Translations under genes and position numbers: made by a program
Assembly (NCBI RefSeq): GCF_019428685.1
Contig: NZ_CP080095.1
Span: 2,728,001-2,792,000 of the forward strand
Source of the DNA: Paraburkholderia edwinii
GTDB lineage: Bacteria; Pseudomonadota; Gammaproteobacteria; Burkholderiales; Burkholderiaceae
Length of the DNA stretch: 64,000 bases
Direction: 5' to 3'
The notes under the pieces: generated by a model
Seen by the model: the letters and a program-made list of their open reading frames with translations, nothing else
The model's database searches: none
What the model was told of the DNA's origin: nothing
Shown: one piece after another, positions 1 through 64,000 of the stretch
Layout of the letters: each line of letters starts with the position of its first letter
Numbering within the stretch: position 1 is the first letter of the stretch

Positions 1-200
1 CTGACACGCTGATGCATGTCCATGATCGGCGCTCAGTCGTCACATCGTTATCCTTGGTGATACCAGTGATCAACGATCGATGCTGCGTGCGGTGAGTTTG
101 CACGACACGTCCGAATAGCTCGGGCAGTGCGGCGCGTGCCGCGTTGAACCGGCGTGCCACCGCGACAGGATGTTTGAGCGTCTCCAGCTCCCGAGGTCTT

Positions 201-1169
201 ATGTCTCAAGTTGACTGGCTAAGCCATCTGCTGCAAATGATCACCATCACCGGCCGGCTGGAGGTTCGCTGCACGTACGGTGCGCCCTGGCGCGTGGCCT
301 GGCCTCAATCCGCGCGCCACGAGATTCCATATCACGTCGTGCTCAAGGGCAGGGCCATTATCGAGGACCCGACGGAGAAGACGGCCAGGGAGCTCGTGGG
401 CGGTGACATCGTGCTGCTGCCGCACGGTGTGGCACACGTGCTGCACGACGGCAGCGGACATACGCCGGGGCTGACCTACGAACGCAGAGGTTCCGCCGGA
501 TTGACCTTCAGCCAGAATGACGGCCCGGGCGAACGCCTCGACATGTTGTGCGGGCGCTTTTTCATTGAGCCGCCTCATGATCGGCTGATTCGCAGTTACC
601 TGCCCACGAACCTGGTAGTACGGGCGATGGACGCTTATGGTGACGAGGGCGCCTCATCCGCTTCGAACTGCCTGGCCGTTCTCGTGGGACTGATGCGCGT
701 GGAGTCCGCCAGTGACAAACTGGGTGGCTACGCCATACTGAACGCGCTGAGTTCGGCGCTGTTTACGCTTGTGCTGCGTGCAGCGAGCGAATCCGAGCAG
801 GCCCCGGCGGGCTTGTTGGCGCTCGCCGGCCATCCGCGGCTGGCGCCGGCCATCGCCGCGATGATCGCTGACCCGGCGCGGCCCTGGAACCTGCCCGAGC
901 TAGCCGACTTATGCAGCATGTCACGCGCCACCTTCATGCGGCACTTTCAAGACAAGCTGGGTTTTTCGGCCGTCGAGTTGCTGACTGACATACGGATGAG
1001 CCGGGCCGCGAACGAACTGAAGAAGCCAGGCGTGTCCACCGAGGCTGTCGCCGAATCAGTAGGATACCGATCCGTCTCCGCATTCGGACGAGTATTTACC
1101 GAGTGGACGGGTATGAGGCCAGGACGATGGCGCCGTCTCGCGCGCGAGGTCAGTAACGGAAGCAAATAA
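201..1169 (+). CDS. AraC-family transcriptional regulator with N-terminal cupin domain
   Basis: The 322-residue protein has a cupin-type effector domain in roughly residues 10-190, including the motif GGDIVLLPHG. A C-terminal AraC double helix-turn-helix follows, with LADLCSMSRATFMRHF and the second-helix signature VAESVGYRSVSAFGRVF. The start at 201 is chosen over an in-frame ATG at 144 because GAGG sits 4 bp before it and homology begins there. The next genes on the same strand encode an AhpD-like protein and an alpha/beta hydrolase, so it probably controls them; this is inferred from position only. The effector is unknown. Confidence 0.85.
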   Translation: MSQVDWLSHLLQMITITGRLEVRCTYGAPWRVAWPQSARHEIPYHVVLKGRAIIEDPTEKTARELVGGDIVLLPHGVAHVLHDGSGHTPGLTYERRGSAGLTFSQNDGPGERLDMLCGRFFIEPPHDRLIRSYLPTNLVVRAMDAYGDEGASSASNCLAVLVGLMRVESASDKLGGYAILNALSSALFTLVLRAASESEQAPAGLLALAGHPRLAPAIAAMIADPARPWNLPELADLCSMSRATFMRHFQDKLGFSAVELLTDIRMSRAANELKKPGVSTEAVAESVGYRSVSAFGRVFTEWTGMRPGRWRRLAREVSNGSK

Positions 1170-1365
1170 AGACCTGACTTTTGACGTGCAGTCACGTTGA
1201 AGCCGAACGACCCGCGGCGTGCGATCCCATACCACATCAGGCAGGATTAATTTGTTCAGTTTAAGTGATCCTTTTCGGCTTTTTATTGAGTAGCGCGAGT
1301 CTCGAAATCGGTGGGGCATCGGCCTAGAGTGGAAGCTCTTACCCAACCGACGAAAGGGCCGCGAT

Positions 1366-1905
1366 ATGAGCCGAATTTCTGTTCCCGCCATCGAGTCCGC
1401 CACCGGCGCCACCGCTGATATCTACACGCGAGTCAAGAAGATTTCCGGTGGCCGCGTTCCGAACACGTACGCTGCGTTGGGCCATCTTGTACCGCAGTCT
1501 CTTGCCGCGGTGCTCGATGCCCAGGCCGCATTAGCTTCGAGCGGCTTGAGCCGCCAGGAATTCGAAACCATCAAGCTGTTGATCAGCGCAAAGACCGGTT
1601 GCGATGTTTGCGTGGCCGCGCACAGCTTCGTGGGCAAGATGACCGGCCTGCCGGTCGATGCTTTGCGTGCCATTCGCGAGGGGCGAGCCACGGGTGATGC
1701 CAAACGGGATGCTCTCGTGCGTTTCGTGTCCCATCTGCATACCACCAGCGGCACGATCAGCGAGGAAGAGTTCGCCGCGATCCGCGCGGCGGGCTATACC
1801 GACGTCCAGTTGGCGGCGATCTCGCTGACCATGGCGCTCGGTATCTTCACCAATACCTTCAATCGTATCAACAGCACCGACGTCGACTTCCCGTCGGTCG
1901 AGTGA
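1366..1905 (+). CDS. AhpD-like / carboxymuconolactone decarboxylase-family protein
   Basis: This 179-residue protein carries the AhpD core motif CxxCxxxH in GCDVCVAAHSF, near residues 82-92. In the family, the cysteine pair and histidine give peroxidase or disulfide-reductase activity. The rest is helical, as expected for a CMD fold. A purine-rich GAAAGG precedes the ATG. The start lies about 200 bp after the AraC gene and the stop about 90 bp before the hydrolase, so the two enzyme genes probably form an operon. A role in peroxide or organic hydroperoxide defence is likely. The substrate is not determinable. Confidence 0.85.
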   Translation: MSRISVPAIESATGATADIYTRVKKISGGRVPNTYAALGHLVPQSLAAVLDAQAALASSGLSRQEFETIKLLISAKTGCDVCVAAHSFVGKMTGLPVDALRAIREGRATGDAKRDALVRFVSHLHTTSGTISEEEFAAIRAAGYTDVQLAAISLTMALGIFTNTFNRINSTDVDFPSVE

Positions 1906-1994
1906 GCCGCCTTGCCGGGCGTGCAGCGCATCGTATGGGTTCGCGCCCGGCACCCTATGAACGTAGCGTGCGCCAATACGAGGGATATCGACTT

Positions 1995-2765
1995 ATGACC
2001 GCACAGACCTTCGAATTTGACGGGCCGCGAGGCTACCGTCTTGCTGGAAGACTGGAACTGCCGGACGGAACACCACAGGGATGGGCCATACTCGCCCACT
2101 GCTTTACGTGTGGAGCGGACAGCAAAACGGCCGCGCGCCTCGCACGCGCCCTGGCCGCGCGTGGCATTGGCGTGTTGCGTTTCGATTTTGCCGGGCGAGG
2201 AGATAGCGGAGGAAGCTTTACCGACATGACCTTCGCCGCCGACGTGGAAGATCTCATAGCGGCCGGTGAGGCGATGACCAGAGAAGGCAAGCCGCCATCC
2301 GTGCTGATTGGCCACAGCCTCGGTGGCGTGGCCGTCCTGATGGCGGCGGGCGAGATGCCGGGTATCCGCGCAGCGGTCACACTGGGCGCTCCCTTCGATA
2401 TCAGCGATATCCTGTATGAGTCTGATCCACTCAGCCTTCAAACCATCGAGACTGAAGGGGAAGTTGAGGTATTGATGGCCGGCAGACCGTTTGTCGTGCG
2501 CAAGAGTTTTGTCGATGACCTGGCGCGTCACGACTTCGCGTCGCGGATCGCCCAGCTGCGCATTCCATTGCTGGTGTTGCATTCGCCGCGCGATGCGACG
2601 GTCAGTATCGAAAACGCCGCGCGCATCTTTACGATCGCGACGCACGCGAGGAACTTCATTTCCCTCGACAACGCGGACCACTTGCTCACACGCGGAGCGG
2701 ACGCGGACTATGCCGCCGCAAGGATATCGAGCTGGGCCAGCCGGAATCTGAGCCCTGAGCATTGA
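1995..2765 (+). CDS. Alpha/beta hydrolase
   Basis: This 256-residue protein has the alpha/beta-hydrolase fold. The oxyanion-region motif is AHCFTCGADS, the nucleophile elbow is GHSLGG (the serine is the catalytic nucleophile), and the motif DNADHLL near the C terminus supplies the histidine. It resembles the hydrolase half of OsmC-associated hydrolases found in redox-stress loci, but no OsmC domain follows here. The ATG at 1995 is chosen because the family's N-terminal strand starts just after it. A longer reading frame from 1902 would overlap the upstream stop. A hairpin follows 30 bp after the stop. The substrate is unknown. Confidence 0.85.
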   Translation: MTAQTFEFDGPRGYRLAGRLELPDGTPQGWAILAHCFTCGADSKTAARLARALAARGIGVLRFDFAGRGDSGGSFTDMTFAADVEDLIAAGEAMTREGKPPSVLIGHSLGGVAVLMAAGEMPGIRAAVTLGAPFDISDILYESDPLSLQTIETEGEVEVLMAGRPFVVRKSFVDDLARHDFASRIAQLRIPLLVLHSPRDATVSIENAARIFTIATHARNFISLDNADHLLTRGADADYAAARISSWASRNLSPEH

Positions 2766-2795
2766 TTGATATCGGCCTTGCGTTCACTAGCGCTT

Positions 2796-2819
2796 CACCC
2801 GGAGCTGATGCTCCGGGTG
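2796..2819 (+). terminator. Hairpin after the hydrolase gene
   Basis: A perfect 10-bp inverted repeat (CACCCGGAGC / GCTCCGGGTG) with a 4-nt loop starts 30 bp after the hydrolase stop. There is no T tract, so termination on the plus strand is plausible but not certain. It could also serve the convergent DUF3331 gene, which ends 28 bp further on. Confidence 0.5.
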
Positions 2820-2846
2820 CACTCGGGTGCGTCGGATCGCCGCTTT

Positions 2847-3284
2847 CTATCCTTCGTAGCCGTCCAGGTCTGATTCGACGGCCGAGGCTAGAATCATCCG
2901 GTTCCCGTTGAATGGCGACTTGCGATGAATCGGCATCGGTTTGAAGACAAAATCGCGCGGTTGAATGTGAAGCCCTGTGACCGCGCACTGCGAATAGCGG
3001 CAAGCCCGCCCGATACGCCAGGTTTGCTCGCCATAGACGCCCGATCGTGAATCGCTCCAGCGCACCGCGATGGTCGTGGTGCTCAGCCTGCCCAGAATGA
3101 CCGCCTTCAGATTCGTTGGATCCACATGGAGTGTGTCAGTCTCGTCGAGCAGTGCGCCGCACGCGCGGACCTTGGCCCAGTTCCGGTGGATTCGCGCATG
3201 GATGTCCTCGGCAGTTGGCGATGGTCGAACAACAAGGTCCACGAGCGCGCGTGCGATGAACTCGTCTTTTCCAGTCTGGCGCAT
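2847..3284 (-). CDS. DUF3331 domain-containing protein
   Basis: This 145-residue protein matches the DUF3331 pattern: a TTTIAVRWSDSRSGVYGEQ strand, then a cysteine-containing stretch (ACRYSQCAVTGLHI) and an RDFVFKP turn. A strong GGAGG lies 5 bp before the ATG. The two Cys and one His in the core could bind a metal, but this is inference. It is convergent with the hydrolase gene. A second, divergent DUF3331 protein is encoded at 25286-25699. The family has no known function and I associate it with Burkholderia-group genomes. Confidence 0.75.
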   Translation of the reverse strand: MRQTGKDEFIARALVDLVVRPSPTAEDIHARIHRNWAKVRACGALLDETDTLHVDPTNLKAVILGRLSTTTIAVRWSDSRSGVYGEQTWRIGRACRYSQCAVTGLHIQPRDFVFKPMPIHRKSPFNGNRMILASAVESDLDGYEG

Positions 3285-4036
3285 ATCTACCTCCAGGCAA
3301 TTCCTCGTTTATAATTATTCTGTTATACGAATAAATCTGAATTCATGATCTTCACCGTTCAAGGAACGGAAGTTGAGCATCTCCGTTTGCGACACTAGCA
3401 AATACCAAAGCGACATTACCTTTCCGATAGATCCGTGCGTATTGTGTAGCGGGTAGCCGGGCAACATTAATGTCACATTGCACCGGTAGGCGGCATCAGC
3501 GACGACCTGCCATCCATTACGCCATAGTCACGCAGCTTAGACAACTAAACCAAGGTATTCATTTCAATCCAGGGATATCGTCTTTTTAAACGGAATTTCA
3601 CGGCGTGTTTCCGTAATATCGGTATCGTGGTTCCACATTGCTAATTCGTATATCCAGTTATACGAAGTTAAGACGTGTACCCGTCTAAGGATTCGTTATG
3701 GTGGAGGAGAGGTTCCCACAACATATCGAATGGCCAGATCGCGGACACCGGACGCTGTGCATGCCGTCGTCGACATGCACGTATCGCCGATTGCACCCGG
3801 TAGCGCGCATTGAACCACCACGAATATATGCAACGTGCGCGATCGTGGAAAGAGCAAACAAAAGTCAATACGAACGTATAGCCTGGGTCGACTAAAGATG
3901 CCGTAGTATTGAGCTAGCGTCGCACGCATCATTCTGAAATCAGTCGTTAGCGAGACCGATCGAACGCGATTAACGAAGCCGATCCTGGCATCGGGGTTCG
4001 ATGCGGATTCCCGTTTTCCGTTCTCGACAGCACAAG
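3285..4036. other. Intergenic region with inverted repeats
   Basis: This 752-bp AT-richer region has no supportable gene. It holds a 7-bp inverted repeat TTCGTAT (3645-3651) / ATACGAA (3660-3666) and the ATAC-N4-GTAT palindrome at 3868-3879. From about 3840 onward it is recognisably similar to the region before the second receiver gene (from about 30660), which suggests a conserved promoter and leader. Confidence 0.6.
3868..3879. promoter_or_regulatory. ATAC-N4-GTAT palindrome, site 1
   Basis: The sequence ATACGAACGTAT lies about 157 bp before the ATG of the response regulator at 4037. The same half-sites occur at five other intergenic places in the window. Site 3 (30691-30702) lies at the same distance from the paralogous receiver gene, which argues for an operator. 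Confidence 0.55.
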
Positions 4037-4402
4037 ATGATCGTAGTCATAGACGACGACCCGTCTGTTCGCGAGGCCGTCGAAAACCTCATCGCTTCGC
4101 GGGACTTTCCAGTGAGCAGCTATAGCTCGGCGGAGCAATTCGTCGCGTCAGGTGATTTTGATTCGGTTAGCTGTGTGGTCACGGATATCCAGATGCCGGG
4201 AATGAGCGGTATGCAATTGCAGCATTACCTGCGTGCGATTCACTGTTCCGCGCCGGTGATTCTGATGACGGCCTATTTCGACGAAAGCGCGCAGCGCGAA
4301 GCGATGACCAACGGTGCGGCGGCGTATCTGGTCAAGCCTTTCAGCAGCGCTGATCTGATCAGGGAAGTCGAAAGGGCACTCGCGTCGCGCGAATCGCCGT
4401 GA
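4037..4402 (+). CDS. Single-domain response regulator (receiver only), copy 1
   Basis: This 121-residue protein is a CheY-like receiver with no output domain. The acidic pocket is VIDDD, the phospho-acceptor aspartate lies in VVTDIQMPG, the switch threonine in LMTAYFD and the conserved lysine in VKPF. It is nearly identical to the protein at 30860-31225. It converges on the histidine kinase gene, which ends 84 bp away, and is a likely phosphorylation partner. With no DNA-binding domain it probably acts as a phospho-sink, a phosphorelay intermediate or a competitor of the FixJ-type regulators nearby. The ATG at 4037 is the start because the conserved strand beta-1 begins at residue 2. Confidence 0.9.
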   Translation: MIVVIDDDPSVREAVENLIASRDFPVSSYSSAEQFVASGDFDSVSCVVTDIQMPGMSGMQLQHYLRAIHCSAPVILMTAYFDESAQREAMTNGAAAYLVKPFSSADLIREVERALASRESP

Positions 4403-4485
4403 TTTTTTGTCGAATCACTTACTTTTTTCGTGCGGCTTTACCCTGGCGTTGCGAACAGATTGGCCCGCCTGGCGACCTGCGACGG

Positions 4486-6150
4486 TCAGTCGGATGCGCA
4501 CGGCACCGCGAACTGGAATGAGGTGCCCTGTTCGGGACTCGAGTAGACGACCAGTTTGCCGCCGTGCGCCTGGACGATCGAGCGGGATATCGACAGTCCC
4601 ATGCCCATGCCGTGTTTCTTCGTCGAATACATTGCTTCGAAAACGCGCCCCGTCAGATCCGCGCTAAACCCGACCCCGTTGTCGTGCACCGTGACTTGCA
4701 CCGCTTCTTTTCCGAGCATGGCTGTCGACACTTGCAACCGTCGTGGCCCGTCCTTGCCCGCCATCGCTTCGATCGCGTTGCGCATCAGATTGAGCATCAC
4801 CTGCTGAAGTTGCACGCGGTCGCCCAGTGCCGGCAGGGTTGCCGCCAGTTCGAGCCTCAGGCTGATCATATTGCGCTCGATGTCGCTGCGCAGCATCATC
4901 GCGACTTCGCGTATCGCGTCGTCAATGTGCACCGCGGTCTTGGCGAAGCCGGTTTTCCACGATAGCGCGCGCAAACCCGCGACCACTTTCGAGACGCGCT
5001 CCGCGTCGCGCGTCGTACGCGTCGCGGCCTGCCGGGCCTGCTCGAGATCCGGTCTTGATCGCACGAGCCAGCGCAGACAGGTTTCAGCGTTCGTCATGAC
5101 CGCCGTCAGCGGTTGATTGATCTCGTGGATGATCGACATCGCCAGTTCGCCCATTGCCGCAAAGCGCAGCGAGCGGGCCTGATCAGCCTGCGCGGTCTCG
5201 AGGGCCTCGGCCGCGAGCCGTCTTTCCGTCACGTCCCTGACGATGCCCACATATTCCAGGCCGCCTTCGGGATCGAGATTGGGATGTCCTTCCGCGCATA
5301 GATAGCGGATGTCGCCGTCGTGAATGGCGATCCGGTATTCGAACTTGAATACGCTGCATTGCGCCACTGCATCCGCTAAAGCCTGTTCGAACAGGGGCCG
5401 GTCGTCCTCGTATACGCGTTCGATAAACGCCCGATACGACAGATTGCTCTCATCCGGCAGATCGTAGATGCGGAAAAGCTCTTTCGAGGCGGTCATGCGT
5501 TGCGTTCGCACATTCCATCGCCAACTGCCGGTGCGGCTGATTCTCTGCCCCTCCGCCAGGGCGAATTCGGTCGCGAGCAGGTTGCGCTCGGCCGTTTGCA
5601 TCGCGTTTTCCGCCTGGACTGCGCGCGCTTCCAGACGGACATTGCGCAGCGCAAAGTCCGTCTGTGCGGCGAGCAGAAGGATGAACGCCCGCGCGGTCGT
5701 CGTCAGCTCGAGTTTCTCGCTGGCTTCACCGATCAACAACAGGTCGCCGCCGATTTCACTCGCATCGAGCGGTACCCAGTGAATATCAGCCGCCGCCGCG
5801 GCAGGTTGCGCACCGCCGGCGCGATCGGCTGCATGGTCAAACGGCGTGCGCGCGAAATCGAGCGCGAGACCGGATAACGCGGATGCGACGTGCCTGTCGT
5901 CATGAGGCGCGTTACAGATATGCATCATGACATCGTCGCCGATAAGATCGGCGCGGCAACGAATCACGGGTTTGCCGGGCACTCGCGCAACGACAAGCGC
6001 ACGACGCGCATCGCAAAATGAAAGGACACCCCGCATGAAAATTTCGAGTATTTCCCGCGAATCGGACTTGCCACGAATTTTCGTGGACCAGTCGACTAGC
6101 GTCGAAAGCCCGGTCACGTATCGAACTGCAGCTTCGCTCATTGACGACAT
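4486..6150 (-). CDS. PAS domain sensor histidine kinase
   Basis: This 554-residue protein has no clear membrane segment and is probably cytosolic. Residues 1-180 look like a GAF-type region. A PAS domain with PAC motif follows at about 205-320, including SRTGSWRWNV and GIVRDVTERR. The HisKA phospho-acceptor is in IIHEINQPLT and the HATPase domain holds NLMRNAIEAM, DNGVGF and GMGMGLSISRS. This is the FixL/TodS-like soluble architecture. It is the only kinase in the window, so it may serve both receiver proteins and the three FixJ-type regulators. A palindromic site lies 262 bp upstream at 6412-6423. The PAS ligand cannot be read from sequence. Confidence 0.9.
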   Translation of the reverse strand: MSSMSEAAVRYVTGLSTLVDWSTKIRGKSDSREILEIFMRGVLSFCDARRALVVARVPGKPVIRCRADLIGDDVMMHICNAPHDDRHVASALSGLALDFARTPFDHAADRAGGAQPAAAAADIHWVPLDASEIGGDLLLIGEASEKLELTTTARAFILLLAAQTDFALRNVRLEARAVQAENAMQTAERNLLATEFALAEGQRISRTGSWRWNVRTQRMTASKELFRIYDLPDESNLSYRAFIERVYEDDRPLFEQALADAVAQCSVFKFEYRIAIHDGDIRYLCAEGHPNLDPEGGLEYVGIVRDVTERRLAAEALETAQADQARSLRFAAMGELAMSIIHEINQPLTAVMTNAETCLRWLVRSRPDLEQARQAATRTTRDAERVSKVVAGLRALSWKTGFAKTAVHIDDAIREVAMMLRSDIERNMISLRLELAATLPALGDRVQLQQVMLNLMRNAIEAMAGKDGPRRLQVSTAMLGKEAVQVTVHDNGVGFSADLTGRVFEAMYSTKKHGMGMGLSISRSIVQAHGGKLVVYSSPEQGTSFQFAVPCASD

Positions 6151-6411
6151 AGATTCCGATATTTCGTTGAGATGCCAGATCCCTGCGGGTCGACGAGCAG
6201 TGCCCCGAAGACGCTGACGACGGCGACGGTCGGGACGCTCCCGATGGCTTCGGCGTCAAGCTTCTCGCACGCGGCCGGTATCAGATGTTCCGGGTCGCAT
6301 CAGCAGTTCGGCCGCAACGGACGTCACTGCCCCGTCGTCCACCTCGTCGCTCTACCAGCATTCAAGGTCGCCTGGCGTTGAAACGCAATGTGGAACAGGT
6401 ATCCGGCGGAT

Positions 6412-6423
6412 ATACGAACGTAT
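6412..6423. promoter_or_regulatory. ATAC-N4-GTAT palindrome, site 2
   Basis: ATACGAACGTAT, identical to site 1, lies in the 330-bp gap between the kinase start (6150, reading left) and the stop of the AraC gene (6481). The kinase is the only gene whose promoter could use it. Nothing else recognisable is in the gap. Confidence 0.5.
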
Positions 6424-6480
6424 CGAATACTGGGAGGATGAAGAACACCCAAGAGGTGCAGGTGAGCCGGCTAGTGTGCG

Positions 6481-7443
6481 TTAGGGTCGTTCGGTATCCA
6501 TATATTCAGAAGGATCCATGCCGTAGACTTTCCTGAATGCACGCAGGAAACTGCTGCGGCTCGCATAGCCGACGTTCCGCGCAATCTGATCGATCGAAAG
6601 TTCGTAGTTCGACGCAAGCATCGTCGCCGCCTGTCGCATCCGCAATTGCCGCAATACCGCGATCGGCGATTCGCCGATCAGGTCGGCAAAGCGCAGCATG
6701 AATGACGACCGGCTGAGGCCGGACAGTTGCGCTAGTGTGTGGATCGAATGCGGCGCGCCGGGCCGGTTGACCATCTCCGAGAACGCGCGTGCGATCTGAG
6801 GATCGCTTAGAATCGAGAAGCGCTCGCCCAGTTCACTCGTCGAGGTGAGTGAACGGCGCAGCAGCATGACAAGCACCTGCTTGAGCAAGGTCGTCGTCAT
6901 CGCGCTGACGCCTACCTGCTGCTCCGCCAGTTCGTCGATCACGGACTTCAGCTTTTGATCGAGCCGGTCTTCGACGTCGAAATGCTCGACGATCGGCGAC
7001 GTCAGCCCCGAAAACAACTCAATCGTGGTGCCGTAGGTCGCCTGAAAATAGCCGCACACGAGCGTCACTTCAGGTTTCTCCGTGCCGGCCACATAACGCA
7101 CCAGTGTGTTGCTTTGTTCCGAGGCGTCCAGATCGACCATTCTTAGTAACGGCACACGCCCTTGGGGATCGGAAGCGGTAATGCGAAACGGACGGTCAGC
7201 CGGCACGATGATCAGCATGTGCGGCGACAGACGGATCGGCGCATTTTCACCGACCACGAGTTCGCCGGTGCCGTCCAGGTTGTAATGCAGGCCGGGCATT
7301 TTCGATGCGGTAAACGACAGACTCCAGCCCGGACTCACGTGACATTCGGCGAGGTCGACAAATTTCACATCCAGCCGCATCAGCAGGTTGTCGAGGTCGG
7401 TCGTCGAGATTCGGGAGAGTCGCGTCATTGCCACGTCCTGCAT
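6481..7443 (-). CDS. AraC-family transcriptional regulator
   Basis: This protein of about 320 residues has a cupin-like N-terminal sensor domain (residues ~40-190) and a C-terminal AraC DNA-binding domain. The latter shows LAQLSGLSRSSFMLRF and IARNVGYASRSSFLRAFRKVYG. The start at 7443 has GGAG 3-4 bp upstream; an ATG at 7428 is an alternative. It sits in the same orientation as the kinase gene, 330 bp before it, but that gap argues against a simple operon. It lies between receiver copy 1 and FixJ copy 1, a place where the second copy of the module has no gene. The target is unknown. Confidence 0.85.
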   Translation of the reverse strand: MQDVAMTRLSRISTTDLDNLLMRLDVKFVDLAECHVSPGWSLSFTASKMPGLHYNLDGTGELVVGENAPIRLSPHMLIIVPADRPFRITASDPQGRVPLLRMVDLDASEQSNTLVRYVAGTEKPEVTLVCGYFQATYGTTIELFSGLTSPIVEHFDVEDRLDQKLKSVIDELAEQQVGVSAMTTTLLKQVLVMLLRRSLTSTSELGERFSILSDPQIARAFSEMVNRPGAPHSIHTLAQLSGLSRSSFMLRFADLIGESPIAVLRQLRMRQAATMLASNYELSIDQIARNVGYASRSSFLRAFRKVYGMDPSEYMDTERP

Positions 7444-7831
7444 TTTCTCCACCCACCGGTCGCCGCAAAGTGGTTTGACCCGGGTTTCCTTGAGGAAGCC
7501 CAAAGCCCACGCGGCATCGCTCTGGTCGATTGCATCATTCCTGATTCATCCATTTTTGCATAAACAGCCACAAGAAGGGCGCACTGTCCAAGGGTACTCT
7601 CGCTGTCACGCGGCTTGTCGGCGCGACATTCTAATCAGCCCTGTCATTCATTTGCCATGGTTAAAGAAAACATCATTCAAAAATGGACGAATAGCGACTC
7701 ACTCCGGATTCTTTGCTTCTCAGTGCCCTATAGACTTGCTATTCATCCGTACCCCCTCCGCATAAGTGCGCGCGCATGGCTTAAGCACGGAGCGCGGTGG
7801 TATCCAGCACATCATTACACAGGAGCCAAGC
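7444..7831. other. Upstream region of FixJ-type regulator copy 1
   Basis: This 388-bp gap between divergent genes has no supportable gene. The stretch 7680-7760 is alignable with 31243-31320 before FixJ copy 2: both contain TGGACGAATAG, a GACTCA block and a following AT-rich segment. It probably contains the conserved promoter of these two genes. Confidence 0.5.
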
Positions 7832-8569
7832 GTGGCAGCATATGCAATTGGACCGGGCGCTCAAGCTGCTTCCACGGTCTTCGTTGTCGACGACGACGAT
7901 TCGGTGCGGGAAGCTCTTCAAGGATTACTGACATCCGTGGGCCTTCGTTCGAAGGCTTTTGCAACCGCCCAGGCATTCCTCGAATACGACGAGGCCGACG
8001 TCGGTGCAACCGCGAGCTGCCTGGTGGTCGATATCCGTATGCCCGGGATCGGCGGTCTTGATCTGCAAAGCCGTCTCGTGCAAAGAAGGCGCGTTCCGCC
8101 GATCATTTTCATGTCGGCGTTCGGCGACGTCGCCATGACGGTTCAGGCGATGAAAGCCGGCGCGCGAGATTTCCTGCCCAAGCCGTTTCGCGATCAGGAC
8201 ATGCTCGATGCGGTCTGTTCAGCCCTGAAATACGACGAACAGATGCGAGCGTTGGAGAAATCGCGCGAAAGCCTGGAGGAACGGTATCGCTCTTTGTCCG
8301 ATCGCGAGCGTGCGCTCCTGCAAATGTTGGGCGACGGGCTGATGAACAAGCAGATTGCATCGAGGCTTTGCTTAAGCGAAATCACCGTCAAAGTCGGGCG
8401 CCGTCAATTGATGCAGAAGATGAGGGCTCGCAATTTTGTGCAACTGATCAAGATGGAAAGTCTGATAAGGGGCCTGGACAACCAGAAGGTACGCGCATCA
8501 TACGAGGGCGGCGCGAACGAAGTGGCCTATCGGCTGGAATCGGCTATCGCACGCGTCTTGCACGAGTAA
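7832..8569 (+). CDS. FixJ-type response regulator (receiver plus LuxR HTH), copy 1
   Basis: The protein has 245 residues. The receiver domain holds VVDDDDSVREAL, the acceptor aspartate in VVDIRMPG, and KPFRDQDML. A LuxR/FixJ helix-turn-helix follows with LSDRERALLQMLGDGLMNKQIA. The start is a GTG with AGGAG 6 bp before it, at the position matching the GTG of the paralogue at 31392; an in-frame ATG further upstream lacks this signal. It is strongly similar to the 31392-32048 protein but has an extra tail of about 25 residues. In this class, phosphorylation drives dimerisation and promoter activation. Confidence 0.9.
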   Translation: MAAYAIGPGAQAASTVFVVDDDDSVREALQGLLTSVGLRSKAFATAQAFLEYDEADVGATASCLVVDIRMPGIGGLDLQSRLVQRRRVPPIIFMSAFGDVAMTVQAMKAGARDFLPKPFRDQDMLDAVCSALKYDEQMRALEKSRESLEERYRSLSDRERALLQMLGDGLMNKQIASRLCLSEITVKVGRRQLMQKMRARNFVQLIKMESLIRGLDNQKVRASYEGGANEVAYRLESAIARVLHE

Positions 8570-8911
8570 CCCTACGTACCCGCTAAACATCCCTAACCGC
8601 CGCCGTGCGCTTTAACGCGAGCGGGTGCGACCTCCTTGCGTCGGGCCGCATGCTCATTGTTCGCTCAAGAAGCGCGCTTGCCGGACCGCCGTGGTGACTT
8701 CCTCCTGTCACTGTCGCGACGAAACACGCGAACGGCTCTCGATGTTCCCTCTTGCTTACCTTCTGAGCGACGCGATCGCGCCCAGCGCGTTTTGCGTGAT
8801 ACGCGAGCCAATCTGAATTGGCCGGGCCAAACGCTAGTCGCTGTGCATTTTGAACCTTCGATGGTACAAATAGAAGAACCAAGATTGCTCAATTTTGTGT
8901 ATATCAAGAAT
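8570..8911. other. Intergenic region before the MocR gene
   Basis: This 342-bp region has no supportable gene. The reading frame of the MocR gene stays open through it, but the protein family's N terminus begins at 8912, so it is treated as a leader. Confidence 0.4.
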
Positions 8912-10321
8912 ATGGACTCCCAACTGCGAATTCAACTCGACCGGACGGCGAAGCTGCCGCTGTCAGAACAGATTCGGCTGAGTATTGCCAAGGCAATCGA
9001 ATCGGGCGTGCTGGCGCCGGGTGCCCGACTGCCTTCGTGGCAGGATCTGGCCGCGCAGCTTGGTGTGGCGCGCGGCACAGTTCAAGTGGCCTATGAACGG
9101 TTATCCGACTGCCAGATGGTCGAAACATTTGGCGCAAGGGGCACGCGCGTGGCGCCGCGGCTCCGCGCCCCGGCGGTTCAAGCGGAAGCGCCGCCGGTCG
9201 GGGCCTTCATGCGAGATTATCTGGCGATGATCGGTGGGCCGGCGATCTTTCAGCTTGGCGTCCCGGCCCTGGAAGGCCTGCCGGAGAAGCTTTTTGTACG
9301 CGCGCGCTCCTCCAATCTGCTGAAGACGGGGTATTTCTCGTCACTGGTCCATCCCGATCCGCGAGGGGAGTTCGAGCTGCGCCGGGAGATTGCGGGGTAT
9401 CTCTCCATCGCCAGAAACCTCCACTGCGTTCCAGAGCAGGTGTTTATCACTTCGGGATATAGCGCCGGCTTGGGCCTTGCGTTGCAAGTACTGGGTCTGG
9501 ACGGTAAGAAGGTCTGGATGGAAGAGCCCGGTTTCATTGTGACCCGCAAGGGGCTAGAGCTTGCCCGTTTGAACGTCGTACCGGTGCCGGTGGATGCGGA
9601 AGGCCTTAACGTCAGCTATGGTATCGAGCACGCGGCGGACGCGGCGCTCGCCGTCCTGACGCCTGGCCAGCAAGCGCCTTTGGGTTCGACCATGTCCTTG
9701 AGACGCCGGCTTCAGTTGCTCGAATGGGCGATCTCGAACGACGCGTGGATCATCGAAGACGACTACCTCGGCGAGCTTCAGCTGGAGGGTCCGGCAGCGC
9801 CCGCGCTGGCGTCATTGGGTGGGGCCGAACGGGTCATCCACATCGGCACTTTCAGCAAGACGGTCAGTCCCGGGCTGCGGCTTGGATTTGTCGTGGCGCC
9901 CATCGGACTGACCGCGCAATTTTCCAACGTAGCGGCTGCGTTTGCGCCGGCGCCTTCGCCCGTCATTCAACTCGCCACGGCTCAATTCATGCACGATGGC
10001 CACTACATCCGGCGCGTTCGCCGGCTCAAGCGTCTATATTCGGCACAACGTGACGCGCTATGCGAGCAGTTGCGAATGCGCAATAGGGAGTGGGTGAGCG
10101 CGGGGCTGGCGATCCTTCTCAGGCTCCCCGACGGCGCGCCCGACGTGCAGATCGTTCGCGAATTGAGGACTTTTGGCATGTCACCATCGCCTTTGTCCTC
10201 ATGGTTTACGATGCCGTCCTGGTCCTTGCCGGGCCTTTTGCTCGGCGTCGCGACGGCGCCTGAACCGCAAGTCGCTGCATCGTGTCGTCGGCTATTCGAG
10301 ATTATCGACCGCTACTGCTAA
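8912..10321 (+). CDS. MocR/PdxR-type regulator (GntR HTH fused to aminotransferase-like domain)
   Basis: This 469-residue protein starts with a GntR winged helix (PLSEQIRLSIAKAIESG, then LGVARGTVQVAYERL). A fold-type-I PLP-binding domain follows, with the Schiff-base lysine in GTFSKTVSPGLRLGF. Such proteins use PLP or a PLP-amino acid adduct as the signal and usually control the adjacent gene. The next gene, a serine hydrolase, begins 40 bp after the stop on the same strand and is the likely co-transcribed partner. The ATG at 8912 is chosen because the HTH domain begins about 13 residues later. Confidence 0.88.
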   Translation: MDSQLRIQLDRTAKLPLSEQIRLSIAKAIESGVLAPGARLPSWQDLAAQLGVARGTVQVAYERLSDCQMVETFGARGTRVAPRLRAPAVQAEAPPVGAFMRDYLAMIGGPAIFQLGVPALEGLPEKLFVRARSSNLLKTGYFSSLVHPDPRGEFELRREIAGYLSIARNLHCVPEQVFITSGYSAGLGLALQVLGLDGKKVWMEEPGFIVTRKGLELARLNVVPVPVDAEGLNVSYGIEHAADAALAVLTPGQQAPLGSTMSLRRRLQLLEWAISNDAWIIEDDYLGELQLEGPAAPALASLGGAERVIHIGTFSKTVSPGLRLGFVVAPIGLTAQFSNVAAAFAPAPSPVIQLATAQFMHDGHYIRRVRRLKRLYSAQRDALCEQLRMRNREWVSAGLAILLRLPDGAPDVQIVRELRTFGMSPSPLSSWFTMPSWSLPGLLLGVATAPEPQVAASCRRLFEIIDRYC

Positions 10322-10361
10322 CGCGCCGCCGGAGGCGCTCATCGATGGCAATGGAGGAAGC

Positions 10362-11609
10362 ATGGGTATGGGAAGCAAGCAAAGGCAGGGGATGTCCTGT
10401 GAACGGCTGGAGCGGATAGACCGTTTCATCAACGACGAGTACATCGCCACGGGCAAGCTGCCGGGCGCCGTGACTCAGGTCTGGCGGCATGGCGAACTCG
10501 TGTTGAACTCGATCCTCGGTCTTGCCGACCGCGAACGGCAACGGCCGCTAGCCGAAGACTCGATTTTCCGTATCTACTCGATGACCAAGCCCATCACGTC
10601 GGTGGCGGTGATGATGCTGGTCGAGGAATGCAAGATTGCACTTGACGATCCCGTCAGCAAATACATTCCCGCATGGAACGAACTGGGTGTGTACGCCGGC
10701 GGTTTCTTGGAGGGCTTCCGCACGCATGCGCCCGCGCGCCCGATGCTCGTGGTGGACCTGCTGCGCCATACTTCGGGCTTGACCTATGGCTTTCACCAGA
10801 ATACGAACGTGGACGCCGCTTATCGCAAGCTGAAGGTCGGCGAGCTTTCGAACGAAGACACGCTCGAAGACATGATCGCGAAGCTGGCGACCGTGCCGCT
10901 CGAATTTTCACCGGGCGACGCGTGGAACTATTCTGCTTCGACGGACGTGCTCGGCTATATCGTCGGCAAGGTCGGCGCGATGCCGTTCGAGGTCTTTCTG
11001 CAAAAGCGGATCTTCGAACCCCTGGGCATGGTCGATACCGCTTTCTACGTGCCCGACGAGAAGCACTCCCGCTTGTGCGCCTGCTACGCCGTCGGCGCGC
11101 TCGGCTCGAAGGTCGTAGCCGGGCAAGCACCGGCACTGCAGGACGATCCCCAGACCAGCCGGTATCTGAAGCCGCCCACTTTCATCTCCGGCGGCGGCGG
11201 CCTCGTATCGACAGCCGCCGACTACATGCGGTTCGCGCGCATGCTGCTTCAGGGTGGCGAACTGGATGGCGCGCGCCTGCTGGGCCCGAAGACGGTGGCG
11301 CTGATGACCGCCAATCATCTGCCGGGCGGTGTCGATCTGCCTCGTCTGGCGCGCTCGGCGTTTAGCGAGACCAACTACGATGGCGTCGGCTTCGGACTGG
11401 GCTTTGCCACCACCATTGCGCCGGCGGCGACGCTGATCCCCGGCAGTGCCGGCGATTTTTTCTGGGGCGGCGCGGCAGGGACATTCTTCTGGGTCGATCC
11501 GCAAGAGGACCTGATCGCGCTGTTCCTCACCCAGCTCCTGCCGTCGAGCGCGCTCCCGGTGCGTCGTCAGTTGCGTACGCAAGTCTATAGCGCGATCACC
11601 GGGGCGTGA
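10362..11609 (+). CDS. Serine hydrolase of the class C beta-lactamase / esterase fold
   Basis: This protein of about 415 residues has the SxxK nucleophile motif SMTK at residues 73-76 and the second-motif tyrosine in WNYSAST. A GGG-rich turn near residue 280 and GFGLGF follow. No signal peptide is seen, so it is probably a cytosolic EstB-type esterase or amidase, not an antibiotic-degrading lactamase. GGAGGA precedes two possible ATGs at 10362 and 10368. It lies just after the MocR gene and convergent with the tldE-tldD operon. The substrate is unknown. Confidence 0.85.
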   Translation: MGMGSKQRQGMSCERLERIDRFINDEYIATGKLPGAVTQVWRHGELVLNSILGLADRERQRPLAEDSIFRIYSMTKPITSVAVMMLVEECKIALDDPVSKYIPAWNELGVYAGGFLEGFRTHAPARPMLVVDLLRHTSGLTYGFHQNTNVDAAYRKLKVGELSNEDTLEDMIAKLATVPLEFSPGDAWNYSASTDVLGYIVGKVGAMPFEVFLQKRIFEPLGMVDTAFYVPDEKHSRLCACYAVGALGSKVVAGQAPALQDDPQTSRYLKPPTFISGGGGLVSTAADYMRFARMLLQGGELDGARLLGPKTVALMTANHLPGGVDLPRLARSAFSETNYDGVGFGLGFATTIAPAATLIPGSAGDFFWGGAAGTFFWVDPQEDLIALFLTQLLPSSALPVRRQLRTQVYSAITGA

Positions 11610-11646
11610 GTCAGTGGTCGGGCGGCACCGCCGCCGCGATCGCGCA

Positions 11647-13011
11647 CTACAGCACCAGCTCAAACGATTTCACCAGGGCGCCCGGCAATTGCAGTCCACC
11701 GGTCGCGCGCTGTCCCCAGGTGGAATCGGAGAGCATCATGTCCGATTGCGCGCCGAGCGCTTCGAGCCTCTCGCCGAACAGGCCATATAAGCTGTCGTCG
11801 AAGCGCATCGCGTCGACAGGGGCGACAATCTCTCCGCCTTCCACCCAGAACGTAGCAAAGCGCGTCATGCCGGTCAGCCGGCAATTCATACGGTCGGAAA
11901 AGTTCACGTACCACAGGTTGCCGATATAGAGCCCGGTATCGAGCCGCGCGAGCACGTCGTCCTGCGCGAGATCACCGCTCGCCATGGCAAGCGAGGTCGG
12001 CATTTCCTGCGCTAACGCGCCGTTGGGTTCGAGCCCATACTCGCGTGCCGAGCGCGCGCTCGTGAGCTGACCGACGCCGCGCCCCGCGCTAATCAGCGGC
12101 ACGCTCGCGCGCAGATAGCCGTCGTCGTTGAAGGCCGGCGAAATGCCGAGCTCGAGCGATTCCGCGAGGGACACGCGTTCGTCGAACCTCGCCGCACCGG
12201 TATGCAGTTTATAGAGCGGACTTGTCGAGGAGGCCTGGGCGCGCGCCGAGAAGCCGTCCCATGCCGTCGACTTCAGCAGTTCCGCGAGCGCCGAGGGCGC
12301 GAGCCAGGCGCGATAGCCACCGGGCTTCAGTACGCGCGGTGCACGTAATAGAACCGGTAGACGCCCGGCGGCCTCGCGCACCTTGCCGGCAAATACGGCG
12401 TCGTCCCACGCGTCGCCGGCGTAGGTTGTCTTGATCGCCATTCCGTTGGGCTGATGGAAGGAGCCGCTGAAATTGAAGTTCTTCACCTCGTACCAGCCGC
12501 GGCTGCCGGTGGTCGAGGCGAAGCCGCGCGAGACCATGCCGCCGGCGTAGAACCCGACAAAATCGAGCCCGCGCGTCGAGTGCGCGACGAGTTCGACGAG
12601 CGCCTCCGGATCCGGCAATCTGCCATCGCGGCGCGTGCTGCGCGTCCACGCGCCGGCGTCGAACAGCAGGTGCGGGTCGTCAGACGCGTCTAGCAGGCTT
12701 TCGCGCAGTACGCTGAGCGCCTCGGAGACGTCGCTCATGTCGGCATGCGCGTCGCCGCCCAGATCGAAGGTGGAGTAGGCCTGGCGCGAACCGTGGATAA
12801 GCCGCAGCGTGATACGCGCCTGTTCGACCCAGCCGCTCTGACGCACTTTGCCCGCGTTGAAGCGGATGAAATCGGACTGCTCGCCTGAGAACGCGCTCAA
12901 CACTGTTTCGCCGGGGCGGCACATGCGCTCGATTGCGTCGGCAAGCATGCTGAAGCGCGCGTGCTGGTCGAACCGTTCCTCGCCATGCGTCAAAAGCGTG
13001 TTGGTCATCAT
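11647..13011 (-). CDS. TldE/PmbA-family protein, metallopeptidase partner subunit
   Basis: This protein of about 454 residues belongs to the TldD/PmbA family but lacks the HExxxH metal motif, as is normal for the TldE subunit. Family features include a GxGV-like turn (ISAGRGVGQLTS) and a C-terminal stretch with NCRLTGMTRFATFWVEGGEIV. It starts inside the tldD stop (ATGATGA), with GGAGG upstream, so translation is coupled. TldD and TldE form a heterodimeric zinc protease that clips unfolded peptides. In E. coli it matures microcin B17 and degrades CcdA. Here they are adjacent, whereas in E. coli the two genes are far apart. Confidence 0.85.
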   Translation of the reverse strand: MMTNTLLTHGEERFDQHARFSMLADAIERMCRPGETVLSAFSGEQSDFIRFNAGKVRQSGWVEQARITLRLIHGSRQAYSTFDLGGDAHADMSDVSEALSVLRESLLDASDDPHLLFDAGAWTRSTRRDGRLPDPEALVELVAHSTRGLDFVGFYAGGMVSRGFASTTGSRGWYEVKNFNFSGSFHQPNGMAIKTTYAGDAWDDAVFAGKVREAAGRLPVLLRAPRVLKPGGYRAWLAPSALAELLKSTAWDGFSARAQASSTSPLYKLHTGAARFDERVSLAESLELGISPAFNDDGYLRASVPLISAGRGVGQLTSARSAREYGLEPNGALAQEMPTSLAMASGDLAQDDVLARLDTGLYIGNLWYVNFSDRMNCRLTGMTRFATFWVEGGEIVAPVDAMRFDDSLYGLFGERLEALGAQSDMMLSDSTWGQRATGGLQLPGALVKSFELVL

Positions 13012-14444
13012 GCGCCTCCAAACACTTCGACGTCGGCAAACACGCAGGCAGGCGAGGCATGGCCCACGCGGATCACCTGGCCGGGTTCGCCCTTGCCGCA
13101 CATCGGCGTTCCGTAGACTTCCCGCGTGGACGCATCGCCGACCGCTGCGAGGCTGCGCCAGAAGCTCGCGGAAATACCGCGGTAGCCCGGTCGCTTGACG
13201 ACCTGCGTGAGCTTGCCGTGTTCAATCAACTGGCCGAACTCGCAGCCGAACTGAAACTTGTTGCGATGGTCGTCGATCGACCACGACGCGTTTGTCCTCA
13301 TCAGGATGCCGTGCTCGATGCCTGCGATCAACGAGTCGAGCGACTGGTCGCCCGGTTCGATGTTGAGGTTCGCCATGCGGTCGATAGGCGGCCGGTTCCA
13401 GCTCGACGCGCGCGAGTTCGCCACACCGGGAACACCGACGCGCTGCTGCGAGAGCGAGCCGCCCAGCGCGCGCTCGAGTACGCCCGCACGGATCAGGTAT
13501 TGTTTGCGGGCCGCGCTGCCGTCGTCGTCGAATGCGTAGGCGGCGGCTTCTTCGCGAAGCTCCGGATCGAACGTGACGTTCAGCAGCGCGGAGCCGTACT
13601 GATAGTGGCCGAACATCTCAGGCTTCACAAAGCTGCACCCCGCGAAGTTGCGCTCGTCGCCGAGAATCCGGTCGAGTTCGAGCGGATGGCCGATCGATTC
13701 GTGGATTTGCAGCGCCATCTGATCCGGCATCAGCAGCACGTCGCGTCGCCCGGTCGGACAGTTGGGCGCGGCGAGGAGCCGCAGCGCGTCGTGGGCGATG
13801 CGCGCGCCTGCGCCGTCGAAACCATAGCGAGACAGAACTTCGATGCCACCCTGCGCGAGCGCGCCGGAATGCCCGTTGAGCGTGCGCTCCTGTGAGTCGA
13901 TATCGTCGTGCGCGACGGCTGAAAGACTCGGCATCAGAAAACGGAACTGCTGTTCGATGCGCACGCCGTCGCTGGTCAGGTAAAGGTGATCGCTTTGCGT
14001 GACCTGCATGCCGGCGACACGCTCGACCATGCGCGCATCGACGTTGGCGCCCGCGCATTCGTGTGCGAGACGCTCGACCCATTCGCGTCGCGACGGCAAC
14101 GCCTCGCGTGCGTTCGGCGCGACATAGCTGCCGCTTTGCGCAGGCCGCGTGATCGCACGATGGTCGATCAGCGCGTGCGCGGCGCACGCATGCGCCCGCG
14201 CGGTGGCGATCTCAAGTGCGCGCTGCACGCCGCTTGCCGACAGATCGGCCGTGGCGGCATAGCCGGCGCCCGCTCCGGCCCAGGCGGTGACTATCGCGCC
14301 GCGCTCGCGCACATGGCGCAAGGGCAGCGGCACATCGTTGCGTACGGTATGGTGGTCCGTGCGTTCGTCCACGAAACGCACCGACCAGAAATCGGCCGTG
14401 GTGCGTAACCCGCGCGTGGCCAGGGTCCAACGCTCTTCGGTCAT
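13008..14444 (-). CDS. TldD-family zinc metallopeptidase subunit
   Basis: This 478-residue protein carries the TldD catalytic motif HESIGH (HExxxH) near residue 248, followed by PLELDRILGDE. The start at 14444 has AGGAG 8 bp upstream and overlaps the stop of the 66-codon ORF (ATGA). Its own stop overlaps the tldE start. This compact three-gene arrangement, divergent from a homocysteine methyltransferase gene, suggests a dedicated peptide-processing function, not the housekeeping protease. That is inference. The housekeeping copies would be elsewhere in the genome. Confidence 0.87.
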   Translation of the reverse strand: MTEERWTLATRGLRTTADFWSVRFVDERTDHHTVRNDVPLPLRHVRERGAIVTAWAGAGAGYAATADLSASGVQRALEIATARAHACAAHALIDHRAITRPAQSGSYVAPNAREALPSRREWVERLAHECAGANVDARMVERVAGMQVTQSDHLYLTSDGVRIEQQFRFLMPSLSAVAHDDIDSQERTLNGHSGALAQGGIEVLSRYGFDGAGARIAHDALRLLAAPNCPTGRRDVLLMPDQMALQIHESIGHPLELDRILGDERNFAGCSFVKPEMFGHYQYGSALLNVTFDPELREEAAAYAFDDDGSAARKQYLIRAGVLERALGGSLSQQRVGVPGVANSRASSWNRPPIDRMANLNIEPGDQSLDSLIAGIEHGILMRTNASWSIDDHRNKFQFGCEFGQLIEHGKLTQVVKRPGYRGISASFWRSLAAVGDASTREVYGTPMCGKGEPGQVIRVGHASPACVFADVEVFGGA

Positions 14445-14641
14445 GCAATGTGCTCCTTGAGTGCGGTCGAACGCCGCGATAGCGAGACGGCAAGCGACGA
14501 CTGCGTATAGGGAAGGTCGGGCGCGTGAACGCCACTCCATGCGTAAGAACAGCCGACCCCGCGTAGCGCTTCCACGAGCCGTTGAATGAGAAACCCGCGC
14601 TCAGGAACGGCGCAGGCGCATACACCAGTCAAAGCAGTCAT
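14441..14641 (-). CDS. Small ORF translationally coupled to tldD
   Basis: This is a possible 66-residue product whose TGA overlaps the tldD ATG by 4 bp. It contains three cysteines (VCACAV near the N terminus and VGCSYAW mid-chain) and a Ser-rich C-terminal third. The frame stays open upstream to 14776, so the true start is uncertain and no strong ribosome site precedes 14641. It has no family I recognise. The coupling to a TldD/TldE pair makes a peptide substrate conceivable, but the ORF could be chance. Confidence 0.35.
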   Translation of the reverse strand: MTALTGVCACAVPERGFLIQRLVEALRGVGCSYAWSGVHAPDLPYTQSSLAVSLSRRSTALKEHIA

Positions 14642-14862
14642 TCTTGGTACTTTATTCAACTGACATAACGTGCCCACAATAGGCCGATAGGGCTGGATAT
14701 CGGCGAGCTCGTTCACGTCATACTGCACCTCCGAGGAGTCCGCGCATTCGATGCTTTGCACGTGAGAATGTGCCATGAAGATCGACGTGATCCAGCCTTG
14801 CTTTTCTACGAAGACATTTCATTAACGGAGACAACCCATTCAACTGTTACTGGAAGGTTTTG

Positions 14863-15822
14863 ATGAGCCAATATCGTTCCTGTTTGCCCCTGCTGGATTC
14901 CGACCGCTTATTTCTCGCATCGGGCGGGCTTGAAACGTCGCTGGTCTTTCATGAAGGCATTGACCTGCCGCACTTCGCGTCGTTCACGCTTCTGAAGGAC
15001 GATGCGGGCGTCGCACTGCTCGAACAGCACTTCGATCGCTTCTGCAGCCTCGCACGCTATCGGGAAACCGGTGCGATGCTGGACACGCCGACATGGCGTG
15101 CGAATCGCGATTGGGGGCAAAAGCTCGGCTACTCGGAAAGCGCGTTGGAAGACGTTAACCGTCGCGCGGTCGATCTGCTAGTCAGGCAACGCGCAAAGTG
15201 GCAGACGCCGCAGACGCCGGTCGTCATCTTCGGTAGTCTGGGGCCTCGTGGCGACGGGTATCAGGCCGATACGCACATGAGTGTCGATGAAGCACGCGAC
15301 TACCATCGGACCCAGATCGAAACGTTCGCGGCAACCGAGGCCGATCTGGTCGGCGGCAATACCTTGACCTATATCGACGAAGCGATCGGTATGGCGCTGG
15401 CGGCCCGCGCATGCGCAATGCCGATATTCCTTTCTTTCACCGTGGAAACCGATGGCCGCTTACCGTCGGGGGAGACGCTGCGAGAGGCAATCGAGCGCGC
15501 CGATGCGGAAACCGACAGCTATGCATCATTCTTCATGATCAATTGCGCGCACCCAACCCATTTCAAGTCGACCTTGCAATCGGGCGGCGACTGGGTTCAG
15601 CGCATTCGCGGCGTGCGTGCGAACGCATCGCGCCGCAGTCACGCCGAACTCGATCAAGCCCTCAAGCTCGATGACGGCGACCCGGTCGAGCTCGGCGAAC
15701 AATATAAGGAGCTCAAAGGGCTTTTCCTGCGGCGCATGTCGATTGTGGGCGGTTGCTGCGGAACGGATGTGCGTCACGCCGAGCAGATGTGTCGCGCCAT
15801 TCAACGCATGGAAGGCGCCTGA
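14863..15822 (+). CDS. Homocysteine S-methyltransferase family protein
   Basis: This 319-residue protein is a single-domain methyltransferase like MmuM/YagD. The zinc-binding cysteines are in NCAHP and in GGCCGT near the C terminus. The N terminus LASGGLETSLVFHEGIDLP fits the family. It would transfer a methyl group from S-methylmethionine or a similar donor to homocysteine to give methionine. The ATG at 14863 has GGAAGG 5 bp upstream. It is divergent from tldD and convergent with a methionine-type aminotransferase, so both flanking enzymes touch methionine metabolism. A hairpin separates it from that gene. Confidence 0.88.
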   Translation: MSQYRSCLPLLDSDRLFLASGGLETSLVFHEGIDLPHFASFTLLKDDAGVALLEQHFDRFCSLARYRETGAMLDTPTWRANRDWGQKLGYSESALEDVNRRAVDLLVRQRAKWQTPQTPVVIFGSLGPRGDGYQADTHMSVDEARDYHRTQIETFAATEADLVGGNTLTYIDEAIGMALAARACAMPIFLSFTVETDGRLPSGETLREAIERADAETDSYASFFMINCAHPTHFKSTLQSGGDWVQRIRGVRANASRRSHAELDQALKLDDGDPVELGEQYKELKGLFLRRMSIVGGCCGTDVRHAEQMCRAIQRMEGA

Positions 15823-15844
15823 AGCAGGGTGGTAAAGCAATCGG

Positions 15845-15877
15845 CCGTGTCAGCAGTTCTGCGCGATGCTGACACGG
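15845..15877. terminator. Inverted repeat between convergent genes
   Basis: A perfect 11-bp inverted repeat (CCGTGTCAGCA / TGCTGACACGG) with an 11-nt loop lies 23 bp after the methyltransferase stop. It is 68 bp from the end of the convergent aminotransferase gene. There is no clear T tract. A bidirectional terminator is likely. Confidence 0.5.
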
Positions 15878-15944
15878 GTGAACACGGCGTTGCCGCCGCG
15901 CCTGTGGTCGGTGTCGCCGCGTGTTGGTTTCGCGGCGTCATCGA

Positions 15945-17102
15945 CTATAAATCGCGCTCCGACAATAGACGTCCACCTTCACGCAATACATCGTCATGCT
16001 GGCAGAAGCTAAGACGTATCATGCCCGTGTCGGCGCCGTCGCTATAGAAATGCGATAACGGAATCGTGCCGACACGTTTTCGCCGCAGCAGATCAAGCAC
16101 AAAGTCGCGATCGCTTTTATCCGAAACGGCGCGGAAATCGGCCAGCAGGAAAAATCCGCTAGGGCAGGGCTTAACCTTTAGCGCGGAACCGCTAAGCGAA
16201 TCGACGAGAAGGTCGCGCTTCTTCTGATAGAAATCGGCCAGATGCAGATAGTTGTTCTCGTCCTCGACCGACGCGGCAAGCGCCATCTGGAAGGGCGCGG
16301 GGGCCGCGTAGACGAGATACTGATGAACCATCCTGATCTCTTTCATGATCTCGGCGGGCGCCACGCAGTATCCGACGCGCCAGCCTGTCACATGGAAGGT
16401 TTTGCCCAGCGAAAAAACGATCACGCTGCGCTCGGCCAGTTCAGGATAGCGCGCCATGCTCAGATGCGTTTTTCCATCGTAGACCATGTGCTCGTACACT
16501 TCATCGGACAGGATAACGATGTTGGTGCCGCGCGTAATCGCGATCAGCCGGTCGATGTCGTTCTGGTCGAGCACGCCGCCGAGCGGATTGTGAGGCGTGT
16601 TGACGATGATCATGCGCGTACGGGGCGTGATTGCCGCCTGAACCTGATCCCAGTCTATTTTCATCGTGCCAAGCGGGATCCTGATGGGAACCGGCGTGGC
16701 GCCTTGCAGCCGGATCGTAGGCTCGTAGCACTCGAACGCGGGATCGAAATAGAGCACTTCATCACCGGCGTGGACCAGCGCTGTGATCGCGGCATAGACG
16801 GCCTCGAGGCCGCCTGCGGTCACGGTGATTTCGGTGTTCGGGTCGTACTGCGCGCCATAGAGCTTTGCGGTTTTTCTCGCCAACGCCTCGCGTAGCGGCA
16901 GCACGCCGGGCATCGGCCCGTACTGGTTAAAACCTTCCCGTACCGCCTGAAACGCAGATTCGACGAGGTGCGGGTCGGGCGTGAAACTCGGTGCGCCTTG
17001 CCAGAGGTTGATCGCCTTGTATTCGGCGGCGAGTTGACCGACCACGGAAAAAATGGAAATGCCGCCATTGAGCTTGGATTTCAATACGAGTGAGCTTTGC
17101 AT
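15945..17102 (-). CDS. PLP-dependent aminotransferase, methionine aminotransferase (YbdL) type
   Basis: This 385-residue fold-type-I aminotransferase has NTPHNPLGG, the Schiff-base lysine in SLGKTFHVTGWRVGYC, and the C-terminal arginine in MIRLSFC. The GKTFHVTGWRVGYCVAP stretch is close to E. coli YbdL, which prefers methionine and aromatic or histidine substrates. The ATG at 17102 is chosen because the family N terminus (KLNGGISIFSVVG) follows directly. It may use the methionine made by the neighbouring methyltransferase, or supply 2-keto-4-methylthiobutyrate. No strong ribosome site is visible. Confidence 0.85.
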   Translation of the reverse strand: MQSSLVLKSKLNGGISIFSVVGQLAAEYKAINLWQGAPSFTPDPHLVESAFQAVREGFNQYGPMPGVLPLREALARKTAKLYGAQYDPNTEITVTAGGLEAVYAAITALVHAGDEVLYFDPAFECYEPTIRLQGATPVPIRIPLGTMKIDWDQVQAAITPRTRMIIVNTPHNPLGGVLDQNDIDRLIAITRGTNIVILSDEVYEHMVYDGKTHLSMARYPELAERSVIVFSLGKTFHVTGWRVGYCVAPAEIMKEIRMVHQYLVYAAPAPFQMALAASVEDENNYLHLADFYQKKRDLLVDSLSGSALKVKPCPSGFFLLADFRAVSDKSDRDFVLDLLRRKRVGTIPLSHFYSDGADTGMIRLSFCQHDDVLREGGRLLSERDL

Positions 17103-17249
17103 CGTTGAGACCGGATAAATTTTCTGAAAAGATGGCCGATTGAATCGGCTAACTGAAGGGCTGCAACGGTGAGCGGAAGCGTCCGCCGGAGCAGTCGTCA
17201 ATGGTGACCGTTATGGGTAACCGTTACCTGCTTCCGGTATTGGCTTCGG

Positions 17250-17465
17250 TTATTTGCGGTTGGGTTCGTTCGCGAGAGGTCGCGTCAGCAGCCCGCGGGC
17301 TGCCGTTGCTTCGTCGATGGGCGCGGCAATCGAGGCCTCTTCGTCGAGCATCGCCTGTGCTTTGGGGAAGTACTGCGCCAGCCGGCCTTCCTGCCGGCCG
17401 TCCTGTTCCCATAGATACACCGCACGTATGCGAAGCGCTGCTTCGCTGGATTTTTCGTCGATCAT
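17250..17465 (-). CDS. DUF2934 domain-containing small protein
   Basis: This protein of about 71 residues has the DUF2934 signature RIRAVYLWEQDGRQEGR. An alternative ATG lies 15 bp upstream at 17480. The family is short, soluble and of unknown function, and is common in proteobacterial accessory regions. It is upstream of the aminotransferase on the same strand, separated by about 150 bp. Confidence 0.7.
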   Translation of the reverse strand: MIDEKSSEAALRIRAVYLWEQDGRQEGRLAQYFPKAQAMLDEEASIAAPIDEATAARGLLTRPLANEPNRK

Positions 17466-17765
17466 CGTGACATTCCTCATTCAATAGTGCGAAAGGCGAC
17501 GCTCAAGTCAATCGAAAGGTAAAAACAGACGCGTTTATTCCTTAACACTTGAGGAACGCCACTATTTCATTCGCGAATGAGAAAGAGCGCGAACGGCCAA
17601 CATCGCTCGGCGCACCGCTTCCTGAATTGAAAGCATTGCACCGGTGCTGTTGCACGCCGTGCTCGTGGCGGTCACGCGGTGGTTGTGCGGTGTCGTCACG
17701 GATCGGCGCGATTGCGCTTTTGAACGCGGAGACCTCGGACTTCTGCGGCGAAACGTCGCGCGCGA
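17466..17765. other. Intergenic region
   Basis: I see no gene or clear signal in these 300 bp between the DUF2934 gene start and the end of the DoxX-NDH-2 gene. Confidence 0.4.
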
Positions 17766-19838
17766 CTATCCGTTGGATTGATCCGTTTCGGTGATGAGCC
17801 GCGTAGTGCGCCGGTAGGTGAGGTAGGCCCAAATCCAGTCGACGGCAACCGCCGTTCTGTTTCGTGCGCCCGCGAGGAACATGATGTGTGCCGCGCCCCA
17901 TAGCCACCATGCGAGACCACCCGATAGCCTGAAACGGCCGATCTCCACCACCGCCGATTGCCGGCCAATCGTCGCGAGGTTGCCGAAATGGCGATACTGG
18001 AATGCCGGCGGTGGCGGGAGTGCAGAAAGATGCGCGTCGATCACGCGCGCCACGTATTTGCCCTGCTGCTTGGCCGCGGGCGCAAGTCCGGGAACTGGCG
18101 TGCCACGCCATCCCGCGCTCGATGCCGTGTCGCCAATTGCATAGATCCTTTCATGCGAGGGCACAGAAAGGTCGTCGCTTACCTTGACTCTGCCGGAGCC
18201 GTCTTCCGGCTGGCCAAGCCACTTCGCCGCGGGCGACGCCGCGACACCGGCCGCCCACAGGACCGTGCGCGATGCGATCTGATATGCCCCGACGTCGACG
18301 CCTGCTTCGTCCACGCCGAGCACTCTCGTGTCGAGGCGCACATCGACACCGAGACTACGCAGCGAACGCTCGGCGATGGCCGACAGTGATTCGTGAAACG
18401 CAGGCAGCACGCGTGGCCCCGCATGCAGCAGAATCACACGCGACGTGGACGGATCGATCAGGTGATATTCCTGATCCATGCCATGCCGCGCGAGTTCGGC
18501 GATTGCGCCGGCCAGCTCGATTCCGGTCGGTCCACCGCCGACGATTACGAAAGTCAGCCACGCGGCACGCGCGGTTTCGTCCGTTGTGCTTTCAGCCGCT
18601 TCGAATGCTTTCAGAAGACGGCTTCTGATCGACGTGGCATCTTCCACGGTCTTGAGTCCGGGCGCGTAGGGCGCCCAGGCGTCCTTGCCGAAATAGCTAT
18701 GGCGTGCGCCGGTGGCGAGCACCAGATAGTCGTACCTTTCGCGATTCTCGCCGACCATGACTTCGCGCGCAGCGGTATCGATGCCGCTCACTTTGCCCAG
18801 CCGGATTCGCACGTTGCGTTGCCCCCTGAAGAGGCTGCGGATCGGCGTTGCGATCTCGGTTGCCGATAGTGCGGCCGTGGCGGTCTGATAGAGCAGCGGC
18901 TGGAACAGGTGGTAGTTGCGCTGGTCGATAAGCGTGATGTCGCAACGCGAATTACGCAAGCCATAAACCGTCGATACTCCGGCAAAGCCACCGCCCACGA
19001 CTACGACGCGCGGACGGTGGCTGCCCCCCGGATCTTGCGCATCGATGTCGCGAATCATCCATTTCGCCAGCAGTCCGTCGATCGACAGCATGCCCGCGCC
19101 ACCGGATACGAGGCCGAGCAGCAGGAGCAGAACGGCGAGCCGCTCGTCGAGTGCCATCGCGATGCCCGCGAGCGGGATCAGCGCCGCGCAGATCGCCGCG
19201 GCAAGGCGCGTCGCGCAACCGAGCGCCAGCGCGCCTGCGAGAACGATCGCAAGCCACGCGGGGACGTCGAACGGCATCGTGAACGACGCCGGCGTCGGCA
19301 TGCTGACTGTAGAGATCGTATGGCTGAAGGGAAGGACGAAGGCAACCGCAAGGCCGATGCGCGCAGCGAACCGTAGCACCGGCGTCCCATAGAGGCTTAG
19401 CGCCCCATAGCCTGCCTTGAACATCCGCAGAGGCGCGAGGGGCGCGAAGGGCGCTCCACGGCCCAGCAGCGCATCGATCGAGAACGTGCCCGGACCCGCG
19501 ACGACAAGCCAGATCAGCAACGGCGACACGATGCTTTGCGCAGTCCCCATGACCACGGTCGATGCGCCCGCCAGCAAGGCAATCGCAAGGGGGCGCGTCA
19601 GAAGTCCAAGCGAAAGCAATAAGGGCACCGCGCCGCGTATGGCTACATCGATGCTCGAAGGGACGGGGAGCGCACCGTGCAAGAGTCCATGCGATTCGCT
19701 CTGAATCATGCCCATGATCTGATGGACGAATACCACCTGACCGATCCAGAGGCGAGTCGCGAGCAGGAACCACGGTGTGCCGAGACGCTGGATGGTTCCG
19801 CCTGCTTGCAACAGGCGTGCACGAAGCTTTCGAAGCAT
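17766..19838 (-). CDS. DoxX-like membrane domain fused to type II NADH dehydrogenase
   Basis: This 690-residue protein has two parts. Residues 1 to about 270 hold several hydrophobic helices in two DoxX-like repeats (for example LWIGQVVFVHQIMGM and RIGLAVAFVLPFSH). Residues from about 275 are an NDH-2 flavoprotein with the FAD-binding VVVGGGFAGVSTVYGL and the NADH-binding VIVGGGPTGIELAGAI, plus YAIGDTAS near the end. NDH-2 passes electrons from NADH to quinone without pumping protons. The fused DoxX region probably gives it an intramembrane anchor or its own quinone site. GGAGG lies 6-7 bp before the ATG. Confidence 0.88.
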   Translation of the reverse strand: MLRKLRARLLQAGGTIQRLGTPWFLLATRLWIGQVVFVHQIMGMIQSESHGLLHGALPVPSSIDVAIRGAVPLLLSLGLLTRPLAIALLAGASTVVMGTAQSIVSPLLIWLVVAGPGTFSIDALLGRGAPFAPLAPLRMFKAGYGALSLYGTPVLRFAARIGLAVAFVLPFSHTISTVSMPTPASFTMPFDVPAWLAIVLAGALALGCATRLAAAICAALIPLAGIAMALDERLAVLLLLLGLVSGGAGMLSIDGLLAKWMIRDIDAQDPGGSHRPRVVVVGGGFAGVSTVYGLRNSRCDITLIDQRNYHLFQPLLYQTATAALSATEIATPIRSLFRGQRNVRIRLGKVSGIDTAAREVMVGENRERYDYLVLATGARHSYFGKDAWAPYAPGLKTVEDATSIRSRLLKAFEAAESTTDETARAAWLTFVIVGGGPTGIELAGAIAELARHGMDQEYHLIDPSTSRVILLHAGPRVLPAFHESLSAIAERSLRSLGVDVRLDTRVLGVDEAGVDVGAYQIASRTVLWAAGVAASPAAKWLGQPEDGSGRVKVSDDLSVPSHERIYAIGDTASSAGWRGTPVPGLAPAAKQQGKYVARVIDAHLSALPPPPAFQYRHFGNLATIGRQSAVVEIGRFRLSGGLAWWLWGAAHIMFLAGARNRTAVAVDWIWAYLTYRRTTRLITETDQSNG

Positions 19839-20202
19839 ACGATCCCTCCGCAGATGGGCGAGCAGGTACGCGTGTCAGCCGCACGACATCGCCACGAACA
19901 GGTCGATGCGTCGCGTGAGGACAACATGCGCGCGCCGCCAGCCGTGACCCGTGCTGCAACGGGTACGGCCGCCGATAGTAACCAGAAGTCGCTGTGAGTG
20001 CAGCGAGGTAGCGCGGAGAACTGTCGTATCCGCACTCCCACGCCATGTGAATGAGTCGGGCGAGCCGCCAGAAAAAAATGCTCACTGAGATAAGCGCTGC
20101 GCATTTGCTCGATCTCAGCGCGACACGACATACGCCATAGGCGCGGCCCCGGCCAGACCATCACGTTCGCGTCGCAAATCTTCCTTGGAAGTATCGCGTT
20201 TA
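19839..20202. other. Intergenic region
   Basis: No supportable gene is seen between the NDH-2 start and the promoter-like element at 20203. Confidence 0.4.
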
Positions 20203-20245
20203 TATACCAATGGAACTTGACCGGTATTCCGAGATTGAATCTAAT
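20203..20245 (+). promoter_or_regulatory. Promoter with TATACCAA upstream element, site A
   Basis: TATACCAA (20203-20210) is followed by TTGACC (20217-20222), a 17-bp spacer, and TCTAAT (20240-20245). The same layout recurs at 38395-38438 and 44748-44791. It reads toward the azoreductase gene, whose ATG is about 330 bp away, with a possible 42-codon ORF between. Confidence 0.65.
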
Positions 20246-20340
20246 CAAGTTATCTTAACGATGGCTACTGACCGTGAGCGCAATGCATAGTCGCATTTGG
20301 CAAAGACGGATGCTTTACCAGTGGCTGCATGTTCAAGACG

Positions 20341-20469
20341 ATGAATCACCTCATGACAATCAGAACCATTAGCAGTGCGGATAACAGTTCTGACCGGTGG
20401 GTCATGTTGAATGACACGGTCGGCTTCCTTCCGGTCGGCACTCGAGTACCTGAATCCATCCATTTATAA
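20341..20469 (+). CDS. Possible 42-residue ORF
   Basis: An ATG-to-TAA frame of 42 codons lies between promoter site A and the azoreductase gene. It includes the stretch DRWVMLNDTVGFLPVG. No good ribosome-binding site precedes it and no family is recognised. It may be a leader peptide, part of a long untranslated leader, or chance. Confidence 0.2.
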   Translation: MNHLMTIRTISSADNSSDRWVMLNDTVGFLPVGTRVPESIHL

Positions 20470-20575
20470 ATCAGGCCGGTGACCTGTAGAAGGTACGCTG
20501 GCAAGAACCGCCGCTCCAAGCCGGACCAGGTGCTCGATGCTGCATTGGCTTCGTGAAGCGGCTGGAGAGACTCGT

Positions 20576-21208
20576 ATGAATATCCTGCACATCGATTGCA
20601 GTCCGCGACCGGAGTCACACAGTCGACAGTTGTCGGCGGCGATCGTCGCAAAGCTACTCACAATCCTCCCTGAGGCGCAGGTCAGCCGCCGGGATCTCGG
20701 ATATGAACCGATACCCCATGCCGACGCCGCCTATGCCGACGCGCTCGCGACGCCCGCGTCGCTGGCCGCGGCAGGGCGGACTGCCGACTCGGTGCTTCTG
20801 GCGGAGCAACTCATCGAGGAGGTCGAGCGTGCCGATGTCGTTGTCATCGGTACGCCGATGAACAACTTCACGGTCCCGTCTGTTCTGAAGGCTTGGATCG
20901 ATCAGATTCTGCGTGTCGGCCGCACGATGAAATCGACGCCAGCCGGCAAGGTCGGATTGCTTGAGGACCGTCCAGTATTCGTCGGGATTGCTTCGGGTGG
21001 CGTATTCGCCGGCGATCGGGCCAATCAGCCGGATTTCCTCACTACCTATCTGACGGCCGTACTTGCGTGCATCGGCTTCAATACGGTCCATTACCTCCCT
21101 ATGCAAGCGACCGCCTTTATCGATGAGGCTCGTGCAGCCGAAGTTCGCCGCTCGCTCATCGCTACGATCGAACCGGCGATGGCCAGCCTTGCGCGGAGCG
21201 TCGATTGA
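20576..21208 (+). CDS. azoR: FMN-dependent NADH-azoreductase
   Basis: This 210-residue flavodoxin-fold quinone reductase has the FMN phosphate loop CSPRPESHSRQLS, the GTPMNNFTVPSVLKAWIDQILR stretch (split here as GTPMNNF, then KAWIDQILRVGRT) and ASGGVF. AzoR uses NADH for two-electron reduction of quinones or azo compounds, protecting against electrophilic and thiol-specific stress. The start at 20576 has GGAGAG upstream. It is expressed from promoter site A, shared with cytochrome genes in this window, so it is probably part of the same redox response. Confidence 0.9.
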   Translation: MNILHIDCSPRPESHSRQLSAAIVAKLLTILPEAQVSRRDLGYEPIPHADAAYADALATPASLAAAGRTADSVLLAEQLIEEVERADVVVIGTPMNNFTVPSVLKAWIDQILRVGRTMKSTPAGKVGLLEDRPVFVGIASGGVFAGDRANQPDFLTTYLTAVLACIGFNTVHYLPMQATAFIDEARAAEVRRSLIATIEPAMASLARSVD

Positions 21209-21299
21209 ATACTCGTCAAACGGGTGACGTCTGGCGAAGCCGGGGAAAGCGCCTGCGTCACCGGAAGCATTCCACCCATCAGGAAAAGAGGAAAGCGAT

Positions 21300-21755
21300 A
21301 TGAAACAGTCCCCCCAGGTCGGCGACAGAATCACCGACAAATCGGCGCCGCCCGATGAGCGCGCTGTGCGCAACTGGATCGGGCCGGACGCGTACGAGCA
21401 TTGGGCCGGGTTGCAGAGTTGGATCGCGGCGTCGTACCCCGGTGTTTTCGCGCCAGATTGGCTCTACGGCGGCAAGAATCGCGGGTGGTCGCTGCGTTAC
21501 AGGAAGATCAGGGCGCTTTGCACGCTGCTGCCGGCATACCGGCTATTGTCAGTTATGGTGGTGCTGGGGCAAGCAGAGCGAGAGAAGTTCGAGGGGCGGC
21601 GTTATTCGTGGAGCCCACAGCTAGTCAAACTCTACGATGATGCCCGAGCCTACCCAGACGGGAAATGGCTGACTATTGCGGTCTCATCCGCGGATGTCAA
21701 GGATGAGGTGATCGAGCTTATGGCCATGAAGCGCCCACCGCTATCACAAGCTTGA
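21300..21755 (+). CDS. DUF3788 family protein
   Basis: This 151-residue protein shows the DUF3788 pattern: a Trp-rich region with WLYGGKNRGWSLRYRK, then LLPAYRLLSVMVVLGQ. The function is unknown. GGAAAG precedes the ATG. It lies 91 bp after azoR on the same strand and may be co-transcribed. Confidence 0.75.
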   Translation: MKQSPQVGDRITDKSAPPDERAVRNWIGPDAYEHWAGLQSWIAASYPGVFAPDWLYGGKNRGWSLRYRKIRALCTLLPAYRLLSVMVVLGQAEREKFEGRRYSWSPQLVKLYDDARAYPDGKWLTIAVSSADVKDEVIELMAMKRPPLSQA

Positions 21756-22023
21756 ATGGCGCCAAAGCCCTAAAAGCGGATTCGGAATCAGCTGTTCACC
21801 AATTCGGTTTCATTAAATCGCCAAGGTCATGGGCAGCGGAGCAGGCTCCAAGGCAGGGCGCGCGATTATCGAGGCAAGAAAATACAGAAGCATAGAGTCT
21901 TATACCAAAGCGCCTATCCCCTGTCGTCGAAACATATTGCGTACGAGGGTCGATTCATGATTTGCTAGGCGATCGGGAAACTGCCAGAAGGCAGACGCTC
22001 ACGCAAGAATCTCTGATTGCATC

Positions 22024-23508
22024 ATGGGTCACCTTAAGACTGACATTGCACTGGGCCTAACGCTATTTATTCTGGACTTTATCGCGTGGCGTGTGCTGGG
22101 GAACCGATTCGAGCGCACGCGTCTGCTGGCCCGATTCGCCGCATTTTTCACGCTTACCGCGGTGTTGATGAACTCGGAGCTGAACCCGCTCGAGCCCGCA
22201 CCTCAAGGTACGCGGCCCGTTCATTTCTTTGCCCAGTTAGTTGAGCTGCTCTGGTGGCTTCACCTTGCCATCGTCGCATCGGCGACGCTGGCGAGCCGGG
22301 CTTTGCCACGCGCATGGATACGCGACCAGCTGATCCGCGACATCATTCGGGCGGTGATTTTCGTTGGGGCGGCCGTGGCGGCATTCGCGCACGTGCTTGA
22401 GCTGCCTGTGCGAGGCCTGCTCGCCACGTCGGGCGCTGTGGCGGTCGTGCTCGGCCTCGCGGTACAGAGTACGTTGAGCGACGTGTTTTCAGGCGTCGTG
22501 CTGAATGCCACCGAGCCTTTCGGGGTGGGCGATTGGGTATTCATCGGCGAGATTGAGGGGGAGGTTGTCGAGAGCAATTGGCGAGCGACGACACTGATGA
22601 ATCCGCACGGCAATATCGTGGTGATTCCAAATAGCGTGGCGGCAAAGGCGAGCATCGTGAATCAGAGCCGCCCGGCGCGGATACACGGTGTGTCGCTGCT
22701 GCTCGAGATTGCACCTCAGGAACATGCGGGAAAGATCGTCGAAGCGCTGAGGCATACGACAATCGGCGCGACCTGCATTCTCGAGCATCCGGAGCCGCGC
22801 GTGAAAGCACTCCGGGCGACACCTCATTCGATCCAGTACGAACTGGTCGCCTTCGTTGACGATCTTTCAACCCGGAATCACGCGCGCAATGTGCTTTTCG
22901 ATCTCGCACAGCGGCATCTCGAAGCGGCGGGTATCAGGCTGCGTCCGCTGGTCGGCGAGGTAACGCTCGCAAGCGAGGCTGACTTTCCGGTGCGACTGTT
23001 GCGTCGGGTGGAGATGCTCGATGCACTCGGCGATGCGAAACTTGCGGAACTCGCGCAAAGCCTCGAGGCCCGTGAATTTCAGGCGGGCCAGATCATTCTT
23101 GATTGCGCCGGCGAATGTGTGGAGTTGCACCAGGCGCTGCAGATCGTGGCTAGGGGAGTGACCTCGGTTACCGCGACGCGGGCCGGAAAAGAAGTGGAGC
23201 TGCGCCGGATGTCGCCCGGAGACGCGATCGGGCAATCCGGCATTCTGGTCGGCGCGAAGATCGATGGGACGGTGCGAGCCTTGACGAGCGTCACGATGCT
23301 GTTGTTGAGCAAGGAGACCTTGACGCCGATTCTCCAGCAACATCCCGAGATAGCGAGACGAATGTGCGGCGCGCTGGCGAGACAGATGGAAATCGACGAA
23401 TCGATTTTCGGCAGGCAGACGGTGATGCCGGGACCAACGGGGGACTTCACCGACTGGCTGCTGGAAAGATTGCAGCTATTGCATGAGTTCATTATTCGGG
23501 AGCGGTGA
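22024..23508 (+). CDS. MscS-family mechanosensitive channel with cyclic-nucleotide-binding domain
   Basis: The protein has 494 residues. The N-terminal third has about four membrane helices. The MscS pore and beta domain follow at about residues 130-250 (GAVAVVLGLAVQSTLSDVFSG and FGVGDWVFIGEIEGEV). The C-terminal ~150 residues form a cNMP/Crp-like fold (FQAGQIILDCAGECVELH, MSPGDAIGQSGILVG). Such channels release solutes on hypo-osmotic shock, and the added domain may gate them by ligand. A TATACCAA element is at 21901 but lacks a matching -35/-10. Confidence 0.88.
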   Translation: MGHLKTDIALGLTLFILDFIAWRVLGNRFERTRLLARFAAFFTLTAVLMNSELNPLEPAPQGTRPVHFFAQLVELLWWLHLAIVASATLASRALPRAWIRDQLIRDIIRAVIFVGAAVAAFAHVLELPVRGLLATSGAVAVVLGLAVQSTLSDVFSGVVLNATEPFGVGDWVFIGEIEGEVVESNWRATTLMNPHGNIVVIPNSVAAKASIVNQSRPARIHGVSLLLEIAPQEHAGKIVEALRHTTIGATCILEHPEPRVKALRATPHSIQYELVAFVDDLSTRNHARNVLFDLAQRHLEAAGIRLRPLVGEVTLASEADFPVRLLRRVEMLDALGDAKLAELAQSLEAREFQAGQIILDCAGECVELHQALQIVARGVTSVTATRAGKEVELRRMSPGDAIGQSGILVGAKIDGTVRALTSVTMLLLSKETLTPILQQHPEIARRMCGALARQMEIDESIFGRQTVMPGPTGDFTDWLLERLQLLHEFIIRER

Positions 23509-23738
23509 AATCGGCTGCCGGCCACTTAATCATCTATGGGATCCTGACTAACCTGCTGTCGAACCACGTTACGGCGAGTCGTGGAGTGATGCTCTCAAGT
23601 ACGCGCCGCCGCCAATGACAAAATAAAGATTCAAGGCAATCCCATAACAGCAATGGGCCGCAAGGGAACCGTGGGCCGACGCTTATGCGCGTGCTAGCAT
23701 TATTTTTATCGATCCTGTCATGTACTTTTGAACTAGCA

Positions 23739-24722
23739 ATGAATCCCGAGACGCTCTCAACGATCCCACCCAGCACGCTCGTGATCGCCTCGCGTGAAAG
23801 CCGCCTCGCGATGTGGCAGGCCGAGCATGTGCAGTGCGCGCTGCAGAAGTTATATCCATCCTGCGACGTCAAAATTCTCGGGCTCACTACACGCGGCGAT
23901 CAGATTCTCGATCGCACGCTCTCGAAGGTCGGCGGCAAGGGGCTGTTCGTCAAGGAGCTCGAAAACGCGCTGGCCGACGGCCACGCCGATCTCGCCGTTC
24001 ACTCGCTTAAAGATGTGCCGATGGAATTGCCGCCGGGCTTCGCATTGAGCACGATTCTCGAACGCGAGGACGCGCGCGACGCATTCGTATCGAACGACTA
24101 CCATGCGCTGTCGGCGCTGCCGCCGGGCAGTGCGGTCGGCACCTCGAGCCTGCGGCGCGAAGCGAACCTGCGTGCGCGCTTTCCCGAACTGATCGTCAAG
24201 CCGCTACGCGGCAATCTCGATACGCGTCTTGCGAAGCTCGACCGCGGCGACTATGCGGCGATCATTCTCGCGGCAGCGGGATTGAAGCGCCTTGGCCTCG
24301 CGAACCGCATCCGTGGGCTGCTCGATCCGCTCGACAGTCTGCCCGCGGCGGGTCAGGGCGCGCTCGGCATCGAGATTCGCGCTGAGCGCGCGAACCTCGC
24401 GGCGTGGCTTGCGCCGCTCCATCACGAACATACGGCGGCCGCGGTCGAAGCGGAGCGCATGGTGTCGCGTGCGCTGGGCGGCAGCTGCCAGGTGCCGCTC
24501 GCTGCGTATGCGACGTGGCATGACGGCACCTTGTATTTGCGCGCGCTCGTGGCGACGCCGGACGGCCAGCACGTGCTGCACGCGCACGGCTCGTCGGCGG
24601 CCGCGACCGTTGAGCGCGCGATCGAACTTGGCCGCAAAGTTGCGAGCGAACTCGAGAGCCAGGGCGCGCTCGAGATCGTGCGCGCGCTCAGCAGCGCCGA
24701 TGATTCCGCGGTCGGAAAGTAA
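23739..24722 (+). CDS. hemC: Porphobilinogen deaminase (hydroxymethylbilane synthase)
   Basis: This 327-residue enzyme polymerises four porphobilinogens into hydroxymethylbilane for haem and sirohaem. Visible hallmarks are [32 protein letters not shown], the catalytic aspartate in [15 protein letters not shown], and the dipyrromethane-cofactor cysteine in [10 protein letters not shown]. The ATG at 23739 is chosen because the family start (TLVIASRES) follows. The housekeeping gene in Burkholderiales normally sits by hemD, which is absent here. This copy stands beside cytochrome-assembly genes and may be a second gene raising haem supply. Confidence 0.93.
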
Positions 24723-24744
24723 TAACGCAGCCGGCCGAAACCGG

Positions 24745-24960
24745 TCAATGCGATGCTCCGTGGTTTTGTGGCGCAAACGCGTCGGTCGTCGTGGGATGCG
24801 ACTGCGGCGGAGTCGAAGCTGCCGTTCGATGAGTCAATGCCTGCGCGTGATTTTCAGGCACCGGCAAGCTTGGGCTCGTGATCGGCATCTCACGAAGAAA
24901 CACCACGGCCGATGCGACTACCGTGATGACGATGACACAACTGCGACCGTCAATCCACAT
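24745..24960 (-). CDS. Small membrane-anchored protein
   Basis: This 71-residue ORF has a hydrophobic N terminus (VIVITVVASAVVFL) and a polar Pro/His/Thr-rich tail. GGAG is found about 8 bp before the ATG. It is convergent with hemC, 22 bp from its stop. It has no recognised family and could be a small single-span membrane protein. Confidence 0.4.
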   Translation of the reverse strand: MWIDGRSCVIVITVVASAVVFLREMPITSPSLPVPENHAQALTHRTAASTPPQSHPTTTDAFAPQNHGASH

Positions 24961-25285
24961 TTTGCTTGCTCCATGCGTCTTGCCTTATGTCTCATGCCCC
25001 ATGCCTGATGACAGGATTAGAGGTTGCATTGCGTCATTCGTCGAATGCGCGACGTGAACAAATATCCGCACACTCTGAGAACGCGTATGCCGCGCGCGCC
25101 GGCAATCCGTCGAGATAACGCGCAAGGGGAAGTTGGTCGCAACGCGTTTTCAGTCTCGTACTGAACACGACGCAACGCAATGTAGAACACGTATCGCCTC
25201 GGTGCATCTGGTATAGAAGCGTGACGTGCGGAAGCGCGTTTGCTCAGCCGGAAACGGTCGCCGCAAGCCCCAAACCCCAAACACC
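24961..25285. other. Intergenic region
   Basis: No gene or clear regulatory signal is seen in these 325 bp. Confidence 0.4.
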
Positions 25286-25699
25286 TCAGCCTTGGCTTGC
25301 CTCTTCAATGACTGAAGAAAGTATCATTGCGGTCGCGTTGGCGGGCCTTGGGAACGCGGGAGGCCGATAGACACTATCACCCTTTTTTATCTGGTGTCCG
25401 CTCATTGAGCAAAACCCGTCCCGCTTCGCAATCGAGAGACACCATAGCTGATATCCATAGTTACAGCGAGTGGGATCCTTCCACGACACCAGCGCTGAAG
25501 TGGGGTTAGGCCTGTCCAGCACCGTAACGTGTGCGCGCTTGTGATAGGAATCATCCTCGCCATCAGACATCCGCTTGAGCCACTTTCGGTTCATCGCTTC
25601 GCGCGTTTCCTTTTCGCTATGCGAAGAGGTGCGGAGCAGCGATTTAGCGATTTGCGACCAACGGGGAGTACCGTGCACTAGCGTTCCCTTGCACTTCAC
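25286..25699 (-). CDS. DUF3331 domain-containing protein coupled to ccsA
   Basis: This 137-residue protein has the DUF3331 core: VTVLDRPNPTSALVSWKD, a Cys-rich stretch with WCLSIAKRDGFCSMSGH, and KKGDSVYRPP. Its GTG start overlaps the stop of the cytochrome c assembly gene (GTGA), and GGAAAG within that gene serves as ribosome site, so translation is coupled. The four cysteines and one histidine (CNYGYQLWC, FCSMSGH) resemble a zinc ribbon. Coupling to ccsA suggests a role linked to cytochrome c assembly, which is inference. It is similar in outline to the protein at 2847-3284. Confidence 0.75.
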   Translation of the reverse strand: MKCKGTLVHGTPRWSQIAKSLLRTSSHSEKETREAMNRKWLKRMSDGEDDSYHKRAHVTVLDRPNPTSALVSWKDPTRCNYGYQLWCLSIAKRDGFCSMSGHQIKKGDSVYRPPAFPRPANATAMILSSVIEEASQG

Positions 25700-26892
25700 A
25701 GCTTTCCGTAGCTATGCAGGCCGGAAAGGAACATATTCACGCCGAGGAACGCGAACGTGGTGACCAGCAGGCCCGTGAGTGCCCACCATGCCGCCACCGC
25801 GCCGCGCAGGCCTTTCATCAGGCGCATATGCAGCCATGCGGCGTAATTGAGCCACACGATCAGCGCCCACGTCTCCTTCGGATCCCAGCTCCAGTAGCCG
25901 CCCCACGCTTCCGCGGCCCACAGCGCGCCGAGAATCGTCGCGACTGTGAAGAACGCGAAGCCGACTGCGATCGACTTGTACATCACGTCGTCGAGCACAT
26001 CGAGCGTGGGCAGGCGGTCGGACAGCACGCCACGCTCCTTCATCAGATACGCGACGCCGACCATCGCCGACAGCGCAAAGCTGCCGTAACCGATAAAGTT
26101 CGCCGGCACGTGGATCTTCATCCACCAGCTCTGCAGCGCGGGCACGAGCGGCTGGATCTGCTGCGCATCGCGCGCGATCGAATACCACATGAGAAAGCCG
26201 ACCGCCGCGCTGATCACGAGCAGCACGAACGCGCCGAGCGCGCGCGTGTTGTAGTGCGTTTCGTAATACAGGTAGAAGAGCGCCGTAATCAGGCTGAACA
26301 ACACGAACACTTCATAGAGGTTCGAGATCGGAATATGGCCGACGTCCGCGCCGATCAGATACGACTCGTACCAGCGCACCATCAGGCCGGTGAAGCCCAT
26401 CAGCACCGCGGCCCACGTCATTTTCGAGCCGATCGCGGCGCCCGTTGCGGAACGCGACAACAGGCCGATCCAGTAGAACAGCGTGGCGAACACGAAGAGC
26501 GCGCTCATCCACAGGATGGCGGACTGGCTCGACAGGAAATACTTGAGGAAGAACGCGTTATCGGCGCGCGACAGGTCGCCGTGATAGATCCCGATGGCCG
26601 ACAGCGACAGCGCCGCGATGCCGATCATCAGCGGCCGTACGGGCTTCCACCGCCAGCCGAGCACGACGAACACCGGCACCGCGCACACGAGCACGAGTTT
26701 GTCGTAGTAGTTCATGAACGCGTGGTAGCGCGACAGCGCAAACCCCGCGCCGCCGGCGAGCACCAGTGCGAACAGCCAGTCGAATGGGGTAGAGCGCCTT
26801 AGTCGCGAATGTGCCGCGCGATGCAACCAGCTGCTTTGCGTCTGCGCGCGCGTAATCTGAGAGAGATGCGATGAGGAAGAAGGTTGGCTCAT
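25696..26892 (-). CDS. Cytochrome c biogenesis protein CcsA/ResC (named CcsB in some Burkholderiales)
   Basis: This 398-residue polytopic protein belongs to the system II haem-handling family. The periplasmic WWD-type motif is WGGYWSWDPKETWALIVWL near residue 330, and external histidines such as HVPANFIGYG are present. With ResB it exports haem and ligates it to apocytochrome CXXCH motifs. The first 30 residues are polar, so a later start is possible. Its usual partner gene, resB, is normally adjacent. Here the only ResB is about 16 kb away at 42379-44541. It lies downstream of the ba3 oxidase operon on the same strand. Confidence 0.92.
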   Translation of the reverse strand: MSQPSSSSHLSQITRAQTQSSWLHRAAHSRLRRSTPFDWLFALVLAGGAGFALSRYHAFMNYYDKLVLVCAVPVFVVLGWRWKPVRPLMIGIAALSLSAIGIYHGDLSRADNAFFLKYFLSSQSAILWMSALFVFATLFYWIGLLSRSATGAAIGSKMTWAAVLMGFTGLMVRWYESYLIGADVGHIPISNLYEVFVLFSLITALFYLYYETHYNTRALGAFVLLVISAAVGFLMWYSIARDAQQIQPLVPALQSWWMKIHVPANFIGYGSFALSAMVGVAYLMKERGVLSDRLPTLDVLDDVMYKSIAVGFAFFTVATILGALWAAEAWGGYWSWDPKETWALIVWLNYAAWLHMRLMKGLRGAVAAWWALTGLLVTTFAFLGVNMFLSGLHSYGKL

Positions 26893-27061
26893 GATTTGAC
26901 CTGTTTGGGTAAGTCATGCGATTGAATCGTTGGAAAAGGCATGCGGCGTCGGCGACCGCTGTCCGCCGCATCATGCATCTCAAACCTGTCTAAGCGGGCT
27001 TCATTGACCGTGCGCAAAACCGGCATTGCCGTTTCGCATCGTTCCGCCGCACGAGCTGTCA

Positions 27062-27877
27062 TCATCGTCCAGTGGCCGCAGCAGGTTGCTGACCCGTACT
27101 TGCGAAAAAGTGCGCCGCCGCGTCGATTTCGGCATCGGTCATATTCCGCGCAATGTTACGCATCTGCGCATCGATGTCGTTGTGGCGTTCGCCCTTTGAG
27201 AAAGCCGTCAATTGCTCGTGTAGATACGACTCAGGCATGCCCTGTAGCAAAGGCGCGGCCGCCTTGTGACCCACACCCCCGTGGCAAGTCGCACACGCAA
27301 CGATGTTTCTCACCGGCGCACCCTGCGCGACGATCGGCGGTGCAGTCGGCTCGTCGCCGTAGCGTCGCGGCATATCGGCTTTTCGGGAGCCGAAGAACAT
27401 CGCAAGATCTCGCGCGTCGCGCTCAGTGAGGCCCGCAGCGATCGTCGTCATAATGACGTTGGTTCGCGCACCCGATTTGAAATCAATCAGTTGCTTGTAG
27501 ACGAACGCCGCATCCTGCGCCGCAAGGTCCGGCGCCACCTGTAAGCTCGCGTTGTGACAGCCTGAGCAGCGCGTGGCGAGCGTCGCGCCACGGCCAACCG
27601 CCTCGTCGTTCGTCACACTGAGCAACTGTGGCGTCACCATGACCGTGCTCCTTTGCGCACCCGGCGTCACCACATCGCTGGTTTGAGTCAGCCAGGGGCG
27701 CGGCACACCGGCCGCGCTGCAGATCGCGTTCCAGATTCCCTGAAACTGCGGGTCACGCTGTGCAGAGGGCAGCCAGACGAAGCCGATCAGCGCCGATACG
27801 AATATGACTGTCAGCATGCCGCCCGCGGCCGTCACTAACCAGCGGTTCTGCAGAGAAAAAATGCGCTCGTTATCCAT
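27062..27877 (-). CDS. Membrane-anchored dihaem cytochrome c (c4-like)
   Basis: This 271-residue protein has one N-terminal membrane helix (residues ~14-35) and two c-type haem sites: CSGCH at 104-108 and CATCH at 195-199. Each is followed by a Met-containing helix of the cytochrome c4 type. It begins 8 bp inside the end of the oxidase subunit I gene. It is the likely electron donor to the oxidase, fixed on the periplasmic face. Its haems need the system II proteins encoded nearby. Confidence 0.9.
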   Translation of the reverse strand: MDNERIFSLQNRWLVTAAGGMLTVIFVSALIGFVWLPSAQRDPQFQGIWNAICSAAGVPRPWLTQTSDVVTPGAQRSTVMVTPQLLSVTNDEAVGRGATLATRCSGCHNASLQVAPDLAAQDAAFVYKQLIDFKSGARTNVIMTTIAAGLTERDARDLAMFFGSRKADMPRRYGDEPTAPPIVAQGAPVRNIVACATCHGGVGHKAAAPLLQGMPESYLHEQLTAFSKGERHNDIDAQMRNIARNMTDAEIDAAAHFFASTGQQPAAATGR

Positions 27878-29504
27878 GGCTGCCCCCTCGCGCGACTGGA
27901 ATCGCAGGAACCGAGGTTCCTGCTCGAGTGAGCAGCGATGCGACGGGATACCCGTAGTTGAACACCGTCAGCGCGATCATCAGTGCGAGCCACAAGCGAA
28001 AGCCGTTAAGTGCGGCCGGTAACGCCTCGCTTTGATGGACCGGAACGCTAAAGCCGTATTCGCCCGGTTCGACGCGCGGAGATCGATGGGCACGCACCAG
28101 AATTGCCACGAACAGTGCTGCCGATACGAGAACGACAAGTGCGCCTGCGACCGACATGATGACGGGTACAGCCTGTGCGGCAATTTCGGCGTTCGTATAG
28201 TCGTAGTAGGCCATGCGTCGCGGCATGCCCTGAATGCCTGTCAGATGCCACGGCAGCGTGAGCACGAGCATGCCGATAAACCATAGCCACAATTGAACGC
28301 GCATCAGCTTGAAGTCGGTCATCGCGCGGCCGGTCAGATGAGGCCACAGGTCGTAGGCGATGGCGAAATACATGATGACGACCGCACCGGCAAAAATTAA
28401 ATGAAAGTGCCCCGTCACCCACTGTGTGTTGTGGATCGTCGAATCGAGCTGGTAGCTCATGTTGATGAGACCACCTGCGCCGCCAAGACCCAGCATGATG
28501 AACGAGAAGCAGACGGCCAGCATCATGGGGTTGTCCCACGGCAGCGCCTTGAGCCAGCGCAGCCTGCCGGAGCCGCCGCGCATGCGTGCCGCAATCTCGA
28601 CCGACGCACAGATCGTGAACACTGTCAGCAAGGTCGGAATCGCGACGAGCGTAGTAAAGACCGAGTGCAGGAACTTGAAGCCCGATCCAACCTGAGGATC
28701 GGCGAACAGGTGATGAATACCGATCGGCATCGACACGACCAGAAACAGCACGAATGAAACTCTTGCCATCGAATCGCTGTAAAGCCGCCCGCCGATCGCG
28801 CGAGGGACGATCGTGTAATACGCGATGTAGGCGGGCATCAGCCAGAAGTAGACGATTGCGTGCAAGGTCCAGGAAAAGAACACACGCGCGAGCCCGGCAT
28901 TAATGGTGGATTTGAATCCGAGTGCGACCGGAAGGATCTGAAAAATCAATTCGATCGCTGCACCCACAGCCGTCCAGCCCCACAGATAGGCACTCGCGAC
29001 ACTCGCGAACATCGCAAGCGGAACCGGCTTCCCTCGATTCGCGCGCTTCCAGACAAGCAGGTTGACCGACATTAGCGCGACCCAGATCCATGAGCCAACG
29101 ACGATCAACACGACGCCGATGTAGTAGAGCGCACTGCCGATCAGCGGCGGATAGAAGGTGTACAGCACCGAAGCCGTACCGATGGCGATTGCAATGACTG
29201 CCATCACGAGACCGGCAAGCACCAGCACGAAGCCTGTCCACGCCCAGCGTAAGCCGGCGAGCGTCGTCTTCAGCGAAAGCTCGGTAATGGCATAACCGAA
29301 GCCCATCGCCACCAGAGTGGGGAACACATAGCCCATCGTCGTGCCGTGCGCCGTCACCGAGCGGTAGTAGAGGTCCGGATCGTTAAGCGGCGGATGCAAG
29401 GGACTGCGGGCAACCATCTGCCACGCGCCCAGCACGAGCGCGATGGCGAAGCTCGCGAAGGCGAGCCAGAAATGAGCAAGAACGAGTTTTCGGTTAACGA
29501 GCAC
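27870..29504 (-). CDS. ba3-type (type B) cytochrome c oxidase subunit I
   Basis: This 544-residue haem-copper oxidase has about 13 membrane helices. Low-spin haem ligands are the His in TAHGTTMGY and one in TGHFHL. The CuB ligands are the His in LHAIVYFWLMPAY, with the cross-linking Tyr four residues on, and HH in GIHHLFADPQV. The second His of TGHFHL serves the active-site haem. This pattern is of the Thermus ba3 class, which has high oxygen affinity. The start is a GTG with GGAG 8 bp upstream, overlapping subunit II by 11 bp. Confidence 0.93.
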   Translation of the reverse strand: MLVNRKLVLAHFWLAFASFAIALVLGAWQMVARSPLHPPLNDPDLYYRSVTAHGTTMGYVFPTLVAMGFGYAITELSLKTTLAGLRWAWTGFVLVLAGLVMAVIAIAIGTASVLYTFYPPLIGSALYYIGVVLIVVGSWIWVALMSVNLLVWKRANRGKPVPLAMFASVASAYLWGWTAVGAAIELIFQILPVALGFKSTINAGLARVFFSWTLHAIVYFWLMPAYIAYYTIVPRAIGGRLYSDSMARVSFVLFLVVSMPIGIHHLFADPQVGSGFKFLHSVFTTLVAIPTLLTVFTICASVEIAARMRGGSGRLRWLKALPWDNPMMLAVCFSFIMLGLGGAGGLINMSYQLDSTIHNTQWVTGHFHLIFAGAVVIMYFAIAYDLWPHLTGRAMTDFKLMRVQLWLWFIGMLVLTLPWHLTGIQGMPRRMAYYDYTNAEIAAQAVPVIMSVAGALVVLVSAALFVAILVRAHRSPRVEPGEYGFSVPVHQSEALPAALNGFRLWLALMIALTVFNYGYPVASLLTRAGTSVPAIPVARGGSHG

Positions 29505-30063
29505 AGCTTATTCTCCGTCCGCGGCTACGACGCATGAGGTCGTCGAAAGTACGCTTCTCGATCACTTTGACGTGAGCCCACATGCCCTGATGTCCGGTTC
29601 CGCAGAACTCGTGGCACGGCATCAGATGGTCGGCGGGATTGGCGAAGGTCGTGTGAAACGTGGACACGTAGCCGGGTTCGATCATCGAATTGATATTGGT
29701 GCCGGTGATCAGCATGCCGTGGATCACGTCGGCGCTGGTCGCGCGAAACGTGACCGGCACGTTCGCCGGCACAAGAATGCATTGCGGCGTAAATGAATAT
29801 TGCTGGGCAACGATGCGCACCGTGACCGATCCGTCAGGCTCGGTCGCGGTACCCAGATTTTCTTCGACGAACTCGCCGCTCGTGTTCAGCGTTTCTGGCT
29901 GTATCGTCTCGACGCGTGACGGCGGCATCATCGCCCAGTGCAGGCCGGTGAACACCACCACACCGACGAGCACGAGCAGAATCGCGCTCATCAGCATCGC
30001 CCACTTCCGTTCAATGCGCTCGATGATGCTTTTCGAGGCAGACTCCGTTCCGCGCGTGCTCAT
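29494..30063 (-). CDS. ba3-type cytochrome c oxidase subunit II (CuA)
   Basis: This 189-residue protein has one membrane helix (residues ~24-46) and a periplasmic cupredoxin domain. The CuA site is the His of DVIHGML plus CHEFCGTGHQGM, which provides two Cys, the Glu backbone position, His and Met. The short Arg-rich tail overlaps the subunit I start. The ATG overlaps the stop of the small upstream gene (ATGA). It accepts electrons from a cytochrome c or HiPIP and passes them to subunit I. Confidence 0.93.
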   Translation of the reverse strand: MSTRGTESASKSIIERIERKWAMLMSAILLVLVGVVVFTGLHWAMMPPSRVETIQPETLNTSGEFVEENLGTATEPDGSVTVRIVAQQYSFTPQCILVPANVPVTFRATSADVIHGMLITGTNINSMIEPGYVSTFHTTFANPADHLMPCHEFCGTGHQGMWAHVKVIEKRTFDDLMRRSRGRRISCAR

Positions 30064-30218
30064 TGAATGACGCCGCGCGGCAGAAACACGAGAAAGTAAA
30101 AGGCGAACCAGATCGCGAAGACGATCGCAGTCGCGGAGCCCGCGAGTACGATCGCCCCTGACGGCCCCGCCTGCACAATGCTTTCGATATCGGCTTGTTT
30201 CTCTTTACTGACAATCAT
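30060..30218 (-). CDS. Small oxidase subunit, IIa-like (52 residues)
   Basis: This ORF is shorter than usual annotation cut-offs. It encodes a short polar N terminus (MIVSKEKQADIES) and then one membrane helix (AIVFAIWFAFYFLVFL), ending in RGVIQ. Its stop overlaps the subunit II ATG by 4 bp. Type B oxidases of the Thermus class carry a separate single-helix subunit IIa that replaces the first helix of a usual subunit II. Length, topology and position all fit that. It is the first gene of the IIa-II-I-cytochrome c operon. Confidence 0.8.
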   Translation of the reverse strand: MIVSKEKQADIESIVQAGPSGAIVLAGSATAIVFAIWFAFYFLVFLPRGVIQ

Positions 30219-30390
30219 ACGTTTCGGCTCGGTCGATGAATGAGTCTTCGATCAGGAACTTGCACAGACACGCAAGGAGCGGACAGTGCCGCCACGATGG
30301 AAGAATGCGTCCGGAAAGTTGGATTCAACGCATTCGCGACTTTATGCCAACGTCACCGCCCCTATCAATCGAAACGACGTATGCTTGCCA

Positions 30391-30402
30391 ATACATTCGT
30401 AT
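30391..30402. promoter_or_regulatory. ATAC-N4-GTAT palindrome, site 4
   Basis: ATACATTCGTAT lies 173 bp before the start of the oxidase operon (30218, reading left). On the minus strand it directly precedes a TTGGCA hexamer with a TTGATA hexamer 17 bp on, so it sits where an activator would bind. Confidence 0.5.
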
Positions 30403-30690
30403 ATTGGGTGAATGGAAAATGCGGGGAATCGAGTTAGATTCCCGTGTGAAGCCGTTACGGAAAAGATCAGCAGTCCAACCGGAAATCTGATCTGCAGCGA
30501 CAGAGGTGGTTATTGATGATGGAACGCATCTGAGGTCGCGACGGACCACGCCGCAGACGCGTGGATATGCTTACGTGCATCGGTGCGATCTTGCATATGC
30601 GTGTGCAAGCCATATCGATTTTATTCGGCAGTATGAATTCGATCACTATGTGCGATCATGCGCGCTTGCGAAATAAAAAAGTGAAAGTCG

Positions 30691-30702
30691 ATACGGATGT
30701 AT
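30691..30702. promoter_or_regulatory. ATAC-N4-GTAT palindrome, site 3
   Basis: ATACGGATGTAT lies about 158 bp before receiver copy 2, the same distance as site 1 from receiver copy 1. The flanking sequence is also alignable between the two copies. Confidence 0.5.
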
Positions 30703-30859
30703 AAACTGCGTCTGCGAACAACTGGCGTACTATTGCGCTGACATTGCGCGCTTCTCCATGGACATCGATCGGTTGCAGAGGCCCGCCTGACACGATTAAA
30801 AAAGCAGAACCTTGCTCGCATTTCAAGCAGGTTCTGCTTACTGTTCCCGAGAGCACAAG

Positions 30860-31225
30860 ATGATCGTAGTCGTAGACGACGACCCGTCTGTTCGTGAGGC
30901 CGTCGAAAATCTCATTGCCTCCCGGGGCCTGCCAGTGCGCAGTTATAGCTCGGCGGAGCAATTCCTTGCCTCTGGTGATTTTGATTCGGTTACCTGTGTG
31001 GTGACGGATATCCAGATGCCGGGGATGAGTGGCCTGCAATTGCAGCATTACTTGCGCGCGATTCACTGTTCAGCGCCGGTGATTCTGATGACCGCCTATT
31101 TCGACGAAAGCGCACGGCGCGAAGCGATGACCCGTGGTGCCGCGGCGTATCTGATCAAGCCCTTCAGCAGCGCCGGTCTGATCAGGGAAATCCATCGCGC
31201 ACTCGCGTTGCGCGAGTCGTCGTGA
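30860..31225 (+). CDS. Single-domain response regulator (receiver only), copy 2
   Basis: This 121-residue receiver is nearly identical to the 4037-4402 protein and shares VVDDDPSVREAVENLIASR (19 residues), VVTDIQMPG and the IKPFSS lysine. There is no output domain. The main differences are Val for Ile in the acidic pocket and changes in the last helix. It is followed 166 bp later by a FixJ-type regulator on the same strand. The ATG at 30860 is the counterpart of 4037. The two copies probably share a kinase. Confidence 0.9.
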   Translation: MIVVVDDDPSVREAVENLIASRGLPVRSYSSAEQFLASGDFDSVTCVVTDIQMPGMSGLQLQHYLRAIHCSAPVILMTAYFDESARREAMTRGAAAYLIKPFSSAGLIREIHRALALRESS

Positions 31226-31391
31226 ATTTTATTCGGCTGGCAAGATGGACGAATAGTGACTCATGTCGGACTTTTTGATTCGATGTCCAATATAAAATTC
31301 GTGCCCCTTCTAATCTCTTCGCTCTGTACTCACGCGTGGCGTCGAGGCAATGCGCGGAGGTAAACCGCACACCAATACATAGGAGCTGGGC

Positions 31392-32048
31392 GTGGCAGCA
31401 TCTGCAATTGCATCGGACGATCAGCTTGGTTCGATGGTCTTCGTCGTCGACGATGACGATTCAGTTCGGGAAGCTCTTCGAGGATTACTGAAATCCGTGG
31501 GCCTTTGTTCGAAGGCTTTTTCAACCGCGCAGGCATTCCTCGAATTCGACGAGGCGGACACGGGCGCATACGCAAGGTGTCTGGTAGTTGATGTTCGTAT
31601 GCCCGGGATCGGGGGCCTTGACCTGCAAAACCGTCTCGCGCAAAGAAGGCGCGTTCCGCCGATCATTTTCATGTCGGCGTTCGGCGACGTCGCCATGACG
31701 GCCAAGGCAATGAAAGCGGGCGCGCGGGACTTCCTGTCCAAACCGTTTCGCGATCAGGACATGCTCGACGCAGTCTCCTCAGCGCTGAAATACGACGAGC
31801 AGAGGCAAGCGATCGAGCAATCGCGCGAAAGTCTGGAGACGCTCTATCGTTCTCTTTCCGGCCGCGAGCGCGCGCTTCTGCAGATGTTGGGCGATGGGCT
31901 GATGAACAAGCAGATTGCCTCGAAACTCTGCTTAAGCGAAGTCACCATCAAGACGGGGCGTAAGTCATTGATGACAAAGATGAAGGCTCGAAGCTTCGCA
32001 CAATTGATTAAGATGGAAGATATGATAAGAGGATTAGACGACCGCTGA
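31392..32048 (+). CDS. FixJ-type response regulator, copy 2
   Basis: This 218-residue protein has a receiver (VVDDDDSVREALRG, acceptor aspartate in VVDVRMPG, KPFRDQDML) and a LuxR HTH (LSGRERALLQMLGDGLMNKQIA). It is close to the protein at 7832-8569. It starts with GTG, preceded by AGGAG. The region from TGGACGAATAG (about 31243) to the start resembles that before copy 1, so both are probably controlled alike. The target sites are unknown; the ATAC-N4-GTAT palindromes are candidates. Confidence 0.9.
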   Translation: MAASAIASDDQLGSMVFVVDDDDSVREALRGLLKSVGLCSKAFSTAQAFLEFDEADTGAYARCLVVDVRMPGIGGLDLQNRLAQRRRVPPIIFMSAFGDVAMTAKAMKAGARDFLSKPFRDQDMLDAVSSALKYDEQRQAIEQSRESLETLYRSLSGRERALLQMLGDGLMNKQIASKLCLSEVTIKTGRKSLMTKMKARSFAQLIKMEDMIRGLDDR

Positions 32049-32256
32049 TGTCAAGCGGGTCGCACCACACGTAGTATTAGCCATTTGCTTAACCGGCGCG
32101 CGGCATCCTGCGGATGCAAGCTGTTTGATCCCGGTTGAATTTCGGACGGTCTTGTGTCTCAGGAATAGAATGGAAAGGCGCCCCGCTGGGAATATTGATG
32201 AACACCATGCCTGTGAGATGTTCTGTGCGACTTGACTCATCTCATACGGAGATGAC

Positions 32257-34281
32257 ATGAAAACCGCAGGTACACCGATGGACTGGTTCGCGAGCCCGGT
32301 GGCCGACACCAGCGTCCAGGCCGCTTGGGAGCGTCTGATTCAAGGTGGTAATTCGTCAACGGATGGGTTGCGTGGAATTGTTGGCGAATCCTGGCGCCGA
32401 TGCCTGGATGGCCGCGTGGATCCCGATGCAGCCTGTGCTCCACCTCCGCTGGAAGAAGAACCGCTCTTCGACTTGCGTGCGAGGAGCGGCCAACTGATGC
32501 GCGCCAGCGTACCGTTTATCAATCAGACCCGTGAGTTCCTATCGCAGACAGGGACCATCCTGTTGCTCGCAGATCCAGATGGGATGATTCTGGAGCATGC
32601 CGGAGATACGCGCATTATGGGACCGGCCGGTGAGGTTCATCTGGCGCCCGGTTGTATCTGGAACGAGCTCAGTTCCGGGACCAATGCGATCGGCACTGCT
32701 TTGGCGTTGATGCAGCCAGTACAGATACATGGCGCGGAGCATTTCTGCGCGGGAATCAAACGGTGGACGTGCTCCGCTACGGTAATCCGCGATCCGGTCG
32801 ACCGCACCGTACTCGGCGTCCTGGACGTCTCGGGACTTGCGAAAACATACAACCGACATAGTTTGGCGTTTATCGTCTCAATGGCCGGGCGTATCGAAGG
32901 CAGCCTCGGCAAGCTCGCCATGGAGCGGCGACTGCGGCTGATGGCATGTTGCTGGGCCTATTGCTCCGGGCGTGCGGACGGCGTGATTGTCGTGGACGAT
33001 CGCGGACGCATCGTCAGGGCAAATTCGCAGGCCCCGGCCGCATTTGCGCGGCTTGGTATTTCGGGCGCCCTGGAGAGCGCTTTTCCCATCCCGGACATCA
33101 CAAGGATCGCCGCAGGGTCGAAGGCGCCGCAAGAAGCAGCGTGGCTAAACCTCGCGCGCATCGAAAGGGTTTCCGAAGGCAGCGAGCTACTTGGCTTCAT
33201 GCTAATCGCACCAGCGGTCACCCGACGGCCCACTTTGCTCTCCGACTCGCCGCTTGCGGCCCCATCAACGCCAGCGCCCGCGTTTTCCCGCATTGTTGGC
33301 ACGAGTCCCGCGCTGAGTGCAACGATCCAGAAAGCGCGACAACTCGCAAAAGCGTCGGTCCCGGTGCTCATCGTCGGCGAATCGGGTGTGGGCAAAGAAC
33401 TGTTTGCGCAAGGAATCCATCAGGCTAGCGAGAGGGCCGACGGCCCCTTCATAGCGTTGAACTGCGGCGGCATGTCGCGCGATCTTCTAACGAGCGAACT
33501 CTTTGGTTACGCGGAAGGGGCGTTTACCGGCGCGTGTAAATCGGGCATGACGGGGAAAATAGAAGCTGCGAATCACGGTACGCTGTTCCTTGATGAAATC
33601 GGAGAAATGCCTCTCGACATCCAGCCCTATCTGCTGCGCGTGCTGGAAGAAGGAGAAATATATCGACTAGGCGAGAACACGGCTCGCAAGGTCGACTTCC
33701 GCCTTGTCGCCGCAACGAATCGCGATCTGCGTGCGGATGTGACTGACGGCAAATTCCGCATGGATCTGTACTACCGGCTGGCCGTCACCCACATCGCGAT
33801 CCCGCCGCTGCGTGAACGCAAGGATGACTTGCAAGGGTTGATCGAGCACTGGCTGCATGTCTTGCGCGAACGGTACGGCGCGGTCAATGCCGTGTTCGAC
33901 GACGCGGCGCATGCCTGCTTGTTGAACTATGCATGGCCGGGTAACGTGCGTGAGTTGCGTAATGCGATTGAGTGCGCGGTGCTCATGACCGAAGGTGGCG
34001 TGATCACGGTGAATGAGCTTCCACCTGAGGTGCGCGTCAACGCGTCTCCCATGGACGCCCGGCCGGCGGCATCCTTACCCGGGGGCGAGCTTGCTCGCCA
34101 GAAGGCGCGCTCTCTGGAAACGGCGGAAGCGGAGGCGATCCGGACGGCGATCCAGCAAAGCCAAGGCAACCTGACTCAGGCGGCGGCACAGCTAGGCATA
34201 GCAAAAAGCACGCTGTATCTGAAGATGAGCAAGTACGCCTTGACGCGCGATTCTGTCGCAGCACGGCGCGTCATTCGATGA
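32257..34281 (+). CDS. AcoR-like sigma-54-dependent transcriptional activator, copy 1
   Basis: This 674-residue protein has an N-terminal GAF-type sensor region (residues ~60-310). An AAA+ central domain follows, with Walker A GESGVGKE, the sigma-54-contact loop GAFTGA and the Walker B segment [11 protein letters not shown] Fis-type HTH ends the protein (NLTQAAAQLGIAKSTLYLKM). The architecture is that of AcoR, which responds to acetoin. No catabolic target gene is beside it. It is convergent with a close paralogue at 34384-36411. Confidence 0.92.
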   Translation: MKTAGTPMDWFASPVADTSVQAAWERLIQGGNSSTDGLRGIVGESWRRCLDGRVDPDAACAPPPLEEEPLFDLRARSGQLMRASVPFINQTREFLSQTGTILLLADPDGMILEHAGDTRIMGPAGEVHLAPGCIWNELSSGTNAIGTALALMQPVQIHGAEHFCAGIKRWTCSATVIRDPVDRTVLGVLDVSGLAKTYNRHSLAFIVSMAGRIEGSLGKLAMERRLRLMACCWAYCSGRADGVIVVDDRGRIVRANSQAPAAFARLGISGALESAFPIPDITRIAAGSKAPQEAAWLNLARIERVSEGSELLGFMLIAPAVTRRPTLLSDSPLAAPSTPAPAFSRIVGTSPALSATIQKARQLAKASVPVLIVGESGVGKELFAQGIHQASERADGPFIALNCGGMSRDLLTSELFGYAEGAFTGACKSGMTGKIEAANHGTLFLDEIGEMPLDIQPYLLRVLEEGEIYRLGENTARKVDFRLVAATNRDLRADVTDGKFRMDLYYRLAVTHIAIPPLRERKDDLQGLIEHWLHVLRERYGAVNAVFDDAAHACLLNYAWPGNVRELRNAIECAVLMTEGGVITVNELPPEVRVNASPMDARPAASLPGGELARQKARSLETAEAEAIRTAIQQSQGNLTQAAAQLGIAKSTLYLKMSKYALTRDSVAARRVIR

Positions 34282-34383
34282 CGTAGGCCTGTGAAATCTA
34301 CGGTCACGTGGATGCCAATCTCTTGCAGCCCTGTCATACCGGTGTCCGTGTTTCGCTAGCCTAACGCCCGACGGCCTCTGCGC

Positions 34384-36411
34384 TTAGCTTGAAGAACTCC
34401 GACGGGCGGTCAGAATGTCGTCCGCAAGTCCGTACTTCGCGATCTTCTGATAGAGCGTACTCTTCGCGACTCCAAGTTGTGTGGCCGCCGCGGTGAGATT
34501 CCCCCGAGACTGCTGTATCGCGAGCCTGATCGACTCGGCTTCGGCCTGCTGAAGTGAACGCACTTCGCGGGGCTCCGCCTCGGAAGGTCCAGTCGATGGC
34601 TGATCTCGCGCACCGGCAAATAAATGAGGGGAGTGGATTTCCGCTGGCAGATCGCCAACTTTGATCACGCCGTCGCAGGCCATCAGCACCGCGCCTTCGA
34701 TCGCATTGCGCAATTCGCGCACGTTACCGGGCCACGCGTAGTTCATCAGACACTCATACGCCGTGTCATCGATTACGACATCGTCGGTGCCAAAGCGGTC
34801 GCGCGAGACGCGTAACCAGTGTTCGAGCAGGTCAGGCAAGTCGGTTTTACGTTCTCGCAGCGGGGGGATTGAGATGTTTGTAACGGCCACCCGGTAGTAA
34901 AGGTCGGTGCGGAACCTTCCATCAGCGATTTCCGCTCGCAAATCCCGATGCGTTGCCGCGATCAAACGGAAATTGACCTTCCGGGCCGTGTTCTCTCCGA
35001 GCCGAAAGACCTCGCCTTCCTCCAATACGCGTAGCAAATGCGGTTGGATATCGAGAGGCATCTCGCCGATTTCATCGAGGAACAGTGTGCCGTTATCCGC
35101 CGCCTCGATCTTTCCTGTCATGCCAGATCTGCGTGCGCCGGTAAATGCACCTTCTGCGTAACCAAAAAGCTCGCTCGTCAACAGGTCCCGGGACAAGCTG
35201 CCACAATTCAGCGCCACGAAGGGGCCATCGGTCCTCGTGCTGGACTGATGGATGCCGCGCGCAAACAGCTCCTTTCCCACACCCGTTTCGCCGAGGAGCA
35301 AAACCGGAACTGCAACTTTGGCAAGCTGCCGTGCTTTCTGAAGAGCGGCGCGCAACAGAAAGCTCTTGCCGATGATGCGGGAAAACGCGTGGGTAGGCTC
35401 GGATTCAACCGTCAGCATTGGATCCCGCCGTGAACTGGCAAACCTGATGCTTACCGGAGCAATCAACATAAAACCGAGCGTATCAGCGCCGTCTTTGACG
35501 CGTTCGATTCGCGCCATGCGAAGCCACTCTGAAGATTGCGGCGGCGCTGCCCCCTCTGCGATTGCCGCGATGTCCGGGATCGGGAAGGCGCCTTCCAGCG
35601 CGCCCGCGACGCCGAGACGGGCGAATGCGGCTCGCGCCTGTGGGTTCGTTTTGATCAGGCGTCCGAACTCGTCGACTATCGCCACACCGTCCGCACGTCC
35701 GGAACAGTATGCAAGACTGTTCTCCAGCAGGCGCAAATGGCGCTCCATGGTGACCCGGCCGAGTCGGTTCTCGATCCGTGAGGCTAGCGTGACAATGAAT
35801 GGGAGACTGTGCTGACTGTAAGTATGGGCAAGCCCTGAAACATCGACTCCGCCGAGCACAGTGCCGTCTTGCGGATCGCAGATCACAGTCGCGGCGCACG
35901 TCCACCGTTTCATCGCCATGCAGAAATGTTCCGCGCTATGGATCTGTACAGGCTGCCGCAGAGCAAGAGCAGTACCAATTGCGTTAGTCCCACCCGTGCG
36001 TTCCGTCCAGCTGCAGCCAGGTATCAAGCGGAGTTCCCCCAATGGGCCAACGATGCGCGAGTCACCTGCCAGTTCGAGAATCGTTCCGTTTGGATCGGTA
36101 AGAACCAGCACGGTTTCTGTCTGACACAGAAGCTCGCGGGTCTGCTCGATAAGCGGCGCAACGGCGTTCAATAGCCGGTGATTCCTGGTTCGCAGGTCGA
36201 AAACACGGTTTTCGTCGAGGGGCGGGGGGCCGCTTTTAGCGTCAGGGTCTACCTGTCCATCCAGGCATCGCTGCCACGAAGCGTCAATGATCGCGCGCAC
36301 ACCGCTGAGAGGCGGCTCGCGTCCCTCGATCACGCGCTCCCACGCCGACATGACGCTGGCATCCTGATCCGGACTGGAAAACCAATCCAATGATGTGCTC
36401 GTCGTTCTCAC
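34384..36411 (-). CDS. AcoR-like sigma-54-dependent transcriptional activator, copy 2
   Basis: This 675-residue paralogue of the 32257-34281 protein has the same GAF, AAA+ and Fis order. Key motifs are [24 protein letters not shown] and [20 protein letters not shown]. The N-terminal sensor regions share motifs such as [15 protein letters not shown]. The two genes are tail-to-tail with a gap of about 100 bp, as after an inverted duplication. Its divergent neighbour, a FixJ-type regulator, has a sigma-54-like promoter and is a plausible target. Confidence 0.92.
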
Positions 36412-36926
36412 TACGCCTCCCGTCGGGAGCGCTTCCCGAGGCGAGATCGTTCCTGCGCCGGCATGACTTCGACAGCTTTATTTCCTGAAGCCTTCTTGAC
36501 GGCTGCCGGGCATCGTCGCCGCGCCACGTGAATGATCTGGTGCGGAGAACCCTCAATTTAAACGGATCGCTTGTGGGTTCCGCTTTCATTCGACCGCAGC
36601 CCACTGATCTAAACGTCCGCCTATGCCGGGGTCTCCGTCCGAATTCTATGCGCTAGCCGTATGAAAATCGAACGCTTAAGCGATGGGCGATTACGGACGC
36701 GCAAGTGGGTACGTGAAAACTTCCGCGAAATCAATAACATGCGATAGCCGGATCGTCCTGGCACAGTCAGTGCATTAACAGGCGCGTACCCGCCGCTCTG
36801 GTCACATCTCGTGGAACAGCCTCGGCGACATCACACGAGATGCTTCAGGAGTGAAGTCTTGCACAACGGAACCATGCCGGTGGCGACGCGGCATCTCCCC
36901 GGACTGCTGTGTAGCAGGAGGATATT
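36412..36926. other. Divergent intergenic region with sigma-54-like promoter
   Basis: This 515-bp region has no supportable gene. It contains a CGCTTAAGCG palindrome (36673-36682), about 80 bp before the sigma-54-like site at 36759, in a position suited to an enhancer-binding protein. Confidence 0.45.
36759..36774 (+). promoter_or_regulatory. Sigma-54-type promoter (-24/-12)
   Basis: TGGCAC-AGTCA-GTGCA has GG and GC separated by exactly 10 bp, as needed for sigma-54. It reads toward the FixJ-type gene whose start is about 150 bp away, and lies beside a gene for a sigma-54 activator. Confidence 0.55.
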
Positions 36927-37682
36927 GTGAACATGCAAACACCTGGCCTTAAGTCAGAAAATAATGCCCCGCCGGTAGTCCTGGTGGTTGACGACAATGC
37001 TTCAGTCCGTGAGGCGATATCGGAATTGCTCAATTCCGTGGGCATTGTGGTTAAGCGCTTTCCGTGTGCCCAAGACCTGTTAAAGCAGATCGGGGATTCC
37101 AACGATGGTGAAATCAGGAATGCAAATTGTTTAATTCTTGATGTTCGTATGCCAGGAATGGGAGGACTTGAACTTCAACATCGACTGCATACGGCAAACT
37201 TTAACGTGCCAATCATTTTTATCTCCGCGCACGGTGACGTCAGGATGACGGTTGACGCGATGAAGGCCGGTGCGTTGGATTTTCTGAGCAAACCGTTCCG
37301 CAGTCAGGACATGCTGAACTCCGTCGGGACTGCGATTGAGTACGACCATCGTCGTCGAGAGATTGACCGCCGGAACAATGAGCTTCTTGTCCGGTATTCA
37401 ACCTTGACACCGAGGGAGCGAAGCGTATTGGCTCTTGTGGCACAGGGATTGTTGAATAAGCAGATTGCGTGGGAACTGGGTCTCGCTGAAATCACGATCA
37501 AGGCCAGCCGATCGCATTTGATGAGAAAAATGCAGGCAAGATCAGTTGCGGAACTGGTTAAAATGGAAGCCTGTTTAAATGAAGCGACCGCAAATCAAGG
37601 GGAAAATACGATCTCAGGAGAGGGTCGTCAAATTATTAGTAATTTTTCGCTGCCCGAAGAAAATCGACCCGGCTATTCTTGA
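36927..37682 (+). CDS. FixJ-type response regulator, copy 3
   Basis: This protein of 249-251 residues has a receiver (VVDDNASVREAI, acceptor in LDVRMPGMGG, KPFRSQDML) and a LuxR HTH (LTPRERSVLALVAQGLLNKQIA). AGGAGGA precedes a GTG at 36927 and an ATG at 36933; either could be the start. It is clearly related to copies 1 and 2 but more distant, and its C-terminal tail differs. The gene is more AT-rich than its neighbours. It is probably driven by the sigma-54-type promoter upstream. Confidence 0.88.
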   Translation: MNMQTPGLKSENNAPPVVLVVDDNASVREAISELLNSVGIVVKRFPCAQDLLKQIGDSNDGEIRNANCLILDVRMPGMGGLELQHRLHTANFNVPIIFISAHGDVRMTVDAMKAGALDFLSKPFRSQDMLNSVGTAIEYDHRRREIDRRNNELLVRYSTLTPRERSVLALVAQGLLNKQIAWELGLAEITIKASRSHLMRKMQARSVAELVKMEACLNEATANQGENTISGEGRQIISNFSLPEENRPGYS

Positions 37683-38594
37683 GCTGGCAAGATGCTCGTC
37701 TTTTATCCGGTTGCTATGCAACGCGGCGATGTTCTCTGAAATTTGAGCACTTTCGCTCCTCGGGTATTTTTCCCTGCAGTTTTTTGATGCGCTGGTATAT
37801 CGACAAGCTACCCATGTCGCATGTTGAAATCCGAAAAGACGATAGATTTTTATGCGATCCTTCATAAAATAAATCTACCCAAAACGGATAGGGGAGTTTT
37901 TTAACGAGGGATTTTTAACATACCCAAGGATTTGGTCTTGGTCTACACCACCCAGATGTAACGGGTGATCACATGAAGGGTGCTGCAATGTTTCTCACTT
38001 TGCATCGTTGGATTTTTATCGGCTCAAACGCATATGATGAGTACGTTTTCGTGCCGTGGCTGAATAGAAATGTTTATCTTAGGACCGTCGATCTAAGCCG
38101 TGTTTGCGTCCAATAGACGCACGCCAATGTGACCACGTAGTCGCAGTCACGTGCGCACCGGTAAGGCCCGCTGTGCAGTCCTGTTCGAGGCACTTGAGCA
38201 CCGGTGCCTTCGAAGTCCAGCGTGCCATGACTCACTACGCGAGATCCACCGTACCATGAGGGAGCGCATGTCTCGTTCGGCTCGAGACAGCAAAGCGCTT
38301 CAAAGATCAGCCCGAGTTCTTGAACTTTTCACGCGCATCAGCCGGTAGCCTCGGCTACTAATCATTGTTTTAAAGCCGCTATGTATTACATATATATACC
38401 AATAGAACATTGACCTGCGTTTGTAAATTTAATCTAATTGATAATGCAGAAAAGACCTCACGAAACTGCGAACACACTTGATCGGCTAACGGCGAAATCA
38501 TCCGAATTTATGGGAGATTCAAGCCCTTAGTTAGCTTTCTCCAGGGGCATAGCGATCTACGATGAAACGTTCTATATTGGTTTAATGTCTGACA
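37683..38594. other. Long intergenic region
   Basis: This AT-richer stretch of about 0.9 kb has no gene I can support. A 65-codon frame at 38151-38348 has no ribosome site or family. Near the right end lies promoter site B (38395-38438). Confidence 0.5.
38395..38438 (+). promoter_or_regulatory. Promoter with TATACCAA upstream element, site B
   Basis: TATACCAA (38395-38402), TTGACC (38410-38415), a 17-bp spacer and TCTAAT (38433-38438) lie 157 bp before the DUF2818 gene. The three elements match site A in sequence and almost exactly in spacing. Confidence 0.7.
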
Positions 38595-38879
38595 ATGTCA
38601 ATTTCTGGCTGGTTTATTCTTGCATTGGCTCTTTCGCTTGCCAATTTCCCGTTTGTCACAAATAGGTTTTTCGGCATTATCCCGCTTCGGCAGGGTAAGG
38701 GATTTCTGGTCTACATGGTGGAACTGGTCCTGGTGTATTTGATTCTGGCCGTTACCGCTTACGCGCTCGAGTCGCGTATGGGTACGGTGTTCGTCCAGGG
38801 CTGGCAATTCTATGCCATCACCGTATCCCTGATCGCTGTATTCTCATTTCCGGGTTTCGTGTGCCGCTTCCTTCTATGA
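38595..38879 (+). CDS. DUF2818 family membrane protein
   Basis: This 94-residue protein has about three membrane helices and matches DUF2818: an LALSLANFPFVTNRFFG start, a central VELVLVYLILAVTAY helix, and QGWQFYAITVSLIAVFSFPGF. In Burkholderiales the family member normally ends the nuo (complex I) operon. This is an orphan copy outside nuo, under promoter site B, which links it to the respiratory genes around it. The function is unknown. Confidence 0.75.
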   Translation: MSISGWFILALALSLANFPFVTNRFFGIIPLRQGKGFLVYMVELVLVYLILAVTAYALESRMGTVFVQGWQFYAITVSLIAVFSFPGFVCRFLL

Positions 38880-39025
38880 CGTCAGCACCGGTTAGTAAAT
38901 AACCGCGAGACCGCGCGATCTCCTGTGCTACAAGGTTACTTCTCTGGCGAGTCGCGGGCGAGGGGGCGGTGCGAGGGGCGGTGCGGGAGAGCGGCCGAGG
39001 TTAGGGGAGCGGAGTGTCTGCTTGC

Positions 39026-39712
39026 TCAAAGTTGGCCGATTAACGTCGCAATAATGACGGCAAGAAGGAATAGAGACAATGCGCGCCGTGCAGACATGAT
39101 TTCTGGTTTCTCAGCGCAAGGCGGCAGATACTGTATTCCCGTCGTCATCGGCCGGACGAGGTTTCGTCGCTTGACGATCCAGTAAGCGGCAACTGCGGCT
39201 ATGTGAATCGTGACGAGTGCCATCAGGAAATTAAAGAATAGTCCGTGTGCGGACACCAACATATCCACAGTATTAGCGGAAAAAATCCCGAAGAGCGGCC
39301 CGACTCGGGCAACGTCGTTATGCACAAATAGACCTGTCAATACCTGCATGGACAGGACAAGGATAAGTGCAAGCATCATCCATCCGCCCGCGGGGGTGTG
39401 TCCGATGTGAGTCGCCTCGGGTTGCGAGAAGAAGCCGCGGGCGTATGCCAAGGCAATCGAGGGCCGTACGAGGAACCTGTGGAACCGTGCGGTATCGCTA
39501 CCCCAAAAGCCCCACAGACCGCGGAAGATCAGCAAGGTCAGTATCAATCTTCCGAGCCAGACGTGACACGTCATCCAGTTGTACCGGGATGTTACGTATG
39601 CCGCAATGACGAGAGCAACGATTGACCAGTGGAACACTCTCACCGACAAGTCCCAAACACGGACGGGCTCGCGCGCAAATTCAGTTGAAGGTGACTTCGA
39701 TGCCTTATCCAA
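39026..39712 (-). CDS. Cytochrome b/b6-domain membrane protein (b561-like)
   Basis: This 228-residue protein has about four to five membrane helices with conserved histidines in VRVFHWSIVAL, CHVWLGRL, SAHGLFFNFLMAL and VTIHIAAV, fitting a dihaem cytochrome b. Members of this family pass electrons between quinols and periplasmic c-type cytochromes. The first codon appears to be TTG and no strong ribosome site is seen, so the exact start is uncertain. It is divergent from the HiPIP gene. Confidence 0.85.
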   Translation of the reverse strand: MDKASKSPSTEFAREPVRVWDLSVRVFHWSIVALVIAAYVTSRYNWMTCHVWLGRLILTLLIFRGLWGFWGSDTARFHRFLVRPSIALAYARGFFSQPEATHIGHTPAGGWMMLALILVLSMQVLTGLFVHNDVARVGPLFGIFSANTVDMLVSAHGLFFNFLMALVTIHIAAVAAYWIVKRRNLVRPMTTGIQYLPPCAEKPEIMSARRALSLFLLAVIIATLIGQL

Positions 39713-40310
39713 ACAGTGCTCGTTTCAGGTAATGATGTGGCTTGACTTGATATTGAAAGTGTAGATTACGGCGTTGCGATCACTAAGACCACAACGCCTC
39801 TACTTCGTATCATGGTTTCATACTGGAGTATTTCGCATGCTTATCAATTCGTATTCCCGATAAATTGATCAGCCGTTTCACACAGAGCGGCATGCATTCC
39901 GCTCGAACGATGCCCGCTGTGAACCAGTCTGTCCGCGATCGCAGCAGAGTCCTTCCTATGCGAACGCGTCACCGTCATCCTCGTAGCGAATCAACGGACA
40001 TAGATGATCCGTAACGGTAGATGCCTCCGTGCGCGGATGCTTTGATGCGCTATGGCGTGGGTGCTTGCGCGTCGTGCTACTCATGTCGTATGCCGTGGTA
40101 TAGAGACCAGATACTCATTGGACGTTGCGACGTGTGGCACATGCCCCTACTATCGAGCGCGGGTGTGACATACCGTCTCATCCAACGCCCGCGCTACGCA
40201 CAAATCGCGACTGCAAAGGGCTAACGAATATATTGTCCCGGCCATTCTTGATGCGTGTGAAGACGTCTCTTGAATGGAACACATCGCTGAGTAAGCAAGA
40301 GGAGTTTGAA
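39713..40310. other. Divergent intergenic region, cytochrome b and HiPIP
   Basis: No supportable gene is seen in this 598-bp region. It contains two GTAT-N9-ATAC inverted repeats (39807-39823 and 40098-40114) that may be binding sites. Confidence 0.4.
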
Positions 40311-40622
40311 ATGAAGTCGTGCCGCCGTGAGTTCATCGTAGGAAGCGTTGTGGGGTTTGTATCGACGGCACTTTGGCCGCTTGCCGCGCATGCGGCTGAG
40401 GAACTGTCCGAGACGGATCCGAGCGCAGTCGCTCTTGGCTACCGAACGGATGCGACTAAGGTGGACAAGGTCAAATTTCCAAAGTACGCCGACGGCCAGA
40501 CATGCGTGAGCTGCCAGTTTTACCAGGGCAGTGCATCTGCAAAGACCGCTATCTGCCCGCTGTTTAGCGGTAAGACAGTCGAAGGAGCCGGTTGGTGCAA
40601 TGGGTATGTGAGGAAAGGGTAA
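40311..40622 (+). CDS. High-potential iron-sulfur protein (HiPIP)
   Basis: This 103-residue precursor has a twin-arginine-type signal (CRREFIVGSVVGF) ending near AAHAAEE. The four cluster-binding cysteines are C65, C68, C82 and C96 (CVSC, ICPLF, GWCNGY). HiPIPs are periplasmic one-electron carriers with a 4Fe-4S cluster, able to replace cytochrome c as donor to oxidases. AGAGGAG lies 7 bp before the ATG. It may carry electrons between the nearby cytochrome b and the ba3 oxidase. Confidence 0.92.
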   Translation: MKSCRREFIVGSVVGFVSTALWPLAAHAAEELSETDPSAVALGYRTDATKVDKVKFPKYADGQTCVSCQFYQGSASAKTAICPLFSGKTVEGAGWCNGYVRKG

Positions 40623-40915
40623 CGATGCTGGTCGGCTTCGCTGACGCGATAAAGGCGTGGCTCGGGTCCGCCTGAGGCAGGGCGGCCGCGAGACGTTCCC
40701 GAGACATTCCCAACAGGTCGATGCCTCGGCGTCGCGACCCGCCTGGAACTTCGCCATGCAGACTAGTTTCAGGCTGGTCGCTTCGTCAAGCTCACGCCGG
40801 TGAACAGCCGGCGTGGGTCTCGTTCGCAACGGAGACCCACGGCGTTGGGCACGGGACGACCGGCGACAAGACGAGTGTCCAGGGGGCCGTCGAGTTCTCA
40901 CATGGCGTACCGCAT

Positions 40916-41467
40916 CTACGACCGGGCATCCACGTCGAGATGAGCGGAATTTGCAGCGGATTCGCCCGTGGTCTGCCGTTTCGGAAGGACCCAGCCGGGG
41001 CGAGGGAAGTGACAGGTATAGCCGCCAGGCACCTTCTCAAGGTAGTCCTGATGTTCTGGCTCGGCTTCCCAGAAGTCGCCGACGGGCTGAAGCTCAGTGA
41101 CAACGTTCCCTGGCCACAGACCCGACGCGTTCACGTCAAGGATCGTCTCCTCCGCCACCTTTTTCTGCTCGTCGCTCGTATAGAAGATCGCCGAACGGTA
41201 GCTTGTGCCTACATCGTTGCCCTGACGGTTCCGTGTTGTGGGATCGTGGATCTGGAAGAAATACTCGAGAATGCGTCGATAGCTCGTCTGTGATGCATCG
41301 AAGACGATCTCGATCCCCTCCGCATGAGTACCATGTTTGCGGTAGGTCGCATTGGGCGTGTCGCCTCCGGTATAACCGACGCGAGTAGCGATAACGCCGG
41401 GAAGCTTGCGGATCAGATCCTGCATTCCCCAGAAGCATCCCCCAGCAAGAACAGCGCGCTGATGCAT
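40916..41467 (-). CDS. msrA: Peptide methionine sulfoxide reductase A
   Basis: This 183-residue protein has the active-site motif GGCFWG (Cys11) right at the N terminus, then [22 protein letters not shown] and HDPTT. It reduces the S-form of methionine sulfoxide in proteins. No signal peptide is present, so it is cytosolic. The C-terminal tail after FPRPGW is about 25 residues longer than the core and lacks an obvious recycling CxxC pair, though the Cys in GGYTCHF may serve. No msrB gene is in the window. Confidence 0.92.
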
Positions 41468-41635
41468 GTTAAAACCTCCTCAAAACCCGTTCGAGAGATC
41501 TGTGGTCGCGATGGACGAAACGAAGTGAAGCGGAATTGATGCGGTAGTGACCACGCCGGTCAGCTCTTGCCCCCGGCTTGATAAGGCGCGACGACGTGAC
41601 CGATGGTACACCTCATCGAGGCAACATCCCATCTA

Positions 41636-42214
41636 TCAGTGCAAGGGCGGATAGCCGCGGCTATATATCCAGTCAGACCCTTGCGCTGGCACATGACAGG
41701 ACAGACAGTCCTTCTTGTAATCCGTCGAGGTCGTCTTCCTGCGATCAGTTGCGTCAAACCAGGCCCAACCCCAATTTTCTCCCCAAAGCTTGTTTTGCGG
41801 AAATCGGCCGCTATCGTCTTTCACCATGATGAACCAGCCCGAGAGCGTGTCTGCACTACTGACGGTTCCGGTTGTCATAGATTGAGTGGTTGACTTGAAC
41901 ACTTCCTTCACGAGAACCGTGCCATCCGGAAAATGTCCGTCTTTGCGATACGCGGCGATGGTTCCTGGAGAGGCATAGACCACATGCATCTGATTTGAGC
42001 CTGGACCGTTATCGGCAGCGACCGCCCAGCTGCCCAGCAGCTGATAAGCGGTCCGGTAGTCGTCGGGCACGTGCATATCGCCCTTGCCGTCGACAACAGT
42101 GGCTGCGGCAGTTCCTTTGTACGGTACGCGCGTATCAGTCTGCCCGTAAGCAGTGACGGCGACCGTCATGGACAATGCTGCCAGGGCGACGCCCAAGACA
42201 CCGACAATTTTCAT
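41636..42214 (-). CDS. Cytochrome P460-family protein, copy 1
   Basis: This 192-residue protein has a signal peptide (hydrophobic residues ~5-22) and one c-type haem site, CLSCH, at 170-174. Family motifs are HFPDGTVLVKE, GWFIMVKDDSGRF and NWGWAWFD. P460 cytochromes carry a haem cross-linked to lysine and oxidise hydroxylamine or bind NO; the related cytochrome c'-beta binds NO. Which type this is cannot be told here. The start at 42214 has GAGGA upstream. It lies 165 bp after the ResB gene on the same strand. Confidence 0.85.
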   Translation of the reverse strand: MKIVGVLGVALAALSMTVAVTAYGQTDTRVPYKGTAAATVVDGKGDMHVPDDYRTAYQLLGSWAVAADNGPGSNQMHVVYASPGTIAAYRKDGHFPDGTVLVKEVFKSTTQSMTTGTVSSADTLSGWFIMVKDDSGRFPQNKLWGENWGWAWFDATDRRKTTSTDYKKDCLSCHVPAQGSDWIYSRGYPPLH

Positions 42215-42378
42215 GACACTGTTCCTCGCGTTTGTGACCTCGTTTAGTTTCGCGCTGGAAGCCGTACAGGTGCAACGGATCTTTAGTATCTGTGCAATAT
42301 GCACGTGTATGCCGTCGAGCTTTCGCGCGTAACGATCCACAAGCCGATGATCCTGCCGAAGAGGGCAGGATACCGAAG

Positions 42379-44541
42379 TCAGGATGCCGGCACTTTCCGG
42401 TTCCTCAATATCGCGCTGACGTCGTCGCGCGTACGCGTGAACTCACTCTCGAAATCAAGCGTGCGACGCGCAGCGGACATCGCCATCAGGACGTCTGTAC
42501 CGCCGTCTTCGGAACGCTTGAGCCAAAACCAGAGACGCCGCTCGCGGACGTAGAACATGGAAAAGATACCTATAACGAGAAAAAGGCTGCCGACGTAGAC
42601 CAGCGACTTACCTGGCGCGCGAGTCAACTGGAACGCCGAGGCCTGTACCTGCGTGAACGAATCGAGTTGAAGAAAGATCGGCGCGCCATAATAAAAGCTG
42701 TCCGACAGGGCATCGATAGAAGAGCGGATAAATGAAATCTGCGAAGGATATGGCGTCGCGTTGGGTTCGCCATGCTCAACCCTCGAAAGCTGCCAGAGAT
42801 CCCACATCACGCCATTGAGCGTGCGCAGAAGCTCCCTGGCGGTTTCTTCCTGCTGCACCTTGGGCACTGAGTGATCAATCAAACCGGCAATTGCCGGGAA
42901 GCCGCCCGCTGCCGACGCAGCCGCCGTCGGCGCCCCGTCCGGCGTCACGCCGGCGAAACGATCCAGCAGTCGGGACACTTCCACTTCCGTACGATTCCGC
43001 GTATCAGCGTCAGCGCTCAAATACGAACGCCGTACAAATAGGGATACTGCCCGGTTACGCATGCTGGGATTTTGCAGGGCGGCGCGCAGGTTCATCCAGT
43101 CTCGCACTGAATTATGTTCGTCTGCAGGAATCCGAATAAAGCGGAACGGGTCGTTGATGCCTAATCTCACGCCAGCCAGAAACATCGGTTGGCCTGACAC
43201 GTTGACGGGAAGCATAAAAGTTCGGTACTCGTGGGCTTGGCCGTTGACATCGCGGACCTTATATTCCATCGAGGGTCCGAGGTTTCTCAGGCTCGTCGCA
43301 TGATTGCTTTTCGCGCCCGATCCCAGTCGCGCATCAATTTCATCCACGAGCGCATGTTCTTTTGAAACCCGTTGCGCACGATGGGCGTCTTGAGCGTTTC
43401 CTGCGTCTTCGACGTTGATCGAACGGAAGTCGGTGAATTCCACCGTCTCCCGATCGATGCTGGTCATACCGCCTATGACACCCTGCAGCGGCTCCGTGGC
43501 TGCCGTTCTGCCCGTCATTGGCCACACCGTCATCGCTACCTTTGAACCGCCGTCCTGGAAGCTCGACTGATAGATTGAGATGCCGTCGTATGTGAACGGC
43601 TTGTTCACCTCGACGCGCGCTTGAACGTGCCTGCCCGTCTTATGATCCGTCACTACGATGTCACTTGCGAACAGCTTGGGCATACCCGTCGAATAGTAGT
43701 CGACGACGAATTTCTTTAGCTGGATTGAGAACGGCAAATCCTGGATCAGTGAACCGCCTGGCCGGTTAAGTATCGCCGAGCTGGTTTGTTGGCCTTCCGG
43801 TACGACCGAGAACGCGCGGAACGTCGGATTCGAAGGCGATAGCCGATGGGCCGGCGGGATTGCGTCAACGTCGGTATCCAGCTCGGTCGCTGTCTTGCCG
43901 AAGATCCACATCTGCAATTCAATGGGCAGATTACTGTCCAGTAGACCACCAGCGCAGATGACGACAATCGCCACATGCGCCAGAATGTAGCCCAGCTTTG
44001 TGAGTGCGCCTCGTTTGCCTGCGATCAGTATCTCGCCCGTGCTGGTTTCACGAATGACCAGTCTATAGCCCAAGCGGTGCCCCAAACGCGTTAAAAGCTC
44101 TGCTGTATTGGCGCAATTCATGGCGGTCGAGTGGAATTCACTCTTATGGCGGAATGCACGCAGGCTTGCCTCGCGTATTCGATCTTTCCAGCTCCGCGCG
44201 TCCTGGATCATTTTCGGGGCGTTATGAATGACGCAGAGTGAAACAGACACTACGATGAACATCAAGATCAACATGAACCACCACGCCCCGTAGACCTCAT
44301 ACAGACCGAGGCCGCGGAAGATGTCAGCCCAGAACGGACCGAACTGGTTCACGTAGTTTGAGTACGGATCCTCCTGTGTAACGACGGTACCGATGATGCT
44401 CGCGATCGCAAGTATCACCAGTGACGCGATGGCAAAGCGCATCGACCTGAAGAGGCCAACGGCACGCTTCAGCTTATGTTTAGTTTCGTGAACTCCTAAG
44501 CAGATCTGGCCTTCGGCCGTCAGACGCTTACTCAAGGGCAC
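42379..44541 (-). CDS. Cytochrome c biogenesis protein ResB (system II)
   Basis: This 720-residue protein has the ResB layout. Three N-terminal helices include RSMRFAIASLVILAIASIIG and EVYGAWWFMLILMFIV. A large periplasmic domain follows, then a last helix near residue 650 (LVYVGSLFLVIGIFSMFYV). The conserved NQFGPFWADIFRGLGLYEVY is present. ResB works with the CcsA-type protein to bring reduced haem to apocytochromes. The first codon appears to be GTG. It sits between the two P460 genes, while its CcsA partner is beside the ba3 oxidase. Confidence 0.92.
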   Translation of the reverse strand: MPLSKRLTAEGQICLGVHETKHKLKRAVGLFRSMRFAIASLVILAIASIIGTVVTQEDPYSNYVNQFGPFWADIFRGLGLYEVYGAWWFMLILMFIVVSVSLCVIHNAPKMIQDARSWKDRIREASLRAFRHKSEFHSTAMNCANTAELLTRLGHRLGYRLVIRETSTGEILIAGKRGALTKLGYILAHVAIVVICAGGLLDSNLPIELQMWIFGKTATELDTDVDAIPPAHRLSPSNPTFRAFSVVPEGQQTSSAILNRPGGSLIQDLPFSIQLKKFVVDYYSTGMPKLFASDIVVTDHKTGRHVQARVEVNKPFTYDGISIYQSSFQDGGSKVAMTVWPMTGRTAATEPLQGVIGGMTSIDRETVEFTDFRSINVEDAGNAQDAHRAQRVSKEHALVDEIDARLGSGAKSNHATSLRNLGPSMEYKVRDVNGQAHEYRTFMLPVNVSGQPMFLAGVRLGINDPFRFIRIPADEHNSVRDWMNLRAALQNPSMRNRAVSLFVRRSYLSADADTRNRTEVEVSRLLDRFAGVTPDGAPTAAASAAGGFPAIAGLIDHSVPKVQQEETARELLRTLNGVMWDLWQLSRVEHGEPNATPYPSQISFIRSSIDALSDSFYYGAPIFLQLDSFTQVQASAFQLTRAPGKSLVYVGSLFLVIGIFSMFYVRERRLWFWLKRSEDGGTDVLMAMSAARRTLDFESEFTRTRDDVSAILRNRKVPAS

Positions 44542-44680
44542 TCCCGAGGGTGAGGATTAGGTGGTGTGGACGATGGGTATCCACGTCATATCGAACAGTC
44601 CTAGTCCTTCGCACGGATACAAGCTATTCGGTCCTCCAATTTCTACACCACTTTCTAAGGAGAACAAAGGCCAACCGGCT

Positions 44681-44692
44681 ATACATGCGTAT
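44681..44692. promoter_or_regulatory. ATAC-N4-GTAT palindrome, site 5
   Basis: ATACATGCGTAT lies 140 bp before the ResB start and 56 bp before promoter site C of the P460 gene. It could act on either or both. Confidence 0.5.
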
Positions 44693-44747
44693 ATCGTGAA
44701 ATCTCGCGTGCGCTATCAGGACAACTCGAGCGAAAGTACATGATTCA

Positions 44748-44791
44748 TATACCAACAGTCCGTTGATTCATCGAACTTCAAAGTATCTAAT
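44748..44791 (+). promoter_or_regulatory. Promoter with TATACCAA upstream element, site C
   Basis: TATACCAA (44748-44755), TTGATT (44763-44768), a 17-bp spacer and TCTAAT (44786-44791) lie 85 bp before the P460 copy 2 gene. The layout equals that of site B base for base in spacing. Confidence 0.7.
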
Positions 44792-44876
44792 TCAACAGCC
44801 GATATAGGCAACGGACTGGGACAATGTGAATCACACTTAGATCCCGGTTACCTCGTTCATGTAAAGGAGAATCCGC

Positions 44877-45512
44877 ATGTTGAAGCGACTCTCGGTCATT
44901 GGTGCCGTGGTGATTGCGTGCACGGCATCGTTTAGCACCGGTGTCTGGGCTGACTCTGATGGTCAGGATCTACCCACAGTAAAACGACAGCTTCCGGAAT
45001 ACACCGCAGATGGCCAGCTGCTACTTCCGAAGAATTTTCATCAATGGATCTACGTCGGGAGTCCGTTGACGCCGAACGCCCTTAACGGCGGCAAAGCGAA
45101 CTTCCCGGAGTATCACAACGTGTACATCGAACCGGGTTCGTACGCGATCTACAAAAAGACTGGCGAATTCCCGGAGGGAACCATCTTCGTCAAGGAGCTT
45201 CAGCTGACCACGCAGCAACAGTTCCCCGATGGATCGAGGAATGAGCCTTCCGGTCGCGGTTACTTTCCGGGGAAGTTCAATGGCGCTGATGTCACCGTGA
45301 AGGATTCAAAGCGCTTTGCAGCGACAGACGGCTGGGGATACTTCAATTTCAATCACTTTGAGCCAAAGGCAAAGATGGCAAAGGTGAAGGCGAAAGAAGA
45401 GTGTGCGTTCTGCCATATCGCGAGCGCAAAGAAGGACGATGTGTGGACGCAGTTCTACCGGTTGCTGGATGATGATGGCCACCTGAACCCCAACTACAAG
45501 CCCGGAACCTGA
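44877..45512 (+). CDS. Cytochrome P460-family protein, copy 2
   Basis: This 211-residue protein has a signal peptide (VIGAVVIACTASFSTGVWA) and a haem site CAFCH at 176-180. Family motifs are GEFPEGTIFVKE, VTVKDSKRFAATDGWGYFNF and KDDVWTQFYR. AAGGAG lies 7 bp before the ATG. It is diverged from copy 1, and the two flank the ResB gene. It is driven by promoter site C. A role in NO or hydroxylamine handling is possible, but the haem-lysine link cannot be assigned. Confidence 0.87.
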   Translation: MLKRLSVIGAVVIACTASFSTGVWADSDGQDLPTVKRQLPEYTADGQLLLPKNFHQWIYVGSPLTPNALNGGKANFPEYHNVYIEPGSYAIYKKTGEFPEGTIFVKELQLTTQQQFPDGSRNEPSGRGYFPGKFNGADVTVKDSKRFAATDGWGYFNFNHFEPKAKMAKVKAKEECAFCHIASAKKDDVWTQFYRLLDDDGHLNPNYKPGT

Positions 45513-45608
45513 TAGGGCGTGCTGCCTCGTTGTGGCTGATGGTAGGCCTCACGGGGCATGCAACGCACCCTGTCGGCCGACTCGAGCGCCCACCTGGTCT
45601 GACCGCTA

Positions 45609-46826
45609 GTGCCAAACCTGTCCTCCACTTCCACTCGCATGAGCGCATCTGAATTGCGCGCGACCGTGGCGCTTGCGTCGATCTTCGCGCTTCGCATGCT
45701 CGGTCTTTTCATGATCATGCCGGTGTTCTCGATCTACGCCAGAACGATTCCCGGCGGCGACAACGTGTTCCTCGTCGGCGTCGCGCTCGGTGCTTACGGC
45801 GTCACGCAGTCGCTTCTGTATATCTTCTACGGCTGGGTATCGGACAAGATCGGCCGCAAACCGGTTATCGCGACGGGCCTGCTGATCTTCGCGCTCGGCA
45901 GCTTCGTGGCCGCGCTCGCGCATGATATGACGTGGATCATCGTTGGCCGCGTGATTCAGGGGATGGGCGCCGTGTCGTCGGCGGTGATCGCGTTTATTGC
46001 GGATCTGACGTCCGAAGAACATCGCACGAAAGCCATGGCGATGGTCGGCGGCAGCATCGGCATTTCGTTCGCTGTGGCGATCGTCGGTGCACCGATCGTG
46101 TTCCAGTGGGTCGGCATGAGCGGGCTCTTTGCACTGGTCGGCGTGTTCTCGGTGCTCGCGGTCGGTGTTGTGCTGTGGGTCGTGCCCGATGCGCCGAAGC
46201 CCGTGCACGTGCGTGCGCCGTTCAGGGAAGTGCTGCACAACGTCGAACTGCTGCGGCTCAATTTCGGCGTGCTCGTGCTGCACGCGACGCAGACCGCGCT
46301 CTTTCTCGTCGTGCCGCGCATTCTCGAAGCGGACGGCCTGCCGGTCCACTCGCACTGGATGATCTACCTGCCGGTGATGGCCCTGTCGTTCGTCATGATG
46401 GTGCCCGCGATCATCGCGGCCGAGAAACGCGGCAAGATGAAAGTGGTGCTCGTCAGCGCCATTTTCCTTATCCTGATCGGCCAGTTACTACTGGGCGCCG
46501 CTCCGCATACCATAGCGATCGTGGCGGCGATTCTGTTCGTCTATTTTCTCGGCTTCAACATTCTCGAAGCGTCGCAGCCTTCGCTGGTCTCGAAGCTTGC
46601 GCCCGGCACGCGCAAGGGCGCAGCGGTCGGCGTCTATAACACAACGCAGTCCATCGGGCTTGCGCTGGGCGGCGTGGTCGGCGGATGGCTATTGAAAATC
46701 GACGGATCGAGCGCGGTGTTCTACAGCTGCTCGGGGCTTGTTTTGTGCTGGATTGTCATCGCCACCGGAATGAAAGTGCCGGCGCGAAGACTATCGAGCC
46801 GTGTTGGGGCGAGCGTAAGAAGCTGA
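45609..46826 (+). CDS. MFS transporter, YajR-like
   Basis: This protein of about 405 residues has 12 predicted helices and the MFS loop motif GWVSDKIGRKP after helix 2. FMIMPVFSIYARTIPGG near the N terminus and ARTIPGGDN-type sequences are typical of the YajR group, without the C-terminal domain of E. coli YajR. The first possible codon is GTG at 45609 and an ATG at 45639 is also possible. The substrate is unknown. Its codon use is more GC-biased than the flanking respiratory genes. Confidence 0.85.
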   Translation: MPNLSSTSTRMSASELRATVALASIFALRMLGLFMIMPVFSIYARTIPGGDNVFLVGVALGAYGVTQSLLYIFYGWVSDKIGRKPVIATGLLIFALGSFVAALAHDMTWIIVGRVIQGMGAVSSAVIAFIADLTSEEHRTKAMAMVGGSIGISFAVAIVGAPIVFQWVGMSGLFALVGVFSVLAVGVVLWVVPDAPKPVHVRAPFREVLHNVELLRLNFGVLVLHATQTALFLVVPRILEADGLPVHSHWMIYLPVMALSFVMMVPAIIAAEKRGKMKVVLVSAIFLILIGQLLLGAAPHTIAIVAAILFVYFLGFNILEASQPSLVSKLAPGTRKGAAVGVYNTTQSIGLALGGVVGGWLLKIDGSSAVFYSCSGLVLCWIVIATGMKVPARRLSSRVGASVRS

Positions 46827-46886
46827 ATATACGGGTCTGTGCAAGTTCCTGACCGTAGCTCCATTTATTGATTGAACGAGAAGCAC

Positions 46887-47951
46887 ATGATTGCCAGCCA
46901 AGAGCAACAAGACGATATCAAAAGCACCGTGCACGCAGCAAGGACCTCAGGGGCGATCGCACTTGTCGGCGTGGCGCCAGCAGTGCTGGGATTGGGCTAT
47001 CCGTGGTATCTGGCGACTCTGCATGACTTCGCCGCTGAACGACATGTGTGGTCGGCTCTACTGGCGCTCGCCCTGACACTTGCCGTTCCCGCGAGTGCCT
47101 TCGCTAGCATTTATATTTTGGGGCGCCAATTGACCGTCACCCCCGGCCGAATCGCGCTACAACGTCTCGCGCATTTGACATTCGCGTCGCCACCATTGTA
47201 CGTAATCCTTGGCGTTTTTCTGTATTTGATGAAGATCAATGGCGCAGACGCAAGAGTCTGGATGGTCATGTGGCTAATGATTCTCTGTGGAACGCTACTC
47301 GTGTTAGTCACTGAGTCCAAGGTGGGTGCGGCAGCCAGGTCTGTTCGACTCAACACGGCTCCGGTGCGCGTGGCACACGGTGTGGCATCAATCACCATCA
47401 TCGTCCTTTTCCTGTTTCCACATCTTGGCAATCACGCGGTCGCAATATTGGGCGTCGACACACATCGAGCTGTCATGCTCGTCCTCCGGCACCTATACCG
47501 TGCTGGATTGATCGAACCTGCCTTGATTGCTTTATTCCTGTTTCAGATCGTCAGTGGGTTAGTGCTCATCGCCCCGAAGATTGGCTCCACGCGGCAGGGC
47601 CTGCTCGACGTATTGCAGACCGCCTCAGGCGCCTATCTGGTGATCTTTATCGCCTCGCACATGAATGCGGTATTCGTGCTGGCACGCTATTTTGGCACCG
47701 ATACTGACTACGCCTGGGCGACCGGGCTGCCGACCGGATTGTTGGGTGATGCCTGGAACGTACGCCTGATTCCACACTACGGGCTTGGCGTATGGCTTGT
47801 GCTTGCCCATATTGCCTGTGGCCTGCGCACGGTAATGCTGAGTCATAACGTTCCCAGCCAACGGGCCAACGCAATCTGTTGGGCGGCTATTGCCGCTGGG
47901 ACGCTCTGGTCCACGGTGATCATTGCTGGAATGATGGGCGCGCGGATTTGA
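46887..47951 (+). CDS. Polytopic membrane protein, possible b-type cytochrome
   Basis: This protein of about 354 residues has roughly eight membrane helices. Histidines recur within or near helices (RLAHLTFASPP, RVAHGVASITI, SHMNAVFVLARYFGTDT, LIPHYGLGVWLVLAHIACGLR), a pattern like succinate dehydrogenase or fumarate reductase anchor subunits. No family is recognised with certainty. The ATG at 46887 has GAGAAG just before it; a TTG at 46872 is in frame. It lies between an MFS gene and the YeeE gene. Confidence 0.6.
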   Translation: MIASQEQQDDIKSTVHAARTSGAIALVGVAPAVLGLGYPWYLATLHDFAAERHVWSALLALALTLAVPASAFASIYILGRQLTVTPGRIALQRLAHLTFASPPLYVILGVFLYLMKINGADARVWMVMWLMILCGTLLVLVTESKVGAAARSVRLNTAPVRVAHGVASITIIVLFLFPHLGNHAVAILGVDTHRAVMLVLRHLYRAGLIEPALIALFLFQIVSGLVLIAPKIGSTRQGLLDVLQTASGAYLVIFIASHMNAVFVLARYFGTDTDYAWATGLPTGLLGDAWNVRLIPHYGLGVWLVLAHIACGLRTVMLSHNVPSQRANAICWAAIAAGTLWSTVIIAGMMGARI

Positions 47952-48101
47952 TGCGTGCGTCTCGACAGCGGGGAGCTACCACGTCGCGATAGTGCGGAAT
48001 CGAAGGATGTAGGCAGTTCGTCGTCGCGTCGCTGAGCTATAGCCAAAGGAATGAAACTTTCGTTTGCAGCGACAGGGCGGAGTCTAGATCCCGGCGTACC
48101 G

Positions 48102-49406
48102 TCAACGGTCCGATGCCGGCACACCGCTTTCGATTGGAAGACCCAATCGTGGCCGCAGGCGGATACCGACTGCGCTGCCGGCAAATGCGGCGAGTAGCCA
48201 TAGCCAGCCATGCGCGCTTGCCGAAACGATACCGCTGAAATAAGCCCCGACGTTGGATCCGTACGCCAGGCGCGCGCCGTACCCCAGCATGAGACCGCCA
48301 AACGCGGCTGCAAGCAGTGGCCTTAACGGTACGCGCCACACCGGCGCATAGCGGCCCGCGAGCGCTGCGGCCATCATCGCGCCAAGCATGATGCCCACGT
48401 TCATCACCGTGGGCACGTCGTGAGACAGCGGTGCCGCAAGCGCCACAGCGTTGTCGTACGAAGCCCAGTACGGCCAGCGTGCGACCTTGATGCCAGTCGC
48501 CGATACAGCTTTTGCGCCCCACAGCGCGAAGGCGGAAGTCACGCGCCACGCCTGGCCGGACACCGCAAGCGTGGCGAAGTTGAGCACGGCAAGCAGGAGC
48601 GCAGCGGCTGCCAGTGGCCAGGGACCGTGGACAAGCGAGTGCTGGGACGACACGCTAATGGGTGGCGGCGCTCCCGTACCGTGGCGCCGTCTTTCGACGA
48701 CGACCGTCAGGATCGAAATGCCACCGAGGACAATCCAGCTCAGTGCGAGCGCTGGCACAGCGCCAAACGTATCGCCAAATGTCAGCGAGCCGAGCGAAGG
48801 CAACACGCTCCAGTACACCATATGTGCGGTGCCGAGAACCGATCCGGCAATAAAGGCAAACAACGTGACGATCATACTGATGCCACCGCCGTTCGCCGAG
48901 TAGAGCGTCCCGCACGCACAGCGGCTACTGAGCTGCATCCCGATTCCGGAAATGAACGCTCCGCAGAACACGGAAACGCTAACCGGCGCGGCCGCCGCGC
49001 TCACTTTCGTGCCGAACAATGTGCCTGCCGCAAGTACGGGAAGGAAGAGACCGGCGCCGACGGCAAGCATCAGCGCGTGCGCGCGAATATCCGAGCCGCG
49101 ACGCTCGACGATGAACTGCCGCCACGCGGATGGAAAGCTGAAACTACCGTGATAAAGCGTGATGCCGATGAGTACGCCGATTCCAAAGAGCGCACTCTGA
49201 CGATTGCTCACCAATAACGCCAGATAAACGCAACTGACGACGACGAGGGACGCAGTGATAGCAAGCGCCAGCCGATTAACGCGACGTTGCCCGCCATCCA
49301 GGTTGCCGGTCAGTTCAAGTTCGTTTTCGCCCCTGAAAGAGTTTGTGCGCTCCTTCATTGCAAGATCAACATGATGATTAATCGATCGCCGCTTACGTAG
49401 CATCAT
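48102..49406 (-). CDS. YeeE/YedE-family transporter
   Basis: This 434-residue protein has about ten membrane helices in two repeats of the YeeE/YedE (thiosulfate transporter TsuA-like) family. The first repeat has GMQLSSRCACGTLYSANGGG, with Cys163 and Cys165. The second has GYGARLAYGSNVGAYFSGI, where the usual Cys of a GCN triplet is Ser384. Such cysteines relay thiosulfate through the pore, so substrate or mechanism may differ here. An ATG at 49358 is a possible alternative start. A palindromic site lies just upstream. Confidence 0.85.
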   Translation of the reverse strand: MMLRKRRSINHHVDLAMKERTNSFRGENELELTGNLDGGQRRVNRLALAITASLVVVSCVYLALLVSNRQSALFGIGVLIGITLYHGSFSFPSAWRQFIVERRGSDIRAHALMLAVGAGLFLPVLAAGTLFGTKVSAAAAPVSVSVFCGAFISGIGMQLSSRCACGTLYSANGGGISMIVTLFAFIAGSVLGTAHMVYWSVLPSLGSLTFGDTFGAVPALALSWIVLGGISILTVVVERRRHGTGAPPPISVSSQHSLVHGPWPLAAAALLLAVLNFATLAVSGQAWRVTSAFALWGAKAVSATGIKVARWPYWASYDNAVALAAPLSHDVPTVMNVGIMLGAMMAAALAGRYAPVWRVPLRPLLAAAFGGLMLGYGARLAYGSNVGAYFSGIVSASAHGWLWLLAAFAGSAVGIRLRPRLGLPIESGVPASDR

Positions 49407-49434
49407 GATAGCGAGTCAGTGAGATCCTTCAGCT

Positions 49435-49446
49435 ATACGAGCGTAT
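49435..49446. promoter_or_regulatory. ATAC-N4-GTAT palindrome, site 6
   Basis: ATACGAGCGTAT lies 29 bp before the longest YeeE start, or 77 bp before the alternative. This is the copy closest to a coding start. Confidence 0.45.
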
Positions 49447-49524
49447 CAATTTGGGTGAGGGCGGCGAAGCAGGTGAGGGCACGCACCCTGGCGGGCGCGA
49501 GATCAAAAAATACGTGCCCACACG

Positions 49525-49800
49525 TCACGCACGCCGCGCGCGATCTTCGAGCAGATACGACGCAATCAGCGTCAGCAGATCCGATACCACGCCCGTGACG
49601 ATCGCCTCGGCAAACGGAAAACCACCGTAGTGGTTCTCATGTGAATACGCGTCGCCCGCCATCGTCAGCCCGCCCATGATCAGCGCATTCCCGAAGCGGT
49701 TTGCGTACAGCCGTAATGCCGGAGTGAAGGTCAGCAACACAGCAAGCGCGCCGGTTGCCAGCCCGGTGCGCAACGCGACGCTCCAGTGTTCACTGCTCAT
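49525..49800 (-). CDS. Small two-helix membrane protein
   Basis: This 91-residue protein has two to three hydrophobic stretches (TGLATGALAVLLTFTPAL, FAEAIVTGVVSDLLTLIASYLL) and a charged C terminus (EDRARRA). The ATG at 49800 has GGGG about 8 bp upstream; the frame is open further upstream but without a protein-like composition. No named family is recognised. Confidence 0.55.
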   Translation of the reverse strand: MSSEHWSVALRTGLATGALAVLLTFTPALRLYANRFGNALIMGGLTMAGDAYSHENHYGGFPFAEAIVTGVVSDLLTLIASYLLEDRARRA

Positions 49801-50134
49801 TACGTTACCCCAACTGCCAGGCATACAGGTCACGCATGCGCTGGTTGGCTGCAAGAACCGTTGTGCAAACAGAATGCAGCGTCGCTGCCAATCGATCGCG
49901 TCCATAAGTCTCCGTACGCATCCGTTGATGTCGGACACGGTGTCGTGTCGTGAACCGTGCCGGCTCACCCGTCACGCCCCGTTGGATTTAACGCTTGCCG
50001 GCAAACAGATTCAACCGGCCGCAAGTATCGGTCGCCATACATGGAGATACTTTTCGGAAACAAGGGCGGCGGTGCGATTCAAGATACAGAAAGTTGTCGC
50101 ATGACTCCGCACGACTCGCCCGTGTATCAAATCC
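49801..50134. other. Intergenic region
   Basis: No supportable gene is seen between the small membrane protein start and the weak promoter at 50135. Confidence 0.4.
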
Positions 50135-50178
50135 GATACCAATGTGCGCTTGTTTTGCGGCACCGTGATTTCTATCAA
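50135..50178 (+). promoter_or_regulatory. Weak copy of the TATACCAA-type promoter, site D
   Basis: GATACCAA (50135-50142), TTGTTT (50150-50155), a 17-bp spacer and TATCAA (50173-50178) repeat the geometry of sites B and C with more mismatches. The truncated lactonase-like ORF starts 140 bp later. Confidence 0.4.
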
Positions 50179-50317
50179 CAATGGCTCATCAAACTGTCAT
50201 TCGTTCTTGAGAAGACGAGGCAACTGCTTTCCCGGAAGGGTCTAACGGGTGTTCAGGCGTCGCAAACATCCTCCATTTGTCGAGCACGCGCAAGCCGCTC
50301 ATCGCGGAGGTCAAAAC

Positions 50318-50640
50318 ATGAATCTGTCTCAGCATCCGAATGCCGAAGCACACTGCGCCGTCTTTGAACGAACATGCGTCGGGCACCTCTATATGCAAAC
50401 CAACGAAGAGGAGAACGCGGTGGTGCATTACAGACGTATGCATGACGGCGCTCTTGAAGAGGCCGGACGCACTTATGCCGTGCACGACGATGGATCTCTA
50501 TCGGAGCATACGAGAATGACGATTCCGTACAACCGCCCGCAGGGGGCTCGCAGCGTTCTAGCGAGACCATTCGGGGCAAACAGGCTTTTCCACTGGAAAC
50601 GGGAGGGCGCGTACGCATTAGCCACTTCGGGGCGTGCTGA
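50318..50640 (+). pseudogene. 5' remnant of a lactonase-like beta-propeller gene
   Basis: A good GGAGG site precedes the ATG at 50318. The first ~40 codons resemble the first blade of the YbhE/lactonase_7-type beta-propeller family (GHLYMQTNEEENAVVHYRR followed by DGALEEAGRT). The conserved glycine-rich segment that should follow is missing. The frame then runs on to 50941 in Arg/Ala-rich, non-protein-like sequence. Full-length members are about 350 residues, so this is a truncated gene. Confidence 0.5.
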
Positions 50641-50818
50641 TGCGGCGCAGGCTTTGCCGAGAGCTAATCAACCTGCTGGCGCTGCCAGTAGCGCCGGGCA
50701 GAGCATGTCGGTGTGCTTGGGAGCGGCATTGAATGGGAGTCGGCGTCGTCGTTCGCGACGAACCTATGTGCCGGCAACCTGTAGCTGCACCGTACCGCCA
50801 AAATTTCGCCCAAAAAAG

Positions 50819-50838
50819 GGGCCCGCCGGAGCGGGCCC
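50819..50838 (-). terminator. Strong orphan hairpin terminator
   Basis: A perfect 8-bp GC stem (GGGCCCGC / GCGGGCCC) with a CGGA loop has six A residues on its left side. This makes a classic intrinsic terminator for transcription reading left. No gene ends close to it; the nearest leftward gene ends 340 bp away at 51181. It may be left over from a lost gene or end a small RNA. Confidence 0.65.
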
Positions 50839-50841
50839 AAA

Positions 50842-51180
50842 AGCGCCTGAACGCGGGGATAGCGCGCGTCCCGGTTACTGCCCTTGCTACCGCATTAGCC
50901 ATCTCTTTGCGTGGGCGGCAAGCCATCATGCCGCTCGCTAATTCCAATGGTATTCAGACAGATTTTGGGAAACTCAGACAATTTGACTGGTTTGATGCGG
51001 AATCGCCTTAAGTGTGGGTTACGACAAACCATCGTTTGAAGGGTATCTATTCAATCATGTGCATTCGCAATGAATATCTGATTATCTAACTAGTCGACCC
51101 TGAACAATCCATGTTGTCGGCCGATCAACTCACGCTGTTAAGATCGCGGCAAGGGCAGGGCTGACTAAAGCCGCGGCCGC
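50842..51180. other. Intergenic region
   Basis: No supportable gene is seen between the orphan terminator and the end of the GlxA-type regulator gene. Confidence 0.4.
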
Positions 51181-52173
51181 TCAATTCGAGTTCTTGAGCG
51201 GTTCCCGGCCCATCCGGTAGTCGGTGGGCGTGGTCGCAAGGTACTTTCTGAACAGCTTGGCCAACTGGCCGCCGCTGCCGATGCCGCAGCGGCGTGCGAT
51301 CTTGTCCACCGGCAGGCGCGACTCGACGAGCATCCGGCAACTCAAATTCAAGCGTGCGCGCAGCAGGTAGTCGGATGGCGTTACGCCCATCTCGCTCTTG
51401 AATCGCCGCAGAAAATTGCGCTCGCTCATCGCCGCGACCTGCGCCGCGTCGTCGATTGATATCGGCTGGTCGACGTTTGCCTTCAGCCAGCGCGCGGACG
51501 CCATGATCTTCTCACTGACCTGCGGCGCAGCTTTGTCGGCGATGGACGAACCGAACGGCGTCTTGTGCTCGGTCGCGACCGATTCGGCCACCAGTTGAGC
51601 CAGATCGGGTCCAAGATCCTCCTCGACGATGCGCAACGCAGTGGGGACCGCGCCAGGCGCTTCACCCATTGTTCCCGGTGGATAAGCGTTGCCCCTTTTA
51701 TGATCGGCATCGATTAGAGGGCAATAGCGACCCGGCAGGCCAGCTGCTTCCAGCAGAATCTGGCCTTCCGCAATCGGATGAACGATTTCGCTGAAAGGGT
51801 GCCGGCTGCGCAGCCAGATTCTTAGACGTTCGTCCCGGCAAGCCTGTTGCGCACCCACGCCACCGGCAACGAAGAGTAAATGTACGTCGTTGGTGCCTCG
51901 GTGCGAATTGACGTCTTCGGTCCAGACGAAGACGGATGATGAACTTGCAATGCGACCACCGGCAGCCGACCACAGCGAGACGTCGTAGCGTGAGCGTCCA
52001 ATCTGTCCGGGTGCGACGAACGCGTTGGCCTTCTGAAAAATCTCGATGATTACGGCGATGCCGGGCAGCGCAAAGCCATTGAACAGAGCGATGTCGATGC
52101 GCGTCGTCTTGTCGGCCCTAGCCAGTGAGTTGCTTTGCCGCGACGCGTGCGGCATGGTTTGATTCAGCTCCAT
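51181..52173 (-). CDS. GlxA-type AraC-family regulator (DJ-1/PfpI domain plus AraC HTH)
   Basis: This 330-residue protein has a DJ-1/PfpI-like N-terminal domain (residues ~25-200) with LLFVAGGVGAQQACRDE. A C-terminal AraC domain follows, with AAQVAAMSERNFLRRFKSEMGVTP (shown here in part) and IARRCGIGSGGQLAKLFRKY. This class includes regulators of amine, choline and polysaccharide genes. No obvious target is adjacent; the flanks are decayed sequence. The start at 52173 is not marked by a strong ribosome site. Confidence 0.87.
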   Translation of the reverse strand: MELNQTMPHASRQSNSLARADKTTRIDIALFNGFALPGIAVIIEIFQKANAFVAPGQIGRSRYDVSLWSAAGGRIASSSSVFVWTEDVNSHRGTNDVHLLFVAGGVGAQQACRDERLRIWLRSRHPFSEIVHPIAEGQILLEAAGLPGRYCPLIDADHKRGNAYPPGTMGEAPGAVPTALRIVEEDLGPDLAQLVAESVATEHKTPFGSSIADKAAPQVSEKIMASARWLKANVDQPISIDDAAQVAAMSERNFLRRFKSEMGVTPSDYLLRARLNLSCRMLVESRLPVDKIARRCGIGSGGQLAKLFRKYLATTPTDYRMGREPLKNSN

Positions 52174-53934
52174 TGCGTTTTCCCCGTATATTCGTGGCCT
52201 TTAGAGCTTTCTCCCACGATCTGCTTTTTGTTGTCATCGACACATACTATACAGATGCGTCTACTCCCATTATTGCATGGCCGAATTAGTCAAGACATTG
52301 GCCGCTCGAGACATAAGTGGTGATATATGAGGTCGAGATGGTTCCCACTTGGACATATAAAAGCGCGCGAGAAGGGCTTATATCTGGCACATATATGGAA
52401 ATATCTAAAACTGGAATGCGTGGGGCATAGAGTGCGTGCTGCGCGACGCATACCCTACGCATCTGGCGCTCCGTAAAGGAACCTCGTCGGTGCCGATCAA
52501 AAGAGCCGATATTGATAGGCGAAACAGCATGGCGTATTCGGACAATCTCTTTCCCTTGTCCGCCAGAAACCAGGCGCGCAATATCAGGGTTTTAAAATTA
52601 CGGATGGTCACTCGGAGAAAACTCGAAGGGCGTTGCCATCGAGTTGTCTAGCCGTCGTGCCCCCGCAGGCGGGCCTTTTTTACTCCTGTGTGAGGCGGCG
52701 GTACGCTCAACCAAACGGATCCCGTTCCGCTCAAACATTGCAGCGCACAGCCGGTGGACGCTGTGTGTCCTGGACGTTTGCGCATTGGCATGGCATGCGT
52801 AGCCGCCGATATCAGCTGGATGCTGCGAGAGATCCATTCCAAATCCATTCGTGCAAAGGCAAACGATTGCGCAACGCTAAAGAAGATGGTGTCGGGGCCG
52901 ATAACGCTCTCATGCATAAGCAGGACATTCAAATCGTCGTCGAGGGGGCGCGCGAAACTGCGGACGCCATCGTCGGCGCCCGCGAGTGGAGGACAGTTGA
53001 GGATGCCGGCGATATGCGGGATGTAATTTTCTGGGATCTTCTTTCGAAACAGCTGCCAGACATGACGGTGGCCGAGATCATGTCGACGCTCGATCCAGGC
53101 GGTGCGAGGACGCGTTGTTGATTTCACGCGGCTATCGCGTGAAGCGCGTCGTAACCGATGCGCGAGGCGTCGTGTTCTGCGGGGACTGGCCGGCGCCTGC
53201 ATTTCTGAACTGCTCGGGATAAAATCAAGCAATCCTTTCTATCAAGCTGACGTTTTCGGTGATCCCGCCGCGTTGATTTGTTTGCCGTCGGGGAAGAGAC
53301 GAGAGACTTCCTGATCCCTGCTGGACAATGGCGCTCGGTGGCTGGCCGCGAGCATGATCGTGATTCCCGACTGGAAGCCATCGCAAGAACAGAAATGCAT
53401 GCACCACACCGATGCGCCAGAGCAATCCCTCGTCACGCCGCATTGGCAATGGTATTGACCAATACAAGAAGCCGAACCGGAATCATCAACGACAGCGCAA
53501 AACCCAAGAGGCAGAAATTTACCGGAAATTCCCTGGGCATACCGAACAGCAGGGTCGTTTTCTCCGTCGCACCTCGCGCGACTTGCCTTTGCGATGTCGT
53601 TCACTTCTTCTACTAAAAGCGCTTGGTTTTTCTTGCCAGGGGCAGTGGGAGTGATTACGACGGAGTTGGTCCACAAAGCTTGCGGACCAATCCGAGCACG
53701 TACGTCGGCTTACGGATCTCATTGATCGCGACCGTTTGTATGTCGACGCGCCGCACGGTGGCTGCCCGCGTATGTCCGCGGACGGCGACTCCGGAATATC
53801 GCGGTCACAGGTCGCGGCCTGAGAATCTGCCGGTTGCTTCTTCGTCGCGGCTTCATGGGCATACGCATGATATTCAACCCCCATGGTATGCCTCGCCCGC
53901 GAAATGACGCATAGGTCCGCGGGCGCGGTTGTCT
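52174..53934. other. Gene-poor, probably decayed region
   Basis: This stretch of about 1.7 kb has several overlapping open frames of 80-190 codons on both strands, none with a family, ribosome site and protein-like composition together. The best are a plus frame ending at 53121 and a minus frame at 52648-53232, which exclude each other. A terminator lies at 52659-52681. It is probably eroded genes plus spacer. Confidence 0.5.
52659..52681 (+). terminator. Intrinsic terminator
   Basis: A short GC-rich hairpin (GCCCCCGCAGGCGGGC) is followed by six T residues on the plus strand. No convincing gene precedes it, so it may end a small RNA or a lost gene. Confidence 0.5.
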
Positions 53935-54939
53935 CTAGTGTCCGCCACCGCCGCCATTGCCACCGCCACCACCACCGCCTCTCCCATAGCCGCCACCACC
54001 ACCGCCTCTCCCATAGCCGCCGCCTCCAAAGCCGCCACCGCCGTGGCCGCTACCGTCGCCCCCGTGGCCACCGCCGTCACCGCCACCATAACCGCCGCCG
54101 TGGCCATAGCCACCGCCGTGGCCATAACCGCCGCCGTGGCCACCACCGTCACCGCCGCCGTGACCACCACCGTGACCGCCGCCGTGACCACCACCATCAC
54201 CGCCGCCGTGACCACCACTGTCACCGCCGCCGCCGTGACCACCACCGTGACCGCCGCCGTGGCCACCACCATCACCGCCGCCGTGGCCACCACCGTCGCC
54301 GCCGCCGTGGCCACCACCGTCCCCGCCGCCGTGACCACCACCATCACCGCCGCCGTGGCCACCACCGCCGCCGCCGCCGTGGCCACCACCATCACCGCCG
54401 CCGTGACCACCACCGTCACCGCCACCGTTGCCACCACCGTTGCCACCACCGGCATTACTACTGCCGCCGGCATTCCCACTACTGCCCGAAGAATTGCTAC
54501 CACTACTTCCTGCACCGCCCGTTCCGCCTCCCGCCGAACCGCTGACGCCTCCTGCCGCCGCAACGGGCCCGCCAACGCCGCCTCTACTGCCGCCGTGCGT
54601 GTACGGACCGCAGTCGCTTCCGTTGCCCATGCAACCTTGTGGGTTGAACAGCGTAGTCGTGTCGTCAGCCGCTGTCGCCGCTGCATTGGCGACTCCGATT
54701 GCGGACCCCGCCGCGGTGGCAGTCTCGCCCAACATGCCGTCTTGATCACCGCCGGACAACGCGGCTACCGACACGCCGCTTGTCAGCAAGGTTGCATCGG
54801 AGACCACCTGCCGTTGCGGAATCACTTCGTCGGCCGCGTTCGATTGCGCGGTCATCGTGCAGCACGCGACGCCAAGTCCGGCAACTACCACACGCCGGAT
54901 TGATAGATTGCAGTGCGAAATAAATTGATTGGTCTTCAC
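53935..54939 (-). CDS. Secreted Gly/His/Asp-repeat protein
   Basis: This 334-residue protein starts at a GTG with GGAG upstream. It has a signal peptide (VVVAGLGVACC, cleavage near QSNAA). A normal-looking region to about residue 105 includes a Cys pair in CMGNGSDC. Gly/Ser-rich sequence follows, then about 150 residues of repeats of the form GGGHGGGDG. His alternates with Asp at a regular spacing, which would suit metal binding or a flexible surface coat. The function is unknown. The strand choice rests on the signal peptide and start; both other strands and frames are also open because the repeat lacks stops. Confidence 0.65.
   Translation of the reverse strand: MKTNQFISHCNLSIRRVVVAGLGVACCTMTAQSNAADEVIPQRQVVSDATLLTSGVSVAALSGGDQDGMLGETATAAGSAIGVANAAATAADDTTTLFNPQGCMGNGSDCGPYTHGGSRGGVGGPVAAAGGVSGSAGGGTGGAGSSGSNSSGSSGNAGGSSNAGGGNGGGNGGGDGGGHGGGDGGGHGGGGGGGHGGGDGGGHGGGDGGGHGGGDGGGHGGGDGGGHGGGHGGGHGGGGDSGGHGGGDGGGHGGGHGGGHGGGDGGGHGGGYGHGGGYGHGGGYGGGDGGGHGGDGSGHGGGGFGGGGYGRGGGGGGYGRGGGGGGGNGGGGGH
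53955..54440. repeat. Tandem low-complexity repeat, period about 24 bp
   Basis: On the plus strand the DNA is a tandem array of CCGCCGCCGTGGCCACCACC-like units alternating with CACC(A/G)TC(A/G)CC units. It encodes the Gly/His/Asp repeat on the minus strand. Units differ by single bases, so it is an old array. Copy number may vary between strains. Confidence 0.75.
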
Positions 54940-55287
54940 CTTAGAGATCTCCCCGGAACCGGCGACTCCGTTGTCATCGCCATTCCTTTGTTACGTGCGT
55001 ATCGGCGGGCGGACTGTGCGACCTGCCGCCACACAGCCCGCCGCCCCTTATTGCCCCGTAGTGTTGTCTTACGCGCCGAGTGCCGGGGCATGCGCTTCCC
55101 GGCACACGACGCCTTCCATGGATCGCCGCAGAAGGCCGATCCGGGTAGATAGCGGCGCGATCGAACGAGGGCGTTACTCGCCGCGATTCCGGCGCGGCGG
55201 CATAAAGCCATAAACGTGCCATCGCTGTAACGGTGCGCCGTCATGACCCATCACACGGGCGTTGGAAGTGCACCCCAAAAAAATCAG
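54940..55287. other. Intergenic region
   Basis: No supportable gene is seen before the first copy of the degenerate direct repeat. Confidence 0.4.
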
Positions 55288-55639
55288 TGGAAAACGTTTC
55301 GACCTTGAAACAACGATGCGAAATCAGCGCGTGCGACGTTTCACCGCGCGGTAGCAGCGGCACAGAAGCTCGTCGACGGGAATGTGGCAGCGGACCCGAT
55401 GGCCGTTGCTGGTGTCGGGGCGGGGCGCTTGCTGTTCATAGATCGAGTTGAATTCACCCGGCCAGCGCGTGCAAAACACAATGCCGATGGTTAGGGTGGC
55501 GAACATTCATTGAGATTGAATGCGTTTCAAAAATGATCGTTAAATAGCATACCGCCATATTGCGCAATAGATATGATTACATTCGAAACTGTGTGGGATG
55601 TCTGAATTCTCCACAAACCTGTCCGAATCGGATACATGG
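55288..55639 (+). repeat. Degenerate long direct repeat, copy A
   Basis: This non-coding 352-bp copy shares ordered blocks with copy B. Examples are an AAACGTTTC block followed by CTTGAAAC, GAAGCTC-TCGAC, GGCA-CGGACCC, CTTGCTGTTCA, GATCGT-AAAT, ATTGCGCAAT and GAATTCTCCA-A followed by CTGTCCGAAT. No open frame is conserved between the copies. Confidence 0.6.
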
Positions 55640-55678
55640 CTCATTGATCGCGCATTAAACGGGATCGGATAAAAGCCA

Positions 55679-56158
55679 CTAGAAACGTTTCTGACTTGAA
55701 ACGATGCTGATAAATCGGGTGCAAAGTTTCGACGCAGTGGTTATCGCAAGCGAAGCTCATCGACAGCAATGCGGCAACGGACCCAGCGTCTATTTCTATT
55801 GCCGGCATCGGAGAAGGGGATCTTGCTGTTCACAGGCTGATCGGAACTTGCGCTGGCAACGCGTATGAAACAAGCATCCTGGCGATAGCGATGCGACGGT
55901 GGGTGGGGGCCCGTCTTCAAGGTGGATGCGTTTCAGCTGGCGCGTGCTGTTCCAGCCAGGCACTGGTCTGGGATACGCATGAGTTGTGTTGATTTTGGAT
56001 TGTTAGTTAGGGTGCCGAATATTTATTTATATTGCATACGGTCCATAGAGCGATCGTCAAATTCCGCATTGCCGTATCGCGCAATTGAGGTATTTCCGCA
56101 CAAAACGGAGCGGGATGGCCGAATTCTCCAAAGATCTGTCCGAATGGGAAGGTATGGA
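55679..56158 (+). repeat. Degenerate long direct repeat, copy B
   Basis: This 480-bp copy follows copy A after 39 bp. It has the same blocks in the same order plus an extra segment of about 120 bp in the middle. It ends about 150 bp before the pilus operon, so it may contain part of its control region. Confidence 0.6.
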
Positions 56159-56306
56159 TATCAGGATTATCCGCTTCGTTGATATATATTGACTTCGCGA
56201 TTTATCCATAACTACGGGCCGGAAATCGTGCGCACGCAATGTGAGGCGTAATTTCTTTTTCGCGGATTCTGGAGATCGCTTCCGATTATTCCTTGGAGCC
56301 TTGACC

Positions 56307-56879
56307 ATGATGCTCGTACATCGTATGACCTCGTCGTCGCCTTTGCGTCGGGATAATAGCCGCCCGTTGTTCAACAGAGAGACAGCCAAACTCGCACTCG
56401 CTTGCGCGAGCATGCTGGGGGCGTTCACGCTCGGCCTGCAGCCTGCCAATGCGATCGCAGCGACTACCACCGGCACATTCACCGTCTCCGCAGTTGTGCC
56501 GGCCGCCTGCTCGCTGTCAGCTGACTCGATGAGCTTCGGTACCTATAGCGGCAGCGCGCTCAGCACGACCTCGACGATCACGGCGACCTGCACGGCCAGT
56601 ACGCCGTACAGCATTGCGCTGGACGCCGGGTTGAACGCCAGCACGGCAGGCGACACGAGCGCCCGTCGGCTCGGGTTCGGCGGCAGCTTCATTGCATACG
56701 ACCTGTTTCAGGACGCCGCTCACGCGAACCACTGGGGTAATACCACGGGCACGGACGTGTATTCCGGAACCGGCTCCGGATCATCGCAGGCTATCAGTGT
56801 CTATGGCAGCCTGGCGGCGGGAGCCGTCCCAGCGCCGGGCACGTATTCCGATACGATCACGGCTACGCTGACGTACTGA
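56307..56879 (+). CDS. Csu-type pilus major subunit (spore coat U domain)
   Basis: This 190-residue protein has a signal peptide ending near residue 50 (LQPANAIAA). A spore coat U/CsuA-B domain follows: an N-terminal donor strand (TTTGTFTVSAVVPAACSLS), an internal Cys pair (ACSLS and TATCTAS) and a C-terminal GTYSDTITATLTY. Subunits polymerise by donor-strand exchange on the outer surface. It heads the subunit-chaperone-usher-tip operon. GGAG precedes the start. Confidence 0.88.
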   Translation: MMLVHRMTSSSPLRRDNSRPLFNRETAKLALACASMLGAFTLGLQPANAIAATTTGTFTVSAVVPAACSLSADSMSFGTYSGSALSTTSTITATCTASTPYSIALDAGLNASTAGDTSARRLGFGGSFIAYDLFQDAAHANHWGNTTGTDVYSGTGSGSSQAISVYGSLAAGAVPAPGTYSDTITATLTY

Positions 56880-56910
56880 CCCACACGGCAATGCGACGCC
56901 AGGAGCCGCT

Positions 56911-57666
56911 ATGGCCGTAATGACCGTACGTCAGCGCATAGCGACAACCGGTGGCCTTGTCGCTTTTCTTTGTCTGCTGCTGGCCGCTCGCGCGGCCAGC
57001 GCGCAGTCGCTGACGGTGTTGCCGGTCACGTTTCAATTACCCCCCGGGCAGGCGGCTGCCGCGCTCACGCTTGTGAACGGAGGCAGCCGTCCGACTTCAA
57101 TCCAGGTCCGTGCGTTCGCATGGAGCCAGTCCACGGGTGACGACCAGCTCACGCCGTCCACCGAACTGCTTGCCAGTCCGCCACTTGCCACCATCGCGCC
57201 GGGCGCGTCGCAAATCGTGCGCCTCGTGCTGCGTCGTCCGCCGCAAGATCGTGAGGCAACTTATCGGATCCTGATTGACCAGATTCCTCCTCCGGCCGAG
57301 CCGGGCGTCGTGCACGTTGTGCTGCGCCTGTCGCTGCCCGTCTTTGCCGAAGCGGCCAACCGCACCGCGCCGGCGCGTCTGCAGTTCCAGCTCAGACGGG
57401 ATGCCACCGAAGCCTACCTCGTCGCACTGAACGAGGGCGAGCGCCACCAGGCAGTGCGTGACATCGTGCTCACGACAAGCGATGGGAGAAAACTGAAAAC
57501 CGAGCCCAATGCATCGCCCTACGTGCTTGCCGGTGCGTCCCGCCGCTGGCGTATTCCGGCGCAGACGCCGCTACCGGCCGCCGGGGAGACGGTGCGCCTC
57601 ACTGCGAACGCAGACACAAGCACGGGCACGATCGATCAGTCCATTCCGGTTGTGGGCGGACGGTGA
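56911..57666 (+). CDS. Archaic (Csu-type) pilus chaperone
   Basis: This 251-residue periplasmic protein has a signal peptide (LVAFLCLLLAARAASAQ) and two Ig-like domains. Chaperone features are LTVLPVTFQLPPGQAAAALTL, the IVRLVLRRPP strand and YRILIDQIPP. It caps pilus subunits and delivers them to the usher. It lies 31 bp after the major subunit gene. Confidence 0.9.
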   Translation: MAVMTVRQRIATTGGLVAFLCLLLAARAASAQSLTVLPVTFQLPPGQAAAALTLVNGGSRPTSIQVRAFAWSQSTGDDQLTPSTELLASPPLATIAPGASQIVRLVLRRPPQDREATYRILIDQIPPPAEPGVVHVVLRLSLPVFAEAANRTAPARLQFQLRRDATEAYLVALNEGERHQAVRDIVLTTSDGRKLKTEPNASPYVLAGASRRWRIPAQTPLPAAGETVRLTANADTSTGTIDQSIPVVGGR

Positions 57667-57694
57667 TCGATCACATTGGGCCCGTTCAGCCCTG

Positions 57695-60085
57695 ATGCGC
57701 CTGCCCGAAATGACGACGGTGATACTGGCTTTGGCCGTCGCGCCATCTTGCGCCGGGGCAGCCGGCCCGACTCTGCTGCTCGCGTTGCAGGTCAACGGTT
57801 ACGCCACCGGTAAGATCGGCGAATTCTCGTTGCTAGACGGCGCATTGGCGGCACGGCGCGGCGAGCTGCGCGACCTCGGTTTCCGGGTGCCGGAAGCCGC
57901 TCCATCCACGCCGGGCGCCAGTTCCGACGGTCTGGTCGCATTGTCCAGCCTGTCCGGCATGAGCTGGCGTCTCGACGAAGCCAGCCAGACGCTGTACGTG
58001 ACCTCAGACGATGAGCAACTGCTGCCGACTCTGCTCGGAGTCAGTGGACAGAACGCAAGCGCGTTGCCGGTCGAGAGCAGCACGGGCGCGACACTCAACT
58101 ATGACGTGTCGACCAGCACCGTGCGCGGCCAGAGCAGCGCCAATGGCGAGCTCGACCTGCGCGTGTTCTCGCCGCGGGGGATCGCGAGCTCGGGGTTGCT
58201 TGCCTATGCGGGTAGTGGCTCGGCTTCCCCCGTCCGCCTCGACTCGACGTACACGTATTCAGACGCAGATACGCTGCGCCGCTACCGCGTCGGCGACTTC
58301 GTCACCGGTAGTCTCAACTGGACCCGCGCGGTCCGCTTGGGGGGCGTGCAGATCGAGACGGATTTCGCGATGCGTCCCGACCTGATCACATTTCCGCTGC
58401 CGTCGCTGGCCGGCTCGGCCGCCGTGCCATCGACGGTGGACGTACTCGTCAACGGCAACAGGACGATATCGCAACAGGTCGGCATGGGGCCCTTCGCGAT
58501 TTCACAGTTGCCGGTCGTGACTGGGGCCGGCACCATTTCGATGACGCTGACCAACGCGTTGGGTCAGCAGGTGACCGAAACGCTGCCGTTCTATGCGAGT
58601 GCCACGCTGCTCGAGCCGGGTCTGCAAAACTTCTCCATCCAGGCTGGCGCGGTCCGGCGCAACTGGGGCACGGTAAGCAACGACTACGGCAGCTTCGCGG
58701 CCACCGCCACCTATCGCCGTGGCCTCTCGTCGACGGTGACCGTCGAAGCGAGCGCCGAAGGCGCAGCCCAACTGTTCATGGGCGGCGCCGGGATCGTGGC
58801 AAGCATCGGCAACTTCGCGGTGTTCAATGCTGCTGCCGCGGTCAGCACGAGCGCAGCCGGCACCGGCAGCCAGTTTTCCATCGGCATCCAGCGCCAGGAT
58901 AGGGTGTTTGGCTTCGGCGCGTCCGTCACGGTGGCCTCGACCAACTTTGTGGATGTCGCCGCGCTGAACGGTTCGCCGACGCCGCGACTGGAACTGATCG
59001 CGAGCACCGGCGCGTCGCTCGGCCGTCTCGGTTCGGTCGGCCTCGCGTATGCCGGAATAGACCTTAATGCGACGCCTGGCCCGGTCCGCGTGTACGTACC
59101 CGCCGGGACCGTGCTGAACGGCGACAGCACGTCGCAAGGCGGCGTCGTCTCGTTCCAGCCGGCGCGCCGCTCGCACATCCTGTCGGCCAGCTACACGGCG
59201 CCGATTCGCGACGTGTCGCTCTATCTGACCGGATATCATGATTTCACCGCCAGCAACAGTAGCGGCGTGATGATCGGCCTGACCATCCCGCTCGGCAAGC
59301 GCAGTTCCGTGAGCGCCAGCGCAGGATCGGGTTCGGGCAGCAGTTATGCACAGGTGCAGGCGCAGCAGTCGCCGGTCACCATCGGCGATTGGGGTTATCA
59401 GGTGTATGGCTCACGCGCCACCGACGCCGATCACGAATTCGCGCAGGTGCGCTACAAATCGCCGTGGACGATGCTGTCGGCCGGCGTCGACCGGACGGCG
59501 CAGGACACCTTGTTGCGCCTCGAAACCCAAGGTGCCATTTCAGTGGTCGGCGGCGGCGTGTTCGCATCGAACACGATCAACGACAGCTTCGGCATCGTCG
59601 ACACGGGCGGCGTCGGTCGGGTCCGCGTCCTGGACGAGAACCTCGACGCGGGCCGCACCGATTCCTCGGGGCGCCTGCTGGTACCCGATTTGCGTTCATA
59701 TGCGGTCAACCACCTTGCGATTGATCCGGCCGATCTGCCACCGGATGTGTCGCTCGATAGCGCCACCCGCAACGTGCGGCCGCAGGACCGCTCGGCTGTC
59801 GTCGTCAAGTTCGCGGTGCGCGCGAGCCGCGGCGCGTTGGTGCGGCTCGTGGACGAAGCCGGCGCCCCGGTTGCGCCGGGCAGCGTCGTTACGCTGCGGG
59901 CGACCCGCTCAAAGGCGCCGGTCGGCTACGACGGCGACACGTATATCGAGGGCCTCGATGCACACAACGAAGTTGGCGTCGAGCAGCCAGGCGGGCAGCG
60001 CTGCACGGCCACGTTCGACTACCAGCCGGCGCCTGGCGACATCCCCACGATTGGGCCAGTCGTCTGCCATGAGCAAACACGATGA
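57695..60085 (+). CDS. Outer membrane usher of the Csu-type pilus
   Basis: This 796-residue protein has a signal peptide. The N-terminal domain includes LLLALQVNGYATGKIGEF. The beta-barrel region includes VDVLVNGNRTISQQVGMGPF and later FGIVDTGGVGRVRVLDEN. The usher C-terminal domain is also present. Its length suits the family of about 800 residues. It forms the pore through which subunits are exported and assembled. The ATG at 57695 is 29 bp after the chaperone stop. Its stop overlaps the next gene's start. Confidence 0.9.
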   Translation: MRLPEMTTVILALAVAPSCAGAAGPTLLLALQVNGYATGKIGEFSLLDGALAARRGELRDLGFRVPEAAPSTPGASSDGLVALSSLSGMSWRLDEASQTLYVTSDDEQLLPTLLGVSGQNASALPVESSTGATLNYDVSTSTVRGQSSANGELDLRVFSPRGIASSGLLAYAGSGSASPVRLDSTYTYSDADTLRRYRVGDFVTGSLNWTRAVRLGGVQIETDFAMRPDLITFPLPSLAGSAAVPSTVDVLVNGNRTISQQVGMGPFAISQLPVVTGAGTISMTLTNALGQQVTETLPFYASATLLEPGLQNFSIQAGAVRRNWGTVSNDYGSFAATATYRRGLSSTVTVEASAEGAAQLFMGGAGIVASIGNFAVFNAAAAVSTSAAGTGSQFSIGIQRQDRVFGFGASVTVASTNFVDVAALNGSPTPRLELIASTGASLGRLGSVGLAYAGIDLNATPGPVRVYVPAGTVLNGDSTSQGGVVSFQPARRSHILSASYTAPIRDVSLYLTGYHDFTASNSSGVMIGLTIPLGKRSSVSASAGSGSGSSYAQVQAQQSPVTIGDWGYQVYGSRATDADHEFAQVRYKSPWTMLSAGVDRTAQDTLLRLETQGAISVVGGGVFASNTINDSFGIVDTGGVGRVRVLDENLDAGRTDSSGRLLVPDLRSYAVNHLAIDPADLPPDVSLDSATRNVRPQDRSAVVVKFAVRASRGALVRLVDEAGAPVAPGSVVTLRATRSKAPVGYDGDTYIEGLDAHNEVGVEQPGGQRCTATFDYQPAPGDIPTIGPVVCHEQTR

Positions 60086-60549
60086 TGTGCCGCTTGATGT
60101 GCCGATCCGGCATCGCCGCGCTATCGCTCATGGTGAGCACGACGGGGCAGGGCGCGTGCACGATATCGGCATCCGGCGTCGCGTTCGGCGTATATAACCC
60201 GCTGTCGTCGTCCCCCGCGGACGCGGTCGGCATGATTACACTCAGTTGCTCCCGGATGTCTGGCACCGGCCACTATGCGATCGCGCTTAGCGCCGGCGTA
60301 AGCGGCAGCTATGCCGGTCGCGCGATGCGCAGCGGCCGGTCCACGCTGCCTTACCAGCTTTATACGAATGCCGCGCACACCGAGATCTGGGGTGACGGCA
60401 GCGGTGGCAGCGCGGTCGTCGTCGGCGTGGACAACCTACTCCAACGAGGCGGCACGTCGACATATCCGGTATATGGTCGTACTCCGCCACGGCGGCCCGT
60501 TGGTCCCGGCATTTACGGCGACCTGATCGTGATGACAGTCACGTTCTGA
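60082..60549 (+). CDS. Csu-type pilus tip subunit (spore coat U domain)
   Basis: This 155-residue secreted protein has a signal peptide (IAALSLMVSTTGQG) and a single spore coat U domain, with Cys in GACTISAS and LSCSRMS and a C-terminal GIYGDLIVMTVTF. Its ATG overlaps the usher stop by 4 bp. By position it corresponds to the tip adhesin of Csu pili, but typical CsuE-type tips have two domains and about 330 residues, so this is a short version. Confidence 0.82.
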   Translation: MMCRLMCRSGIAALSLMVSTTGQGACTISASGVAFGVYNPLSSSPADAVGMITLSCSRMSGTGHYAIALSAGVSGSYAGRAMRSGRSTLPYQLYTNAAHTEIWGDGSGGSAVVVGVDNLLQRGGTSTYPVYGRTPPRRPVGPGIYGDLIVMTVTF

Positions 60550-60796
60550 GTTACTGCTTGCCGGGTCGTACAGAACGAGGCAAGCCGTCCGATGGCGTCT
60601 TGGTTTACTCGCGTCTCGATGCCACACAATGCGCGCTGCGCGAACCGGCCTGGCGGTCGTTGTCCGGTGTCGGAAACGGGCGGTCACAGCGTTCCGTCTA
60701 TATGCGCATCAATTAACTCGAAGGTGCGCGATATAATCCAAATCTATTTCCATGCCTGAATAAACGGACAATCGTTTCTTGAATGGATACCCGACA

Positions 60797-61411
60797 ATGT
60801 CGGACAAACGAAACCAGATTATGGACGCCGCGACCAGGCTATTTGGCAGGTACGGCTATCACGCAGTCGGAATCGACTGGGTCACTGCCGAGTCGCGCGT
60901 GACCAAGGCAACGATGTACCGTTATTTCCCGTCGAAAACTGATCTGATCGCCCAGGTCCTTCAACAACGTCAGCGGGATTGCGCCGCTTCGCTAGAGAAG
61001 GCCCTGGCGAGCGCGGACACGCCGCTCGCCGGGCTCGAACAGGTGTTCAGATGGCACGGCGACTGGTTCAACGCGCAAAATTTCACCGGCTGCATGTTCG
61101 CCCATGCGGCAGCGGAATTTCCGTCGAAAGGCTCGACCGTTCACGACATCGCCGTTGCACAAAAGACCGGCCTGACGAAACGGATCGAGCAGCTCGCCGC
61201 GCAGCTCGTCGGCGCTGAAAACGCAGCCGCGCTGGCCCCCGTCCTGGTCATGCTGCTGGACGGGGCAACACTGTCGGCGCAAGTCGCTGACAGAAAGGCC
61301 TCCGCCGACGAAGCGTGGAGCGCGGCCCGCGATCTGATTGCCGCTTACTGTGTGAGATCCGTGCAGGACTCGTGGGAAGCGGACGTGATCGTGGACATCA
61401 GGAAATCATAG
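60797..61411 (+). CDS. TetR-family transcriptional regulator
   Basis: This 204-residue protein has an N-terminal TetR HTH (MDAATRLFGRYGYHAVGID, then VTKATMYRYFPSKTDLI) and a helical ligand-binding domain of the LmrA/YxaF-like type with FTGCMFAHAAAEFP. The ATG at 60797 has a GGA 10 bp upstream; a TTG at 60779 is in frame. Its 3' end overlaps the convergent di-iron enzyme gene by 67 bp. The ligand is unknown. Confidence 0.88.
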   Translation: MSDKRNQIMDAATRLFGRYGYHAVGIDWVTAESRVTKATMYRYFPSKTDLIAQVLQQRQRDCAASLEKALASADTPLAGLEQVFRWHGDWFNAQNFTGCMFAHAAAEFPSKGSTVHDIAVAQKTGLTKRIEQLAAQLVGAENAAALAPVLVMLLDGATLSAQVADRKASADEAWSAARDLIAAYCVRSVQDSWEADVIVDIRKS

Positions 61412-62451
61412 TACTGCTGGCAAGACGCGAGGCGTAGCCGCGCGCCGAACAGGATATCTGCCGCAGCGCCCGGTACGCGCGCCAGCGTCGGCGTGATCAC
61501 GTTTTCCAGCCAGCCTTCGCCGTGAACAACGTCGACCTCGATGTGTTCGGCGTAGTAGCGATATTGCCATTCTGGATAGCCGAGCCGCCGGAATCCCTGA
61601 ACGACCTTCTCGTACGACGCGGGATCGATGAGCTCGGTCACTGCCATTACACCGAGCGACTTATGGGCGTGCATCCGGTTCAGCGCCGTCAGCATGAACA
61701 GGTTGTGCCCGGCATGTCCCTGCCAGGACAGGGCGGCGGCCTGGTCTGTCCGGACTTGCGACAGGCCTCGTGCGTCCAGCAGATCGCGAAACGTGCGGAC
61801 ATGTGCCTCGGACCGATCGCCGCGGCCCGACTCGTCCCACAGATTCTGAACCAGTTCAGGCCGGGCCTTCTCGCTGGAGCCGACCAGCGCCAGCGCGAGC
61901 AGATCGAAAAAGCGAATGTTGAGCGCGCTGTCACTCAGACAGAACCGGTCCATCGCCGCGTGGTCGGCCTCATGAGCGAGGAAATCGAATAATGGATGAG
62001 CCGCCGCGCTGTGGGAAACGCACAGTGCCTTGATGGTCTGCGGCACGTCGACAGGTTTCACGTCTTCAGCACTTTGAAGCCGGGTCTGTTCCGCCTTGAG
62101 CCACGCGTTCTCGATGCGTCGGCGAACCGAATAGAACAGCGGCTCGTGCTGGTTCGTCGCGGCAACGTCATCCGGCGCACACAGTTGCAGTTCGTATAGC
62201 GCGAAAAGCGCCGCATGCGCTTCGGCGACTGCCGCCTCGTCCTCTTCGCCGAATGCCCGCCGCACGAGATCGGCGACTTTGTCCAGATAGGCTCGCTGAA
62301 ATTGCGGGGTGGCTTCGATCCGCTCATGCAATTCCGGATCGCGCGACAGGGTAATAACGCCGGCGTCCAATGGCATCGACTGAATATGTTCCGACCAGGT
62401 CGCGGTTTTCGCCTGCCCCTCCCACGACCCCTGCATTTGTACGTTCGTCAT
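61345..62451 (-). CDS. Haem-oxygenase-like di-iron oxidase (iron-containing redox enzyme family)
   Basis: This 368-residue protein belongs to the haem-oxygenase-like di-iron (HDO) superfamily with UndA, BesC and SznF. Likely iron ligands are E161 and H164 (HEADHAAMD), D206/E207 in NLWDESGRGD, H217, and H303, D307 and H310 in AEHIEVDVVHGEGW. Such enzymes use O2 to cleave, desaturate or N-oxygenate small molecules. The N-terminal ~140 residues are helical and of unknown role. It faces a 43-residue peptide ORF across a 51-bp gap. An ATG at 62436 is a possible alternative start. Confidence 0.8.
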   Translation of the reverse strand: MTNVQMQGSWEGQAKTATWSEHIQSMPLDAGVITLSRDPELHERIEATPQFQRAYLDKVADLVRRAFGEEDEAAVAEAHAALFALYELQLCAPDDVAATNQHEPLFYSVRRRIENAWLKAEQTRLQSAEDVKPVDVPQTIKALCVSHSAAAHPLFDFLAHEADHAAMDRFCLSDSALNIRFFDLLALALVGSSEKARPELVQNLWDESGRGDRSEAHVRTFRDLLDARGLSQVRTDQAAALSWQGHAGHNLFMLTALNRMHAHKSLGVMAVTELIDPASYEKVVQGFRRLGYPEWQYRYYAEHIEVDVVHGEGWLENVITPTLARVPGAAADILFGARLRLASCQQYYDFLMSTITSASHESCTDLTQ

Positions 62452-62502
62452 TTTGGTCTTCTCTTATCATTTTGCTGGAGTGGAAATTATAGAGGACATG
62501 AA

Positions 62503-62634
62503 ATGGCTTTTAAGAAAGTCCATCTCAAAGCGCCCATTACTTATATGGTCGCCTCCCATTTGCAAGGCGATATTGAGAGTGACGAGGAGGGTGGTTGCGG
62601 ACTTATACATGGCCTCGTCCCGTTTGCCAAATGA
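62503..62634 (+). CDS. 43-residue peptide ORF with double-glycine-like motif
   Basis: An ATG with AGAGGA 6 bp upstream opens a 43-codon frame. The N-terminal half is basic and amphipathic (MAFKKVHLKAPITYMVASHL). It is followed by an acidic stretch, DIESDEEGGC, then the hydrophobic tail LIHGLVPFAK. The layout resembles a leader-core peptide with cleavage after Gly-Gly, leaving a 12-residue core with one Cys. No exporter or protease gene is adjacent and no family is known to me, so the reading is tentative. Confidence 0.45.
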   Translation: MAFKKVHLKAPITYMVASHLQGDIESDEEGGCGLIHGLVPFAK

Positions 62635-62872
62635 TCTGGTCTACAGCGAACAGATGCTGGATTGCATATATACATTCGGCCTGTTGATGGCAGGGTTGTG
62701 CCTGGCCCCAATGGATTTCGCCCGACGACGCCTTCATATATCCACGGCTTCGAAAGCCCTAAGTCCGCGCAGGTTCTGTCGTCGACGGTCCGACCTGTTT
62801 GCCATTGAATCAGATCACTTGTGCAACCAATGAAGAGATGAAGCTACGACCACGATGTGATCGGGATCGCGC

Positions 62873-63889
62873 TCATACCGGCGGTGCATACTCCTGACCG
62901 CGTGCAAGCACCACCCAGATCGTTCTGGCAATCTTGTTCGCGAGTGCTACGACGGCGACATTTGTTCCGCGTCGCGCCTGAACCTCGAGTATCCATCGGG
63001 AGAGTTTGTCCGTGTGCCTCACGGCTTGCTGAACAACCGATCGGGCGCCATGTACCAATAGCATTCGCAGGTATCCGTTACCGCGCTTTGTAATGCCGAA
63101 CAGACGATCTTTGCCTCCCGAGGAGTGCTGCCGTGGCGTCAAGCCAAGCCAGGCCGCAAACTGCCGGCCGTTTGTGAACTCGGAAGCGCTTCCGGCCGCG
63201 GCGATTACGCCGGTCGCGATCATCGGTCCAACACCACGGATCTTCTCCAGTCGCTGGCTTGTGGGCGATGCCTTGTGCACTTGCTGGATGAGCTCGTCAT
63301 ACCGTGCGATCTGCCTGTCGAGCAGTGCAAGGCGCTCGTACATGTCGCGCATCATTGTTCGCGTCAGTGCTGTCAGCTCGTTGCGCTCGTCATCGATAAT
63401 CGTTGGGAGTTGTATCCGGACTTTTAGAGGCGTTTGCGCAATAACTACGCCGTATTCAGCCAGCAAGCCTCGAATCTGATTGATCTGTGCGATGCGGTCT
63501 CTCATGAGCAAACTACGGATGCGGTGCATCGACTGGATGTCTTGCTGCTCAACGCTGTTGATAGCGACGTAACGCATGGTCGGACGAGATGCGGCTTCAA
63601 CAATCGCCTCCGCGTCGTTGCGGTCGTTCTTCTGGGATTTGACGAACGGCTTGACGAATCGCGGGGCGATGATGTGAACCTGATGCCCCATTGCGGAGAA
63701 CCGCCGAGCCCAGTGATGCGCTCCACCACACGCTTCCATCACAATGCGACAGGGCGGCAAACAAACGACGGCTTCCAGGAGCTTGTTGCGGGTGACACGC
63801 CGGCTCAATACGGGGTGGCCGCTCTGGTCAACGCCGTACAGCTGGAAGGTGTTCTTGGCCAGATCGATGCTCAGCAACGCGACGCTCAT
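62873..63889 (-). CDS. IS110-family transposase
   Basis: This 338-residue protein has the N-terminal RuvC-like DEDD domain: D8 in LSIDLAKNTFQLYGVD, Glu in VMEACGGAHHWAR, and two Asp in KNDRNDAEAI. The C-terminal transposase_20 domain has IRGVGPMIATGVIAAAG, AAWLGLTPRQHSSGGK and GNGYLRMLLVHGARSV, with the catalytic Ser. IS110 elements move by a seeker RNA-guided recombination and leave no standard inverted ends. GGAGG precedes the ATG. The gene is intact. Confidence 0.93.
   Translation of the reverse strand: MSVALLSIDLAKNTFQLYGVDQSGHPVLSRRVTRNKLLEAVVCLPPCRIVMEACGGAHHWARRFSAMGHQVHIIAPRFVKPFVKSQKNDRNDAEAIVEAASRPTMRYVAINSVEQQDIQSMHRIRSLLMRDRIAQINQIRGLLAEYGVVIAQTPLKVRIQLPTIIDDERNELTALTRTMMRDMYERLALLDRQIARYDELIQQVHKASPTSQRLEKIRGVGPMIATGVIAAAGSASEFTNGRQFAAWLGLTPRQHSSGGKDRLFGITKRGNGYLRMLLVHGARSVVQQAVRHTDKLSRWILEVQARRGTNVAVVALANKIARTIWVVLARGQEYAPPV
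62873..63889 (-). mobile_element. IS110-type insertion sequence (ends not resolved)
   Basis: Only the transposase span is given because IS110 elements lack obvious terminal inverted repeats. The non-coding part that would encode the bridge RNA should lie on one side of the gene, probably within 62635-62872 or 63890-64000. The 62635-62872 stretch contains no other gene. Confidence 0.6.
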
Positions 63890-64000
63890 GACGGCCTCCG
63901 CTCATTGGTGGGTCAGGGAGTGTTCATACTGCCATGCACTTCGATGGAGGTCATTTCACTGACTCACCGGAGGTGGGACGAGGCCATTCCACTATATCCG

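Follow-up and report, generated by a model that had tools for sequence, protein, structure and literature searches.

The described systems closest to the one considered here are StyR and its relatives, the FixL-FixJ-FixT circuit and the FixLJ system of Burkholderia. According to the available part of PMC5874301, StyR-like regulators may recognise the sequence ATAAACN4GTTTAT, with Lys175, Val176 and His179 as putative contacts, and the main StyR site is placed at about -40 in the available part of PMC2442086. The FixL-FixJ-FixT circuit is found in Sinorhizobium and Caulobacter, and in the latter FixLJ is described as activating high-affinity terminal oxidases together with the receiver-only inhibitor FixT (PMC7078487, available part). 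As regards Burkholderia, the FixLJ of B. dolosa is a low-oxygen system which activates a fixK reporter, and no operator sequence was found in the available part of the paper describing it (PMC5234846).

The locus analysed here lies in a stretch of 64,000 nucleotides from Paraburkholderia edwinii (the window, meaning the whole stretch that was analysed). Its kinase, regulator, receiver, ba3 oxidase and cytochrome assembly set looks like the FixLJ-FixT design: it shares with the Sinorhizobium and Caulobacter circuits, as far as these are covered by the available text, a FixJ-type regulator, a FixL-like kinase and, as predicted targets, a receiver-only gene and a terminal oxidase. With B. dolosa the likeness is to a low-oxygen FixLJ system of Burkholderia (PMC5234846, available part). 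The palindrome ATAC-N4-RTAT (ATACRNNYGTAT in the window) is likely to be the operator of FixJ/StyR-type response regulators, through which receiver-only and respiratory genes would be activated. The features of the window are the following (G028 is another genome of the genus):

3868..3879 (+): palindrome ATACGAACGTAT, predicted operator of receiver gene 1, centre about -42.5; conserved before 3/3 G028 receiver copies
3904..3909 (+): predicted -10 box TAGTAT of receiver 1, from the alignment; its position fits the consensus of 54 receiver promoters
4037..4402 (+): receiver-only response regulator 1 (121 aa), PF00072
4486..6141 (-): PAS histidine kinase, FixL-like; PAS_3; NCBIfam FixL model E 1.5e-57, below cut-off
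6412..6423 (-): palindrome upstream of the kinase, conserved in G028 as ATACAAACGTAT
7766..8569 (+): FixJ/StyR-type response regulator RR1; start uncertain, with 7856 taken as the start in searches
25696..26763 (-): CcsB/CcsA cytochrome c biogenesis protein, TIGR03144 above cut-off
27062..30218 (-): ba3 oxidase operon, comprising a 52-aa ORF, COX2, COX1 and cytochrome c
30391..30402 (-): palindrome upstream of the ba3 operon
30691..30702 (+): palindrome ATACGGATGTAT, predicted operator of receiver gene 2, centre about -43.5
30728..30733 (+): predicted -10 box TACTAT of receiver 2, from the alignment and the 54-promoter consensus
30860..31225 (+): receiver-only response regulator 2 (121 aa), 88% identical to receiver 1
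31434..32048 (+): FixJ/StyR-type response regulator RR2, 209 bp behind receiver 2 on the same strand
32278-36351: two sigma-54 activators, among the palindrome sites
36933..37682 (+): FixJ/StyR-type response regulator RR3
41636..44541 (-): resB (42379-44541) and cytochrome P460a (41636-42214)
44681..44692 (no strand): palindrome between the divergent resB and P460b, exact in 9/11 P460b genomes
44877..45512 (+): cytochrome P460b, matching solved cytochromes P460 with E about 1e-42
48102..49358 (-): YeeE-type sulfur transporter, PF04143
49405..49410 (-): predicted -10 box TATCAT of the YeeE gene, spaced from the palindrome as in receiver 1
49435..49446 (-): palindrome upstream of the YeeE gene

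Palindromic sites in the window and in the genome

The six sites reported by an earlier, sequence-only reading of the window are all present, against 0.11 expected (mean of 100 dinucleotide shuffles; shuffle maximum 1). All six are intergenic, as had been claimed, according to gene calls in which 73.8% of the window is coding; these calls were made with our own codon-bias script trained on the Pfam-supported genes of the window, and their starts are approximate. The distance of about 157 bp given for both receiver genes turned out to be exactly 157 bp from palindrome to ATG in each (3880-4036 and 30703-30859). Three further assignments could be refined: the 30391 site, said to precede the ba3 operon, lies 172 bp before the 52-aa ORF (30060-30218) that opens it, and the site at 44681, ascribed to resB/P460, is located between the divergent resB and P460b. 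The third is the 6412 site, which is upstream of the kinase as stated, 271 bp from the called kinase start (6141), a distance that counts against the operator reading, and near the 3' end of an AraC-type gene.

The full-genome scan that the same reading had proposed gave 15 exact matches to ATACRNNYGTAT in 8.3 Mb of sequence, whereas the reversed pattern used as control had 2; when one mismatch was allowed, the palindrome had 335 sites and the reversed pattern 184. The window represents 0.77% of the genome, yet it contains 6 of the 15 exact sites (binomial P ~1e-9, a value which is inflated because the motif was picked in the same window, so that the weight falls on the tests in other genomes). 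Of the nine exact sites outside the window, called genes contain six, and the remaining three are intergenic. One of these three (L010) lies before another receiver-only gene that has a FixJ-type regulator next to it, an arrangement also found at L110 of G028, and the other two (L013 and L014) have unrelated neighbours. L010 is thus the only intergenic exact site outside the window that is clearly of the same kind, and the regulon, which had been described as dispersed, is local. Besides, one-mismatch sites precede two more receivers of this genome (L288 and L293).

The genome G016 has 19 exact sites, 12 of them intergenic; half of these (L107, L111, L113, L123, L125 and L132) adjoin receivers, FixJ-type regulators or kinases, and the other six have unrelated neighbours. 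G028 has 13 exact sites, and the nine that are intergenic lie before receivers (four), the kinase (one), P460b (one) and unrelated neighbours (three).

Receiver-only genes of the genus

Close relatives of the receivers (E <= 1e-30) were found in 2 of 144 genus genomes, namely this one, with two copies, and G028, with three. The exact palindrome lies 155-159 bp upstream of all five copies, and the alignment of their upstream regions shows a conserved GTA(C/G)TAT(T/C)G, which supplies the predicted -10 box; the DNA in between is in large part variable. This search suggested a peculiarity of two genomes, an idea that was rejected when a search with the receiver of L010 type revealed a wider family. 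Relatives of this receiver (E <= 1e-22) occur in 74 of the 144 genus genomes among the 150 matches listed, with up to six per genome among those matches; the counts leave out 80 loci of generic receiver domains (L016-L095).

In 30 loci of the wider family the palindrome was present 121-148 bp before the matched start in 28 cases (17 exact and 11 with one mismatch), and L244 and L246 were without it. Forty further receivers, 46-67% identical, were picked by hand down the other 120 matches listed. ATACNNNNGTAT is exact in 21 of these 40 and present with at most one mismatch in 38 (about 400-420 bp upstream), whereas shuffled upstream regions gave 0.13 exact and 3.5 with at most one mismatch. Among the receivers at greater distance, many read ATAC-N4-ATAT. 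Taking together the five close copies, the 30 loci and the 40 further receivers, ATACNNNNRTAT (ATAC-N4-RTAT) is carried with at most one mismatch, 90-180 bp upstream, by 72 of 75 receiver-only genes, whose kinship is uncorrected and which include 54 non-redundant promoters (80% identity threshold over the aligned context); L246, L268 and L276 have no such match at that distance. A like-sized upstream stretch of comparison genes from other loci contains the motif in 33 of 316 cases (Fisher P 1.5e-48 for the difference, kinship uncorrected). Exact matches make up 14 of these 33, and they include five receiver, ResB or P460b promoters already treated here and two sites preceding FixJ-type regulator genes. 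Conservation, position and gene neighbourhood of the palindrome are in this way read directly from the DNA.

The phosphorylatable Asp and the Lys are kept in all 75 aligned receivers. The 4-Cys iron-sulfur motif of Caulobacter FixT, on the other hand, was not found in them, only one alignment position being more than 40% Cys (66/75). The receiver-only proteins are perhaps FixT-like feedback proteins, and given the retained Asp and Lys and the missing 4-Cys motif a role as phosphate sink is also possible. The number of receivers per genome, up to six among the matches listed, is a further difference from the FixL-FixJ-FixT circuit.

Regulators and kinase

RR1, RR2 and RR3 all consist of a receiver followed by a LuxR/GerE helix-turn-helix (PF00072 and PF00196). 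An RR1-like gene (82%) is located 12 kb to the left of the window and another (49%) on the second replicon; the genome encodes at least six related regulators, of which four lie inside the window or close to it, and the regulator of L010 is the sixth. The nearest solved relative of RR1 is StyR (1yio, E 1.8e-50), ahead of FixJ (7e-35). Since RR1-RR3 score 174-181 bits and the cut-off of the NCBIfam FixJ equivalog is 255, they are considered FixJ-type regulators and not FixJ itself. The kinase, at 195 bits against a FixL cut-off of 850, likewise differs from the FixL of the known circuits; its palindrome is kept in G028 (ATACAAACGTAT), 545 bp from the kinase gene of that genome.

Within 1.5 kb of the 30 wider receiver loci there is a FixJ-type regulator in 22, a FixL-like kinase in 13 and one or the other in 26. 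Regulator genes do not as a rule have the site themselves, as follows from 28 regulators 50-55% identical to RR1 (L138-L165), near which, at 1.5 kb on each side, the exact motif was found in 1 and ATACNNNNGTAT in 7.

The palindrome resembles the operator of StyR, TodT, TutB and TmoT in being a dyad with a four-base spacer, in which the bases C, A, x, A agree outward from the centre; the fifth base of the half-site is T in 31 of the 54 sites. The third base, however, is T here and A there, and the sequences depart from the consensus ATAAACN4GTTTAT. Lys175 is kept in the aligned RR1-RR3 (residue numbering from the available part of PMC5874301), whereas in our own alignment, with the same numbering, the equivalent of His179 is Arg, Lys or Ser in these regulators and Gly in the L010-type regulator. 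The targets also differ, being aromatic degradation in the StyR class and, by prediction, receiver and respiratory genes in the present case. The proposal of one FixJ-type regulator made in the sequence-only reading is well supported as to the type, which agrees with the genus-wide neighbourhood of receiver and FixJ-type genes and with the StyR-like spacing and predicted position; as to the number it is not borne out, given the at least six related regulators.

An unrelated regulator present throughout the genus, of FNR/CRP, MarR, AraC or TetR type, could bind the palindrome instead and control both the FixJ-type systems and the respiratory genes. AraC- and TetR-type genes near some sites would suit it, and so would the other neighbours of about half of the intergenic sites of G016 and the 54 genomes without a receiver relative (E <= 1e-22), which still have 0.56 motifs per Mb against 0.36 for the control. 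We regard it as unlikely, because the site tracks receiver genes and the FixJ-type regulators adjacent to them, and because its spacing and core are closer to the StyR operator than to the FNR box. Over 117 genomes, moreover, motif number tracks receiver number (Spearman 0.55, 0.41 as partial correlation on genome size, 0.06 for the control; permutation P 0.0005), in a test where the motif count includes the receiver sites themselves and kinship is uncorrected.

Respiratory module

The respiratory content attributed to the sites by the sequence-only reading is supported for ba3, P460 and ResB, where the palindrome is conserved. A search for relatives of P460b (E <= 1e-40) gave nine genomes out of 144 in the genus; among 299 genomes of the family four have one, two of them already counted and two new (G192 and G368). 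The palindrome upstream of P460b is exact in 9 of these 11 genomes and has one mismatch in G086; G368, whose P460b match contains a stop, is the one genome without it. When the region between resB and P460b was aligned for nine genomes, the palindrome was kept among indels in eight. In G028 this region is unalignable and was therefore read separately: the palindrome lies there 149 bp upstream of a run on one strand formed by P460b, a 52-aa ORF, COX2, COX1, cytochrome c, ResB and CcsA. The module is thus a single run in G028, whereas the window has it as two separate units with one palindrome each. No more than about 1.5 kb separates COX2 from P460b in G020, G021, G043, G082, G086, G107 and G122.

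The COX1 of the window is closest to the Thermus ba3 oxidase. COX2 relatives are widespread, in 123 of 144 genus genomes, and 28 of the best 30 COX2 loci are without the palindrome, which is present only in this genome and in G028; the link therefore belongs to this respiratory module. Motif density is 1.28 per Mb in eight P460b genomes and 0.68 in the other 109 (Mann-Whitney P 3.7e-4; 117 genomes).

Promoter layout

In the 54 non-redundant receiver promoters the palindrome is followed by GATTTYCG-like DNA and then by TAnnnT, 26-31 bases past the palindrome end, with T conserved in 46, A in 43 and the final T in 44. If TAnnnT is taken as the -10 box, the palindrome centre would fall near -43 and overlap the -35 region, a predicted layout of activator-dependent sigma-70 promoters; the main StyR site, at about -40 in the available part of its description, occupies a position comparable to this predicted one. 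The promoters of receiver 1, receiver 2 and YeeE in the window fit this layout. The ba3, kinase and P460/ResB promoters are without the clean -10 spacing of the receiver promoters, which counts against the operator reading: no clear -10 box is seen at the receiver-promoter distance from the palindrome in the ba3 and kinase promoters, and before resB the palindrome centre would fall near -53 if counted from a conserved TTTGTT-N17-TAGAAA-like pair. A TGG...TTGC look-alike considered as a sigma-54 promoter for receiver 2 was discarded on inspection, its spacing being one base short and the element itself not kept across copies.

It is very unlikely that either of the two sigma-54 activators at 32278-36351 governs the sites. 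Activators of this type bind palindromes and both genes are located among the sites, but the receiver promoters have a conserved sigma-70-type -10 box at a fixed distance, no -24/-12 element is seen in the 54-promoter consensus, and receiver genes usually have FixJ-type regulators and kinases as neighbours. Functionless descent of duplicated receiver loci, with the sequence carried along, deserves equally little credence, for although these copies (receivers 1 and 2 and those of G028) are paralogous and their upstream DNA can be aligned, the palindrome arms and the -10 box are kept in 54 non-redundant promoters where most of the DNA between and around them is not, and the arms are also kept among indels between resB and P460b.

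Proposed mechanism

A site at a nearly fixed position before most of the receiver genes examined is very probably where a two-component switch of known type docks. Under the reading as an operator of FixJ/StyR-type regulators, we infer the following course of binding, activation and feedback, along with a signal of low oxygen or redox state, the direction of control and the choice of partner. The FixL-like PAS kinase would phosphorylate a FixJ/StyR-type regulator, which would then dimerise and bind the palindrome; once bound near -43, the regulator would recruit RNA polymerase to the -10 box, which in the receiver promoters begins 25-26 bases downstream. The commonest target would be a receiver-only protein with intact phosphorylation residues, and this protein would probably exert feedback on the kinase, in the manner of FixT in the FixL-FixJ-FixT circuit. 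Before P460b the putative operator is present here and in nine relatives (with a mismatch in one of them), and it would serve P460b and, through it or linked units, ResB, CcsA and the ba3 oxidase.

A broader scenario, to be taken as tentative and on balance doubtful, is that paralogous FixJ-type systems share one operator, each activating its own receiver gene, which would form a FixT-like layer of feedback or cross-talk. One branch would then have captured the respiratory module by acquisition of the operator, most of the closest ba3 operons examined in relatives staying outside.

Significance

No relevant paper was found for the palindrome as text in the open, non-subscription literature searched, where one listed match concerned a CsoR regulator of Thermus, nor any such operator in the available parts of that literature on FixJ-type and receiver-only systems or on low oxygen in Burkholderia. 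Both the operator class and its link, across the genus, with receiver-only genes seem to be new; the regulator family, the promoter layout and the idea of feedback are of already known kinds.

The analysis provides a predicted operator and promoter layout for a large and little-studied group of FixJ-type systems with receiver-only partners, whose regulons may thus become predictable from sequence. A FixT-like feedback design outside the alphaproteobacteria is suggested as well, and the locus serves as a concrete example of how a respiratory module may be linked to a pre-existing two-component network.

Cytochrome P460 and oxidase genes

The cytochrome P460 gene P460b (window 44877-45512, + strand), which is divergent from resB, shares 95-97% identity with its counterparts in seven further genomes of the genus, and 94% with that of one genome from a different genus (loci L215-L221 and L225), whereas the adjoining ResB (73-78%) and COX1 of the ba3 oxidase operon (76-77%) are much less conserved in four of those genomes. 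High identity beside diverged neighbours would point either to strong constraint on P460b or to its recent exchange.

Genome G020 carries a second copy of P460b and of the oxidase gene COX2 (L223/L224, G020:C5:774-2811), which is decayed and has internal stops. The exact palindrome (ATAC-N4-RTAT type), the proposed operator of FixJ/StyR-type response regulators, is still found upstream of this copy. A second exact palindrome, ATACGGATGTAT, is conserved with similar flanks in three P460b genomes (L200 19207, L203 18201 and L199 2954); no clear gene was found behind it at these loci.

Relatives of COX2 from the ba3-like oxidase of the window (27870-29504) are present in 123 of the 144 genus genomes. 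This contrasts with a passage of PMC9104464, according to which cbb3 and ba3 oxidases are absent from Burkholderia.

Regulatory genes and their paralogues

The following further genes were recorded in the window and in related loci:

Window 32278-36351, two convergent GAF-type sigma-54 activators of similar build
Window 62873-63889, transposase of the IS110 type, at the window's right end
L134 148-780, one more paralogue of RR1 (identity 80-82%), situated 12 kb to the left of the window
L118 8891-9502, 203-aa kinase-like piece in genome G028 (84% to the window's histidine kinase)

The activator pair is placed between the response regulator genes RR2 and RR3. The kinase-like piece, flanked by an RR1-like gene and a third copy of the receiver gene, is apparently a partial duplication. 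No receiver gene was called beside the RR1 paralogue of L134. Two receiver-adjoining FixJ-type regulator genes (L228 1882-2559 and L249 668-1381) are themselves preceded by an exact ATACNNNNRTAT, and judging from these sites they could be autoregulated.
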